This document shows positions 1-63,592 of a stretch of 63,592 bases of DNA, one piece after another. How positions within the stretch are numbered: position 1 is the stretch's first letter; every line of letters begins with the position of its first letter. The translations under genes and the position numbers were made by a program. A model generated the notes under the pieces. That model searched no databases, was not told where the DNA came from, and saw only the letters and a program-made list of their open reading frames with translations. The stretch is from assembly GCA_002104895.1 (NCBI GenBank), contig MCFG01000389.1, forward strand, positions 1 through 63,592. The letters are read 5' to 3'. The DNA is from Anaeromyces robustus (taxonomy: Eukaryota; Neocallimastigomycota; Neocallimastigomycetes; Neocallimastigales; Neocallimastigaceae).

Positions 1-727
1 TTACTGTGGAAGTAGCTTTAGCTTCCACCCATTTAGTAAAGTAATCAACAATAACTATGATGTATTGATTACCTTTTTTAGTCATTGGTAGTAGCTCGAT
101 AATATCTAATCCTAAATGCGTAAATGGAGCTTCTACCTGAGTGGCATTCTTCTCTGTTGGCTCAGGTATTTCTTGTCGTTTTTTCATCTGGCAGGTAGTA
201 CAAGAAGAGATGACCTTTTTTATATCCATGGTCATTCCTTTCCAATAACATGTCTTCTTCAGTCTAGAATAGGTCTTTTCAAAACCTTCATGACCTATTT
301 GATGGACCTTCCATATCAGCTTTACCTTTTCTTCTTCTTTATCGATGATTCTTCTGTAATTATCCTTGTCTTTAAAATACCTTATTCCTTCTATCTCAAC
401 TATTTTGTCATTTAGAAATTTTTCCATGATTTCAGTTAAGGTATTTTGTTCTTCGGTAGCTTCTAAATTTTCGTTGGAGTTATTACTTGCATTATCTTGA
501 TTTCCTGAATTTCTTTGGACTTCCTTGAAGATTGCATTCACATGGAATTTCTTCGTTTTATTCAGCTTCTCTGAAGTTTCTTCTATAAGCTTATCTATTA
601 TTAATATAATCTTCTTATAATTGTTTTCATCTACTTTTTTCATGTCACATAAATTTGGATTTTTATGTGTAGGATCCATAAAATCATTTCCTGGATTATA
701 TTGTAATATATAGGAGTTATATTTGTT
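1..727 (-). pseudogene. Element A integrase, N-terminal and first catalytic part (partial)
   Basis: One minus-strand frame stays open from about 727 to base 1. It contains the zinc-binding HHCC region: VHQIGH near 317-300, then CTTCQM near 213-196. The core domain starts with HLGLDIIELLPM, which carries the first Asp of the D,D-35-E triad, and ends with DYFTKWVEAKA where the window stops. Integrase inserts the cDNA into the chromosome. The second Asp and the Glu are outside the window. Upstream this frame disagrees with the RNase H tail by a frameshift near 690-730, where the phrase ILQY appears twice around an AT-rich insertion. The frame begins at the spacer rather than at its own start codon, as expected inside a polyprotein. 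Confidence 0.85.
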
Positions 728-2614
728 AATTTATTTTGAGTATATTGTAATATATCGCGTCTAAATAATTTCAATTTATTTAATAACTTATTCAATTTAT
801 TTTCATTAATTTCACATATATTAATAATTTTGTATATATTTTCAGTATACTCTAATATATTATTAAATATATTATTTAATTTATTTTCATATATATTATC
901 ATTGGTATTCTTTGAATTAAAATTTTTATATTGACTGTCTCCAAATTTTTCTGGTTCACTGCCCAACTTAAATTTTTCAAAATTTTCTATATACCCATTG
1001 ATTTCCCTCAAATTTTTCAAATTGAAAATTTTTTATCATTAGGTAAATTTTTTGAATTTTTAAATTTATTAAAATCTAAAATTTTATTTTCTCCAAATAA
1101 ATTCAAAGCAGTAGATTCCAATTTTTCACCAGAATTTTCTTGTGTTAGTCCTTCCTTTTTATTATAATCTTTGTCCTTAATATTAGTTTCTTTATTTTTA
1201 TTTTGTCCATTTACTTGTTCCTTTATTTTCAATTTCTTTTCCTTTATTCTTGACAAGGCATCAGCTAAGGAGTTTTTCTTGCCTTGTTCATATTCAATTT
1301 TAACACGAAGCATACTGATGATAATACACCATCTAATATGTCTCATGTTCAGAGGTTCTTTATTATTAAATAAACCAATTAATGGTTTATGTCTGTAAAG
1401 AGGATCGTCTCATATCTATTTCCAGATATGTACGATTTAAACTTGTTAATTGCGAAATATAGAGCAGTACCTTCTAAATCCGTAATGCTGTAATTTCTTT
1501 CAGCCTTTTGTGAGAGATTTACTCACGTAATGAATTGGGTGTTCTAAGTTATCTTCTTTCTTCTGTAATAGAACACCACCTAGTCCATCTCTAGAAGCGT
1601 CTGTTCTAATTAAAAATTGTTTTGAGTAATCAGGATAAGCTAAGATTGGTGCTTCTATTAACGACTTCTTTAATTCATTAAAACTTCTTTGTTGTTCTTC
1701 TGTCCATATGAAAGGAGCATTTTTTCTTAAGAGTTTATTCAAAGGAGCGGCTAATTTCGAAAAATTATTAATGAACTTGCTATAATAACCAACTGTACCT
1801 AAAAAGGATTTTATTTCAGTAGTATTAGTTGGTTTAGTCCATTCTTCTACGGTTTTAGTTTTGGAGGCCATTGTTTTTAAACCTTTGCTTGTCACTACAT
1901 GACCAAGCACTTCTACCTCCTCCTTAAAAAAACAACATTTCTCAATGTTGATTTTCAATTTATGCTTACGAAAGATATTTAAAACTTTTTAAATGTTCAA
2001 TGTGTTCTTCAATACTTTTAGAAAAAATTAAAATATCATCGATAAAAACAAAAACACATGAACCAAGAAGATCAAAGATAATACGATTCATTTCTCTTTG
2101 AAAAGTTGCAGGAGCACCAGTAAGACCGAAAAGCATTACTTTATATACAAAGTTACCAAACTTTGTAGTAAAGCAAGTAAGGTCAATACTGTCTTCTGCC
2201 ATTCTAATTTGGTGGTACCCCGAAAACAGATCTAACGTAGAAAAGATCTTTGAACCACCAAGACTATCGAATATTTCATCGATGTTGGGTAATGAATAAG
2301 TATCAGGAAGAGTTAAGGCATTTAACTTCCTGAAATCCAAACATAAACGCCATTTGCCGTTCTTCTTGGCTACAAGGACAATAGGTGAAGACCAAGAAGA
2401 CTTAGCAGGTACAATTAGTCCTTTCTTTAATAGTTTTCTTAATTCGTTTTTTAATATATTGGACTTAAACTTATTTAAACGATAAAATTTGCTTTTAAAC
2501 GGCTTAGCACCATCAACTAAAGGAATATGGTGCGGTTCTAAATCGAAGGGCGTAAGTTCATCCGTAGACGTCGCTATAACATCAATATTGTTCTCTAAAA
2601 TTTTACATCCAAAG
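728..2614 (-). pseudogene. Element A reverse transcriptase-RNase H, frameshifted
   Basis: The frame opens with LEPHHIPLVDGAKP near 2540 and contains KNGKWRLCLDFRKLNA, the palm and the catalytic box FIDD near 2040 (the YxDD position). The thumb follows, then RNase H: RTDASRDGLGG near 1605, TDLEG near 1475, TD-KPLIGLF near 1390 and ADALSR near 1250. Breaks are visible. The A reading is two bases shorter between HLK and FRKHK (about 1970-2000) than in the plus-strand relative at 57030. One extra G lies at about 1505 (KA/ERNYS). One base is missing at about 1390 inside TDHKP. The gap to the protease also changes frame near 2600. The enzyme would copy RNA to DNA and degrade the RNA strand, but this copy cannot make it. 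A decayed relative lies at 24630-25330. Confidence 0.85.
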
Positions 2615-3512
2615 TTTTAAGAAAGTCTTTAGAATGTATATACTGCCAGGGAGAGACAGATTCTTCAGGCGGGGGTTTCGTATCTAGAATTACTGGTTCT
2701 TCTTCGTCGGCCATATCTTCTATAGTCACAGCGTTAACTATCTTTTTACCAGTACCACAATAATAAAGGAAACAGGAAAGTTGATCAGCATCCTGATCAT
2801 CTATAATTGGAGCAAGGACATCAAACGACAGCTCATCTTTAAATCGACATAGAGTTTTATTTAAAGGATTTATAAAGAAGTAATTATCGGCGGTAGACTT
2901 TAATCCAAGAAGTAAATCGAAATAAGAAATGTCTTTATCAATTACACAGAATTTTGAAGTAAAATTATACTTTCCTATGGACAAATTTAATTCTACTACT
3001 ATGGCTTCAGTAATAGTAGAATCACCCAAAGCTTCATAAATTCTTCCTTTGCAAAATCCCACTTGCGAGATTTCTCCAGGAAGTTTATTAATGAAATTGG
3101 CAGACACTAAATTAAGGTTACTGCCAGAATCAATTAATAGTGTACTTTGTACACCATTGACGGACGCATTTACCAAAGCTAAATCGTCCTCTTTGAAAGA
3201 TAAATTCTTATTCCTCTCTATGATTTCGTCATCTACATTAAATGAATCGCTGAAATCAATAGAGCTGACGACTTTTATCTTTTCTAACCTAAGACTTTTA
3301 GCTAATTCACTTCTAATTTTTGGACAAACATCGAGAACCTGACAAAATGTAATATTACACTTGGTCTTGGAGAGATCTTCAGTAATATCATACCTCTCGA
3401 TGTTGTTAGAAGTGGCCATCTGGGTATGTCTTTCCAATTTTTCATTTTGCTTAATTTGTATATTATTATTTTCTTGTGTCACATTTTTACTATTAAAAAA
3501 TTTTTCTTTATT
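2595..3512 (-). pseudogene. Element A protease and gag-pol linker
   Basis: The minus-strand frame holds a retropepsin-like core, STLLIDSGSNLNLVS, with the catalytic Asp at about 3131, and the distal FDLLLGLK strand near 2920. An acidic, Pro-rich tail (EEEPVILDTKPPPEE) precedes the reverse transcriptase. Retropepsin cleaves the polyprotein. The apparent N-terminus seen when B is left in place is encoded by B's LTR and is artificial. Removing B and one TGGAT joins this frame directly to the downstream end of gag (SENLNP/NKEKFF). The gene ends in a frameshift near 2595-2614, so protease and reverse transcriptase are out of frame. Confidence 0.8.
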
Positions 3513-3517
3513 TGGAT

Positions 3518-3905
3518 TGTCAAGAACTGAAGTGTTCGACAACAATAAAAAAATATACTTTCTTCTTAATGTAAAATAAAAATTTATTATCGAACACAAA
3601 ACTACTTTACAAGTTAGTGTTAAATAATTATTTTTATTTATTAATAATAACTCGAATTTTTATAAAATTTTTTGAGAAAAATTCACTCGTATTTATACTA
3701 AAAATTTTAAAATATTTTTAAAAATTTTTTTAGTGACCAAAATTTAACCAATCAGAATAATTTTGTTTGGTAAAATTTATGGTAAAAATAAAAATAATAA
3801 AAATATGATATTTTGGAATTGAGAGGTTTCGAACTCGAGAGGTTCGAACCATAGTCTTAGTTACTAACCACTAAGACAGGTTACTCATTTTCATGATTCG
3901 TTACA
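3518..3905 (-). repeat. Element B 3' LTR
   Basis: This 388-bp repeat is nearly identical to 9805-10192. On the minus strand it begins TGTAACGAATCATG and ends GTTCTTGACA. Differences from the 5' copy include T/C near 3661, two T/A changes near 3713-3716 and G/A near 3820. It contains the tRNA-like module (3825-3880), a TATA box and the R site GAGTTATTAT (3644-3653) that can pair with the primer site. Confidence 0.95.
3825..3880 (-). promoter_or_regulatory. tRNA-like A-box/B-box module in the B 3' LTR
   Basis: On the minus strand the LTR reads TCTTAGTGGTTAG, a good A-box, followed by GGTTCGAACC 26 nt downstream and a second B-box-like GAGTTCGAAACC 40 nt downstream. The second has the spacing of a real tRNA gene. 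The flanks do not form a complete cloverleaf. I infer a Pol III-type (TFIIIC) binding module rather than a tRNA gene. Confidence 0.65.
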
Positions 3906-4226
3906 TGGTCCTCCTCCAGGATTCGGATACCAGACGAATCTCGAGTTAAACTAAAATTTATAAAATGTAAACTATTCTAAGAGTGAAATTTTCTTTTAAT
4001 TATTACATTTTAAAAAAAATTACATGGATTATTATTTTTTAATTACATTAATAAAATTGACTATATAAGATATAAAATAAAAATTTATTTATTATATTTA
4101 TTAATTTTTTTTTTTTTTTGATATTAATAAAATATATTGATAAAAATAAAATATAAATTTAATATTAATAAAATATCGATAAGAATAAAATATATTGATA
4201 AAAATAAAATAAGTATTATTTTGCTA
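3906..4226 (-). other. Polypurine tract, conserved hairpin and 3' untranslated region of B
   Basis: Immediately before the 3' LTR the minus strand reads CCTGGAGGAGGACCA, a purine-rich plus-strand primer candidate. Just upstream GATTCG and CGAATC can pair around a nine-base loop. The same block precedes the 3' LTRs of C (15255) and D (45889). The rest up to the chromodomain stop is AT-rich, with short repeats of the type ATTGATAAAAATAAAATA, and shows no gene. Confidence 0.7.
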
Positions 4227-4400
4227 TTATTTTTTGTTAAATTTTTTGTTAAAATTTCTTAAAATTTCATCACAGTTTAAATTTTCTTTTGGTTCCCAAG
4301 ATGCTTCAGAAAGAGGATAACCTTTCCACTTAATTAAATATTGTATCTTGCCATAATATTTTCTTCTGTCTAAAATTTCTTCTACCTCATATTCCTTTTT
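4227..4400 (-). CDS. Element B chromodomain, one base out of frame with gag-pol
   Basis: The frame reads EYEVEEILDRRKYYGKIQ, then YLIKWKGYPLSEASWEP and a basic tail. It has the aromatic cage pattern (Y in EYEVE, W in IKWKG, W in ASWEP) of chromoviral integrase chromodomains, which bind methylated histone H3 and steer integration. The main gag-pol frame stops at 4387 just before it. An A-run (GATGAAAAAGGAATAT) carries one base more than the in-frame relative D would need. This is either one disabling insertion, which would make an otherwise intact element lose its targeting domain, or a +1 programmed shift. A mutation is simpler. Confidence 0.8.
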   Translation of the reverse strand, partial: KKEYEVEEILDRRKYYGKIQYLIKWKGYPLSEASWEPKENLNCDEILRNFNKKFNKK

Positions 4401-7400
4401 CATCATTAACAATAATAGGAGGTGGAGCTGGTTTGATTCGGTCGAAACTGTCTTCATAATATGGTTCCAAGCTTGAAACATGTACGATTGGGTGAATTCT
4501 AATGGATTTAGGTAGATCCAATTTGTAAGAAACTTCGGTTACCTTTTCTAAGATTTTGTATGGGCCTAGTTTCCTTGGTTTAAACTTTTTATTTCCCTTA
4601 TGTATTATTAAAGAACTATCAAGCCAAACTTTATCACCCTTTTTGAACTTGGGTGGCTTACTTCTGTACTTGTCGGCTTGTTTCTTCTGAATTTCAATAG
4701 CAGTTTTCAAATTTTCTTTTAACTTCTTCATTAAGTCTTGAAAGTCTTTAGTGAATTCAACAGCGCGTGGTACATTAGTTTGTTCAGGGATTAAAGGTGA
4801 GTGTTTCGGGTGAAAACCATAGTTTAGAAAGAAAGGGGAAAAACCAGTAGACTCTTGAACAGCATTGTTATAGCTAAATTCTGCTAGACTTAAGTATTGT
4901 TTCCAATCAGAACCTTTATAATTGGAAAAACATCTTAAGTATTGTTCTACAACGGAGTTCACTCTCTCCGTCTGGCCATTGGACTGATGGTGGTAAGGAG
5001 ACGAAAATTTAAGTTCGATGTTCAGGGACTGGCAAACGGCTTTCCAAAATTTAGATGTGAACTGAGCACCTCTGTCGGAGATAATTTCATTAGGCAAACC
5101 GTGGAGTTTAAAGATGTAATCAATAAAAGCAGAGGCAGTTTCGACAGCAGAAGGTAAGCTATGGAAAGGTACAAGATGGAACATCTTGGTTAGTCTATCA
5201 ACAATAACTAAAATACAGGAGAAACCATCAGAGTCAGGGAGATCAGTAATAAAATCCATGGAAATGGAAGACCAAGGACGTTCACTAATATTAAGAGGGT
5301 TAAGAAAGCCATAAGGTTTGTGACGGGGAGATTTTGAGCGACAGCAAATATCGCAAGACCTAATATAATTTTTACAATCAGAGGAAAGAGATGGCCACCA
5401 AAAGTCGCGGACGATGAGAGAGGTAGTCTTTCTAATGCCATAATGGCCTGCAGTGGGTGAATCATGGCAGATTTTCAAGATATGATTGCGACAGTTTGGA
5501 GGAACATAAATAGGGTTATCAAATAGAAGAAAACCATTACTTAAAGAAAATTTGTCAATTTGGTGATGAGGAATTGGAGGCTTTTTATTTTCGAGGTAGG
5601 TACAAACATCATGGTAAAAGGAATCAGATTTGTAGCCTGAAAGAATATCATCATTAAGAGAAGAAGCTGAGCAAATAAGGGCACAGAAATTTTCTGGATG
5701 TAGAACAGTGAAAGGAATATCTGAAGAATCGGTAGAGTTAGCATAATCAGGGCGGCGTGAGAGAGCATCGGGTTTACCATTGGAAGAACCAGAACGATAT
5801 AAAATTTTAAAATTAAACTCAGAGAGAAACAAGGACCAACGAACGAGTCTTTGAGTCATCTTTTCGGGTTTTTTCTGGAAAAGAAGATTTCGATGATCAG
5901 AATAAATAGAGAAAGGAATGTCAGAGCCTTTGAGGAGATGACGCCAGTTTTCCAAAGCAGAGACGATAGCCAAAAGTTCCTTATCATAAATGGGGTAGTT
6001 TCGTTCTGGACCAGTAAGAGATCTTGAGAAGAAAGCGACAGGGTGGATAGCATTATCACTGGGTGATTTCTGAGATAATACTGCACCGATAGCAAAATTA
6101 CTAGAATCGGTTTCGACAATAAAAGGAAGTTCTCGGTTAGGATAAGAAAGTACAGGAGAAGAAGTAAATTTCAATTTTAAGGAATCAAATGCAGACTGAG
6201 CTTCAGGAGACCAAGAAAATTTTGTATTTTTTCTAAGGAGAAGGTGAAGCGGATGAGCTAATTTGGCAAAGCCTGGAATGAAGCGTCTATAGTAGTTAGC
6301 GAGACCGAGAAACGATTGAACTTCTTTGACACAAGTGGGGGTAGGCCAATTTAAAATAGAATCAACCTTTTTTGGATCCATGAAAATACCTTCGGCTGAT
6401 ATGCGGTGACCAAGGAAATCGATATATGGAACGAAAAATTCGCACTTTTCTAGTTTGGCGAATAGTCCAGCTTTTCTGAGGCGAATAAGAATTTCCTTAA
6501 CATGTTTAACATGAGAATTATAATCTTTAGAGAAGATTATAATGTCGTCGATGTAGGCATAGGCGAACTTTCCAATAACATCTTCGAGTACATCGTTAAT
6601 AAAATGTTGAAAAACGGCAGGAGCGTTTTTCAATCCAAAAGGCATGACGGTGTATTCAAAATGTCCAAAGGAACAGGTAAAGGCAGTCTTATATTCATCT
6701 CCCTCTTTTATGCGAATCAAGTTGTACGCTGAGCGGAGATCCAGTTTTGAGAAGATTTTAGCTTTACCCAAATGCTCCAGCATATCTTGAATTAATGGGA
6801 GAGGGTAAGAATCTCTAATAGTAATTTCATTTAGTGGACGATAATCAACCACTAATCTAAGTTCACCATTCTTTTTCAAGACAAAAAATATAGAAGCTCC
6901 AGCTGGGGATTTAGATTTACGAATAAACCCTTTCTTGAGATTTTCTTTTATATATTTTTCAAGAGCTTTTGTTTCTTTATTAGTTAATGGATAAATGGGT
7001 CCATAATGAAGTTTACCATTAACTATGAGATTTATCTGGCAATCATACGGACGATGAGGAGGGAGCTTGTTGGCGGAAGCTTCACTAAAAACATCTAGAA
7101 ATTCAATTAATTCAGCAGGGAGTTTGAGCTTTAAATCATGATCTGAAATAAAATTAGAAATAGAGTTTGTAATGGAATTAGAGTCAGATTTCAAAGTAGA
7201 ACTGGAAGTAGAAATAGAGTTAGAATTAGAACTAATAAGGGAATAAGACGTAGGACGAGAATTAGGAACAGAGGTAGCATTAGAACTAGAATTAAAAGTA
7301 GAAGTGGAATTAGAATAGGCAGAATTTTGATTTAGAACTGAATTGTAATTTGGATTAGTTGAAGGACCAAGAGAGACAGAAAACGAATTAACAACTAGGG

Positions 7401-8808
7401 AGTTATCAGAAACAGAATCCTTTTTTGATTTTCCTTTGGATTCATCGGTAATGACAAGAAAAGAAGTGTAGTTAGGAGAGTTATCAGAGTTTGAATTATT
7501 TACGGAATGGTTCCTACTGAAATTGTTATTACGAGAATTATTATGAATATTGTTATAACGAGACTTTTTTCGACGAGAATTATTTTCAATGGCAGGGAAA
7601 GCAGAAGACTCTTCAGGAAATTCAGGAACGTTAGTAGGTAACGTAACACAATAGGTAAGGCAATGATTAGAAACAAAGGATAAAGTGTTTGAAGAGAAAT
7701 CGATGTGTGGGTTGTGTTCCCTGAGCCAATCGAGACCTAGTATACAAGGATAAACAGGTAAATCAGTAACATAGAATTGGGTTCGACAAAGGTGGTCCTT
7801 ATAACGGAGATTAAGAGGCGGAGTTATACCAAAAATAGATTGACTACCACCTATACCAATAATTTTAGGTAAATTACCGTCGTCATGATAAGGTAGATTA
7901 TGGTCGTTACAGTAGTCAACATCGATAAGATTAAGCTTAGAACCAGAATCAATGAGAATCTTGGGTGAAAGTTCAAAAGAGAGTTTAAATTCCTTCGTGA
8001 ATCGTTCTGAAGATGACTCATTAGAATTTGACGCCATAGTTGGGATTGACATCATAGACATACTTTCTTTATTTTTATTTTTCTTATTGCAATCCTTTAA
8101 CTTATGGTTGGGTGAGCCGCAGTATAGGCAGAGATTTTCCTTTCTTCTTCTTTCTTTTTCTTCTTTGCTTAAGGGTCCAAATTTTTTCTGGCTAGTTTGA
8201 TTTTGATTTGGAGGCCTATTTGAATTATTTTGTTTTCTACTATAGGAACCATTACTAAAATTCCTATTGCTGTAGAACATATTTCTGGACGATAATCTGG
8301 AGTCAATCCTGGACGCCACAATTTGGAGGGAAGTGAGGTTCCGGGGCCCTGGGAACATTTCAATTATTTTCATTGCAACTTGGTTGTGGAGTCCTGCAAT
8401 GAAAGCGTCCATCTTGGCCTCTTCGTTCCAGTTCGACTCGTCCGAATATTTGTTGAATTCTTGTATATACCCACGAATACCCCCGAGTTTTTGTTGTTTA
8501 ATTGTGCGCAACATCTGGTTTGCTACATATGTTGCGTCACAATTTCCATAATATGCCTTAAGTTTAGCAACAAAGGCCTGATAGTCATGCAAACAGGGGT
8601 CATCATTCTCTATCAGGGAGGCGGCCCAATTCATCGCGTTCCCATATAGCCTAGAGATGAGATAAATAATTTTTGTTTCGTGGTCGTGGTAGCGATCCGG
8701 ATACAGTAAGAAGACCAGTTCAACCTTGGCTAGGAATCCCTTTAAGAATCGACGGTCCCCGGCAAATCCGTCCTTTAGAGTAGCATTATTTAGTATCTCT
8801 TCTTCCAT
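4387..8808 (-). CDS. Element B Gag-Pol polyprotein (1473 aa)
   Basis: This single uninterrupted frame starts MEEEILNNATLKDG. Domains in order: Gag 1-210; zinc knuckle C227-x2-C230-x4-H235-x4-C240; protease with D287-S-G; a Ser/Asn-rich linker 400-560; reverse transcriptase about 575-800 with YIDD at 752-755; RNase H about 890-1015 with D901, E944, D971 and D1014; integrase zinc region H1115, H1122, C1152, C1155; catalytic D1185, D1245 and E1281, the last two separated by exactly 35 residues; and a C-terminal GPY-type module (RKLGPYKIL). Having gag and pol in one frame is as in Tf1/sushi-type chromoviruses. All catalytic residues I can check are present. The stop falls before the chromodomain. 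The start is the first ATG after a poly-T (minus-strand poly-A) tract, and its N-terminus matches the gag starts of C and H. Confidence 0.95.
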   Translation of the reverse strand: MEEEILNNATLKDGFAGDRRFLKGFLAKVELVFLLYPDRYHDHETKIIYLISRLYGNAMNWAASLIENDDPCLHDYQAFVAKLKAYYGNCDATYVANQMLRTIKQQKLGGIRGYIQEFNKYSDESNWNEEAKMDAFIAGLHNQVAMKIIEMFPGPRNLTSLQIVASRIDSRLSSRNMFYSNRNFSNGSYSRKQNNSNRPPNQNQTSQKKFGPLSKEEKERRRKENLCLYCGSPNHKLKDCNKKNKNKESMSMMSIPTMASNSNESSSERFTKEFKLSFELSPKILIDSGSKLNLIDVDYCNDHNLPYHDDGNLPKIIGIGGSQSIFGITPPLNLRYKDHLCRTQFYVTDLPVYPCILGLDWLREHNPHIDFSSNTLSFVSNHCLTYCVTLPTNVPEFPEESSAFPAIENNSRRKKSRYNNIHNNSRNNNFSRNHSVNNSNSDNSPNYTSFLVITDESKGKSKKDSVSDNSLVVNSFSVSLGPSTNPNYNSVLNQNSAYSNSTSTFNSSSNATSVPNSRPTSYSLISSNSNSISTSSSTLKSDSNSITNSISNFISDHDLKLKLPAELIEFLDVFSEASANKLPPHRPYDCQINLIVNGKLHYGPIYPLTNKETKALEKYIKENLKKGFIRKSKSPAGASIFFVLKKNGELRLVVDYRPLNEITIRDSYPLPLIQDMLEHLGKAKIFSKLDLRSAYNLIRIKEGDEYKTAFTCSFGHFEYTVMPFGLKNAPAVFQHFINDVLEDVIGKFAYAYIDDIIIFSKDYNSHVKHVKEILIRLRKAGLFAKLEKCEFFVPYIDFLGHRISAEGIFMDPKKVDSILNWPTPTCVKEVQSFLGLANYYRRFIPGFAKLAHPLHLLLRKNTKFSWSPEAQSAFDSLKLKFTSSPVLSYPNRELPFIVETDSSNFAIGAVLSQKSPSDNAIHPVAFFSRSLTGPERNYPIYDKELLAIVSALENWRHLLKGSDIPFSIYSDHRNLLFQKKPEKMTQRLVRWSLFLSEFNFKILYRSGSSNGKPDALSRRPDYANSTDSSDIPFTVLHPENFCALICSASSLNDDILSGYKSDSFYHDVCTYLENKKPPIPHHQIDKFSLSNGFLLFDNPIYVPPNCRNHILKICHDSPTAGHYGIRKTTSLIVRDFWWPSLSSDCKNYIRSCDICCRSKSPRHKPYGFLNPLNISERPWSSISMDFITDLPDSDGFSCILVIVDRLTKMFHLVPFHSLPSAVETASAFIDYIFKLHGLPNEIISDRGAQFTSKFWKAVCQSLNIELKFSSPYHHQSNGQTERVNSVVEQYLRCFSNYKGSDWKQYLSLAEFSYNNAVQESTGFSPFFLNYGFHPKHSPLIPEQTNVPRAVEFTKDFQDLMKKLKENLKTAIEIQKKQADKYRSKPPKFKKGDKVWLDSSLIIHKGNKKFKPRKLGPYKILEKVTEVSYKLDLPKSIRIHPIVHVSSLEPYYEDSFDRIKPAPPPIIVNDEKGI

Positions 8809-9639
8809 GACTTAGAAAAAAAATTTTTTTTTTTTTTGTAAAAATAGAGAACAAAAATTTGAGTTTTTTCCAAGAATAGCGACTGATAAATTTGAATTTT
8901 TTCAAGAATAGTGAGTTTTTTCAAGAATAGTGAGTTTTTTCAAAAATAGTGGTTGATAAGAAATTAAAATAAAGTTAAATAAAATAGATTAAAATAAAAT
9001 CAAACTATATATAAAAATCGGAACAATTAAAAAAAATATTTTTTTCAAATATAATTATATAATTTAATAAAAAAATTTTAAGACAAATATTATAAGCCTG
9101 ATTATATAGTGTTGGGTCATCAAATATATAATCAGTTATATTATAAACCGCGTTATAATAAAATTACAACGGGCCCTATACTAGCTCTCAAGGTTCTGTT
9201 TAGCCGAGAGTTAATATTAATTAAAAAAATTAATAAAAGAAGGTAACGGTGAAAAAATTTTATAACAACTAACTTATTGTTAGCTAAAAAATAGTTTCAG
9301 GTTATCCTTCCCAAGTATCAGCTTCGACAGAATTGGATTGAGTATTATGGTATCAAAACCCAACTTCTGTACACGCTAGCAAGGGAGGCGAATTTATAAT
9401 ATTATTTATAATATTTATATAATAAAACTTATTATTAAATAAATATTTTATAGTTGAAAAAAATTTTTTAAAAAAATAAATATGGTTTTTTAGAAAAATA
9501 TTTTATTTTTTTTTTTTTTTTTTTTTTTTTTTGAAGGAGAAAAAAATAAAAATTTGTTTTATTAGAAAAAGAAAGAGAAAAAATTAAAATCTGATAATAA
9601 ATTTTATAATTATTTATATATTATTAATATTTATTCAAG

Positions 9640-9725
9640 CGCCATAGAGCGTCCCTTGTATTAGTATACGGTCTTTCTATTAATTTAGTGACCTTTTCCT
9701 TTAATACAAGTTTCACTGACTTACT
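9640..9725 (-). ncRNA. Conserved stem structure in the B leader RNA
   Basis: On the minus strand CTTGTATTA (9710-9702) pairs with TAATACAAG (9663-9655), enclosing an inner GGTC/GACC pair (9693-9690 with 9673-9670). In element H the equivalent strands are AAATTTATATTA/TAATATAAATTT and GGAC/GTCC, so both stems are kept by compensating changes. Sequence between and beside them (TTAAAGGAAAAGG, CCGTATACTAAT) is conserved. A packaging, translation or priming role is possible but unknown. Confidence 0.6.
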
Positions 9726-9794
9726 TGTATATATATTAAAAAATATAAAAATAAATGTAATTTAACACTAAGGTATAAAGTTATATTTTATTAG

Positions 9795-9804
9795 GAGTTA
9801 TTAT
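9795..9804 (-). promoter_or_regulatory. Element B primer binding site, self-priming type
   Basis: The first ten bases after the 5' LTR on the minus strand are ATAATAACTC. This does not start TGG, so it does not match a tRNA 3' end. It is the exact complement of GAGTTATTAT (9940-9931), 44 nt downstream of the TATA box start, where a transcript would begin. Tf1-type elements prime reverse transcription by folding their own 5' end onto such a site. Element H shows the same pairing with changed bases. Confidence 0.65.
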
Positions 9805-10192
9805 TGTCAAGAACTGAAGTGTTCGACAACAATAAAAAAATATACTTTCTTCTTAATGTAAAATAAAAATTTATTATCGAACACAAAACTACTTTACAAG
9901 TTAGTGTTAAATAATTATTTTTATTTATTAATAATAACTCGAATTTTCATAAAATTTTTTGAGAAAAATTCACTCGTATTTATACTAAAAATTTTAAAAA
10001 AATTTTAAAAATTTTTTTAGTGACCAAAATTTAACCAATCAGAATAATTTTGTTTGGTAAAATTTATGGTAAAAATAAAAATAATAAAAATATGATATTT
10101 TGGAATTAAGAGGTTTCGAACTCGAGAGGTTCGAACCATAGTCTTAGTTACTAACCACTAAGACAGGTTACTCATTTTCATGATTCGTTACA
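9805..10192 (-). repeat. Element B 5' LTR with TATA box and tRNA-like module
   Basis: This 388-bp copy of the LTR is followed by the target duplication TGGAT. On the minus strand the order is the tRNA-like module (10167-10112; TCTTAGTGGTTAG, then GGTTCGAACC and GAGTTCGAAACC), the TATA box TATAAATA (9984-9977), the R site GAGTTATTAT (9940-9931) and the terminal CTTGACA. The TATA box is a plausible Pol II start for the genomic RNA. The Pol III-like boxes lie upstream, inside U3. Confidence 0.9.
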
Positions 10193-10197
10193 TGGAT

Positions 10198-10739
10198 TAA
10201 GGTTTTCAGAAAAATTTTTCTTGTGCAACTTGACATTTTCTTGTGACATTCTGGTTTCTATAACTTCTTTTTCCTTGTTATTTTCCTTTATACTTTAAGT
10301 AGTCTGAAATTGATATGACTACTTTGTCGGCCTCCTCTAACTTTTCATATTTTTCTAAATATTTATAGTTGAAGGTTTTCATGTCCTCATGTCTTGATAT
10401 TCTTAGTTCCTTCAACTCTTCTAGTAGTTCTTCGGTGTCCACATCTTCAGATTTATAATGTTCAGCTAGAGCATTCTTAATCTCTAGCAAGGTTGGGTAG
10501 GTTAAATCATCACCTTCAGAAGCAACCAGATATTGTAATTTGGTAGCAGCTTTACCTTGTATTTTTAAGTTGCACCAAATAAACAATTCTTTATTATCCT
10601 CCACCTTATTAAGACTTACCCAATTAGACATTTGACGATACCAAGTGTCAACGTCTTTGATATCATCATCAAGGGTAATAACACAATTTAAGGTGTTGAT
10701 CTTATTTTGTTGTTTAATTGCTTCTTCTGCCATCTTCAA
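10198..10739 (-). pseudogene. Element A Gag
   Basis: The frame starts MKMAEEAIKQQ (the second Met at 10733 is the likelier start) and contains the Ty3-type capsid pattern DVDTWYRQMSNW, KLQYLVASEG, ALAEHYKSED and KTFNYKYLEKYEKL. It stops after YLKYKGK at 10278, but the next frame continues with KENNKEKEVIE and MSQENVK to the B insertion, and then into the A protease. This is a single-base frame change near 10280. No zinc knuckle is visible. Gag packages the element RNA into particles. Confidence 0.75.
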
Positions 10740-10912
10740 AAAAAATTTTTTTTTTTTTTTTTTTTTTTTTTATATTTATTTATATTACGTTTTTCTAAAA
10801 ATATTAATTTGTTTGTTTACTTTTAATCAAATAGTAAACAATAATAAATCACAATACACTAAATTTATACTATAAAATATTAAAATATTATAACACTTCC
10901 TTCCCTTTAAAA

Positions 10913-11290
10913 GAATCGATATCTCCACCAAATGATATAACTGGGTTCTTTACTCTTTTAGGGAATTATTAATTAAACTTTATTTATATAATTGTTTATC
11001 TATTTCAATAAACCTTCTTTAATAATTACACTTTCAATTTACAAATTCAAGAACATGTATTTAATATATTGTTAATTTTACTATTTAAGTGTATTTTAAT
11101 ATAATATAATATAATATAATAAAAGTATATTATAACTATATATAATTACTAAACAGTAATATATTATAACAATATAAAAAATAATATAAAGTAAATATTA
11201 TAAAATAAGTAAATTATTAATAGAATTATAAAATTATGTCTAAATATATGTAAATCTTAATTTGGTTTGCAATTTTAATTATACTGGGAG
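10913..11290 (-). repeat. Element A primer binding site and probable 5' LTR
   Basis: On the minus strand TGGTGGAGATATCGATTC (10930-10913) starts with TGG, as a tRNA-primed site should. It follows a possible LTR end ...TATATCA plus two bases at 10933. The region from 10933 to about 11290 would then be the 5' LTR. It is AT-rich with a short TATAA-repeat stretch (11098-11120). The other LTR lies outside the window, so neither the LTR nor its right end can be confirmed here. If correct, A is tRNA-primed, unlike B and H. Confidence 0.4.
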
Positions 11291-12088
11291 ATTGCTTACT
11301 TCTATAAATTAATTTAAATGTTCTGAGTCTTCTAATTCAGGACATTCTTCAACAATATGACCTATACGTTGGCAATTTATACATACATTTATTTTTAAAT
11401 CGGCAAGTTTTTTTGTTATTTCTTGTAAATCATCATTGGAATTTTGAGTATTTCTTAATGAATTTCTTCTATACTCAATTCCTTGGCTCAAATTATTAGA
11501 TTTTTGAAAGTTATTATTATTTGAATATAAATTATTGTTATAATTATAATAATTTCTATGAGTTATTTGAAAAAGAATTATTTCTATTTGAATTGTTTGT
11601 AAAGGAATTATTTCTATTAGAATTACTTGTAAAGGAATTATTTCTAAAGTTATTTGTAAATGGATTATTCCTTTTAAATTTATAATTATTATAATTATTA
11701 TTTCCTGGAATATTTTTTTCATAATAATTTCCTTTTCTATTATTATTTAAGTATACTTTATTCTTAGGTCTATTACTTTCAACCAAATGATAGATTTTCT
11801 CTTTTTACTAGTTATTTTCTTAGCTTCTTCTAAATTTCTAGATTCAGATTCTAATAAGGTTTCATAGGTTTTTATAAAGTTACGAAAAGCATTAATATAA
11901 TAAGAAATGATAACTTCATCTGATAATTTAAGATTAATTTTATTTAAAAGAGTATCAAATTTTGTATTAAATTCATCGACACTTTCTCCCATTTTAATTA
12001 CTATAGTAGATAATTTCCAATCTTCAAATTCAACTTTAGATTTACTTAAAATAGGTAATCTATTAAAAATAATAACTTTTGTGTCACT

Positions 12089-13369
12089 TGTAACGAATCT
12101 CTCAATGAAACAATGTTGAAATTATCTTAATTCTATTAAATAGAAAGTGATAACTTCATTGTTCAAATATATGATTGTCTAAATCATATTTAGTTATAAA
12201 TTTAAAAGAAATTTATTAAGTTTAATATTTTAGTTTTAAAATTACTTTTATTAAAATTATAAATTTATTTAATACATCTCGTTTATGTATTAAAAATATT
12301 AAAATCTAGTTATTAAAAACATTATAAAATTTGTTATTATAATCTTTAATTATTATTAATCTAGTAGTTATTTTAAATAATATTATTATTCTAATTATTA
12401 TTATTATTCTAATTTTTATGGATAATTAGTAACAATTTTTAAAAATATTAATTTTACATTTTCTTTTTATATTATTTTCTTATTTTTAAGTTTGTTTATA
12501 AATAAAATATTAATTTATTAAAATTAAGAACATTAAATAGTTAAAATAAATAATTTGTTTATATTAAATATTATTTAAATAATTAAATATTTTATAATTT
12601 ATATTTAAATAATTTTATAATATTTTTGAAATTCAGCAAATATTAATTATATTTTTATAAATTTCATTCTTTATCATCAATTAGTAAAACAGTAACCATG
12701 GTCTAGTGGTTAGTAACTATGACCATCTGGGCGAACATTCTGGGTTCGACTCACACCTTGTTCCAAATTTTATAAAAATTTTATTTTAAATTTATTTATT
12801 ATAAATTTCTGTATTTTATTCTGTATTTGTTTCTGTATTTTATTTCTGTATTTCTTTATAGAATTACATGGAATAAAATTAGAAACTTTAAGAAAAAATT
12901 ATATAATATTTCTTTATTTTTCTATGAGATTCATTTTATATCAAAATATCTTAGTTTCTAGCAATTTTTATTATTTTTTATGAACCTTTATTTTTAAAAC
13001 TATTTTTCCGCAAAAAGTATAAATAGGTGTAAAATCTTTAGTTAAAATATTTTTCTTTGTGCTTTTATTCTTTTAATAACTTTCATATATATTAGTGATA
13101 ATTAATTCATAAGTAGTTTGAAATACTACAAAGATTAGTTATTATTAATTTTTAATAATTAATAAAACTATATTCTAATAAAACAAATTTCAAATAAAAA
13201 AATAAATTAAAATTATACTAATATATATCGACGCCGACCTTCCGGGTTAACAAAGGAAAGGTGTTCCGATATTACAAAGTATAATTAACTTTCTTTTATT
13301 TTATTTTCTTTTCGTGTACGTTTTAAATATTGGTGTCAATTGTAATATTGGAACTACCGTTCCGTTACA
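12089..13369 (+). repeat. Solo LTR G (long form) with tRNA-like module
   Basis: This 1281-bp unit begins TGTAACGAATC and ends CCGTTACA, flanked by the 5-bp duplication TCACT (12084-12088, 13370-13374). Its second half aligns with the LTRs of C and D (A/B boxes, runs of TTTCTGTATTTTA, TATA box GTATAAATAGG near 13020). Its first ~570 bp form an extension that C and D lack but that recurs inverted at 51765-52303. Near the end GTTCCGATATTACAA and TTGTAATATTGGAAC form a 15-bp inverted repeat with one mismatch (about 13266-13353). Confidence 0.85.
12695..12757 (+). promoter_or_regulatory. tRNA-like A-box/B-box module in LTR G
   Basis: ATGGTCTAGTGGTTAG is a textbook A-box context like that of eukaryotic Glu/Asp tRNAs. 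GGGTTCGACTC is the B-box, 41 nt further. No full acceptor or T-stem pairing is apparent, so I do not call a tRNA gene. Confidence 0.65.
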
Positions 13370-13377
13370 TCACTCAT

Positions 13378-14690
13378 AAATTTATTATTATTATCTATTA
13401 TAATTAATAAAATTTTTATTTACAATTAAAAACTTTTAAATTTTTACTTTTTAATTAAATTGTACATAAATTTCATAAAAAGTAAAGATATATGATTTAT
13501 TTAATTAAAATTAGTATTTAATTGTTTCTGTTTTAAAAGGAAAGAAAATTCTTTTCAATATTATATTAAATTTTAATTATATAATTTATTCAATTTATAA
13601 GTTATATATTTATTTACTTATTTCTTTAAAGAAAAGGAATTATTTATTTAATAGTAGTAATAAAGTTTATTTATAATTTATTAAATAATTATATAAATAT
13701 TAATTTATATTTTATTATTAAATTTAAATATATACTCATATATATATTTATTATTATTATTATTAATATATTTTAATATATATTTTATTTAGATTTTTAA
13801 ATATATATAATTAACTAATTAATTTTATATATTTGTTTATTTATATATAAGTTTAGCTTATTTCTTCGCTTAAATTTTGCTTAATTCTTATAATACTTTA
13901 TGTACAAATTAATGGAAATATATATACAATTTACTTAATTAAAATAAATACTTGATTATTACTATTTTAAAGAAGGGAAAATTATTTTTGATATTGTATT
14001 TAAATTTTTAATTATATAATTTATTATTAAATATATACTTTAAGTTTTATTTTATAATTATTAACAAATTATAATTCATTTTAATTTGTTAATTTAATGT
14101 TCTTTTAGTTATAATATGTTAGATATTAATTACTTATTTATAATTTTTATTTAAGTATTATACATTTATATACAGTACAATATATTTATTTATTCAATTT
14201 TCTAAGATTATTCATTAAATTTTATTATATAATAAGTTTAATTTATTAATTTATATTTATTTAATGTTTATTTAACTTATATATTCACTTAATTTTGGTA
14301 CTAAATCAGCAAGATTTAATTAACCAATTAATTATTCGTCTATTTAGTTTTATTTATTTTATTTATAATTTTTACGTAATTGATATAATTTAGTATTCTT
14401 ATATATTATAAGGGTTATCTTTTTCTTGTTTTTATTAAATATTTATTAATTGTTATTAAATTGTTTTAAGAAATATTATTAATATTAATTATTGTTGATT
14501 GATATTACATGTATTTATATTTTTTTGTAAGTTAAAATTTGTTAAGTCTATCTAACATTTTCTATTTTTCAATATAATTACTAAGTAAAATTGAAATATA
14601 TTGAATGTTAAATTATTAATAAAATTATAACTTAATTATTATAAATATTTATTGTATAATAATTAATTACTAACTATTTATTATTATAAT
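13378..14690. other. AT-rich sequence without recognisable genes
   Basis: It is low-complexity A/T sequence with short runs only. I see no coding frame, RNA gene or repeat boundary beyond scattered AT palindromes. It probably holds the upstream leader of N and unrelated decayed DNA. Confidence 0.5.
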
Positions 14691-15254
14691 TGTAATGAAT
14701 TGTTAAAAATAATTTAATTATTTTACATAATTACTTTTATTTGACCCAATAGGTCAACACAGAAAGTAAATCAGAATGAATAGAATTTGTTTTATAAAAA
14801 AAATGTTTTATTAAATTTATTAAATTTTAAAATTTATTCATTTATTAATTAATCTTGTAATGTTCTGAATTACTTATAATTAATTAATAAAATCGCGAAT
14901 TAATCATTTAAAAATTTTACATCTATTTATACTTTTTACGGAAAAATAGTTTTCTTTGTAAAAGGTTATTTAAAATTTCTAGAAACTTTTGATTAAAAAT
15001 CTTATAGAAAAAATTAGAAAAAGTTAATATAAAAGTTGTCTAAAATTTTTGATTGTATTCTATTAATTTCTACATAAAATACAGAAATAAAAATACAGTA
15101 ATAAAATACAGAAATTTATAATAAAAATTTTAAATAAAAATTTATTTTAAAAGTGGAAAGAGTATGAGTCGAACCTAAGGTGTTCGGCCTGATGGTCATA
15201 ATGACTAACCACTAGACCATTGTTATATTATTACTAATTCTGAGTTTCGTTACA
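14691..15254 (-). repeat. Element C 3' LTR with tRNA-like module (15165-15222)
   Basis: On the minus strand it begins TGTAACGAAACTCAG. The A-box region ATGGTCTAGTGGTTAG and the B-box GGTTCGACTC lie 41 nt apart (15222-15165), followed by repeats of CTGTATTTTATTT, the TATA box GTATAAATAG near 14940, and an end that I place at CATTACA (14691). It aligns with LTR D and with the second half of G. The left end is less certain than the right because no second LTR is available. Confidence 0.75.
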
Positions 15255-15802
15255 TGGTCCTCCTTCAGGATTCGGATACCAGACGAATCTCAGATTAGGC
15301 TAAATTTAAACCAAAGATAAAAAATGAATTTATTTTAAAGTTTTTGGTGTAAAATTTTTCTTTTAAGTATAATAAAATTACATGATAATAGAATTTACAT
15401 GATATTAATAAAATTTTTTATTTCATAAGAATATTGATAAATTTTAATTTTATAAGTTTGTTAATAATAAAGAAACTTATATTTAGTTAAATAATTACTT
15501 TATTATTAAGTTTGATATTTATAAAGTAATTATTTAACTAAAGATAAATTTTAATTTTATAAGTTTGATATTAAAAGTAATTATTTAACTAACATTAATA
15601 AATTTTAATTTTATAACTAATATAGGTTTGATATTAATAAGTATTGATAAATTTTAATTTTTTTTTTTTTTTTTTTTTAACTAAGTAATAAATTTAGTTT
15701 GATATTAATAAAGAATTTTAAATAAATTCATTCAAAATCTAAGTTTTTTAATTTACTTTATTGAATTTTTTAAGTAATATTGGACAGTTCAAATTTGTTT
15801 CT
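15255..15802 (-). other. Polypurine tract, hairpin and 3' untranslated region of C
   Basis: CCTGAAGGAGGACCA abuts the LTR on the minus strand, preceded by the same GATTCG/CGAATC hairpin as in B. Towards the chromodomain the sequence is AT-rich, with repeated short GATATTAATAA-type units and a poly-T tract near 15660. There is no gene. Confidence 0.65.
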
Positions 15803-17060
15803 TACTCCCAGGAAGCTTCTGATAAAGGATAACCTTTCCATTTAATTAAGTATTGTATTTTGCCGTAATGCTTTCTTTTGTCCAGAATTTTTACGACTTC
15901 ATATTCCTCTTCTTCGTTCACAATTTATTGGTGGAGGTGCTTGCTTCCTTTTAAATTTGTCTTCGAAATAAGGTTCAAGTTCGGATACATGAATGATTGG
16001 ATGGATTCTAAGAGTTTTTGGTAGTTCAACTTTATAAGAAACTGGCGATACTTTTCCAATAATCCTAAACGGTCCCAATTTTCTCGGTTTAAGCTTTTTA
16101 TTTTTGTTTCGAACTATTAATGAGCTATTAATCCAAACTTTGTCATAATTTTTATATTCTGGAGCTTTTATTCGATGTTTATTCGCAAAAATCTTTTGTT
16201 TTTTAACTGCTTGCTTCAAATTTTCTTTTAATTCCTTAAATAATTCAGACAAATTTTTTGTAAATTGGTCTGCACGCGGAACATCTGAAGTATTGGGGAT
16301 TGCTGGAGAAAATCTTGGGTTGTATCCATAATTAGCATAGAAAGGGGATTCTTTTAGGAATTCTTGTATTGTGTTGTTATAACAAAATTCTTCAAGGTAT
16401 AAATAGTTGCTCCAATCGGTTCCTTTGAAATTTGAATAACACCTAAGGTACTGTTCAATAACGGTGTTCACCCTCTCCGTTAGACCATTTGTCTGGTGAT
16501 GAAATGGTGAAGAGAGTTTCATCGAAATGTTAAGGGAGTTGCAAACTGAAGTCCAAAATTTTGAAGTAAATTGGGTACCTCTGTCAGAAAGAATATCAAT
16601 TGGAAGGTCATGAAGTCGAAAAACAGTGTTCATAAAAGCATTTGCAGTATCTTCAGCAGAAGGAATATTGGGAAAGGGAATGAAACGACCCATTTTTGAA
16701 AATCTATCCAATATTACAAAAATGCAAGTAAAGTTATTTGAAGAAAGGAGGTCAGTAATGAATTCCATTGAGAGGGGAAGTCCAAGGGCAATCAGAAATT
16801 TCAAGAGGGTTTAGAAAACCTTAAGGTTTATGTCTAAGATCTTTAGCACGACAACAAACTTCGCAGGAGCGTACGTATTCTTTTATATCTGAATTCATGG
16901 AAGGCCACCAGAAATCACGATTGGTTAAAGAGAGAGTTTTCTTAATGCCAAAGTGTCCAGCAGAGGGAGAATCGTGGCAAATATTAAGAACAAGTGAACG
17001 GCAACTAGTTGGCACATATATTTTACCTTTGAATAATAAAAAGTTATTAAGGAGAAGTCA
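15803..17060 (-). pseudogene. Element C integrase and truncated chromodomain
   Basis: The zinc region CHDSPSAGHFGIKKT...CEVCC lies at 17015-16821. The core reads MEFITDLL (first Asp position), ILSDRGTQFTS (second Asp) and HHQTNGLTERVN (Glu), then the GPY-like RKLGPFRII. At about 15925 one extra A after PPPI changes frame, and the chromodomain EYEVVKILDKRKHYGKIQ, then LIKWKGYPLSEASWE, follows in the new frame. It ends at an immediate stop at about 15805, so the C-terminal helix is missing. Another frame break lies near 16805-16820, between the zinc region and the core, and another near 17040. The protein would insert cDNA at chromatin marks, but it cannot be made as one chain. Confidence 0.85.
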
Positions 17061-18400
17061 TTTTGTTCAGAAGAATTGTGAGGTAAGTTTCTTATAATTT
17101 TCTTGGTAAAATTTATCCTTGGAGTATTCTTTGATAATTTTTTCGTTCAAGGATGATACTATGGAAGCAACTGCACAAAAGTTTTCAGGTCTAAGTACCG
17201 AAAAAAGAGTGTCAATGGAAGAAAGTTCTTCATCGTTGGTAGCATAATCAGGTCTACGAGAAAGTGCATCAGCTTTACCTTTAGCAGAACCAGCACGATA
17301 AACAATTTTGAAGTTGAATTCAGAGAGGAATAAAGCCCAACGTACTAATCTTTGCGACATCTTTTCGGGTTTCTTTTGATATAGAAGATTACGATGATCA
17401 GAGAAAATGGTAATTGGGATCGATGTGCCTTTTAACAAGTGTCTCCAATGTTCCAGAGATTCAACAATAGCTAGAAGTTTTTTGTCATATATCGGGTATT
17501 TTTTTTCAGCAGCGGTAAGAGATCTAGAAAAGAAAGCGACTGGATGAATTTTATTGTCCTTTAAAGAGTTTTGCGAAAGAATAGCCCCGATGGCAAAGTT
17601 ACTGCTATCAGTTTCCACTAAGAAGGGTAGATCACTATTAGGATAAGCAAGAACTGGAGCAGAAGAGAACTTGTACTTTATTTCTTCAAAGGCATCTTGA
17701 GTTTTCGAGGTCCAACTGAATTTTATATGTTTCTTTAATAGAGAATTAAGAGGATGAGTGATTGCTGCAAATCCAGGAATAAAGCGTCGGTAGTAGTTTG
17801 CCAAACCCAAGAATGATTGTAATTGTTTAACGTTTGCAGGGATAGGCCATTCTAAAATCGAGGAAACCTTTTTTGGGTCCATGAGAATACCATCAGAAGA
17901 TATTCTGTGACCAAGAAAATCCAAGAAGGGAACACAAAATTCGAATTTCTCAAGTTTTGCAAATAGATGGGTTTTTCTAAGTCTGTTAAGTACTTCCGAT
18001 AAATGAACAAAGTGAGTGTCTAAGTCAGGAGAGAAGATTATTATGTCATCAATATAACAGAAGCCGAATTTACAAAAATATCTTCTAAAATGACATTTAT
18101 AAAGTGTTGAAAGACGGCAGGAGCATTCTTAAGACCGAAAGGCATTACTAGGTATTCAAAGTGTCCGTATTTGCAAGTGAATGCCGTCTTGAATTCGTCA
18201 CCTTCTTTAATCCTAACAAGATTGTACGCCGAACGAAGATCTAATTTTGAGAAAACTCTTCCTTTAGAGAAATGTTCCAACATGTCGTTAATCAATGGCA
18301 AAGGGTAAGAGTCGCGGATCGTAATATCATTCAAATGTCGGTAATCCACTACCATTCTTAGTTCACTATTCTTTTTTAACACAAAAAATACAGGAGCGCC
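17061..18400 (-). pseudogene. Element C reverse transcriptase-RNase H
   Basis: [15 protein letters not shown] starts the fingers/palm, and [15 protein letters not shown] and [15 protein letters not shown] follow. The catalytic YIDD is present but in another frame (around 18045), because a base change disturbs the sequence after LEDIF. The thumb, [15 protein letters not shown], and RNase H with ETDSSNFAIGA, IYDKKLLAI (Lys where B has Glu), FSDHRNL and ADALSRRPD continue in the frame ending at 17067. The Glu-to-Lys change removes an RNase H metal ligand. Frameshifts near 18045 and 18400 separate it from the neighbouring domains. Confidence 0.85.
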
Positions 18401-19060
18401 AGCGGGAGACTTAGATTTTCGAATAAATCCTTTTACTTAGATTTTCCTCAATATATTCCTTAAGTGTGGCCGATTCCTTTTCTGTTAAAGGGTGGATTGG
18501 TCCATAATATAACTGAGTACCAGGCAGAAGATTTATTTCGCAATCGTAGGGTCTATGAGGAGGTAGCTCGTTGGCATATATTTCACTGAATACATCTTTA
18601 AAAGGCCGAAGTTTAACATGTAGTAAATTTTGTATTTTACATTCGTTTTCATTTTTTGTTTCATTTGGAGGGATGTAAGCAGCAAAAGAACTGGGGAGCA
18701 TTAAGCAATTGGAAACGCAATGGTTTGATTTGAACGAAAGTTCTTTGATTGCAAAATTAATTGTGGGATTATGTATTGAAATCCAATCTGTGCCTAATAT
18801 AGCGCAATAAGAGGGTAAGTCAATAACATAGAATTTTACTTTGCAATTGTGCTCTTTATAGGTCATTGAAATAGGAAAGGTTTCACCAAGAATAGATTGA
18901 TTTCCTCCAATTCCAGAAATCTTAGGAAGATCAGTTTTTGTCGAGAAAGGTATATTATGTTGTTTGGCATAATATACGTCAATAAGACTAAGTTGAGAGC
19001 CGGAATCTAAAAGGATTTTTATATTGATAGAGGTATTTGAAACATTGAGAATGAATTCAA
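18401..19060 (-). pseudogene. Element C protease and start of reverse transcriptase
   Basis: KILLDSGSQLSLIDV near 19000 is the retropepsin active site. ISGIGGNQSILGE and the strand YCAILGTDWISIHNP follow, then the linker and LPPHRPYDCEINLLPG with YGPIHPLTEKE, which opens the reverse transcriptase. The frame breaks at about 18430 ([12 protein letters not shown] instead of the KKGFIRKSK seen in B). The protease itself looks intact in sequence. Confidence 0.8.
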
Positions 19061-19855
19061 AGATTGGTAACTTTAAGTTTGGTTGGTCAGAAATTCTTGG
19101 CTTTGAATTAAGGTTTGCTTCTGGATTGGTGATATGGGAGGTACTAGTAGAAGCTCTATTCTTTTTTCTAAGAGGGTATTTTTCCCAAGAATGTTCAGAG
19201 GAAGCACAGTAGGCGCAAAGATTTTCTCTTCTCCTTCTTTACTTCTCTTCATTGGATAATGGTCCGCGAGATTTTTGGTTTTGTGTTTTCTTGGAAAAAC
19301 ATGGTTTTCTATTTTTGCTGTTTTTGTTATAACCATTAATGTTACTTGATTTATTCTGGGAAGTGAAGAATTGTCTTTGGGTAGAAATTCTGGAGTCAAT
19401 CCTAGAAGCAATGGTTTGCTTGGAACATTTCAAGGATTCTTGTTGCAATTTGATCATTTAATCCGGCTAGAAAGGCATCCATTTTTGCCTCTTCGTTCCA
19501 TGAAGATTCGTCAGCATAATTCTAGAATGTAATTTTGGACATCTCCCAGACGTTTTTGCTTTGTGGTTTTCAATTTTTGGTTGGCTATAAATGTTGAATC
19601 ATAATCGCCAAAAGTATCCTTGAATCTTGAAATAAAGGCTTCATAATCGTTTAGACATGGGTCCACATTTTCTATTAAGGTTGCGGCCCAATTCATATCA
19701 GAATCATATAGTCTGGAGATAATGTATGCGAATCTTTCGGGTTGCAACATAAAAATGAGATTCATTTTGGCGAGGAATCCTTTGAAGTAACGGCGATCTC
19801 CAACAAAACCATCTTTATTATCGACACTTGCATTAAAGAATGAGTCCTCTTCCAT
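19061..19855 (-). pseudogene. Element C Gag
   Basis: The start MEEDSFFNASVDNKDGFVGD matches the Gag start of B and H (KDGFxGDRR). YIISRLYDSDMNWAATLIE and DPCLNDYEAFISRF are the capsid core. Frame changes near 19515 and 19450 follow, then ASRIDSRIS and a basic Asn-rich linker. The zinc knuckle reads CAYCASSEHSWEKY: the last Cys is replaced by Tyr, so the zinc site is lost in this copy. Gag would form the particle and bind RNA. Confidence 0.8.
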
Positions 19856-20787
19856 TTTTTAATTTTTGTTCTTATTGTTAAAATTGTTTATTATTCAAAG
19901 TACTTTGAGTAATATTGCAACGATAATTAGTTCTATTTCTAAAGTTATTATTCTTATGATAACGAATAGGATATTGAAATTCATTAGACAGGATAAATTT
20001 TAATTTTTTTTGGAGATTTTAATTAGGACAATTTATTTAAGGTAATTTGAAATTTCGCTTTTATGCCTTACAACCATAAAATAACCAGCAAAAGCTACTA
20101 ACAAGACGTATATACTAGACCTCGAAATAAAATTTAAAACTATATAATTAAAGTCGCTTCACCTTCACGACCAACCTCCAAGCCTTCGGTGACTGAAGTT
20201 CCTTATTTGCCAGAGCTTACGAAGGTATTGAACTTGAACGTTCGATATTGAGTGCTTTTTATCATACAATAATTCCTTCCCCCAAGAAAGCGTGCTTTTC
20301 ACACTACCCACTTTTATCAATACCTAAGTAACTAATTGACTATAGTTTCTTAACCTACTAGAAACTAGTTACTTACGCCAAACACTCTGTATATGAGCTC
20401 TAAACGCTCCTAGTATATTTTTAAAAATTACCTTAAAATTTAATTAATAATACAAAAGTTTTTTGGACTTAATTAACCTTTTATTAATTTTTTCTATTTC
20501 ACATTGCTGTTCTTTCAGTTTAGCAACTTACTCGAGCTGAATGTAGGACTTACATCTGAGCTTACCAGCGAGGGCCAATATGAAACTCGAAAAATAATTA
20601 GAAAAAGCAAAGAGTATTTTATAAGGATCCTCTATATCGATTCTCCTCCTTATGACAAAATTTTATAAACACAAAAATTTTATTACAACACGTTTTTTTC
20701 TTACCACTATTTCAGGTAAGTAATTTATTATAAATAAAAAAAATTATTTTTCTCTTTTTTTTTTTTTTATAAAAAAATGTTTTATAT
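19856..20787 (-). other. Element C 5' leader
   Basis: This non-coding leader is noticeably richer in G+C than its surroundings (20150-20600), with words such as AGCCTTCGGTGACTGAAG that can fold locally. It plays the same positional role as the leaders of B and H, but I find no clear copy of their shared stem. It runs up to the TATAT target site of solo LTR E, and no 5' LTR or primer site is recognisable. Confidence 0.55.
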
Positions 20788-21363
20788 TGTAACGGTATCA
20801 ACAACGACATCAAGGAACTTCGTGGTTCAACGGTAACTACTTCTACCTTTATCATAGATATCACTGGTTCGAATCCTACTTTTACCTTTTTGATTTGGAA
20901 AATTATTCATTTATTTAGTTATTAATACATTTGTTCATTTACTTATTTTATTAATAGAATTATTTAGTCTATAATTATTCATTCACTTAGTTAGATTTAT
21001 TTAGATATTAGTTATTCGTTCACTTAGATATAAATACGATTTTATTTAGATACTAATTATGTATTCACTTAATTATAGTAATAAATAACAAAATATTTAA
21101 TTATTTTGTTATTTAAATAAGTAAACCAATCACGTAATGATTTAGAATAAGTCTTGAATATAAAAGAAATGTATTAATATTATTTTTACTCTTTGAGTCA
21201 TTATTAATAAGAAAAATATTAAATATTTAAATATTAAATAAAATACAAAATAAATCCATAAACATTATGTTTTAATATTGTGTTATTTATTTTGTTTGTT
21301 TATTTTATTTTAATTATTGAAATACTACAACAACCTAGTGAATTTCTCACTAAGTTCGTTACA
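20788..21363 (+). repeat. Solo LTR E with tRNA-like module (20823-20876)
   Basis: This 576-bp unit begins TGTAACGG and ends TTCGTTACA, flanked by TATAT (20783-20787 and 21364-21368). TGGTTCAACGG (A-box) and GGTTCGAATCC (a perfect B-box consensus) are 43 nt apart. A TATA-like GATATAAATACG lies near 21030. Diverged fragments of the same family occur at 44690-44960, at 53090-53400 (inverted) and around 32885-33010. Low-complexity flanks make the target duplication weaker evidence than for B or G. Confidence 0.7.
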
Positions 21364-21450
21364 TATATATATATATTTTAAAGAATATTTTAGAATTATA
21401 ACAGAAAATTTACTAAACTAATTACTAATAGAATTATAAAAAAAAATAAT

Positions 21451-21677
21451 TATATTATTTTTATAATAATAATAAATAATAAATAATTAAATAATATATA
21501 ATTATTAATATTAATCAAAAATTTTTTTATTTATATATTTATTTATTTATTTATTTATTTATTAATATATTTATTTATTAATATATTTATTTATTTATTT
21601 ATTTATTTTTATTGATTTATTTTTAATTATATATTATTTAATTATTTATTATTTATTATTATTATAAAAATAATATA
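21451..21677. repeat. Perfect 54-bp inverted repeat
   Basis: 21451-21504 is the exact reverse complement of 21624-21677, with a 119-bp AT-rich spacer of ATTT repeats. It would extrude or transcribe into a long hairpin. Its perfection in decayed surroundings implies recent origin or repair between the arms. No coding content. Confidence 0.8.
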
Positions 21678-22879
21678 AGTAACTGAAAATTTATAAAATA
21701 TTTTTGTGGTGATTTAGTTAAGTATTAATAAATTTCTATAAAAATAGTTTTGTATTGTTAATATAAATTTTTATAATCAATTGAATTAAAAATAATTTTT
21801 ATTAATATATAATAGCATAAAATAATTGTAATTTTAATATATATTAGTACATAAATTATTGTAGAATTACTAATAATTATTTAATTTGATAGGGACTATT
21901 ATATAACAAGAAATTGGTTATACTTAAAAAATAATTGTAATTAGTAATTTTTGTTATTTTTATTAGTAATTACTGAAGTTATAATTGATTTATTTTATAA
22001 TAAATATTTATAATATATTGATTTAATAATAATATAATTGATTTAATAATTGACTTTAATAAATATTTTGATATTGATAATAGAATTGATATTAATAATA
22101 AAATATTTGGTATTAATAATAATATATATATTTAAATTGATATTGAAAATTTCTAATATATATTACAAAAAAATATTTATTAATATTAATTATTAATATA
22201 AATATTAAATATATTATTATGAAAAATCAATATAAAAATTTTTAATTTTAAAGTTCTACAGGACACAAGGAATATAGTAATTTTAATGAAATTAAGATTA
22301 ATTGTTCTTCTTTAGCAAGATGCCCTCATTAAGACTTAAGCTACACTGAAACTGAGTTAAAATTTGACTATATTCTTCAAGTGAATATTTCTGTTCATTA
22401 ATATTAGCTATTTTAACTATAGATTATTATAAACAATATCTAAATTATATTGAAGTCAATTTTAATTTATACTAAGTAATAAGAGTGATGATTATATTGT
22501 AAATTAAAAATAAATAATATTCTTTTAAAAATATTGTAATATATGTTTAATATTTGAATTATAAATATAAAGTTTACATTTTATTAAATTAATATATTAA
22601 TTATATTCATAATTTAAATAAAGAGAGAAATATTAATAAAAAGATGTTGTTAATATATTGATTTCATGTTTAACAATAATTTTATTCAAAGTCAATTAAA
22701 CAATCATAAAAATTTTATATTTTTGAATATTTAAATTCATATAATAAATTTATATTAATTTATATTATTTATGTTATTTTATTTTATTTTTATTTATTTA
22801 TTTATTATTTTTTTTAATTTTTAATTTATTTATTTAATATTGAAAAATTATAAATAAAAATATACGTTGTAAAACTTAT
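21678..22879. other. AT-rich sequence without recognisable genes
   Basis: I see no gene here. The part 22500-22690 (AATAATATTCTTTTAAAAAT ... GATTTCATGTTTAACAATA) recurs in diverged form at 39890-40140, so it belongs to a dispersed repeat whose ends I cannot place. Confidence 0.5.
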
Positions 22880-24060
22880 TGAACAAAGAAAAGTGATAAT
22901 ATTTATGTTCTTTAGGAATAATTGTATGAATTATTCTTTACACAAAAATTTATTTTATTAAAAATACAATAAAAATTGTTTTATTATTAAATGTTATATT
23001 TTAATTTTAAAATTAATTTTATTTATTTAAAATAATTTTAAAAGTTAATTAAAAGTTATTAAAATTAAAGTATAACTACTCTATGATTATTTTTAATCTT
23101 TATTAAATTTTAAATAATAAAAATTAAAATAATATAAATTTTATTATTTTAAAGTTATTAAACTAACCAATTTTTTAACTATACTATGTTTTAATTATTT
23201 ATTTTGACTAATTCTATGTTATAATTAGCAAAGAGAAAATTTACATGCAATATTTACAGTTATTTATATTTTTCTTAAAAATTAAACTATTTACTATAAA
23301 AGAAATAAAAGAATAATTATTTACAATAAAATAATTAATAGAATAAACAAATAGAATAAAATATTAAATATAAAATATTAATAAAAGAATAATTATTTAC
23401 AATAAAATAATTAATAGAATAAACAAATAGAATAAAATATTAAATATAAAATATTAATAAAAGAATTATTTATAGTATAAAAAATAATTAAAATTGTTAA
23501 TAAAAGAAGTATTTAGAATAATAAAATAAACAAGTTTGTTTATTAATTTTAATAAAATTAATTGTTATTTTTAATTTAGAATTATTATTAATATATTACA
23601 AAGAATAATTAAGAATTATTTTAAAGTCATGTTATATAATTAAAGTGTTTTAATTTATGATTTTATATTAATTATTAATTATTATTAAAAATTATATAAA
23701 AATTATTAATAATATTAATATTTATTATAAAATCATAATAAAATAAATATTATTATATTAATTTTATTTTAATAAAAATATTAAAAATATTATCTAAAAT
23801 ATTCGTTTTGCTCTTGTTTACTTTTAAAGTGTAATTTATTATTTTAAAGTAATTTCTCGAAGTTATAAATTTTATTTAATAATATTTGTTGATTTAATTT
23901 TTGATAAATTAATCTTTGAAAAATTAAGTTTTATTATATCTTTTTAGAAATAAAAGTTAATTTTATTAAGAATTAAAACAATTTACCAAAAATTTACAAG
24001 ATTAAGGCTATTTTTGATTTAACCTAAATATCAGATATTATAATTATTTATCACTCGTGA
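22880..24060 (+). repeat. Dispersed repeat K, copy 1
   Basis: This stretch aligns with the reverse complement of 50780-51745 (for example AAAAGTGATAATATTTATGTTCTTT at the left end and TATTTTTGATTTAACC at the right end). No coding frame is visible. Within it a 76-bp unit is duplicated in tandem (23311-23386 and 23387-23462) where copy 2 has only one. Its nature is unknown. In copy 2 it lies directly behind the LTR-G-type extension, which suggests it is LTR or leader sequence of an unseen element. Confidence 0.6.
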
Positions 24061-24629
24061 TAAAGAATGAAATTTAATTAATAAAATAATAATTTAGATG
24101 ATTTTGAAAATTATCAATATTAATTTAAATATTAAATTAAAAAATATTAAATTATTTAAAGTATAATAAAACAATAATAATAAATAAATTTATAGATATT
24201 AAAAATAAAATAATTATTTAACAATCTATTGTTAAATACATATTATTTGTGTTAATCATATATTTATGAAACCTTTAAAAATCATGCTCATGTACTATAA
24301 TAAATCTTTTATAAAATATATATTATGTGATGTATTCATATATATATATTTTATTTTTTAAATGTAATGAACTTCGGTCTTACTAAATTTATAAATTTTT
24401 AATTAAATAAATAGTTTATTTAATAAATTATATATATACTAAATAATTATAATACTTGAGATTATTAACTAAAAAAATAAAAATCGTATATATATTAATA
24501 ATAATTAAATTAATAAGAAATTATAATGTAAAATTGATTTATTTAAAAAAAATAAGGAATACTGTATTATATTATTATATTTCCTACATTCATATTTAAC
24601 AACAATTTTAAGCATACTTAATGTTATTA

Positions 24630-25626
24630 CCTATCTAGCTTGGCGAGATTTATTTGGTTTTTTTTATTAAATAAAACTAATAATGGGTTTATACTCTGTA
24701 TAAAAATAGTTTCAGGTTTATTACCATTAAAATAAAGTTTAAATTTTATACTTTAAAAATAAACAGTAGTGCGTTCTAAATCAGTTACATTGTAATTTAA
24801 TTCGGTAGATTTTAAAGTTCTTGTTTAAATTTATATGTATGAGTGCTGTTGTAAGTTTTTATTTAAATATTTTAAATTTTTCTTCAGAAACTTCATTCCA
24901 AATTTTTTTTCATTTTTTAAAGTAATTTAAATAATTATTAAGCAATTATAGCAAAATCTAATAAAATTTCTGTAATATTTAATTACTCCAAGGAAAAAGA
25001 TATTAATTGAATAATGTTTTTAGGTTACTTCTATTTAAAAATAGCATCTACCTCTTTAGATATTAGTTTTACTCCAATAGATAAGATTTATTCCTGTACT
25101 AGTAAATTAAATGACTATCTTTAATCTTTTTCTTCTATTGGAATTTGATGTAATCCAGAAAATAAATAGAAGTGTAGACAAATATTTAACTTTATTGCCA
25201 ATTGAAGATAATATTTCTTTTATAATATAGTAATGGATATGTATCTTTAATCGTACTATTATTTATTTTCCTATAATCCACTACTATTCTCTATTTTTTG
25301 TTTTTTTTGGAATAAGAATAACTGAGAATGGCCATAAAGATTTATACAGTTCAATTAAATAGTTTTTAATATATATAAAAGGGCTTAAGTGCAATAAAAT
25401 CAGCATATTCATGTATAATAATAATAAATTGTTTTATATTTTTACAATTATTATATCTCAAGTTAAAATATTTTATTGATTTTCCTCTTCTAATTCTTAA
25501 AATCTTTATGTTAAAGTATTTTTCTTGTGGAGTCACATTTAAATATTTTTCTATAGCCTTCTTTATTTCGTCAATTGAAAAAAATTTTATTTTTTTCTTT
25601 TTTAGATCGTCTTTAATACCTTTCAA
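24630..25626 (-). pseudogene. Heavily decayed Gypsy relic (Gag?, RT, RNase H)
   Basis: On the minus strand RIVVDYRKINNSTIKDTYPL (about 25290-25230) is the reverse transcriptase palm entry. ELNYNVTDLERTTVYF with GNKPETIF and NPLLVLFNKKN (about 24810-24650) matches the RNase H segment of element A (ERNYSITDLEGTALYF). Upstream, the frame 25626-25366 contains IKYFNLRYNNCKNIKQF, which resembles the Gag C-terminal capsid pattern. Stops and gaps are frequent. The copy is much older than A. Confidence 0.6.
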
Positions 25627-26519
25627 TCTCCCTTTAACACTTTGTCCATTTTTCTCTTCACAAATGTAGGATAGATTTTAAACTTTTCTGTTTAATTTTA
25701 TATATCTTTCTTTACAACCAAGATTTAGAAGTATTTTAGAGATTTCACTTATTTTTATTTTTAAATTTATGGATACAAATAATATACTGTAAAATTATTT
25801 ATTAATTTTATTTATTTATTTAATTATTTATTTAATAATATTAAATAGGATAAAGGATTGTAACTAATTCTAATAGACAAAATATAATTATTAGAAGTGA
25901 AAAATAAATAATTTATAAAACTTGCTAAAAGAAATTTGATATTGTTATATTATTTTTAGTATATTCAAATGATATATAAAAGTATGAAAAGTATAAAATA
26001 TATGAAAAAATATCAATAAAAATTTACTAAAATCAAATATATATAAGGAAAAAAAAAAATATTCAAAAAATAAAATATATAAAGGAATTTCAAGGAATTA
26101 ATTATGTTCAAAAAAATTCTGTTAATATATTATTATAAATTAAATAATTATTGTAATACCTTTTTTAGAAGATTTGAGTTTTTAAAAGATTAGTACAAAT
26201 TATTATTTATAATATATAATATTTCTTATATAATTTATATTAATTTTATTAATTTATTTATTTTAATAGTTAATATCAGAATTAATATTGTAAGAATTAT
26301 TTTATATATAATTATATTTTAGGAATTTGTCAATAGAATTAATTTATTAAATAAGAATACTTAAATCAATATGGAATAGATTTCCTGTAATAATAATAAT
26401 TATAATGAGAAATTTAATAATATTTTTATTATGAAATAATTTTCAAAGTTTTAATATTACAATCATTTAAATTAATATTAATTATTAAAAGAATATTTTG
26501 TTAATAATTACTAAAATAA

Positions 26520-27560
26520 ATAAATAAGTAGTACGTTTTATTGCGTAGTCCCGATAATTTAAGTTTTATTGCCAAGTATAGTTTTTATATAAACAGTAAC
26601 TGTTCTATTGAATCTTTTAGCAATGTATCATTGTTATCTGGATGATATATTAGAGAGAATTCTTTACTAATAACATTTCTACTGCAAAAACTTTTAATTA
26701 ATTGCGATTTTACTTTTAAGTGAATAACCCCATCTTTTTCTTGAGTAAAAATAAAATGTAAAATAAGTTATCTTTTATAGAATCATCAATAAAGTTATAA
26801 TATATTTTATCTTTTATTGATTAATTCATTCATCTGTCAATAATATTGTAGTATATAACTTTTATTGATTTTGGTTGATTTTGGTGTTATTCTATTGTGT
26901 GACTTTTTGTTTAACATTCCAAACATTTAATGATTTATACTACGATTATTTATATAGTTTTCCTAATGATTGTATTAGATATTTTTATAATTTTATTTAT
27001 CTAAATTAATTTTTATTATTGGATAGTCAGTTTTATTTATGATTATAATTTATTTTGCAATATTTTTATTTTATTTAGTAAATATTTTGATAAATCATTT
27101 AAAAAACTTTATGCTATTAATTATTTATATTTCCTGTATAGGTACGTATCCTAAAAATTTGCATATAGAATTTATAGAATCATCTATAAAAATAATATTT
27201 TTTAGTATTTTCTAAATTATTGTTTCTTTCATTATTATTAAATTATATAGAATGTATTTTTATATTTTTAACCATTATCTAAATCTGAGTAGACTGCATC
27301 TTATAAATTTTATTAATAAAATTGAGGTTGTGATTATTATTTAAAATTTATTTTAATTTTGGTTTTTATTATTTCTTCTGTTGTCATTTGTATTAAAGTA
27401 ACAATTTTCAGTACCATGATTATTCATTTTACATATATGATAAAAAGTTTTATATTATTGTTGTTATCATTAAAATTATTGATTTTCCAGATTGAATAGT
27501 TATCTCCATTGAGTGGAACTTTAGTTAGTTAAATGATGTTAAAATAGTAAATTCATATAA
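26520..27560 (-). pseudogene. Decayed Ty1/Copia relic (Gag and integrase traces)
   Basis: On the minus strand VPLNGDNYSIWK (about 27525-27490) is the hallmark start of Copia Gag. YHICKMNNHGTENC (about 27430-27390) fits a zinc knuckle with the first Cys changed to Tyr. FIDDSIKDNLFYIL (about 26810-26770) resembles the catalytic FIDDxSR segment of Copia integrase. Between them stops abound. The three matches come in the right order and spacing for a shortened Copia element, so I consider it real but old. Confidence 0.5.
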
Positions 27561-30500
27561 TATTCTCAATAAGTTTTGATTCTTAATCTAAAATTGTTTT
27601 AAAACATTATATTAATTATTTTATTATTAATAATTTTATTCATTAAATTTTTCTTTTATTAAAATTAATAATATAAATTTTACATTTAATTTTAATATAT
27701 TTGCAATAATATATTATATACATTATTTTATTAATAATTACATTCACTTTGAATTTTCAAATACATTTTTAATACTAAAATAAATATTCTTAAAATGATC
27801 TTAAATGTATTTTGGAAACCTTTAAAAGTTCTTAGAATCCTTTATATTTTTTTTTGAATTTATATTATTCTTCACTAATTTATACAAAGAAAATATAATG
27901 TCTTTTCAAGAATAATATAGAAAAGAAAATAAGATTTTGAAACATCTTATTAAAAAAACATCAACTATAAAATTGAATTATACATTTAATACAATTTGCA
28001 TTTTAAATTGAAAGTAAAATAAAAATACATAAAAGTATTTCATGTAATATTAAATATTTGTTATTTATGATTAAATTTATATTAAAATAAGGGAATAAAA
28101 TATTGAAATAAATTATGAAATAGATAAAATTATTAATTTTTAGTATAGTTTAATACAAAATAACGTTTATGTTTTTAGAGAGCATAATAGAAAATATACA
28201 AAAATAATAATTTATATTAATTGAAAATATTTTTATATGATAATAATTAATAATATAATATTTTTTGAATAATAATAAATATCAATTATTTGATATAAAC
28301 AATTATATATTATTTTTAATAATTAGTTCAACTTTTTTAATTTTAATACTATTAAATAATAGATTTATTGTTTTATCATTACTATTGATATTAACAGCTA
28401 TATTATTATATATCTATAAAATAAATTTAATACTTATAAAGCTTTACTTGATTTTATTGAAATTAAGAATATAAATTACATAATAATTAAAAATAGAAAA
28501 TTTTTAAAACCTGTATTATATAAATAATAATTAAAAAATTTTACTTATATATTTGTATTTACATAATTAATTATGTTTTATATTTTAAAATGTATTAAAA
28601 AAGTATTTTTATTATACACTTATAATAAATTTTTTAAAAATTTTATATAAAAAAAGATAATTATTATAATTAATTGATAAATATTTTTTAAATATTTTCA
28701 TTTTACTTTAATATATCGTTTTAATAATAAAGAATAAATATTGATTAAAATTTTTGTTTGATGATAATTATTAGAAAATTATTATTATAATATTCATTAT
28801 TATTAATTTATAATATTTTAAATAAATATTTATTTTTTATTAAGGAAATTTAATATTTATCCCAATTTTCTTTATATATATTATTAAACTTTTTGTAGTA
28901 TTATATCAATAATTTAAATATTTATAAATTTACTTGTAAATCAAATAAACATACAAAGTTTAACAATCATTATAAAAATATTTTTATAATAAAATAATAA
29001 TAAATTTAAATGTACAATTATATATTTTATTTCTTTTTATTTTTGTAATTTTTAAAAAAACATTAAATTTTCTATTAATATTTATTTTTTCGTTCTTGTT
29101 TAATATTAAATTTAAATGAAATAATTAATTATTTAAATTTAATATTAAACTATAACTAATATTTAAAATATTTAATATTGATAAAAGAATTAAATATACC
29201 AATATTTTATATATATATTAAGATAATTATTATAATGAATATAATAATTATTTTAATATATATATAAATAGTTTTTCGTTAAATGTAACGACTATTATAC
29301 AATTTTAAAACAAAATATTATAAATTAATATATATATATAAAATAAAATATATATAAATTAAGTTATAAATTAAGTAATATATACTGTATAAAATTATAC
29401 TGTATACTTAATTTATAACTTAATTTATATATACTTCATTTTACAGTATAATTTTTATTTTATTAATAAATATTTAGTTGATAGTATTAACATAGAAATA
29501 TTAATAATAATAATTAACTATTAATAATTTTATTTTTATTTTATATAATATTTCTTAAAAAATATTTATAATTTCTGTTTTTTATTATTATAACTGTACT
29601 ATATTATAATATATATACATTTTGTAACTGATATACAATTTTTCCTTTAAGTACTAAATTTTAGTATACAATTTTAACATTTTATTAAAAGAAAATAGAA
29701 AATGAATAAAATTAATTGTAAATTTTATTATAATAATTATTTTAAAATTTAAAAACATTGAAATATTAATGAATAATTTTGTAATGTTATAAACAATAAT
29801 ATTATAGTAATTATTGATTAATGATTAAATTAATTTATGATAAAATTAATTTATTATTATTGTTATATGAACAAAATAAGATACGAAAAAATGCACGAGA
29901 TATTATAATTGGTAAATTGAAAAAATAAGCAAATCCAAAAATAAATAAATATATATATATATTTAAATTTTATATCGTTTATATATAAACAATATAATTA
30001 AAATCACGACAAACCAAATAAACAAAATGTAACAATATATTAAAAATTTATATCCATATAAATAATATTTACAACCCAAAATAGTATAATAATAAAATTG
30101 ACCAAAAAAATTCAATTTCAATTTCATACATTTAAATTTCAAGGATTATTATTATAATATACCATTTCACAATATATATAAAAAAAATATATTAAAAGTA
30201 ACAAGAAATATATTTTAATATAAAGAATTTGAGAAATTAAATAATAATAATTTATTTATAATCTAAATAATGAATATAATTCATTAGTAAATTACTTTTT
30301 CTTATTATTTATGTTATTAATTCTCTAGAAAATGACTAAATAAACGAAATATTATATACGTATAATTTCGTATTACACTAGTATATTCAATATCAAAAAA
30401 ATTATTAATATTGAATATATATAAAAATTAAAAAAATTTAGTTTATTATTTTATTTATTTTATAAAAGTTATTTTTTAGTTTTAATCATTTTTAATTATT

Positions 30501-31035
30501 ATTAATATATATTTTTTGTATAATCATTTTGTTACCAGATTTAGAAAGTTTACTATTCAATAATTTTAATACGTAATTAGATGAATCAACGCTTTCTTGT
30601 ACTTCAAGTTTAATAGATATTTTAAAAGTATTAAGTAAATCTAAAGCATTAAATATGTTTTATTTAATGAAAAATACTATATATAATTAAAAAACAATTT
30701 TTATAATATATTGGGATTTTTATTTAATTTAGAAATACTAATAAAAAATAACATTTTTAATTAATATATATATATATAATTGTAATAGATTTTCCATTTT
30801 TTTAAATTTACAAATACTCTGTTGTATAATTTATTTATTATATTTTTAATATATATTTTGATATATTTTAATTTATTCAAATTTGTTCTAAATTTTATAA
30901 TTTAAATAATTTTCTTTTAATAAGTTTATATTTTATTTTGTTATAAAATATTGAATAATAATAAGTGTTTCTGTAATTATTTTAATTTTACTTAATGAAT
31001 AAATATTGTTTTTATTTTATAATAATTCTCTTTTT
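27561..31035. other. AT-rich graveyard without recognisable genes
   Basis: More than 3 kb of A/T sequence with no credible gene. It contains several perfect palindromes, the clearest 27-bp arms at 29351-29377 and 29405-29431 with a 27-bp loop, and another around 29100-29150. A 69-codon hydrophobic frame at 28265 is likely a by-product of base composition. Confidence 0.5.
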
Positions 31036-31975
31036 TAATGTGTTGCATTTCGCAATGTTGCATTTCGCAATATGATATGGGGCGCATATTAAATTTTTGC
31101 AATGAGGCGCATAAAAAATAAAAAAAAAATGAAAAATTTTTTAACACAAATTATGAAAACCACGTTATGATATGAAATAAAATAAAATAGAATTTAAAAA
31201 AATTAAACAAATAAATAAAAAATATATATATAAATAAATAAATAGAAAATAAACAAATAAATAAATATTTCTTTTCTTATTAATTACTTACAAAAAAAAA
31301 AAAGTAAAAAAATTAAAAAAAAAAAAATTTATTATAAAATTAAATATATTTATATTATTTTTTGATAAATGAATAATAATAAATAAAATAAAAGATAATA
31401 AATAATATAACAGTATTATATATGTATTTTTATTAAAAAGACGATAATAAATAATAAATAAAAAAATAATATAAATTTTAGAATAAAGAAAAGAAACAAA
31501 TAAATAAATATTTTTTTATAAATTACTTATTTACGAAAAAAAAATATAAAAATAAAAATTCATTATAAAATTAAATATTTTTATAAAATTTTTTTGATTT
31601 GAAATATTAAAAGAAAAATTCAATATTATTAAAATATTAAATAAAAATTATAATTAAATAAAAAAAATATTCAAAAAATATTCAATATTATTAAAATATT
31701 AAATAATATTGAAGAAATAATATCATTAAATAAAAAAATAAATAAAATATTATTAAAATACTAAAAAAATATTCAATATTAAAAAAATATTTAATATTAT
31801 TAAAACATTAAATAAAAAAATATTATTAAATAAAAAAAAATTATTAAATAAAAAAAAATTATTAAATAAAAAAAAATTATTAAATAATTCTTTATATTAT
31901 ATTTTTATTTATTTAATTATTTATCCAATTATGCGCCCCATTGCGAAATGCAACATTGCGAAATACAACTCTCCC
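31036..31975 (-). mobile_element. DNA element L, copy 1 (940 bp, non-coding)
   Basis: It is flanked by the 8-bp duplication CTCTTTTT (31028-31035 and 31976-31983). Ends carry inverted repeats built from TTGCATTTCGCAATG, doubled at each end, plus subterminal GGGGCGCAT and GAGGCGCAT boxes. Read on the minus strand it starts GGGAGAGTTG and ends CAACACATTA. The interior is A/T-rich and codes for nothing. It closely matches the reverse complement of 53620-54607. An 8-bp duplication with short inverted ends points to a cut-and-paste DNA transposon derivative; hAT is one candidate, but the ends are not a textbook match. Confidence 0.9.
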
Positions 31976-31983
31976 CTCTTTTT

Positions 31984-33059
31984 AACTCCAATTAAATTCT
32001 AAGACAAAATAAACCAATAATTTGGCCTATTTTGTTAATTTATTATAGGAATTTTTATTAAATAATTAACCATTATAAAATAATATATTTAAAATAAATA
32101 AAATATTTAATTAAAATTTAAATTTTTATAAAACAAAATTTCTAATTATTGTTTATAAATTATTTATATTAACTGATTAATTGATTTATAATTATTATTC
32201 AATTATATATATTCATATTTTTTGTATATACAATTTTTTTTAATTGAAAAAAATAAATTTTTATAATTAATAATTAAGTATATATATATAAAATAGGACT
32301 GTTTCACAATAAAAATTTTAATATGCACAACAAAATTTTAATATGAATATATTAATATGGAAATTAAATAATAAATTATTAATTATAAAAATTTATTCTT
32401 AAAATTGAATATACTAAAAAATATAAATAATTTCAATACGTTTCGTTCATAAATTATATTTATTAATTTCCTATTAATAGATAGAATTGATATAAAATTA
32501 TAGAATTATGAAAAAATTATATATATATTAAGTAAAAATTTAAAAGTAATATAATTTTTTCATAATTCTATATTAATCAATAATTAATTCTAGTCTTAAT
32601 AATAAAAAGATTATTATGTAAATCATAAAAAAAAATTTTTGTACTTAAAAAATAATAATTTTCTAATTATTAATATAATATACTTATAATAAGCATAAAT
32701 GAATAATATTTATTTATGCTTTAATATTTATTTTTTATTTATTAATTTATTAGTAATAATTATTAATTTAATTATTGAATATATGATTAAGAACTAGATA
32801 AATTATTATAATAATTAAGTGAATATTAAATTAATGTTTAGATAAATATAATTCTATTAATATCTTTAAATAGTAGTAGTAGTACATATTTATATTATTT
32901 TACTTGGTTGTCTCTGATTCGAATCTTACTTTCTACCTCTTGGAATAAAATTATTTATTTAATTAATAATAAATACATTCATTCAATTATTAAATAATAA
33001 TTTAATTAAAAATATTTAACACTTAAAGCATTTCTGCAAAATTAAATTAAATAATGTAA
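31984..33059. other. AT-rich sequence with a hairpin and an E-type LTR scrap
   Basis: 23-bp perfect arms at 32500-32522 and 32549-32571 form a hairpin. At 32900-33010 GATTCGAATCTTACTTTC and the following ATTTATT-rich stretch resemble the B-box part of LTR E (GGTTCGAATCCTACTTTT), without its A-box. No gene. Confidence 0.45.
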
Positions 33060-33265
33060 TTTAGTCACTATATATAGTGACTTAAATTACATATAAAGAA
33101 TATTACGCTAAAATTAAAACAAAATAAATTATTAATTTATTTTGTGAAATATTTAATTTTTATTTTTAATCTAAAATTTTTATTGTTTTTAAAATTAAAA
33201 TACATAATAAATATATTATTAATATTAGAATAAATAATAAATAATAAATGAACTTAAAAAATTAA
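33060..33265 (+). repeat. Fragment of LTR family M
   Basis: It aligns with the inner part of the M LTR at 59850-60075 (AAATAAATTATTAATTTATTTTG and following). It begins with an almost perfect palindrome GTAATTTAGTCACTATATATAGTGACTTAAATTAC-type arm pair at 33057-33091, the counterpart of a hairpin kept in other M copies with different stem bases. No coding. Confidence 0.55.
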
Positions 33266-33284
33266 AATTTAAATAACATTACCC

Positions 33285-33500
33285 CTTTCAAAATTTTCAT
33301 AAAATTTTGAAGTATTTATTTTTTTTATAATTATATTTATATATTATACTAATTTATTTATATTTATTTTCTATTTATTTGTGGGCTATCTAAACTTTAA
33401 TCATTAATATATTTATTATTTCTAAAAATTGATAACTATAATTAAAATTATTTAGTCTTAGTTTTAATAGTTAATTTAAAATTTCTATCTTTAGAACTAA
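33285..33500 (-). repeat. Left arm of an inverted repeat around a Copia relic
   Basis: About 190 bp (from CAAAATTTTCATAAAATTTTG through GTGGGCTATCTAAAC to TAGTCTTAGTTTTAATAG) is the near-exact inverse of 37015-37225. The sequence belongs to the outer part of LTR family M but is closer to its partner arm than to the other M copies. The stretch TTTCTATCTTTAGAACTAAT occurs next to both arms in direct orientation. Confidence 0.75.
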
Positions 33501-33509
33501 TAAATATAA

Positions 33510-34562
33510 TTAAGTGATAATAATAATAATATTATTAAAAATAATAATATTCTTATTATTTTGACTATTACTAATACTATAATAGGAGTTATTTATTTTC
33601 TTGCCTCCCGTTATTTTGTTTAAAATTTTTATTATTTTTCATATAGTTTTTAAATCTACAAGTATATATTGTGTGCCCTAGTTTACCACAATTTTTACAT
33701 TTAATTATTTTATTATTATTATTTTCATGATTATCTTTATTATAATTATTTTTATTTTTATATTTACTATTATTACTAAATTTATTAAATTTTGTATTTT
33801 TATAATTATTATTATAATTATTATAATTACTATTATAATTACTATATTTTTTATTAGATGACACATTTACACTATTTAATTCTACATCTAACTGCTTTAA
33901 TTTTTTTTCTTTTAATTTTTTTTAATTGTTGATGTGTTTTTATTAAATAATTTGCTGTTTCTTCCCAGTTTTTTTGATGGTCTATTATATTAGTTTTGAT
34001 TGCTAATTCTTCTGGGATAGAATTATATAAATAATCGAATTTTTCTGAATCTTTTAAAGGTGATTTTAATTGTTCTAATTCATTGAATTTCATATTCATA
34101 TATGAAATAAATATTGATAGAGGAATATCTTGATTCTCATTGAATATCATTGAATTGAATTTCAATAATTTTTTATTTCCTCTATTCTATTATTGTCATC
34201 ACTTAGATTAATTCCTTTTATTAAATTATAGATTTCATATGCTGTTGATGATATGAAATCAATATTTACTGCTAAATCATTTTTGATGCTATTCATTAAA
34301 ATTTTTTTCGTTTTAGCATCTTTTTTAATCATATCTTTAGTGACGGATTTTTCATAAAATAAATTATTAACTCCATCCACTGGAATATATTTTTTTAAAT
34401 CATCTTCATCTATATTGTCTTTTGAAATTTTCTTTAATTTTTTATCATAAATAAATTGAGTTAAATCTTCTTCCTTTAATAACAGATATAATTGTTGTTT
34501 CAAGGTTTTAAAATTAGAACCATCTAATAGGTCCTTTGTACCGTTTCCTTCTTATTACTCAT
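33510..34562 (-). pseudogene. Ty1/Copia Gag
   Basis: It starts MSNKKETVQRT at 34562, then LLDGSNFKTLKQQLYLLLKE in a shifted frame. The Copia Gag pattern continues with TAYEIYNLIKGINLS, LEQLKSPLKDSEKFDYLYN and IPEE, crossing a frame change near 34160. A Tyr/Asn-rich linker leads to the zinc knuckle CKNCGKLGHTIYTC near 33705. The frame ends just beyond at the left inverted-repeat arm, before any protease. Gag coats the element RNA. It lies downstream of the reverse transcriptase rather than upstream, so the order is permuted. Confidence 0.8.
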
Positions 34563-34889
34563 TTTTTAATTTTTAATATATTATTATATAATATTCCTTT
34601 TTATTATTTAAAAAATAATTTGAGTCCTTGAGACTCTTAATCTCTTAGAATTTGATTAATTAATATTTTATATTTTATTTATTAAGAACCCATGTACTAA
34701 TAATTACATTATTAGTAAACATTTTTATATTAACTATCTATAATAATTTTACATATATTAATCATATATATCAGGTGATGTAATAATACGCCACTCTGTA
34801 CATGTTAATAATATAAATTTATGTATTAATAGTATTTTTATAATACTTAAATATATAAACATAATATTTAATCTGATATTTATGTGTCT
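34563..34889 (-). other. Possible Copia LTR/leader between RNase H and gag
   Basis: The AT-rich 330 bp lie exactly where an LTR plus leader would sit if the end of one Copia copy were joined to the start of another. I cannot define its ends or a primer site. It includes ACGCCACTCTGTACATG near 34780, richer in G+C than its surroundings. Confidence 0.35.
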
Positions 34890-36996
34890 TGATTTTATAT
34901 TTATTGTTTCATTTTACTTATATAAATTGCTGCTTTATTATCTATATTTACTGTAATATTTTTAATGTTAATTTTTAATTCATTTAATAAATTAACCAAA
35001 CACATTTTAACGCGCATTCATTTAAGCTATAATACTCACTTTCTGCTGTGGATATTGATACACAATGTTGTAATTTTGAGTGTCAAGTTATTGGTGTTCC
35101 ACCCATAGTAATTATAAATCCACTTGTGGACCTATATGTTTCTTTATCACCTGCGAAATCGGCATCAACATATGCTTTAATGTTTATATTTTTATTATAT
35201 CTTATTCCATAATTTTTATTTGCATTTAAATATTTAAAAATTTTTAACACATTATACCAGTCTTCATAGGTAGGATTTTTATTTTTTCTGGAAGCTTTAC
35301 TAACAGCAAACAAAATATCTGGCCTGGTACCCATGGCTAAATATAATAGGCTGCCTGCGGCTTGCATATATAATTTTGGGTCAAAATTTTCTTTTCTTTT
35401 ACTTTCATCTTCTATATAAATCATATTTGATGATTTATTATTTTCTTTAATATTAAATTTTTCTAAAATTTTTTCTAAATATAATAGTTGATGCAGAATG
35501 TAGCTATTTTCACATTTTATAAATTTTATTCCAATTATGAAATCTACTAAACCAATATCTGTTAAATCTAATTCATTTTTTAATTGTAATTTAATTTTGT
35601 TAATATTATTTATATTACCACAAATTAAAATATCATCCACATAAATTGCAATAATGCAGATTATTTTGTTTTCATCATTTAATTTTATATTTATACACGG
35701 TTCATTTTTTAATCTAATAAATTCCAATTTTGTTAATATACTATCCAATTTATTATTCCACATTCTTCCAGATTGCTTTAATCCATATAGTGCCTTTTTC
35801 AATTTCCAAAATTTATTTTTATTATTTTCTAAGTAAATATCATCTTCAAGTTCAGCATTTAAATATGCTGCCTTTATATCTAATTGATAAATATCAAAAT
35901 TATAATATAGCGAAATACCAATTATGATTCTTAATGAATCTTGTAAAGTTGGTGAAAATGTTTCAATATAATCTATAAGGTAAACTTGTGAAAATCCTCT
36001 TGCAACAAGTCTTGCTTTATGCTTTATAATCTCCCCCTTGTCATTTTTCTTGTAACTGAAAACCCACCTAGTGGAAATTATATTTTTATCTTCTGGAATA
36101 TTGTCCACGATTTCGTAAACTTCTTTTTTCTTTTAAGTTATTTAATTCTACTTCTATTGCATCCAACCATTTGTTTTTATCTTTTCTATTAAATATTTCT
36201 TTAAAATTGTTAGGAGGTGATATTTCACTATCAAGCACTTCTACTAAATTACTTACATATCTTGATTTTTTGATGTCATTTGTTATTTCGTCTATATTCT
36301 TTCTTTTTTTTCTATTATATATTTTTTCTTTGTTATCATTTCTAATGATATTATCATTTAGTTTATTGTTGTTGTTATTTAAATAATTATTATTTGGGTT
36401 GTTTATTTTATTTGTATTATTTTTATTTAATTCATAATTATTATTTAAATTAATATTTTTATTATTTAAATTATTATTATTATTTGTTAAATAATTATTA
36501 TTTAAATTATTATTATTATTTGTTAAATAATTATTATTTAAATTATTATTATTATTTGTTAAATAATTATTATTTAAATTATTATTATTATTTGTTAAAT
36601 AATTATTATTTAAATTATTATTATTATCGTTGTTATTTAAAATTTTATTATTTAAAACTTCATTATTATTTCCCATATTTATTCCATTAATATTATTATT
36701 TGAATTTTCGTTGTTGTTTTTATTTTTATTTAATTCAATATTATTTTCTTTATTTAATATATTTTCAGTATTATTTTTCTTTAAATTTTGTTGTTGAATA
36801 TTTTGATTTAAATTATTTAAATTACTAATGGAATTATTTTCTAAATTATAAATTAATATTATCATTTTTATTTTTATCAAATTGATTTTTTGAATTTTCG
36901 TTATAATATTTATTGTAATCAAAATATTCATCAAATGGATTATTTTTATTTTGTAAATTATTTTCATAAATTGTTGGATTAAAATAATTTGGTTTC
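34890..36996 (-). pseudogene. Ty1/Copia reverse transcriptase-RNase H with Asn-rich linker
   Basis: From the right: an integrase-RT linker made mostly of Asn, with a 12-residue unit (LNNNYLTNNNNN) repeated about four times at 36480-36620. Next come WLDAIEVELNNLKEK and a frame change near 36110. The polymerase reads STRWVFSYKKNDKG, HKARLVARGFSQ, DIYQLDIKAAYLNAELE, KALYGLKQSGRMWN and the catalytic box YVDD near 35650. RNase H has GTRPDILFAVSKAS, AYVDADFAGD and, after a TGA in place of Trp at 35083, HSKLQHCVSISTAESEYY and DNKAAI in a shifted frame. The 341-codon polymerase frame is otherwise open, so decay is mild. Confidence 0.9.
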
Positions 36997-37004
36997 TATC
37001 TTTA

Positions 37005-37225
37005 GAACTAATAAATATAATTAACTATTAAAACTAAGACTAAATAATTTTATTTATAGTTATCAATTTTTAGAAATAATAAATATATTAATGATTAAAG
37101 TTTAGATAGCCCACAAATAAATAGAAAATAAATATAAGTAAATTAGTATAATATATAAATATAATTATAAAAAATATAAATACTTCAAAATTTTCATAAA
37201 ATTTTGAAGTATTAATAAAACGATT
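37005..37225 (+). repeat. Right arm of the inverted repeat around the Copia relic
   Basis: It is the reverse complement of 33305-33480 with few mismatches (TTTAGATAGCCCACAAATAA, ATACTTCAAAATTTTCAT). Together the arms bound a 3.5-kb Copia segment. Because family M copies elsewhere are solo LTRs with TG/CA ends, I read the arms as two M-type LTR pieces in opposite orientation rather than as DNA-transposon termini. Confidence 0.7.
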
Positions 37226-37599
37226 TTTTATTGTTTATTTTAATATTTGGTGTTTATGTATTTAGAAAACTTTTAAACACTGAGATTATTCGGTAGCCAT
37301 AACGATTCTTCTATACAATTCATGTATTAAAATATTATATAAATATTTTTATTATTTAATTTTAAACAATATTATATTTAAACATAATTCTTTAAATAAT
37401 TTAAATTATTTTTACATTAATATATTTGTAATGAAACGAGTCTAGGTCATTTCAGCAATGTACATGAAATTTTTTGCATTGACAGGCTCTTTACGCCATA
37501 TTTCATATTGTAAATGTATATAAATTTTTTAACGCCACATTTATATAAAAAAATTTTTTTAAGAGTTTATATACTTGTACTTGTATATTATTACATTTC

Positions 37600-37785
37600 T
37601 TATTTATTTTATTATATTTTATTATATTATATTTTATTTTATTTTATTTTATTTTATTTTATTTTATTTTATTTTATTTTATTATATTTTATTTTATTTT
37701 ATTTTATTTTATTTTATTTTATTTTATTTTATTTTATTTTATTTTATTTTATTTTATTTTATTTTATTTTATTTTATTTTTATTT
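37600..37785 (+). repeat. ATTTT pentanucleotide microsatellite
   Basis: About 35 units of ATTTT with a few interruptions (ATTATATTTT). Open frames across it are products of the repeat and are not genes. Confidence 0.9.
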
Positions 37786-38019
37786 TACTTCATTAGTATT
37801 ATTTTGAAATGCTAAAATAAAATAAGAATATAAATTATATATTTTTATAATAATGTAATATTGATATTAATAGGATTTAAATTTATAATTATATTGATAT
37901 TGTTATTGTTATTGATATTGATATTGATATTAATAATAATTTTATATGTATATATTATATTAATATTGATATTGATATTAATAATAATTTTATATCTATA
38001 TCTTATATTGATATAAGAT

Positions 38020-39440
38020 TAATGAAATTTGAATTTAAAATATTTAAACATTCAAACCATAATTCAATGATTTCATTTCTATTACATTCATTATTAATTA
38101 AATTAGACTCTGCTTCTTTGTACATTCCAATTAATATATTTATTTGATCAGTTCTTCTAAATATTTTTCTTTTTTTACTCCAAATTCCTTCATTTCTTCT
38201 TTGGTAATCATTAAAAGATAATGATTCTTTTTTTAATTTATGAATTAATTTATAAAAAGTTGGTTTATTTTGAAATAATAATTTTAAATATTTGTTATAT
38301 AGCTCTGAAACATTATTTGTTATATGCTCTATACCATTATAATAATTCCAATATTTGATATCATATCCCTGTAAATAATTATCATTAAAATATTCTAAAA
38401 AATCTAAGAATTGATTATAATTGTTTTCTTGACATTCCCTTTTAATTTTATTATGTATATCAAATATATAATTCGGATTTATAAATGGAAAGTTTGAAAT
38501 AGCTTTATAACATGTATATATATTTATTATCTTCTATTTCTTTATAACATAATTTATTTTTATTAATTTCAAGTGATCTTTTATAATGCCATACACAATA
38601 TCTAATGTTTATATTAGGAAAGGTTTTCTTAATTGCATTAGATATTACTTTTTCAAAATCACAATGGAAATGCTTTGGAGTAATAATAATATTATTGCTA
38701 TATTTTTTTAAATTTTTATTTATTTCTTCAAATAATGTTTCATATGTCGTTTGTTTTTTATTATTTAATATCGAAAATGATGTATTATAAAAACTATTTA
38801 ATTCTGGAACATATGCTCTTGTTATAAGCACTTGATAACTAAATATTGGTGCGATATAAAAAGTTCCATCAGCAAAAATATTTTCATTATATTTAATAAA
38901 TATTTCTGCTTGAAATGGTGATTGAAAAATTATGATATTAGAATTTTTGAATATCATAAAATTTTCATTTCTTTTTGTTTTATAATATTCAGATTCATCC
39001 GGGATTTCATCAAAATTTGTTATTATATTATAAGGTAATTTTTTATTTATATATCTTGTTGTTTGGGATCTAAATGTATTATATTAAGGACATATAAAAC
39101 CTATTTCTTCTGATATTTCGTCAAAAATACGCTTTGGTTTTATTTCAAAAAGGATTGAACTTTTTCTAATATCATCTTTAATTTTATGTTTTACTAATGA
39201 AATTGATACATCAAATTCTTTCTCTGAATGATTATGTAAACTTTCATATTATTTCATTTTTTTTGTTTAAAATAATGAAAGATTTACATTTATTTACTGT
39301 TTTATATTCGGTACAGTAATATACTTTTAAATTATCCTTCTTTATGTACCGTAAATTAAATTTATATTTCCTATTTATAACTACTTGTTCTTTTCCTTTA
39401 TTGGTTTCACTAAATTCTATTTTTAAATTTTCCATCATTT
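38020..39440 (-). pseudogene. FLYWCH zinc-finger MULE transposase, decayed
   Basis: The start MMENLKIEFSETNKGKEQ is followed by KFNLRYIKKDNLKVYYCTE, NKCKSFI and, after a frame change near 39245, LHNHSEKEFD. This is the C-C-H-H pattern of a FLYWCH finger. After a TAA (39088) come EYYKTKRNENF and the MULE core: IFADGTFYIAPIFSYQVLI (first catalytic Asp), HFHCDFEKVISNAIKKTFP (second Asp) and IRYCVWHYKRSLE. Then, in a further frame from 38515, YWNYYNGIEHITNNVSELYN continues to about 38020 and is typical of the C-terminal MULE segment. A transposase of this type cuts and pastes its element; this copy has two frameshifts and one stop. Confidence 0.8.
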
Positions 39441-39850
39441 ATAATAAGAACTTTTAACTAAATATTTTAAATTGATCAATTTATTTTTTTAATCCAATTT
39501 TTACTTATATAATTTTTTATTTTATTTTATTTTATTAATATTTCTTTGAAATGTTAAAATAAAATAAAAATTCAATAAAATAAAATAAAATAAATAAAAA
39601 ATAAACCCTTGAAAAATAAAATTAAATATCTTTATATATATTATATTGATTATAATATCAATATTATTTATATAACCCTTATATTTAAATATATATTTTT
39701 TAGGAGTGGCCCATGTCACCAAGTGGCGTTAAAGTGGCGTATTAAAAATTGTTCCAATGACAAGTAATATATATATGAATGAATAAATAATAAATAAGTA
39801 AATATAAAATGGCGTATTAAAAATTATATAAAAAAATTAACCTTTATATT

Positions 39851-40439
39851 TTTTAAAAATAAAACGTTCATTTGTATAAATTTTTCTTTGAATAAATAAT
39901 ATTCTTTTAAAAATATTGAAATATATATTTAATACTTGGATTATAAATATAAGTTTTAAATTTCACTTAATATTTTATTTATTTCATAATTTAAAGAATT
40001 GTAAATATAAATTTTAAATTTCAATTAATATTTCTTTTTTTTTTATTTAAATTATAAAATAAATAAAATATTAATTTAATAAAAAGAAGATGCCACTAAT
40101 AAATTGGTTTCATGTTTAGCAATACTTTTACTTTAATGTTAATGAAATATAATATAAATTAGACTCTTTGAATCAATAATTAAGATTTAAATCAATAATA
40201 AATAAAATATTGATTTTAATAATATAATATTTTATTATCTAATCTATAAGCCACAATATAATACATTTAAATAATACGTTATTTTAATGCGCAATACATT
40301 TACGAAATACATTGCCGAAATGCACACTTCCCTAATGAAACTTATTGTTAAGATTTATAAATAGAAAATTCATTGACATCATTGTTAAGATTTATAAATA
40401 GGAAATTCGTTGACAAATACATAGTCAACAGACGAAAAT
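39851..40439. other. AT-rich sequence with repeat traces
   Basis: 39890-40140 matches 22500-22690 in diverged form. At 40290-40330 ATTGCCGAAATGCACACTTCCC resembles the right end of element L (ATTGCGAAATGCAACTCTCCC), a possible old L terminus. No gene. Confidence 0.4.
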
Positions 40440-41060
40440 ACTAGTGACACAACAAATAAAAAGCATACAGAAAGTAATTGGAGCAAGGAAGCAAATCAAA
40501 GCATACAGAAAGTAGTTCGAGCAAGGAAGCAAATCAAAATTCAACAGTTGGTGAAAATACTAATATTAATCAAGGAAAAAACTAGAATACAGGTACTACT
40601 CTTGGTTCTACTTCAGTTACAAATGATGAAAGTATAATAATATTGAAGGAAATATAAACATTATTATGGGCATTAATATGTGGTGTTAGTAGATCAATAA
40701 CAAGAAAATCTACTAATATTTAAGTAAATCATAGTCCAACAAGTAATATACTTGGTAATTTTCAGTATCAAATGGTATAATGATAATATAGTCAGTACGT
40801 CCGATTCTACTGGTGGAACAGATTGTTCTAGTGAATCAACTGTATTAGGAAAATCATTAACAGAAGTAAATAGTGGTTCATGAACTATTTCCAATGCTAT
40901 CGAAGAATCGAAACTCAATCTAATGATAATTCAGAAATATACAGAAGAAATAGAGAAATAGAACGATTCAAGTGGAAGTGTTTCATATACAATAGAAGAA
41001 AGTATTAATAAGTACTGATAATGGTGAATTATGCCAAGTTACAATTTACAAAAAAGTCAG
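40440..41060 (+). pseudogene. Decayed Ser/Thr-rich coding relic with 38-bp repeats
   Basis: This stretch is richer in G+C and codon-like on the plus strand: KHTESN, SKEANQNSTVGENTNINQGKN, then NTGTTLGSTSVTNDES, TSDSTGGTDCSSESTVLG and ISNAIEESKLN, with stops and frame changes between. A 38-bp unit starting AAAGCATACAGAAAGTA is repeated twice in tandem (40457-40532). It looks like the remains of a low-complexity, possibly surface or secreted protein, but no family is recognisable. Chance composition cannot be excluded. Confidence 0.3.
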
Positions 41061-43289
41061 ATATAATGAATTAATTTATAAGGATAATAATTATTAAGCA
41101 GTTAATATTTTATTATTTTTTATTAAAGAATGAACTTAATGTATTTATTATCATAATCTTTAATTATTATGTCATGAAAATTAGTGAATTTTAAAATTGA
41201 AATTAAATTTTGTTATTGACAAAATCACTTATAATTCTATTTTTATAAAACAAATAATTATTATAGAATATTTATAAAATTAAAGGATTTGGACTATTAA
41301 AATAAATTCATATCAATTTAATTTAACCCTTGATAAATTAATAAAAATAATACGAAGGATAATAACAACTCCTTAAATTTTGAAAATTTCCCTCCATTTC
41401 TCTTTGATTTATGTCCATTAAAAAGCTCCATTCAAAAACTACTATATATCTTAATTTCAGCTCATTTGAACCACTAGTTTGCAAGATATTGAACTTCAAA
41501 GAATTTTAAATATTTAAATTATAGTTGTAAAAGTCTATAAATATAGATTCCAATAATAAAAGAAAATACAGAAACCAAAAGTATAAAAATAATATAAAAA
41601 ATTAAATATTTCATAAAATAAATTTATTTTTCAAACTTTAATTGATTTAGATTATTGTTTTACAATAATTTTACATAAATATTTTATGTGATTTAGTCAC
41701 TAAATGTATTAAATAATGATTTAAATGTGATTTTCCATACAAAAATTCATTATTAAATGGATGTACTAATATAGAGCTTTTCCTCTAATTTGTGTTACAT
41801 AAAATTAGTTCTATTACTTAAATTCGGTTGTTGTAACATTTCCTTTTTTGCATCTTCGGCTACTTTACTATCTTATAAGTTTCATTTAAAGTTTCACATT
41901 TTGCTATCAACTCTGGAATGTGGAAATATCCTAAATTTTATAAAATTAGTATAATCCTGTAAAATTATTTACATAAAGATAAATAATTAATAAAGTAAAA
42001 GATTAGGATTTAACCAAGTCAGAAAATTAATTAATGATGATTAGAGTTTTTAATATAAAAATTAACCAAATTAGGCAGTGAATTAATTAATAATTATTAT
42101 TTAATTAATAATTATTAATTAATTAAATAATAAAACATTTTTCTAATAAAAAAATGTTTTATTAGAAAAATCAACACAAAATTATTTAATATATTTCTAA
42201 TAATAATTTCTGTTTAATAAAAGCTTTATTTAGATATTTTTATTAATAATAATTATAAAATAAATATTTAATTTAGCTAAACTAAAAATTAAATTTAATT
42301 AAGAATTATTTAGTTATTTTGTTATTTTGGTAATTAGGTAATAATCTTTACAAAAATTTTTTAAGAATCGATTCTAAGTAAAAGTATTTATACTTTTTTA
42401 TCAAAATAATTATAATTAAATATTACATGATTTTTATATTTTAAACAATTATTCTAAGCTATTCTAATATATATTATTCTAACTATTATCTTTAATACTT
42501 ATAATATTAAGAAATTAAATAATTAAATAATGATAAATGAGTCAATAGGATTTTCATATTATTTATTTTCTAAAATAATTATTATAAAATAGAATAGTAA
42601 GTAATTAGATATTTTAATAATTATAATTTATATTATTAATATTTTTAATTTTAATATTTAATTAAATTTATGATATGGAAAATTTTTAATTTAGTTTCAC
42701 TGAAAACTTTTCTCCAAAAATTATTTATAGTGTGCAAAATTAAATGTTGATATAAAACTAATATGTGTAGCAACATATTAGTATATTTAATAATAATTAT
42801 TAAATATTAAATTTATATCTTTTCTTAATAATAATTATTAAAATAATTTATTATTTATATTTTTATTATATATTAAATATTTATTCTTTATTATATTAAA
42901 TTAAATAGTTCTTTTATTTTTATATATTATATAATATATTTTATTATATGTATTTTTAATATTCTCATGTATTATTAATATTATAGTATATTAAAGTATA
43001 ATCAAAATATAGTAATAATTTATTATTATTATATAGCTAAATATATTACTATACATAATAATTCATATACTATTATATAGTTAAATATATTATTATTTTA
43101 AGTAATTCTTATATTATTACTATATTCTTAATATATATATTCTATAATATATTAGTTTATATTCTTATATATTAGATATTAAATAACTATTTAAAATTAT
43201 TTAATTATTATTATATCGGAGGTATCTTTCTGGTAATAAAATAAAATAATTAATAAAATAATTAATAAAATATAATTATACTATTAAAA
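41061..43289. other. AT-rich sequence with an M-type fragment
   Basis: At 41590-41710 there is a diverged fragment of LTR family M (TTTAATTGATTTAGATTATTG..TTTTACAATAATTTTACA). Otherwise I see no gene or RNA. TAATTAATTA-type palindromes are frequent (42080-42130). Confidence 0.45.
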
Positions 43290-43500
43290 GCGACCAGCGC
43301 ACATAAAAGTCCTGCATATCAATGTGAATATCACCTGATTTAGTAGAGATATCGAGATAATTCTTGCACAACAAAATTTTTCAGAGCGCAACCTTTCGGT
43401 TGCACATATTTTCAGCCAACATATTTTCAGCTAAAAATCGCAATTGGTTAGGGAGATATGACAATTTAAAGTCATAACTCATTTTTAAGAATTTATATTT
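43290..43500. other. GC-richer island with a hairpin
   Basis: In otherwise A/T sequence, 43291-43470 contains AAGCGACCAGCGCACATAAA and a perfect hairpin GCAACC-TTTC-GGTTGC (43388-43403), then CAACATATTTTCAGC twice. No reading frame or known RNA is recognisable. It may be an LTR or leader scrap. Confidence 0.35.
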
Positions 43501-43839
43501 AATTAATAGTTATTTTTATTTATTCATGCGAAGCGTGAAAATTTAATTTTTTTAAATAGTATTGTTTTCATATTTCAACATTATTCAACAATAGTTAAAT
43601 AATTAATTTTTTTAAAAGTAATTTCGAAAGTGATTTAGAAATTTTGATTACGTTATTTTTACACCCTTATTTTTAAATTTAAACCTGATGATGAATGATT
43701 TAAATATGATTTTTACAATTTTATGATATTTTTCTTACTATTCAAAATAAATATAAAGATAATAAAATTTTCAGAATCTAAATATAAATTTTTTTTTATC
43801 AATTTTTTTCTAATTAATCAAAAGTTGTTATATATTTAT

Positions 43840-44361
43840 ATAAATAAGTGAAAATATAGAAATAGATTATATAGATGATATGAATAACGGATATAATATA
43901 TTTGTAGAAAATATTAACATCAGAAATATCAAATACATGTAGGAATGAATTTGAAGATATTATTGACTTATGGGAAATATAAAACATTAGAATCATTTAA
44001 TGAAGATAGAGTTAGATACTGTTACTGTCAATATTATTTGGATTATATTAAAAAAAATTTAAAATATGACTTACAATTATTGAAAAAGTAGATGATTTAG
44101 CTATTGACATTTTAGGACAATAAACTAAATCATTAATGTATGAATAATTTTAATTAGTGGAACTATAGTTGGTGTTGTAGGTAGTGTTGTTATTTTTAGA
44201 GCAATAAATCCCAATCCTCCAGCTCCTCCACCAACAAGTATATATACAAATGTATCTAAACTTAATAATCTAAATATTAAACCAAAATTATTTTTATCGA
44301 ATAAAATGATTATAATAATTAACGAAAACAAGTTCTTAATCTCTTTTAATTCTTTTTTTTA
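43840..44361 (+). pseudogene. Unidentified coding relic with hydrophobic segment and Pro-rich tail
   Basis: Plus-strand pieces in changing frames read EIDYIDDMNNGYNIFVENIN, then NEFEDIIDLWE, TLESFNEDRVRYCYCQYY, and from 44153 ISGTIVGVVGSVVIF with RAINPNPPAPPPTSIYTN, open to 44361. The hydrophobic stretch could be a membrane segment followed by a proline-rich tail. I recognise no family. It might be the end of a decayed host gene or of a transposon accessory gene. Confidence 0.3.
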
Positions 44362-44689
44362 GTATATTAAAAAAATTTCAGAAAATAACGATAAATATGT
44401 TTTTAAATATATTTATATACAATCCTGACTCGGCAATTTTTATTTACAAAAACTTGTTGCATTTTTCGAATTTTATTTAGTCTCAGAGACATGAATTATA
44501 TTAAGCGCTACAATAAATGGCGACTTGAATTACAACTAAAGATATTACGCTATGGCGTTTAATATCTTTAAAATAATCTAATAAAATCGTATGGTATACA
44601 AATATATTATTTATTAATATATGAAATAAAAACACTAAAATAGAATAGATTAGTGAATTTAAAATTGAAATTCATTAATAAATGAATTA

Positions 44690-44960
44690 GAATTATCTAG
44701 TTTATAACTATACATTCACTTAATTAAATTTATTTTGATATTAGTTATACTTTCACTTAGCTATAAATATGAATTTATTTAGATAATAATTATATATTCA
44801 CTTGAATATAGTAATAGCTAATTAAATATTTTGTTATTTTAAATAAGTAAACCATCATGTAATACATTAGAATAGATCTTGAATATAAATGTCATGTATT
44901 AATATTATTTTGACTCTTTGAGTTATTATTAATAAGTAATAAGTAACAATAACAAGTAAC
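44690..44960 (+). repeat. Fragment of LTR family E
   Basis: It aligns with the interior of LTR E (20960-21210): TTCACTTAG, TATAAATAYGAATTTATTTAG, AAATAAGTAAACCA and GACTCTTTGAGT(C/T)ATTATTAATAAG. The tRNA-like part is missing. Confidence 0.6.
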
Positions 44961-45020
44961 AATAACAAGTAACAATTAATATTAAAGATGAAATATTAAA
45001 AATTTGAACTACAATGATTA

Positions 45021-45362
45021 TGTAATATTTTGATTGATGTTAAAATAGATTACAATAACAAAAAGAACATAAACACTAAAATAGAAAAAAATAGCAAAAT
45101 AAAAATTTGTTTTATAATAATAATTTTTTTTATTAACAGTTAAATATTTAAAATTTTATATTAAAGTTTAATAACAATTACACCTTTCAAAATTTAAGAA
45201 ATTTTGAAGTATTTTTATATTTTTTCATAATTATATATTATACTAATTCATTTATATTTAATTTCTATTTATTTACGGACTATCTAACTAACTAAACTTT
45301 ATTATTTAATAAATTTATTATTTCTAAAAATAGAAATTTTAAATTAACAATTAAAACTAAGA
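45021..45362 (-). repeat. LTR M copy 3, outer part, interrupted by element D
   Basis: It aligns with 57640-57975 in the same orientation (AATAGATTACAATAACA, ATTACACCTTTCAAAATTT, ACGGACTATCTAACTAAC). The copy continues at 52304-52579 after element D. TAAGA (45358-45362) is the target duplication of D, and joining AAAACTAAGA to CTAAATAATTTC restores the uninterrupted M sequence seen at 57985. Confidence 0.8.
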
Positions 45363-45888
45363 TGTAACGTTTGGGTTAACACAATAGGTTTATAAACACA
45401 AATAAGTAATTTAAAATAAATATGTTTTAATAGAAAAAGGTTTTATTAATTTTATAAAAGTATAAATATTAATTATTAATCAGTTATTGTAATATTTCAA
45501 ATTACTTATTAACTAATTAATAAAAGCACGAATTTTAAAAATATTTTATTAATGACTTTTACACCTATTTATATTTTTTTTGAAAACAATAAAAATTTCT
45601 AAAAAGTTCTCGAAACTTAAATTTTTTGATAAAAAAAAGAATCTTATGGAAAAGGATAAATTATAATAAATTTTTATCCTAAAGTTTCTGTATTTTATTC
45701 TATGATAAAATACAGAAATAAAATACAGAAATAAAATACAGAAATTAATAATAAGTTTTTCTTAAAATAAAAATTTTTTATAAAATTGAGATTGAGTGTG
45801 AGTCGAATCCAAAGAGTTCAGCTCAATGGTCATAGTATTTAACCACTAGACCATGGTTACTAATTTACTGATTATGAGTTTCGTTACA
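45363..45888 (-). repeat. Element D 3' LTR with tRNA-like module (45797-45856)
   Basis: On the minus strand it starts TGTAACGAAACTCATAATC and ends AACGTTACA. ATGGTCTAGTGGTTA (A-box) and GGATTCGACTC (B-box) are 40 nt apart. CTGTATTTTATTT repeats and the TATA box ATATAAATAGG near 45575 follow. It aligns over its length with LTR C. Confidence 0.85.
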
Positions 45889-46244
45889 TGGTCCTCCTCT
45901 AGAATACGGATACCAGACGAATCTCAACATCAGGCTAAAATAAGAAAATTTCATTTATAAAATTTTAATACTATTTTTTAGGTGTAAAATATAATATAAA
46001 AATATACATGTGTATTAATAAAATTACATTGATATTAATAAAGAATTACATTTAGATATTGATATTGATAAGTTTATTTAATATTAATAATAATAAGTAT
46101 TATATAAGATAAAATTATTATAAATTGATATTGATATATAATAAGTTTGATATTAATAAAATTAAAATATAATAATATTAAAGATTCTTTTTCAATTTAA
46201 GTTTCTAATTTGCTTTGTTAAATTTCTTAAGTAGTTCAAGGCAA
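45889..46244 (-). other. Polypurine tract and 3' untranslated region of D
   Basis: TCTAGAGGAGGACCA abuts the LTR on the minus strand, with GAGATTCGTCTGGTATCCG upstream conserved as in B and C, though the hairpin arm is weakened (CGTATT instead of CGAATC). The rest is AT-rich and non-coding. Confidence 0.65.
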
Positions 46245-47480
46245 TTATGACTCTGGTTCCCAAGAAGCTTCAGATAAAGGGTAGCCTTTCCATTTTATAA
46301 GGTATTGAATTTTGCCGTAGTGTTTTCTTTTATCGAAAATTTCTTTAACTTCATATTCTTCTTCTTCATTTACGATTATAGGTGGTGGTGGTTTTTGTTT
46401 TCTTCCGAATTTATCTTCATAATATGGTTCTAGTTCTGAAACATGAATTACAGGATGAATTCTAATGTTTTTTGGGAGTTCTAATTCATTTGAAACAGGT
46501 GAAACTTTTCTAATAATTTTGTATGGACCTAATTTCTTTGGTTTTAATTTCTTATTCTTATTTCTAATTATGAGCGAACTATTGATCCAAACTTTGTCAT
46601 TTATTTTAAATTCTGGGGCCTTCATTCTGTGCTTATTTGCAAATGTTTCTTGTTTCTTGCTTGCTAACTTCAAGTTTTCTTTAAGTTGTAAAAATAATTC
46701 GGATAAATTTTTTAATTCTTCTGCGCGAGGAACGTCAATATTATTTGGTACAGCTGGGGAGAAATGGGGATTATAGCCATAAATTGCGTAGAAAGGTGAT
46801 TTTTTCAAAGATTTTTGAACCGAATTATTATAACAGAATTCTGCAAGAAATAGGTATTCGTTCCAATTTGATCCTTTAAAGTTTGAGTAGCATCTAAGAA
46901 ATTGTTCAATAACGGAGTTCACCCTCTCCGTTAAACCGTTGGTTTGATGGTGAAAAGGTGAAGATAGTTTCATAGAAATACTGAGAGATTTGCAAAAAGC
47001 GGTCCAGAGTTTGGAAGTGAATTGAGTACCTCTATCAGAAAAGATTTCATTTGGATGTCCATGGAGTTTAAAAACATACTTTATAAAAGCTTGAGCAGTA
47101 TCCTCGGAAGAAGGAACGTTAGGAAATGGAATAAAATGGCCCATTAAATCTATCCAGAACCACGAAAATACAAGTGAAACCATTTGAAGGAGGAAGGTCA
47201 GTGATAAAATCCATTGAAATAGAAGTTCAAGGGCGATCAGGAATTTGAAGTGGATTAAGGAATCCATAAGGTTTGTGTCGTTGAGTCTTTGAGCGACAGC
47301 AAGTTTCACACGAACGAATGTAACTTATTATATCGGAGCTTATAGTAGGCCACCAAAAATCACGATTGATCAAAGAGAAAGTTTTCTTGAAGTCAAAATG
47401 CCCAGCAGAAGGAAAGTCGTGGCAAATGTTTAGAACTGAAGAGCGACAACTAGGCGGAACTTAAATTTTTCCTTTAAAGA
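46200..47480 (-). pseudogene. Element D integrase and chromodomain
   Basis: The zinc-region cysteines and ISMDFITDLPPSNGF (first Asp) are in different frames around 47200. FSDRGTQFTSKLW (second Asp), HHQTNGLTERVNSV (Glu) and KKLGPYKIIRK are in one frame. Here the chromodomain is in frame with the integrase: NEEEEYEVKEIFDKRKHYG, then LIKWKGYPLSEASWEPES, ending at a stop at 46245. That makes D the reference for judging the frame shifts of B and C at this junction. At least two breaks lie upstream (47150-47330). Confidence 0.85.
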
Positions 47481-48990
47481 GTAGAAAATTATTGATAAGA
47501 CAGAAGTCTTTTGGTTTGGTACGATCATCCCTTGAATTAAGTTTGTTGCAAGTATCTTTGTAGAATTTATCATCATTATATTCACTAAGTATTTGATCAT
47601 TCAAGGATACAAAAGAAATCATAGTAGAAAAATTTTCAGGATGTAGTACTATAAATGGAATATCATTGTCTAATTCCTCTTTGTTAGCAACATAATTGGG
47701 TCTTCTTGAAAGAGCGTCAGCTTTACCATTAGCAGACCCAGCATGATAAGTTATTTTAAAGTTGAATTCCGAAAGAAACAAAGCCCAGAGAACAAGTCTT
47801 TATGACATTTTCTCTGGTTTCTTTTGATACAAAAGGTGACGGTGATCAGAAAAAATTGTAAATGGTTTTGAAATTCCTTTTAAGAGATGTCTCCAATGTT
47901 CCAAAGCTTCGATAATGGCTAATAGTTCCTTGTTGTAAATAGGATAGTTTTTCTCAGTAGCAGTAAGAGATCTAGAGAAAAAGGCTACGGGATGAATTTT
48001 ATTATCCTTAGATGAGGTTTGAGAGAGAATGGCACCAATAGCAAAGTTACTACTATCAATTTCAACTAGGAAAGGTAGATCACGATTTGGGTAAGCCAAA
48101 ACAGAAGCAGAAGAGAATTTTGATTTGAGTTTGTCAAAGGCATCTTATGCTTCAGTTGACCAAAGGAATTTTGTATTTTTCTTTAATAGTTAATGTAAGG
48201 GATGCGTAATAGCAACAAAACCAGGGATAAATCTTCTATAGTAGTTCGCTAAACCCAAAAATGATTGAAGTTGTTTAACATTTAAAGGAACAGGCCACTC
48301 TAAAATGGAAGAAACTTTTTTAGGATCCATAAAAATACCATCGCAAGAGATTCTATGGCCAAGGAAGTCCAAGTAGGGAACACAAAATTCACATTTTTCC
48401 AGTTTCGCGAATAACCCTGCCTTTCTAAGTCTACGAAGAACTTCTGAGAGATGTTCATAATGAGATTCTATATCTGGGGAGAAAACAATAATATCGTCGA
48501 TGTAACAAAAGGCAAATACTCCAAGAATATCTTCTAAAACATCATTGATAAAGTGTTGGAAGACAGCTGGAGCGTTCTTTAGGCCAAATGGCATTACAAG
48601 ATATTCAAAGTGTTCATATTTACAGGTGAAAGCGGTTTTATACTCGTCACCCTTTTTGATCCTTACTAAGTTATAAGCTGAACGGAGATCAAGCTTTGAA
48701 AATACTTTCCCATTTACTAAGTGTTTGAGCATATCATTGATTAATGGTAATGGGTAAGAATCACGGATGGTTATGTCATTTAAGTGTCTATAATCTACAA
48801 CCATTCGAAGTTCACCATTTTTCTTTAATACAAAGAAAACAGGAGCACCACCAGGAGATTTAGATTATCTAATAAAACCCTTTGCAAGGTTTTCTACAAT
48901 ATATTCCTTAAGTGTTTTAGATTCCTTTTCCGTCAACGGATAAATTGGTCCCTAGAATAATTGAGTGTTTGGTAATAAATTGATTTCACA
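47481..48990 (-). pseudogene. Element D reverse transcriptase-RNase H
   Basis: [47 protein letters not shown] and the catalytic [13 protein letters not shown] (48500) form an almost clean palm. The thumb ends at ITHPLH before a stop at 48193. Stops also occur at about 48150 (EA-stop-DAFDKL) and 47802 (MS-stop-RLVLWA). RNase H retains EIDSSNFAIGA, YNKELLAI, FSDHRHL and ADALSRRPN. The metal-binding residues are kept, but the chain is interrupted. Confidence 0.85.
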
Positions 48991-48999
48991 GTCGTAAGG

Positions 49000-49985
49000 T
49001 CGGTGAGGTGGAAGTTCGTTCACATATATCTCATTAAATACATCTTTAAATGGAATGAGTTTTTTGGGTAAAGATCTATTAATTTTATTTTTTAATTCAT
49101 CATTTATCTTTGTTTATTTGTTATTAGATTTATTACATTTTCTATCATTAATTTTTTTATTTCTATTATCATTTATTTCTTTAAATTCTTTCATTGAATT
49201 TAGTTTCTTTTTGTGGAATGTAAGAGGTAAAAGTACTTGGTATTACAAGACAATTTGATACACAATAATTTGATTTAAAGGAGAGTTCTTTCGTAGCAAA
49301 ATTAATTGAGGGGTTATGGGTTGAGAGCCAATCTACACCAAGAATAGCACAATAGGAAGGAAGATCGATTACATAAAATTTTACTTTGGATATGTGATTG
49401 TTGTATTGAACAGATATTGGAAGAATTTCACCGATAACCGATTGATTACCTCCGATGCCAGAGACTTTTGGAAAAGTGATTTCAGTAGAAAAGGGAATAT
49501 TATTTTCTTTAACAAAATATTTATCCATTAAACTAAGTTGTGAGAGGGAATCCAGAAGAATTTTTGCTTTTGTTCTGATATTAGAGACTTTAAGGTTGAA
49601 TTCGAATATTGGAAGCTTTATATTTTGTTGCTCAGAGATTCTTGGTCTGGGTTTAAATTCAAAGTTTGAAATGTGACCACTAGTTGTAGATTTTTTATAT
49701 TAGTTCTTTAAAGAACAATTTTCAAGCGAATGCTCGGCGGAACCACAATAAGCACAAAAGTTTTCCCTTCTTCTTTCCTTTTCTTCGTTTGATAAAGGTC
49801 CACGGAATTTGGGATTTGAAGGTTTTTTTGTAAAATTTGGTTTTTTTAATTTATTATTTTTACTTCTATATTGTTTGTGTGCAGAAAGTCAGCTATCTAT
49901 TCTTGAAGATATGGTTTGCATTGTGATTAGAATAGGAGGGCCAGGAAACATTTCGAGTATCCGGGTTGCTACTTGATAGTTTAGG
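49000..49985 (-). pseudogene. Element D protease and C-terminal Gag
   Basis: LPPHRPYDCEINLLPN near 49000 opens the polymerase. The protease shows ISGIGGNQSVIGE and YCAILGVDWLSTHNP, but its active site reads LLDSLSQLSLMDK (DSL instead of DSG), so it is probably inactive. Upstream the zinc knuckle CAYCGSAEHSLENC is intact (about 49745), and ILEMFPGPPILI with SSRIDS is the end of the capsid. Gag residues corresponding to about the first 140 of B are missing at 49985, where non-coding leader-like sequence begins. Confidence 0.75.
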
Positions 49986-50779
49986 GTTATAATAATGTAC
50001 AAAAAAAAAAAAATTATGTAGTAAACTATATATATTAATACACTATATATATATAGACTTCAAGGGACGAAGTCTAAGTTAAGCGGGTTTTGATCCTCAT
50101 AGATATATAGCTTTAAAGTAGATTATAATAATTATATAACTCTGTAAATAAATATAAATTTTCAATATTAATAATGTAAAAATTGTATAATACACATATA
50201 ATTAATTATTATAATCAATCTACCAATAGTATTTAAGGAAATTAATATAGAATAAGACTATAAAATAATAAATTTTAATAATTAAAATGAGATAGAGAGA
50301 GAGAAATAATTAAGAAAACTTAGAGAAATAAATATTAAAATAGTTTATCAAATAGTGAATAATAAAATTATATATATAAATTAGTAAGGTAATTAAGCTA
50401 AATATTAGGAATATATTAAGAAAGAATATTTGACTTAGAGAATTACCTTAATAATAATAATAATAATTTAGTATAAAATTCATTGTATTAGTGTAAACAG
50501 TGTAAAAGATAATTATTATTAGTTTAGAAAGACTAATATTTAAATAAAATTAAATAAACATTACGACATTTAAACTATAAATTAACTTTAGTTATTTATT
50601 ATAAAATAATAAAGTGTTTAAGTATATTTTCATAAATCTTATACTAGAATATATTATTTTATATTTACCAACTTGTAGTTTCCCTAAATAAATAAAAATT
50701 GATACTATTTGAAAAAGTTGTATCAATGTGATAAATAATTGAATTAATAAATAATAATTAATTATAATGATTGATTTTT
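49986..50779 (-). other. Leader-like region of D
   Basis: Near the break is a poly-A tract (49999-50011) and a perfect hairpin AGACTTC-AAGGGAC-GAAGTCT (50055-50075), followed by AAGCGGGTTTTGATCCTCAT. Similar homopolymer-plus-structure arrangements precede gag in B, C and H. No coding frame. Confidence 0.45.
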
Positions 50780-51745
50780 GGGTTAAATCAAAAATAACCT
50801 AAAACTTGTTAAAGAGCAATTAAATAATTTACCAAAAATTTACGATTAACTTTAGTTTTTCTAGAAAGATATAATAAAATTTAATTTATCAAAATTAAAT
50901 TAATAAATATTATTAAATAAAATTCATTACTTCGAGAAATTACTTTTATTATTAATAAAAATAATGAATTACACTTTAAAAGTAAACAGAACACAAAATG
51001 AATATTTTAGACAATATTTTTAATACTTTTATTAAAATAAAATAAATATTATTATTAATAATTATTATAAAATTATAAATTAAAATACTTTAATAATATA
51101 ACATGACTTTAAAATATTTCTTAATTATTCTTTATAATATAATAATAATTCTAAATTAAAAATAATAATTAATTTTATTAAAAATTAATAAACAAACTTG
51201 TTTATTTTATTATTTTAAATACTTCTTTTATTAATACTTTAATTATTTTCTATATTCTAAATAATTCTTTTATTAATATTTTTATTATTTTATTCTATTT
51301 GTTTATTTTATTAATTATTTTATTGTAAATAATTATTCTTTTATTTCTTTTATTGTAAATAGTTTAATTTTCAAGAAAAATATAAATATCTGTAAAATAT
51401 TTCATGTAAATTTTCTCTTTGCTAGTTATAACATAGAATTAGTCAAAATAAATAATTTTAACATAGTTTAGTTTTAAAATAGTTTAGTTTAATAAATTTT
51501 AAATAATAAAATTATAATAAAATTCAAGATTTATAAAATAATCATTAGAATAGTTATATTCTTAATTTTAATTAATTAACTTTTAAAATTTATTTTATAA
51601 ATAAAATTAATAAAACATTTTAATAATAAAACAATTTTTATTGTGTTTTTTTTTTTCATAAAACAAATTTTGTGTAAAACGAATAATTCATACAATTATT
51701 CCCAAAGAACATAAATATTATCACTTTTCTTACTTATAAGAAATT
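50780..51745 (-). repeat. Dispersed repeat K, copy 2
   Basis: It is the reverse complement of 22880-24060 with moderate divergence, carrying only one 76-bp unit. It adjoins the LTR-G-type extension, and together they form the right 1.5 kb of element D. Confidence 0.6.
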
Positions 51746-51764
51746 AAGATAATATTATAATATG

Positions 51765-52303
51765 TTTCATGTGATAATAAATAATGAAATTTATAAAAAT
51801 ATAATTAATATCAGCTGAATTTCAAAAATATTATAAAATTATTTAAAATAAAAATTAAAATATTTAATTATTTAAAATAGTATTTAATATAAACAATTAT
51901 GTATTTTAACTATTTAACATTCTTAATTTTAATAAATTAATATTTTATTTATAAACAAACTTTAAAATAAGAAAATAATATAAAAAGAAAATGTAAAAAT
52001 AATATTTTTAAAAACTGTTACTAATTATCCATAAAAATTAGAATAATAATATTAATTAAAATAATAACTAGAATAATAATAATTAAAGATTATAATAATA
52101 AATTTTATAATGTTTTTAATAACTAGATTTTAATATTTTTAATACATAAACGAGATGTATTAATTAACTTATAATTTTAATAAAACTAATTTTAAACTCT
52201 GAAATATGGTTTATACAATCATATCTTTTGAACAATGAAGTTATCACATTCTATTTTATAGAATTAAGATAATTTCAACATTGTTTCAATGAGTTTCGTT
52301 ACA
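51765..52303 (-). repeat. LTR-G-type extension forming the right end of D
   Basis: On the minus strand it starts TGTAACGAAACTCATTG and continues AAACAATGTTGAAATTATC, matching 12089-12650 closely, up to TTTATAAATTTCATT. Where LTR G goes on to the A-box, this copy switches to repeat K, so it has no tRNA-like module. Confidence 0.75.
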
Positions 52304-52579
52304 TAAGACTAAATAATTTCAATTGAGTTCATTTATTATTTATTTATTATTCTAATATTAATAATATATTTATTATATATTTTAAATTTAAAAAAATGAA
52401 AAAATTTATAAATTAAAAATTAAAATTTAATAATTATTTTGTTTCGAACTTTATTTAATTGATTTAAATTATTGTTTTACAATAATTTTACAGAATTATT
52501 TTATGTAATTTTAATCACTACTTGTAGTGGCTTAAATTACATTTAAGAATTTTACGCTGTGGCGTTAAATATCTTTACA
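52304..52579 (-). repeat. LTR M copy 3, inner part
   Basis: This is the continuation of 45021-45362. It ends GTGGCGTTAAATATCTTTACA, including the terminal hairpin and a second hairpin CACTAC/GTAGTG (about 52514-52530), where M1 has AATTCAG/CTGAATT around the same position. Confidence 0.75.
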
Positions 52580-53440
52580 CTTTTATTTTATCAGCAAATT
52601 ATATTCTTATATTATTTTTAATATATTATTATACTTAATATAAATATTAATTTATTGATATTATTATATTGTTCAATGAAAATGTATAAAAGATTGATGA
52701 AATGTGTATTCTTGCATTCTTTGTAAGATTATTAAACTATTAATAATCTAATAACATATAATAATAAAAAATTAAATAAAAACTAAATAATTAATAAAAC
52801 TTATAATAACAATAATTATAATTTGTACCCTCCGTATTAGATTATTGTTAAGGATTTGAATGGATTATAGATATAAGCCACATTATATCTATTAAATATT
52901 TATTATTCAGCATGTTTATGCGCCCCAAATCCTTAAATAATTTAATTATTATTAATTTTATTAATGATACAGTTGAATATAAATTATACTTTTATTTTAT
53001 TAACAAATTATATTCTTATCTTATATTATTTTTAATATATATTATTGTAAAGATTTGGAGTGACCACTAGGTTATTGTAGGAAATTAATAATAAATAATA
53101 ATATAATATATTAAATTATTTATAACACTATTGATTATTCACTTAATTAATTAGTAGATTCATTTATATAATATATATTTGTTCATTTATTTATGGTTGA
53201 TATTTATATTTTATTTATTATTAATTGATTGTTAATATCGACTCAAAGAGTCAAATAAAATAAAAAAATAAAATACATGAATTTATATATTCAAAAATCT
53301 ATTCTAAATTATTACATGATTGGGCAAATTATTTAAAATAAGAATTATATAATTATTTAATTATTATTTTAATTAAATAAATATAATATTAAGAACTAGA
53401 TAAATTATTATATTAATTAAGTGAAAGTATGTTAACAATG
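52580..53440. other. AT-rich sequence with LTR scraps
   Basis: GTTAAGGATTTG (52846) and CAAATCCTTAA (52931) are inverted around an ATAGATATAAGCCACATTATATCTAT hairpin, possibly a small terminal-inverted-repeat unit or an M-like LTR end. 53090-53400 is an inverted fragment of LTR E (contains GACTCAAAGAGTC). No gene. Confidence 0.4.
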
Positions 53441-53445
53441 AAATA

Positions 53446-54955
53446 TTGAACTCCTTAGAATCATTGAAGAAGACTACTCTCTACTTTAAGCATGAATTTA
53501 AGCAAAAAGAGAGACTTTATCCTGGTGCTATGGCTTCTACTAGTGAACTACCAATTCCAGTAGCTACCACTTCTATCCCTCAACCTACTTTTGATGACAA
53601 CGCTTCTACAACTACCAGGGGGAGAGTTGCATTTCGCAATGGGGCGCATGACAAAGATTTGTAGGTTGCATTTCGCAATGTTGCATTTCGCAATGGGGCG
53701 CATAATTGTATAAATAATTAAATAAATAAAAATATAATATAAAGAATTATTTATTTAATAATATTTTTTTAGTTAATAATATTTTTATTTAATGATTTAA
53801 TAATATTAAATATTTTAGTATTTTAATAATATTTTATTTATTTTTTTTATTTAATGATATTGAATATTTCTTCAATATTTTTTTTTATTTAATGATATTG
53901 AATATTTCTTCAATATTTTTTTTTATTTAATGATATTGAATATTTCTTCATTATTTTTTTATTTAATTAATATTGAATATTTTTTGAATATTTTTTTTAT
54001 AATTATATTTTTTATTTAATATTTTAATAATATTGAATTTTTTTTTCAAAAAAAATTTATAAAAATATTTAATTTTATAATGAATTTTTATTTTTATATT
54101 TTTTTTTTCGTAAATAAGTAATTAATAAAAAAATATTTATTTATTTGTTTCTTTTCTTTATTCTAAAATTTATATTATTTTTTTTATTTATTATTTGTTA
54201 TCGTCTTTTTAATAAAAATACATATATAATACTGTTATATTATTTATTATCTTTTATTTATTTATTATTATTCATTTATCAAAAAAATAATATAAATATA
54301 TTTAATTTTATAATAATTTTTTTTTTTTTAATTTTTTTACTTTATTTTTTTTTTGTAAGTAATTAATAAGAAAAGAAATATTTATTTATTTGTTTATTTT
54401 CTATTCATTTATTTATATATATATTTTTTATTTATTTATTTAATTTTTTTAAATTCTATTTTATTTTATTTCATAACGTGGCTTTCATAATTTGTGTTAA
54501 AAAATTTTTCATTTTTTTATTTGTTTTTTATGCGCCTCATTGCAAAAATTTAATATGCGCCCCATATCATATTGCGAAATGCAAACATTGCGAAATGCAA
54601 CACATTCCTACCAGGTTTGACTTGGATCACGATGTTATCATGAGAACAGCTTTTCCTTATACTGTTGCTCAAGTACCTGAACCTGATCACTTCTATGGTG
54701 ATATCTCCGAAATTGATCTATTCTGTCAACTTTGTGGAGATACTTTTAAAACTTATCCTTGTAAGTTATGGCCCGAAGAAGCAAAAGTCAACTTTGTTCA
54801 GTCTAGGTTGCGTGGAACTTGGTACCAAACAAAATATTCTATTGGTACTTTCCTATCCTCTTTATGGGTCCTACTCGAGGAATTAAAAAGAGCCTTTCCT
54901 GATGTCGTCAAAAGGAAATTAAAGAAAATTAGCAAATATAAAAAATTATAATTGT
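53446..54955 (+). pseudogene. Gag of Gypsy element J, split by DNA element L2
   Basis: The frame is MASTSELPIPVATT from 53530 (codons before it are open from 53446), ending TTTR at the L2 insertion. After removing L2 and one CTACCAGG it continues FDLDHDVIMRTAFPYTVAQV, DISEIDLFCQLCGDTF, EEAKVNFVQSRLRGTWYQ and FLSSLWVLLEELKRAFPD to about 54955. The pattern of a small-domain Gag with RLRGTW is of Ty3 type. No zinc knuckle or protease follows in this orientation; a minus-strand fragment takes over. The C-terminal basic residues (KRKLKKISKYKKL) may be junction sequence. Confidence 0.7.
53620..54607 (+). mobile_element. DNA element L, copy 2 (988 bp)
   Basis: It is flanked by CTACCAGG (53612-53619 and 54608-54615). 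It starts GGGAGAGTTGCATTTCGCAA and ends TTGCGAAATGCAACACATTC. The left end carries an extra partial copy of the terminal block (GTTGCATTTCGCAATGGGGC twice, separated by ATGACAAAGATTTGTAG). The interior is A/T-rich and non-coding, and closely matches L1 inverted. Excision in silico restores the gag frame of J. Confidence 0.9.
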
Positions 54956-55335
54956 AGTGATTTGATTTATTATTAGAAAAAGTTTTTATTAAATCATTTT
55001 TAAAATGATTTAAACCAAGAGTAGAATAAATATATTTATTACAATAGTTATAGTGTATTTTATATTTCTCTATGAATTGATTACCTAGAAGTAAATCGAA
55101 AGGGAGATGATATGAGACCAAAAATTTTGTTTGAAACGAATAAATCTGAATTTCTTGTTGATAAATAATTTTATTTGAATTTTTAGATACATAGCTATTT
55201 ATTGAATCCATCTCCGCTGATTCCTTTTATTAGAATTTCATTTTTGCATTTATTAATATTTAAATTGAGTTTTTTGACAAGATTTGATGAAATAAAATTA
55301 CAAAGGGATCCATTATCTAGAATGGATCTAAGGAA
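54940..55335 (-). pseudogene. Protease fragment of a Gypsy element
   Basis: On the minus strand RSILDNGSLCNFISSNLVKK carries the retropepsin motif with Asn in place of the usual Ser/Thr (DNG), then KGISGDGFNK and, after a frame change near 55200, YHLPFDLLLGNQFIEKYKIH. The Asn would normally impair the enzyme. It is joined head-on to plus-strand J sequences on both sides, so an inversion or separate insertion is implied. Confidence 0.6.
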
Positions 55336-56790
55336 CCCATTATTGAAGATATCCCAGAACCATATAGAGATCTTGCAGTTGTCTTTAGTAAAAAGAAGCA
55401 GACAAACTTCCACCACACCGTCTTACGGATTGTGAAATTCTACTAAAAGATGGTGCTAACCTTCATTATGGTCCTATCTACCAACTATCCCTAGAAGAAG
55501 AAGAAACTCTCAAGGAATATATCGAAGACATGTTGAAAAAAGGCTTTATCAGGGGATCTAACTCTCTTGCAGGTTATCCTGTTATATTTCAGAAGAAACG
55601 TGATGGTTCTCTTAGACTTTGCGTCGATTATAAAAAACTAAATGCGGTTGCAGTTAGGAACTCTTATCCTATTCCGCTTATTAGGGATATAATCGAACGC
55701 GTTAAAGGAGCAAAATACTTTACTAAATTAGACTTACGCTAATTTAATTCAATTAAGAAAGGAGACGAATATAAAACTGCCTTCCGTACTAAATATGGTC
55801 ATTACGAATACTTAGTAATGCCATTTGGATTAAAAAATTCCTCAGTTGTCTTCCAATCGTTCATTAATTCGGTACTTAGATCTTTCTTAGAGAAATCTGT
55901 TATTTTGTACCTTGATGATATACTCATCTACTCCGACAATCTTGAAGAACATCACAAAACCGTTCGCGATGTTCTAAAGAAGTTAATTGAAAATAATTTG
56001 TTTGCAAAATTATCAAAATGTGAATTCTAAAAAGAAAAAGTCGAATTCTTAGGTCACATTATTTCAGGATCTGGTATATCTACCGACCAAAAGAAAATCA
56101 AGACAATTGAAGAATGGATTGTTCCCAAATGTGTAAAGGATGTGCAAAGATTCGTTGGTTTTTGCAATTACTATAGAAGATTTGTAAAAGACTTCTCATC
56201 AATCGCAAAACCTTTACACTCATTAACAAAAAAGGGAAAGAAATTTATCTGGTCTCCAGAATGCGACTCTGCATTCTTAATTTTGAAAAAACTTTTAACG
56301 ACTTCTCCCGTCCTTCTCCATCCCGACAATACTAAACAATTTATTGTCGAATGCGACGCCAGTAACTTTGCTATTGGCGTAGTTCTTTCGCAATGTAATG
56401 ATGATAATAAACTTCATTCTGTTGTGTATCATTCGAGAAGTCTTAATAATGCCGAATTGAATTATCCGATTACTGATAAAGAACTTTCGGCTAATAGAGA
56501 TTCTTTCTCTACCTGGCGTTATCTCTTATTAGGTGCAAAGTTCAAGGTGAAAGTCTTCACCAATCGCAAGAACCTAATATACACGTGTTGGCATTTATTT
56601 TTCCAAAAGTATGATTTTGAACTTATTTATCACAAAGGTAATAAAAACTGAAAGCCAGATTCTTTATCTAGAAGACCCGATTATATCAAAGAAGACTTAG
56701 AAGAAGAACCAGAGTTTATTCTGGATAAGAATATTAGCTCTACCCCCTGTCTCGTTAGCATCACAAATGATTTTCTTTCTAATATTAGAT
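55335..56790 (+). pseudogene. Element J reverse transcriptase-RNase H
   Basis: After PIIEDIPEPYRDLAVVFSK and a frame change near 55395, one frame runs to 56815 interrupted by only three stops (55739, 56027, 56649). It holds [44 protein letters not shown], the catalytic YLDD (55909), FVGFCNYYRRFVKDF, RNase H ECDASNFAIGVVLS, ITDKELSANRD, FTNRKNL (Asn where B has Asp) and PDSLSRRPDY. Three stops in about 480 codons and the Asp-to-Asn change make it non-functional but fairly young. This lineage differs from A and from B/C/D. Confidence 0.85.
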
Positions 56791-57425
56791 CTGTTTTAGG
56801 GATACCACCAAATTAGAATGGCAGAAGACAGTATTGACCTTACTTGCTTTACTACAAAGTTTGGTAACTTTATATATAAAGTAATGCCTTTCGGTCTTAC
56901 TGGTGCTCCTGCAACTTTTTAAAGAGAAATGAATCGTGTTCTCTTTGATCTTCTTGGTTCATGTATTTTTGTTTTTATTGATGATATTTTAATTTTTTCT
57001 AAAAGTATTGAATAACACATTGAACATTTAAATAAGGTATTATATATATTTCGTAAACATAAATTGAAAATCAACATTGAGAAATGTTGCTTTTTTAAGG
57101 AGGAGGTAGAGGTCATGTAGTGACAAGCAAAGGTTTAAAAACAATGGCCTCCAAAACTAAAACCGTAGAAGAATGGACTAAACCAACTAATACGACTGAA
57201 ATAAAATCCTTTTTAGGTACAGTTGGCTATTACAGCAAGTTTATTAATAATTTTTCGAAATTAGCCGCTCCTTTAAATAAACTCTTAAGAAAAATGCTCC
57301 CTTCATATGGACGGAAGAACAACAAAGAAGTTTTAATGAATTGAAAAAATCGTTAATAGAAGCACCAATCTTAGCTTACCCTGATTACTCTAAACAATTC
57401 TTAATTAGAACAGACACTTCTAGAG
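56785..57425 (+). pseudogene. Fragment of an element-A-type reverse transcriptase, plus strand
   Basis: [20 protein letters not shown], the catalytic FIDDILIFSKSIE, LKINIEKCCFFKEEVE and KTKTVEEWTKPTNTTEIKSF match element A very closely but in the opposite orientation. Two in-frame TAA codons replace Q/E positions (ATF-stop-REM, SIE-stop-HIE), and there are frameshifts near 57110 and 57290. It keeps the HLNKVLYIFRKHK stretch that A lost, so it serves to locate A's two-base deletion. It begins within LDLFSGY, joined to J, and ends at RTD, joined to a minus-strand fragment. Confidence 0.85.
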
Positions 57426-59477
57426 TTTGCATCCTTTAAGGCATCAAAAATTTCCATAATTTTTGGTAGAGCATATGCATCTTTAACTGTTACATTATTT
57501 AGTTTCCTAAAATCGATGCATAGCCTCCATTTTCCATTTTTCTTTTGAACTAATACTACCGGGGATGCCCATGGAGAATGTGACGGCTCAATCAAATTTT
57601 TGTCAATTAATTTTTTTAATTCTTCTTTTAAAGCCGTAGTGTAAAAGAGTGACAAGAAATAGATTACAATAACACAACACTAAAATAAGAAAATAAAAAT
57701 AACGAAATAAAAAAATTTGTTTTGTTATAAAAAATGTTTTATTAATATTTAAATAATTAAAATTTTATTTTAATTTTAATAACAATTACACCTTTCAAAA
57801 TTTAAGAAATTTTGAAGTATTTTTATATTTTTTCATAATTATATTTATTATATATTATACTAATTTATTTATATTTAATTTCCATTTATTTACGGACTAT
57901 CTAACTAACTAAACTTTATTATTTAATAAATTTATTTATTATTTCTAAAAATAGAAATTTTAAATTAACTATTAAAACTAAGACTAAATAATTTCAATTG
58001 AGTTCATTTATTATTTATTTATTATTCTAATATTAATAATATATTTATTATATATTTTAAATTTAAAAACAATGAAAAATTTTTTAAATTAAAAGTGAAA
58101 AAATTAATATTTCACAAAATAAATTAATAATTTATTTTGTTTTGAACTTTATTTAATTGATTTAAATTATTGTTTCACAATAATTTTACAGAAATATTTT
58201 TTGTAATTCAGTTACTTGTAAAGTGGCTGAATTTACAATTAAAGATATTATAATGTGGCGCATAATATCTTTACACATAGATTGAACTTGTGATATTTTA
58301 TATGGCTTTTGCTTAATCGGTTTTACATTTTCCTCTAAAATAATATGATGAGGAAGTAATTTTGATGGCTCTAGATCATCAGAAGACACTGCAATAATAT
58401 CTTCAAATTGATTAAGCAAAGTTTGAATTTTTCTTTTTCTTTTATATTTAATTTACAATTTCCAGTAAGATTATTAATAATATCCTCTTTAGAAATAGAT
58501 GTACAAATAATTTTCAACATTATCATTTTTATCATAATTATCTAATTCACTTATAGGAGTAAATAAAGTACTAGTTGTAATAAAAGGTTCTTCAAACATA
58601 TAGCATAATAATGATTGTGAATGAAAGGTTGATACATCTTCCATAGCAGCAATGGGAATTAATTTACCATCATCATCTTTTGTTGCTATAGCACGATTCA
58701 TTGTGTCAATTATAATATTATTATCATATTGCGTTTTTAAATTTATAATGGCATCATAAAATGGATCATCTTTTTCAGAGATTCTAAAATTTGTGTAAAA
58801 TTCTTTGTTGCCTATTTTTACATTTAACCTTACAATATCAAAAGATCTTATAACATCATCAACCATTGTTTGTCTCACTTTTTCTTGAATTTTTCCAACT
58901 ATTTCATAATTTTTGATGAATTTTTCTATTTTTATTATTATTATTATATGTTTGTTTTTGTGAAGTCTTCGTCTCTCCCAAAATTCTAGCGGCCTTTTCA
59001 GCAATTTTGCAAGCCCTCTCCAAATCTTCAGCCTCAGCAAATGCAACTTTTTTCATATATTTCTTTTCTACTTTTGATTGCATTTTCATAATCTAAAACC
59101 GAAATCTTTTCTTTTTCATCAGTAGGAAGGTCATCAAAAAGTTCTAAAAATATATCGTTGAAGTCCTCAATAGATTCATTATAAGCGATGAGAGACTTGA
59201 GTCTTCTAAATTTATCCTCTTGATTATTCTTTCAGCGATATTTTATTTTTAATGCTGCTTTGCTTTCGTCCAAGGTAAGGTCTCTTTGCTTTTTAGCCAT
59301 TGTATCACTAATAGCTTTTGTGGCCTCATTTCTTGTTCCGACTAATATATATCTGAATTGCTTATCTTCTGGAATTTTTATTATCTAAAGCCAATTCTTC
59401 ATAAGAGTAGACCAAACTTTAACATCTTGGTTACCATCGCCAATAATTGGAAGAGGAATGTCTATTTCAGTCATTTT
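57426..59477 (-). pseudogene. Gypsy element I: Gag, protease and RT start, split by LTR M2
   Basis: Gag starts MTEIDIPLPIIGDG at 59477 and continues VWSTLMKNWL-stop, then ILVGTRNEATKAISDTMAKK, LDESKAALKIKYR-stop, FRRLKSLIAYNESIEDFND. VRLNVKIGNKEFYTNFRIS and IINLKTQYDNN are the distal half of a protease whose active-site part is missing. LEPSKLLPHHIILEENVKPI and YKISQVQS lead into the polymerase. Removing LTR M2 (57640-58275) joins QS to ALKEELKKLIDKNLIEP in frame, followed by KWRLCIDFRKLNNVTVKD and FDALKDA, where the copy ends at 57426 against an inverted A-type fragment. Two stops and small shifts mark it as inactive. Confidence 0.8.
57640..58275 (-). repeat. Solo LTR M, copy 2
   Basis: This 636-bp unit starts TG and ends CA, with imperfect duplications CGTAG/CATAG at its borders. 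It lies inside the reverse transcriptase of element I, whose frame rejoins without it. Its sense strand (minus) begins TGTAAAGATATTATGCGCC with two hairpins, AAAGATATTAT/ATAATATCTTT and TTCAGCCACTTTACAAGTAACTGAA. I see no A/B boxes or other tRNA-like part. Confidence 0.75.
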
Positions 59478-59802
59478 CTTATTAAATCAAATATATTTTA
59501 AGCTATTAAAATACTATTTAAAAATTATTATTATTATAATATTGAACGGAAACTCGTTTTTAGGCTGGTTCGAATTCCCAGTATATTTCCGATTCAAATT
59601 ATATTTTAACTAATACATTTTATTAAAAATATTTATTAACTTTTAATAATAATAACGCGTCAAACTCCTATAAAACGCGTAAAATATTAAAATAAAAACA
59701 CGAAAATAAACAACATTCAGCAGCAGCTAAAAAATACAATTTGTACCAATATTTACAATTTTTCCTACAACACATCACACTTCGCACCAAATTTGATATG
59801 AG
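59478..59802 (-). other. Leader of element I with a B-box-like word
   Basis: Non-coding. On the plus strand GGCTGGTTCGAATTCCCAG (59561-59579) contains a good B-box and TGAACGGAAAC a few bases before resembles part of the A-box of LTR E, but the spacing (about 28) is short. Read on the minus strand TGGGAATTCGAACCAGCC could instead be a primer site complementary to a tRNA T-arm. I cannot decide between these. Confidence 0.4.
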
Positions 59803-60441
59803 TGTAAAGATATTATACGCCACATTATAATATCTTTAATTGTAAATTCAGCCACTTTACAAGTAACTGAATTACAAAAAATATTTCTGTAAAATTATTG
59901 TGAAACAATAATTTAAATCAATTAAATAAAGTTCAAAACAAAATAAATTATTAATTTATTTTGTGAAATATTAATTTTTTCACTTCTAATTTATAAAATT
60001 TTTCATTGTTTTTAAATTTAAAATATATAATAAATATATTATTAATATTAGAATAATAAATAAATAATAAATGAACTCAATTGAAATTATTTAGTCTTAG
60101 TTTTAATAGTTAATTTAAAATTTCCATTTTTAGAAATAATAAATAAATTTATTAAATAATTAAGTTTAGTTAGTTAGATAGTCCGTAAATAAATAGAAAT
60201 TAAATATAAATAAATTAGTATAATATATAATAAATATAATTATGAAAAAATATAAAAATACTTCAAAATTTCTTAAATTTTGAAAGGTGTAATTGTTATT
60301 ATTTTATATTTTTTTTAATTCTCAAAAAATTAATAAAACATATATTTTAACAAAACAAATTTTTTTATTAGCGTATTTTTTAATTTTCTTGTTAGTGTTT
60401 CCTAATTGTTGTTGTAATCTATTTTTCAACAATCTTTTACA
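59803..60441 (+). repeat. Solo LTR M, copy 1
   Basis: This 639-bp unit starts TGTAAAGATATT and ends CTTTTACA, with exact 5-bp duplications ATGAG (59798-59802 and 60442-60446). It is inverted relative to M2. The terminal hairpin AAAGATATTATA/TATAATATCTTT (59806-59839) and the hairpin AATTCAG/CTGAATT (about 59845-59871) are present. No coding. Confidence 0.85.
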
Positions 60442-60744
60442 ATGAGTAATTTTTATGTTGTAGTCGAAATATGGTATCTTTTGTATTTTAATATATTATT
60501 TATTATTTTATTTATTTTTTTTTTAATATATTTTTAAAAGTCCACTTTTACAATTATTTAATATTGTTATTATTAATAATATTTTTAATATTTAATATTA
60601 TATATTAATAGTACATATAAAATATATTATATTATATATTGAAATATAATTTAATATATAGTATAAATATAATAATAATATATATACAAATAATAATTAA
60701 TATAAATATTTTAATAATATTAATTATAATATATATAAATAATT
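60442..60744. other. AT-rich sequence without recognisable genes
   Basis: A/T sequence with many short TATATA palindromes. I see nothing else before LTR H. Confidence 0.5.
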
Positions 60745-61216
60745 GTAACGAATACTAGAAATTATAGAGTTGGCTTACTCGTTAAGCTCTAGAACTCTGC
60801 TCAGTATTCCTGGGTTCAATACACAGGAATGCCTTTTGTTAAAATTTATATTTTTATTTTTTACTATTTTATTATTTTATTTTTTTATTATTATTTTATT
60901 ATATATTAATATATTATAAAGTGTATTAAATGATAATATTATTTTATTATAAAAAGGTTAATAGACCAATTAGATTTAGAATATAATAACTCATGAAAAA
61001 TGTAATTAAAATATTTTGAAATAATGTTTATAAATATTCAAGAATTTTCTCATTTGAAAATTCGAGTTTTTATTAACAAAGAAATAATAAAATAAATAAA
61101 ATTATTTGATACTAACCTGTTGTTTGTTTGTGTCCAATAATTCTTGTTTATTTTCTAATATTGAGGTGTTTTTAAGTTTATTAAGAATTATTATTGTTGG
61201 ACTTCTGTTCTTTACA
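60745..61216 (+). repeat. Element H 5' LTR with tRNA-like module (60771-60831)
   Basis: This 472-bp unit runs from TGTAACGAATAC to GTTCTTTACA. TTGGCTTACTCGTTAAG (A-box) and TGGGTTCAATAC (B-box) are about 39 nt apart. Around the B-box TTCCTG/CAGGAA pair as a stem, the most arm-like structure among the LTRs here. The TATA box TATAAATA (61029-61036) is followed 35 nt later by GAGTTTTTAT (61064-61073). Confidence 0.8.
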
Positions 61217-61226
61217 ATAAAAACTC
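61217..61226 (+). promoter_or_regulatory. Element H primer binding site, self-priming type
   Basis: ATAAAAACTC directly follows the LTR and is the exact complement of GAGTTTTTAT (61064-61073) near the expected transcript start. Compared with B (ATAATAACTC/GAGTTATTAT) one base pair has changed on both sides. No TGG start is present, so tRNA priming is unlikely. Confidence 0.65.
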
Positions 61227-61299
61227 CTATAAAATTTTTTAAACACCTTAGTATCAAATAATCAAATATAAAATTTTTAAAGACTACTTAAGTAAGTCA

Positions 61300-61375
61300 G
61301 TAAAAATTTATATTAAAGGAAAAGGACGCTGAAAAAATAGAAAAGTCCGTATACTAATATAAATTTTTACCTTTT
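61300..61375 (+). ncRNA. Conserved stem structure in the H leader RNA
   Basis: AAATTTATATTA (61304-61315) pairs with TAATATAAATTT (61355-61366), enclosing GGAC/GTCC (61324-61327 with 61345-61348). The loop words AAAGGAAAAGG and CCGTATACTAAT and the following GGCGCTT are shared with B (9640-9725). Stem bases differ from B in a compensating way. Confidence 0.6.
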
Positions 61376-61436
61376 GGCGCTTAATAGTAATAAAAAATTT
61401 TATATAATAATTTTTATAAAACAAAATTTTTTTTGA

Positions 61437-62230
61437 CAATTTCAATTTCAGTTCAATTTTAATTTCAAATCTCAATTTCAATTTCTATCACAATTCAATT
61501 AAAACTTCAATTTCAGTTCAATTTTAATTTCAAATCTCAATTTCAATTTCAATTTCAATCACGATTCAATTAAAATTTCAATTTCAATTTAAAATCTCAA
61601 TTTCAACTTCAATTATAATTCAATTAAAATTTCAATTTCAATTTAAAACCTCAATTTCAATTTCGACTACAATCCAATTAAAATTTCAATTACAATTTAA
61701 AATTTCAATTCAAACTTCAATTACAAATCAATTAAAAAAAAAAAAAAAAAAAAATTTCAATTTCAATTTCAATTTCAATTTCAATTTCAATTTCAATTTC
61801 AATTTCAATTTCAATTTCAATTTCAATTTCAATTTCAATTTCAATTTCAATTTCAATTTCAATTTCAATTTCAATTTCAATTTCAATTTCAATTTCAATT
61901 TCAATTTCAATTTCAATTTCAATTTCAATTTCAATTTCAATTTCAATTTCAATTTCAATTTCAATTTCAATTTCAATTTCAATTTCAATTTCAATTTCAA
62001 TTTCAATTTCAATTTCAATTTCAATTTCAATTTCAATTTCAATTTCAATTTCAATTTATTCTTAATTTTAAATCCAATTTAAATTTAAATTTTGATTACA
62101 AATTCCAATTTAGTATTAATTAAAAAAAAAAAAAAAAAAAAATTTTTTTTTTATCATCAAATTTAAATTCAATTGCAAATTGAAATTTCAATCTCAAAAT
62201 TTCAAAATCAATTCTGTCAATAAAAAAAAT
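61437..62230 (+). repeat. Hexanucleotide array (AATTTC)n in the H leader
   Basis: A near-perfect core of about 50 hexamers (61755-62056) lies within a degenerate halo of CAATTT/AATTTCAA words (61437-61735 and 62080-62230), split by poly-A runs at 61734-61754 and 62121-62140. The halo indicates the array grew from older degenerate copies. Any open frame in it (Lys-Leu repeat on the minus strand) is a by-product. Confidence 0.9.
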
Positions 62231-62901
62231 CTTTTTTATTTAAAACAATACCAAACTAGAAGAGAATAAAACATTACAATTAAAGTAAACTTGACTAAAA
62301 TATACAAAAAAGGAAAAAAATATGAAAAAAAAATAAATAAATACAAAGAAATTTAAATAAATCCAATAATAAAATTTAAATATATAAGTGAATGAATAAA
62401 TATTTTTTAAATAAATCAATTAATAAGTGAATAAAAATATAATATTTAAATAAAACACATAATAAAAAATAAACGAATAATTGTAATAAAACAAATAAAA
62501 AAAAAATAATATAAAATATTTTTCTTTTTAATAAAAGAAAAATAAATATTTTTATATAAATTGTTATAAATTTTCTTTAAATCAGCTTCCTGTGACTTCC
62601 TACGCGAGGTAGCTTAATCAACTGCCGATACGTAATACTTTTGTTTTCTGGGATATTTGACAACTGAGGTAGCTCATATAATTTTTTTCTTAAGGCTAAT
62701 TAAGTTAGTCGTTAAAAAAAGAAATTAATAATATCCTACCTTTTATTAATTTTTAATTAATATTAACAGTCGAATATCTTAGCGTTTATATAACGGTTAT
62801 AACAAAAGAGCTAAGGGTTCTATCACCTGAAGTTATTTAATAATTTATAAATAATTTGTTATAAAAATATTTAATTTTAATTATTAAAAAGAAAATATTA
62901 T

Positions 62902-62965
<64 letters not shown>

Positions 62966-63295
62966 CTTTAAGAAAATTTATTGTTGATTTATATAAAAAT
63001 TTAATATTGATAATTGAAATATCCTTTTCTTATTGATATTGAATTTAACAGTTTAAATCAGCATAGACGAGCCTTACTAATCAATCAACAGAGGTATAGT
63101 AAGGGTGGTAATAAGATCCTGAAGCGCGTGACGGAACATAGATCGCGTGAATAGGGTGACGGAAAACGTTTACCATCGGATGAAAGACTCTTGATTAGTA
63201 GTTTATTATATTTAAACTGGTCGGAAATTCAATTTCAATAATAACAATATTAAATTTATTTTTTTATAAACTTATATTACTTGAAAACTCAAAAG

Positions 63296-63340
<45 letters not shown>

Positions 63341-63411
63341 TATTCTGAAGATATAAATTCGTTTTAATAAATTAAATTTCTCTTATTATAAATAAAGTAA
63401 TAACTTTTAAT
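62231..63411 (+). other. Remainder of the H leader
   Basis: Non-coding. Segments 62575-62840 (CTTCCTACGCGAGGTAGC and so on) and 63050-63200 (GAAGCGCGTGACGGAACATA, CGCGTGAATAGGGTGACGG) are G+C-rich and probably folded. Part of 62690-62790 aligns with the B leader (TTAGTCGTTA, CTACCTTTTATTAATTTTT). Poly-A tracts lie at 62909-62960 and 63297-63336, the latter 75 bases before gag. Confidence 0.6.
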
Positions 63412-63592
63412 ATGGACGAAGTAAACATCGACAATGCAATCCTGAAAGATGGATTTGCTGGGGATAGACGATATCTTAAGGGCTTTCTCGCTAAAATTAA
63501 CTTGATATTCTTATTGTACCCAGATCGTTACCCAGATGACACGACCAAAGTAATTTATCTTATATCAAGACTATATGGTAACGCTATGAACT
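63412..63592 (+). CDS. Element H Gag, N-terminal 60 codons (partial)
   Basis: The ATG at 63412 opens MDEVNIDNAILKDGFAGDRR, then YLKGFLAKINLIFLLYPDRY and TTKVIYLISRLYGNAMN to the window end. It matches B (KDGFAGDRRFLKGFLAKVEL, IIYLISRLYGNAMNW) with only conservative changes. This is the N-terminus of the capsid domain of a single-frame Gag-Pol. The start is chosen because the homology begins within ten residues of it and a poly-A tract precedes it, as in B. Confidence 0.9.
   Translation, partial: MDEVNIDNAILKDGFAGDRRYLKGFLAKINLIFLLYPDRYPDDTTKVIYLISRLYGNAMN

Follow-up and report, generated by a model that had tools for sequence, protein, structure and literature searches.

Several Ty3/Gypsy retrotransposon families of Anaeromyces robustus carry tRNA-derived Pol III modules within their LTRs, each with an A box and a B box; judged from the DNA itself these modules are real, and the insertion sites of another LTR element, X, suggest that the Pol III machinery assembles at them in vivo. 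The features below lie in the window, by which we mean the whole stretch of 63,592 nucleotides analysed (contig MCFG01000389.1).

3518-10192, minus (coding) strand: element B, TSD TGGAT
9805..10192, minus strand: B 5' LTR, TGTAACG...TTGACA
3518..3905, minus strand: B 3' LTR, with GGAGGAGGACCA ahead of the LTR in sense
10151..10161, minus strand: B A box, TTAGTGGTTAG
10128..10137, minus strand: B first B box, GGTTCGAACC
10113-10121, minus strand: B second B box, GTTCGAAAC
9931..9940, minus strand: B candidate self-primer, GAGTTATTAT, 44 nt after TATAAATA (9984-9977)
4387..8811, minus strand: B gag-pol open frame with Ty3 capsid, RT (RVT_1), RNase H, integrase (rve) and Tf2-like SH3 (SH3_Tf2-1)
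12089..13369, plus strand: G solo LTR, TSD TCACT, interrupted by X
12106..12676, plus strand: X, solo LTR (TG...CA), TSD TCAA, ending 22 nt before the A box of the G module
12699-12713, 12743-12752, 13018-13025 and 13059-13068, plus strand: G A box, B box, TATA box and candidate self-primer
14691..15254 (left end putative), minus strand: C 3' LTR, A box 15205-15219, B box 15166-15175
20788..21363, plus strand: E solo LTR, TSD TATAT (low complexity)
20823-20833, 20866-20876, 21159-21166 and 21195-21204, plus strand: E A box, B box, TATA box and candidate self-primer
45363..52303, minus strand: element D, TSD TAAGA
45363..45888, minus strand: D 3' LTR, A box 45839-45853, B box 45800-45809
45566-45573 and 45520-45529, minus strand: TATA box and candidate self-primer of the D 3' LTR
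46248-47324, minus strand: D integrase piece with chromodomain (PF00385), rve below its cut-off
48190-48864, minus strand: D RT-like frame, by eye
52289-52303, minus strand: D 5' LTR remnant, 15 nt found
51772..52288, minus strand: X-like LTR inserted 15 nt inside the D 5' LTR
60744..61216, plus strand: H 5' LTR, A-like box 60770-60781, B box 60813-60822
61029-61036, 61064-61073 and 61217-61227, plus strand: H TATA box, candidate self-primer and complementary stretch

An earlier, sequence-only reading of this DNA had proposed box pairs in seven LTRs of the window, and both boxes were found in all seven, near the LTR 5' edge and at the spacing of tRNA genes. The minus strand carries the LTRs of B, C and D and the plus strand those of E, G and H, and the modules start about 27-36 nt inside the LTR 5' edge, in U3 and in sense orientation. 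Because B codes on the minus strand, its LTR is read there from TGTAACG to TTGACA, so that the module forms the 5' end of U3 in sense. The B box follows the TGG of the A box by 42-44 nt in C, D, E, G and H, and B does possess the extra B box ascribed to it, one lying about 26 nt and the other about 41 nt from TCTTAGTGG. A and B boxes at tDNA spacing are the hallmark of a type-2 Pol III promoter, and they are present here with an imperfect A box in H (one mismatch against the consensus). Two LTR boundaries needed amendment: the LTR of H carries its module but begins at 60744 rather than 60745, and the interval 12089-13369 is a module-bearing G LTR interrupted by the 571-nt X LTR at 12106-12676, so that the G LTR proper is about 706 nt. 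The X-like LTR in D adjoins 15 nt of the 5' LTR, and a search beyond it for the module of that LTR found none; the flanks of D match an element-free copy near 57695-58100.

Chance occurrence of the boxes is ruled out by dinucleotide shuffles and by genome-wide patterns with their controls. In each of ten LTR types the box-pair score was matched by only 0 to 6 of 300 shuffles, where for H and I the scorer's top A site differs from the A box named for them and for B the antisense strand scores equal to the sense strand (14); in the module-free control LTR, X, it was matched by 259 of 300. Across 70.17 Mb in 769 contigs, TCTAGTGGTTAG-N20-45-GGTTCGANTC gave 221 matches against 0 in the control, and TGTAACG-N45-75-GGTTCRANNC, which joins the LTR start to the B box, gave 412 against 1 in the reversed control. 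Among the matches listed for the latter pattern are three further module families (C', J and I), and a relative of B (B') and a variant of J were also retrieved as module LTRs. The exact module patterns had no match in viral contigs and none in bacterial and archaeal genome contigs. The G+C content of the window is 21.6%. The genome has at least 150 CBM_10 matches, scored from 683 candidates, and 14 control genomes have none; CBM_10 is the fungal dockerin of anaerobic gut fungi, which points to such a fungus as the source.

The LTRs that carry these modules had been described as six independent ones, a view that does not hold: C, D and G are mutually alignable, and B has their tRNA-Glu-like A box. 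By eye, the A boxes are tRNA-Glu-like in C, D, G, J and B and tRNA-Gly-like in E, with H apart. The expectation that box columns would be better kept than their neighbours is borne out within the C/D/G group, where the boxes are the best-kept stretches, and has exceptions in some pairwise comparisons. When eight related LTRs of this group (two from D) are aligned, each box has a mean pairwise identity of 0.92, compared with 0.72 for the stretch between the boxes, 0.85 at the LTR start and 0.80 in the 50 nt after; 50-nt windows over nt 150-499 range from 0.62 to 0.87, and windows beyond nt 499, where several rows extend past their own LTR end, are lower. Pairwise, the boxes usually exceed the remainder of the LTR. 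E and I share 82% at each box and 57% elsewhere, and E and D share 64% at the A box, 73% at the B box and 46% in the rest. For C' and J the values are 80%, 90% and 66%, with an LTR start (91%) above the A box; for B and D they are 82%, 50% and 61%, the B box falling below the rest; and B and B' (A box 100%, B box 90%, rest 71%) retain the entire first 100 nt, not only the boxes.

These comparisons bear on whether the modules are functionless passengers, fossils of a tRNA or SINE sequence that an ancestral LTR picked up a single time. The single A-box type of C, D, G, J and B, for which one ancestry could suffice, and the retention of the whole LTR start between B and B' would fit such an origin, which we nonetheless regard as extremely unlikely: two A-box types, Glu-like and Gly-like by eye, as well as that of H, occupy the same LTR position, the boxes of the C/D/G group are kept while the stretch between them decays, and the modules serve as insertion targets.

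The last point rests mainly on X. The sequence-only reading had listed the attraction of tDNA-targeted elements among possible roles of the modules, and this role receives direct genomic support from X and from a second element. In the window, X splits the G LTR after LTR nt 17. A genome-wide search for the X 3' end followed by a B box 45-75 nt on gave 16 matches against 0 in the control. Five of these are, by inspection, tRNA genes (Asn, two Trp, Cys and Gly; ARAGORN confirms Cys, Gly and one Trp), and the remaining 11 are LTR modules (six G, three I, one E and one C'). The gap between the end of X and the first T of the A box is 20, 20, 21, 22 and 22 nt at the five tRNA genes and 21-24 nt at the 11 LTR modules; the distance to the B box is confined to 63-68 nt, though the pattern permitted 45-75. 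To the tRNA start it is 13-15 nt at the five tRNA genes and 16 nt at locus L130, a fixed upstream distance of the kind that marks a tDNA-targeted element. The reciprocal junction, an LTR start followed by the start of X, gave seven matches genome-wide against 0 in the control (four G and one each of I, C' and D). X insertions were found at no B, H or J module, and at D the evidence is the left flank only.

A survey that was blind to the flanks gave a similar picture. The X search returned 67 matches from 40 scored of 1175 candidates and is therefore a sample; 32 downstream flanks were retrieved, 22 of them from X copies matching to the X 3' end (query position at least 570). Among these 22 are four tRNA genes (Cys, Gly-GCC, Trp and Gly-TCC by ARAGORN) and six LTR modules (three G and one each of C', E and I), and in all six LTR cases X lies within the first 20 nt of the LTR; compared with ten LTR types, no flank matches any other part of an LTR. 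With the two X 3' ends in the window, four of 24 adjoin a tRNA gene and seven an LTR module, 11 in all, a count that leaves out seven more intact ends (five upstream pair members and two fragments). The other 13 have no recognised Pol III target; five of them adjoin, by eye, another TG-starting sequence, which would fit stacking, but about 0.87 kb beyond four of those X ends showed no Pol III gene. Approached from the tRNA side, 32 distinct tRNA 5' flanks, many of them tRNA-Arg copies, include seven in which TATCA, the motif that ends X-like LTRs, lies 13-15 nt ahead of the tRNA and one in which it lies at 31 nt.

The second element is a 663-nt sequence, 99.8% identical between one position upstream of a tRNA-Glu gene and another upstream of a G-type module. 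In this one pair of sites it stops 24 nt short of the A box of tRNA-Glu and 23 nt short of that of the module; the G-type LTR has lost its own start and was found through its downstream part.

Two further observations concern X copies. By eye, a TATCA-ending sequence lies 4-5 nt ahead of the copies at tRNA-Gly, tRNA-Trp and the C' module, as if one site had been used repeatedly. Copy C364 adjoins the start of a G LTR on the left and an E module on the right and has no TSD, and so looks like the product of recombination between X copies; it was rejected as a coding copy, since no frame longer than 83 aa occurs in the 3 kb before its 3' LTR.

Because X and the second element lie equally far from tRNA genes and from LTR modules, the modules most likely load Pol III factors. 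In yeast, Ty3 targeting requires TFIIIB, which is placed by TFIIIC (PMC5911963, PMC8632968). If X works like Ty3, the LTR modules would load both TFIIIC and TFIIIB, and their transcription would be a further step. It may be that X and the second element instead read a DNA sequence common to tRNA genes and modules, independently of the Pol III machinery. What the targets have in common is indeed sequence, namely the A and B boxes. We consider this reading very unlikely, however: target-site duplications differ by eye (TCAA, GTAT, AAGA, GAAT, AAAA), the distance to the boxes alone is constant, and the yeast precedent, as described in the same two papers, works through TFIIIB. Another alternative is that the modules are TFIIIC-only sites resembling ETC, acting as boundary or tether without TFIIIB or Pol III. 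It would accommodate boxes that are kept though no tRNA was found, and an RNA record (below) that is weak or mixed. Yet the modules are targeted at the tRNA-gene distance, whereas the extra TFIIIC sites of yeast that lack TFIIIB are not Ty3 targets in the account of PMC5911963; provided that X is Ty3-like, this makes TFIIIC-only sites a distinctly unlikely explanation, and loading of both factors stays the reading that we favour.

Evidence for an RNA product is less even. Neither ARAGORN nor Rfam at gathering scores finds a tRNA in the window, and plain tRNA genes within its LTRs are rejected on that ground. The cloverleaf stems had been described as not kept, but the C', D, J, B and H modules fold better than their shuffles (z -3.0 to -3.6). 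The C module is moderate (z -2.4), and G, K and J' (z -1.2 to -1.7) and E and I (about 0) are not better than shuffles. Since folding is not uniform across modules, a common RNA product is unsupported. In the module LTRs the first T-runs occur from nt 91-105 on (placement P 0.035-0.215 per LTR), and in the module-free X LTR the first T-run is also late, later than in the module LTRs (P 0.0075); we therefore abandoned conserved T-run position as evidence for a transcription unit. The selected product could be a structured Pol III RNA of about 70-90 nt that serves RNA packaging, regulation or small-RNA production, as the folding of B, C', D, J and H and the A-box hairpins that differ in sequence among B, J, C' and G (by eye) might indicate. 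E and I, with z about 0 despite the same position and boxes and both targets of X, argue against it, and we hold this possibility to be unlikely.

Downstream of the module, the LTRs have the sequence features expected of a second promoter. A TATA box, reported earlier for some of these LTRs, occurs in nine of the ten types scanned, I being the one without, and E has a second one further upstream. Five families (B, D, E, G and H) show 10-nt complementarity between the sequence that follows the 5' LTR and a segment of the LTR situated 35-44 nt beyond a TATA box, as scored by script for B (9804-9794) and H and by eye for D, E and G, for which the stretches were taken from genome copies L061, L046 and L065. 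These pairs comprise four different sequences, since D and G have the same one, and they would look like this if reverse transcription were self-primed from the RNA 5' end. The TATA box and self-primer that follow the module in five families make a separate Pol II promoter likely, with a Pol II start that likely lies well downstream of the module. A GC-rich stretch, TGGTCCTCC, beside the B, C and D LTRs was considered as a PBS and rejected, because the coding strand and LTR order place it on the PPT side.

Tf1 uses self-priming, and the families described here resemble Tf1-like self-priming chromoviruses in being Gypsy elements with a Tf2-like SH3 integrase tail, a chromodomain in D and a short stretch that matches the element's own LTR; we know of no tRNA-like LTR module in that group. 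RT, RNase H and an integrase with chromodomain, which define a chromovirus, are all present but split over copies. Pol domains occur in B (gag-pol), C (integrase, in a coding piece on the minus strand) and D (integrase with chromodomain). The searched pieces of B contain no chromodomain, and its closest relative, P0001, carries PF00385; an integrase relative was seen at 44% identity. Pol coding does not extend to every module-bearing family. In one G element, the 3.76 kb between the paired LTRs contain only one frame of at least 120 aa; it is 618 aa long and, by eye, encodes gag and protease. The 3.6 kb between two H LTRs holds no frame of at least 120 aa, and one E element, a family with LTR pairs 1.09 kb apart and a length of about 1.66 kb, no frame of 60 aa. 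Thus, both coding families (B, C and D have pol) and non-coding ones (H and E lack such frames) carry the module.

The closest published precedents are TRIMs. The claim that no Ty3/Gypsy LTR with a tRNA-derived promoter had been described survives for coding Gypsy elements, for which we found no earlier report in literature that covers few subscription papers, and needs narrowing in that tRNA-derived LTRs were published in 2024 as Helenus (PMC10886601); among the papers listed on gut-fungus LTRs, none with such modules was seen. According to PMC10886601, Helenus/TRIMp3 elements (Kojima 2024) are non-autonomous TRIMs of 311-1263 bp with tRNA-derived LTRs, in an analysis confined to elements below 1000 bp. 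The likeness extends to tRNA-derived A and B boxes in LTRs with tRNA function mostly lost, to occurrence in fungi, to a 5-bp TSD in fungal members and to several families per genome (PMC10886601). The families here have such boxes as well, and they depart from the non-autonomous, non-coding format of less than about 1.3 kb through the gag-pol of B, the integrase of C and D, the 618-aa frame of G and the roughly 1.66 kb of E. Fungal Helenus is tied to Copia and has a tRNA-type PBS (PMC10886601). In five families here, the sequence that follows the 5' LTR matches part of the LTR of the same element, and coding Gypsy families combine the module with a self-priming sequence and a likely Pol II promoter. 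In Cassandra TRIMs, likewise, the promoter of a small-RNA gene sits inside the LTR, but it is of 5S type, occurs in a plant TRIM and is described as replacing the Pol II promoter (PMC10853983). Kojima (2024) argues that autonomous partners must use Pol II and that a long common LTR stretch is unlikely (PMC10886601).

For both Helenus and Cassandra it has been proposed that Pol III makes the transposition RNA itself. The shortness of E, with LTR pairs 1.09 kb apart and without a 60-aa frame, would suit that proposal. It appears highly improbable for our families, given T-runs from nt 91-105 on, a TATA box and self-primer further downstream, and the same module in elements whose LTRs are 4.4-7 kb apart. 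X itself resembles Ty3, Tj1, Tyl6 and DGLT-A in its short fixed distance upstream of tRNA genes (13-33 bp for DGLT-A; PMC5911963) and differs from them in sitting also in the LTRs of other retrotransposons.

We propose that LTRs of a self-priming, chromovirus-type Gypsy group, coding and non-coding alike, carry a working type-2 Pol III promoter. TFIIIC would bind the A and B boxes and put TFIIIB just upstream, across the LTR edge, and the module would probably give rise to a short transcript that terminates at a T-run located from about nt 91-105 of the LTR onwards, a step on which the T-run data bear weakly. A separate Pol II promoter, predicted from a TATA box followed by a self-primer at the likely RNA start, would make the genomic RNA. 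The most likely benefit, we infer, is that, with a complex of Pol III factors in place, the LTR stays open or bounded beside the Pol II promoter in repeat-rich chromatin, and the cost would be that the LTR turns into a landing site for Ty3-like elements. We consider this full explanation, a working Pol III module with a separate Pol II promoter in self-priming Gypsy LTRs, to be probable. With more reserve, we lean towards the broader statement that Gypsy LTRs are mobile two-promoter mimics of tRNA genes, hundreds of which form self-spreading Pol III sites and Ty3-like landing pads interchangeable with tRNA genes.

If this is true, one retrotransposon exploits a promoter carried by another. The range of Pol III-promoter LTRs would grow beyond very small elements without coding capacity and take in coding Gypsy families that have a likely Pol II promoter of their own, and the insertions of tDNA-targeted elements would provide a natural read-out of whether the Pol III machinery sees the modules. 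Why an LTR would carry a tRNA promoter becomes testable in one genome with hundreds of copies. Our findings also suggest that the spread of other elements can create new landing sites for tDNA-targeted ones.

The ends assigned to the D element, an LTR retrotransposon at window 45363-52303, are supported because its flanks (window 45087-45362 and 52304-52425) match a nearby D-free copy at window 57695-58100, which is a paralogous empty site. The insertion of another LTR retrotransposon, the B element (TSD TGGAT), apparently splits a different Gypsy-type element, and the window also holds a Copia-type sequence:

1500-3659 and 10278-10769, minus strand: Gypsy-type element, distinct from B
35086-36132, minus strand: Copia-type reverse transcriptase (RVT_2 match)

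The 5' LTR of the H family is accompanied on its downstream side by an extended 12-bp repeat array (window 61377-62100), and an Asn-Phe repeat is the one-frame reading of part of this array.

Elsewhere in the genome, numerous near-identical tRNA-Arg (TCT) genes are grouped on a small number of contigs (L009-L033), some with a tRNA-Glu gene directly upstream.

At L119, L122, L124, L131, and L135, a further sequence that starts with TG lies 4-5 nt downstream of a copy of X, the tDNA-targeted LTR element, and some of these sequences open with a long hairpin. Such loci may be stacked tDNA-targeted insertions. A further X copy, outside the window (G000 C364:3601-4399; L142, L110), has the start of a G-family LTR on its left and the tRNA-like A box and B box module of the E family on its right, with no TSD around it. 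It is possible that X copies residing in two LTR families recombined to give this arrangement; if so, recombination between X copies may provide a route by which LTR starts are exchanged.
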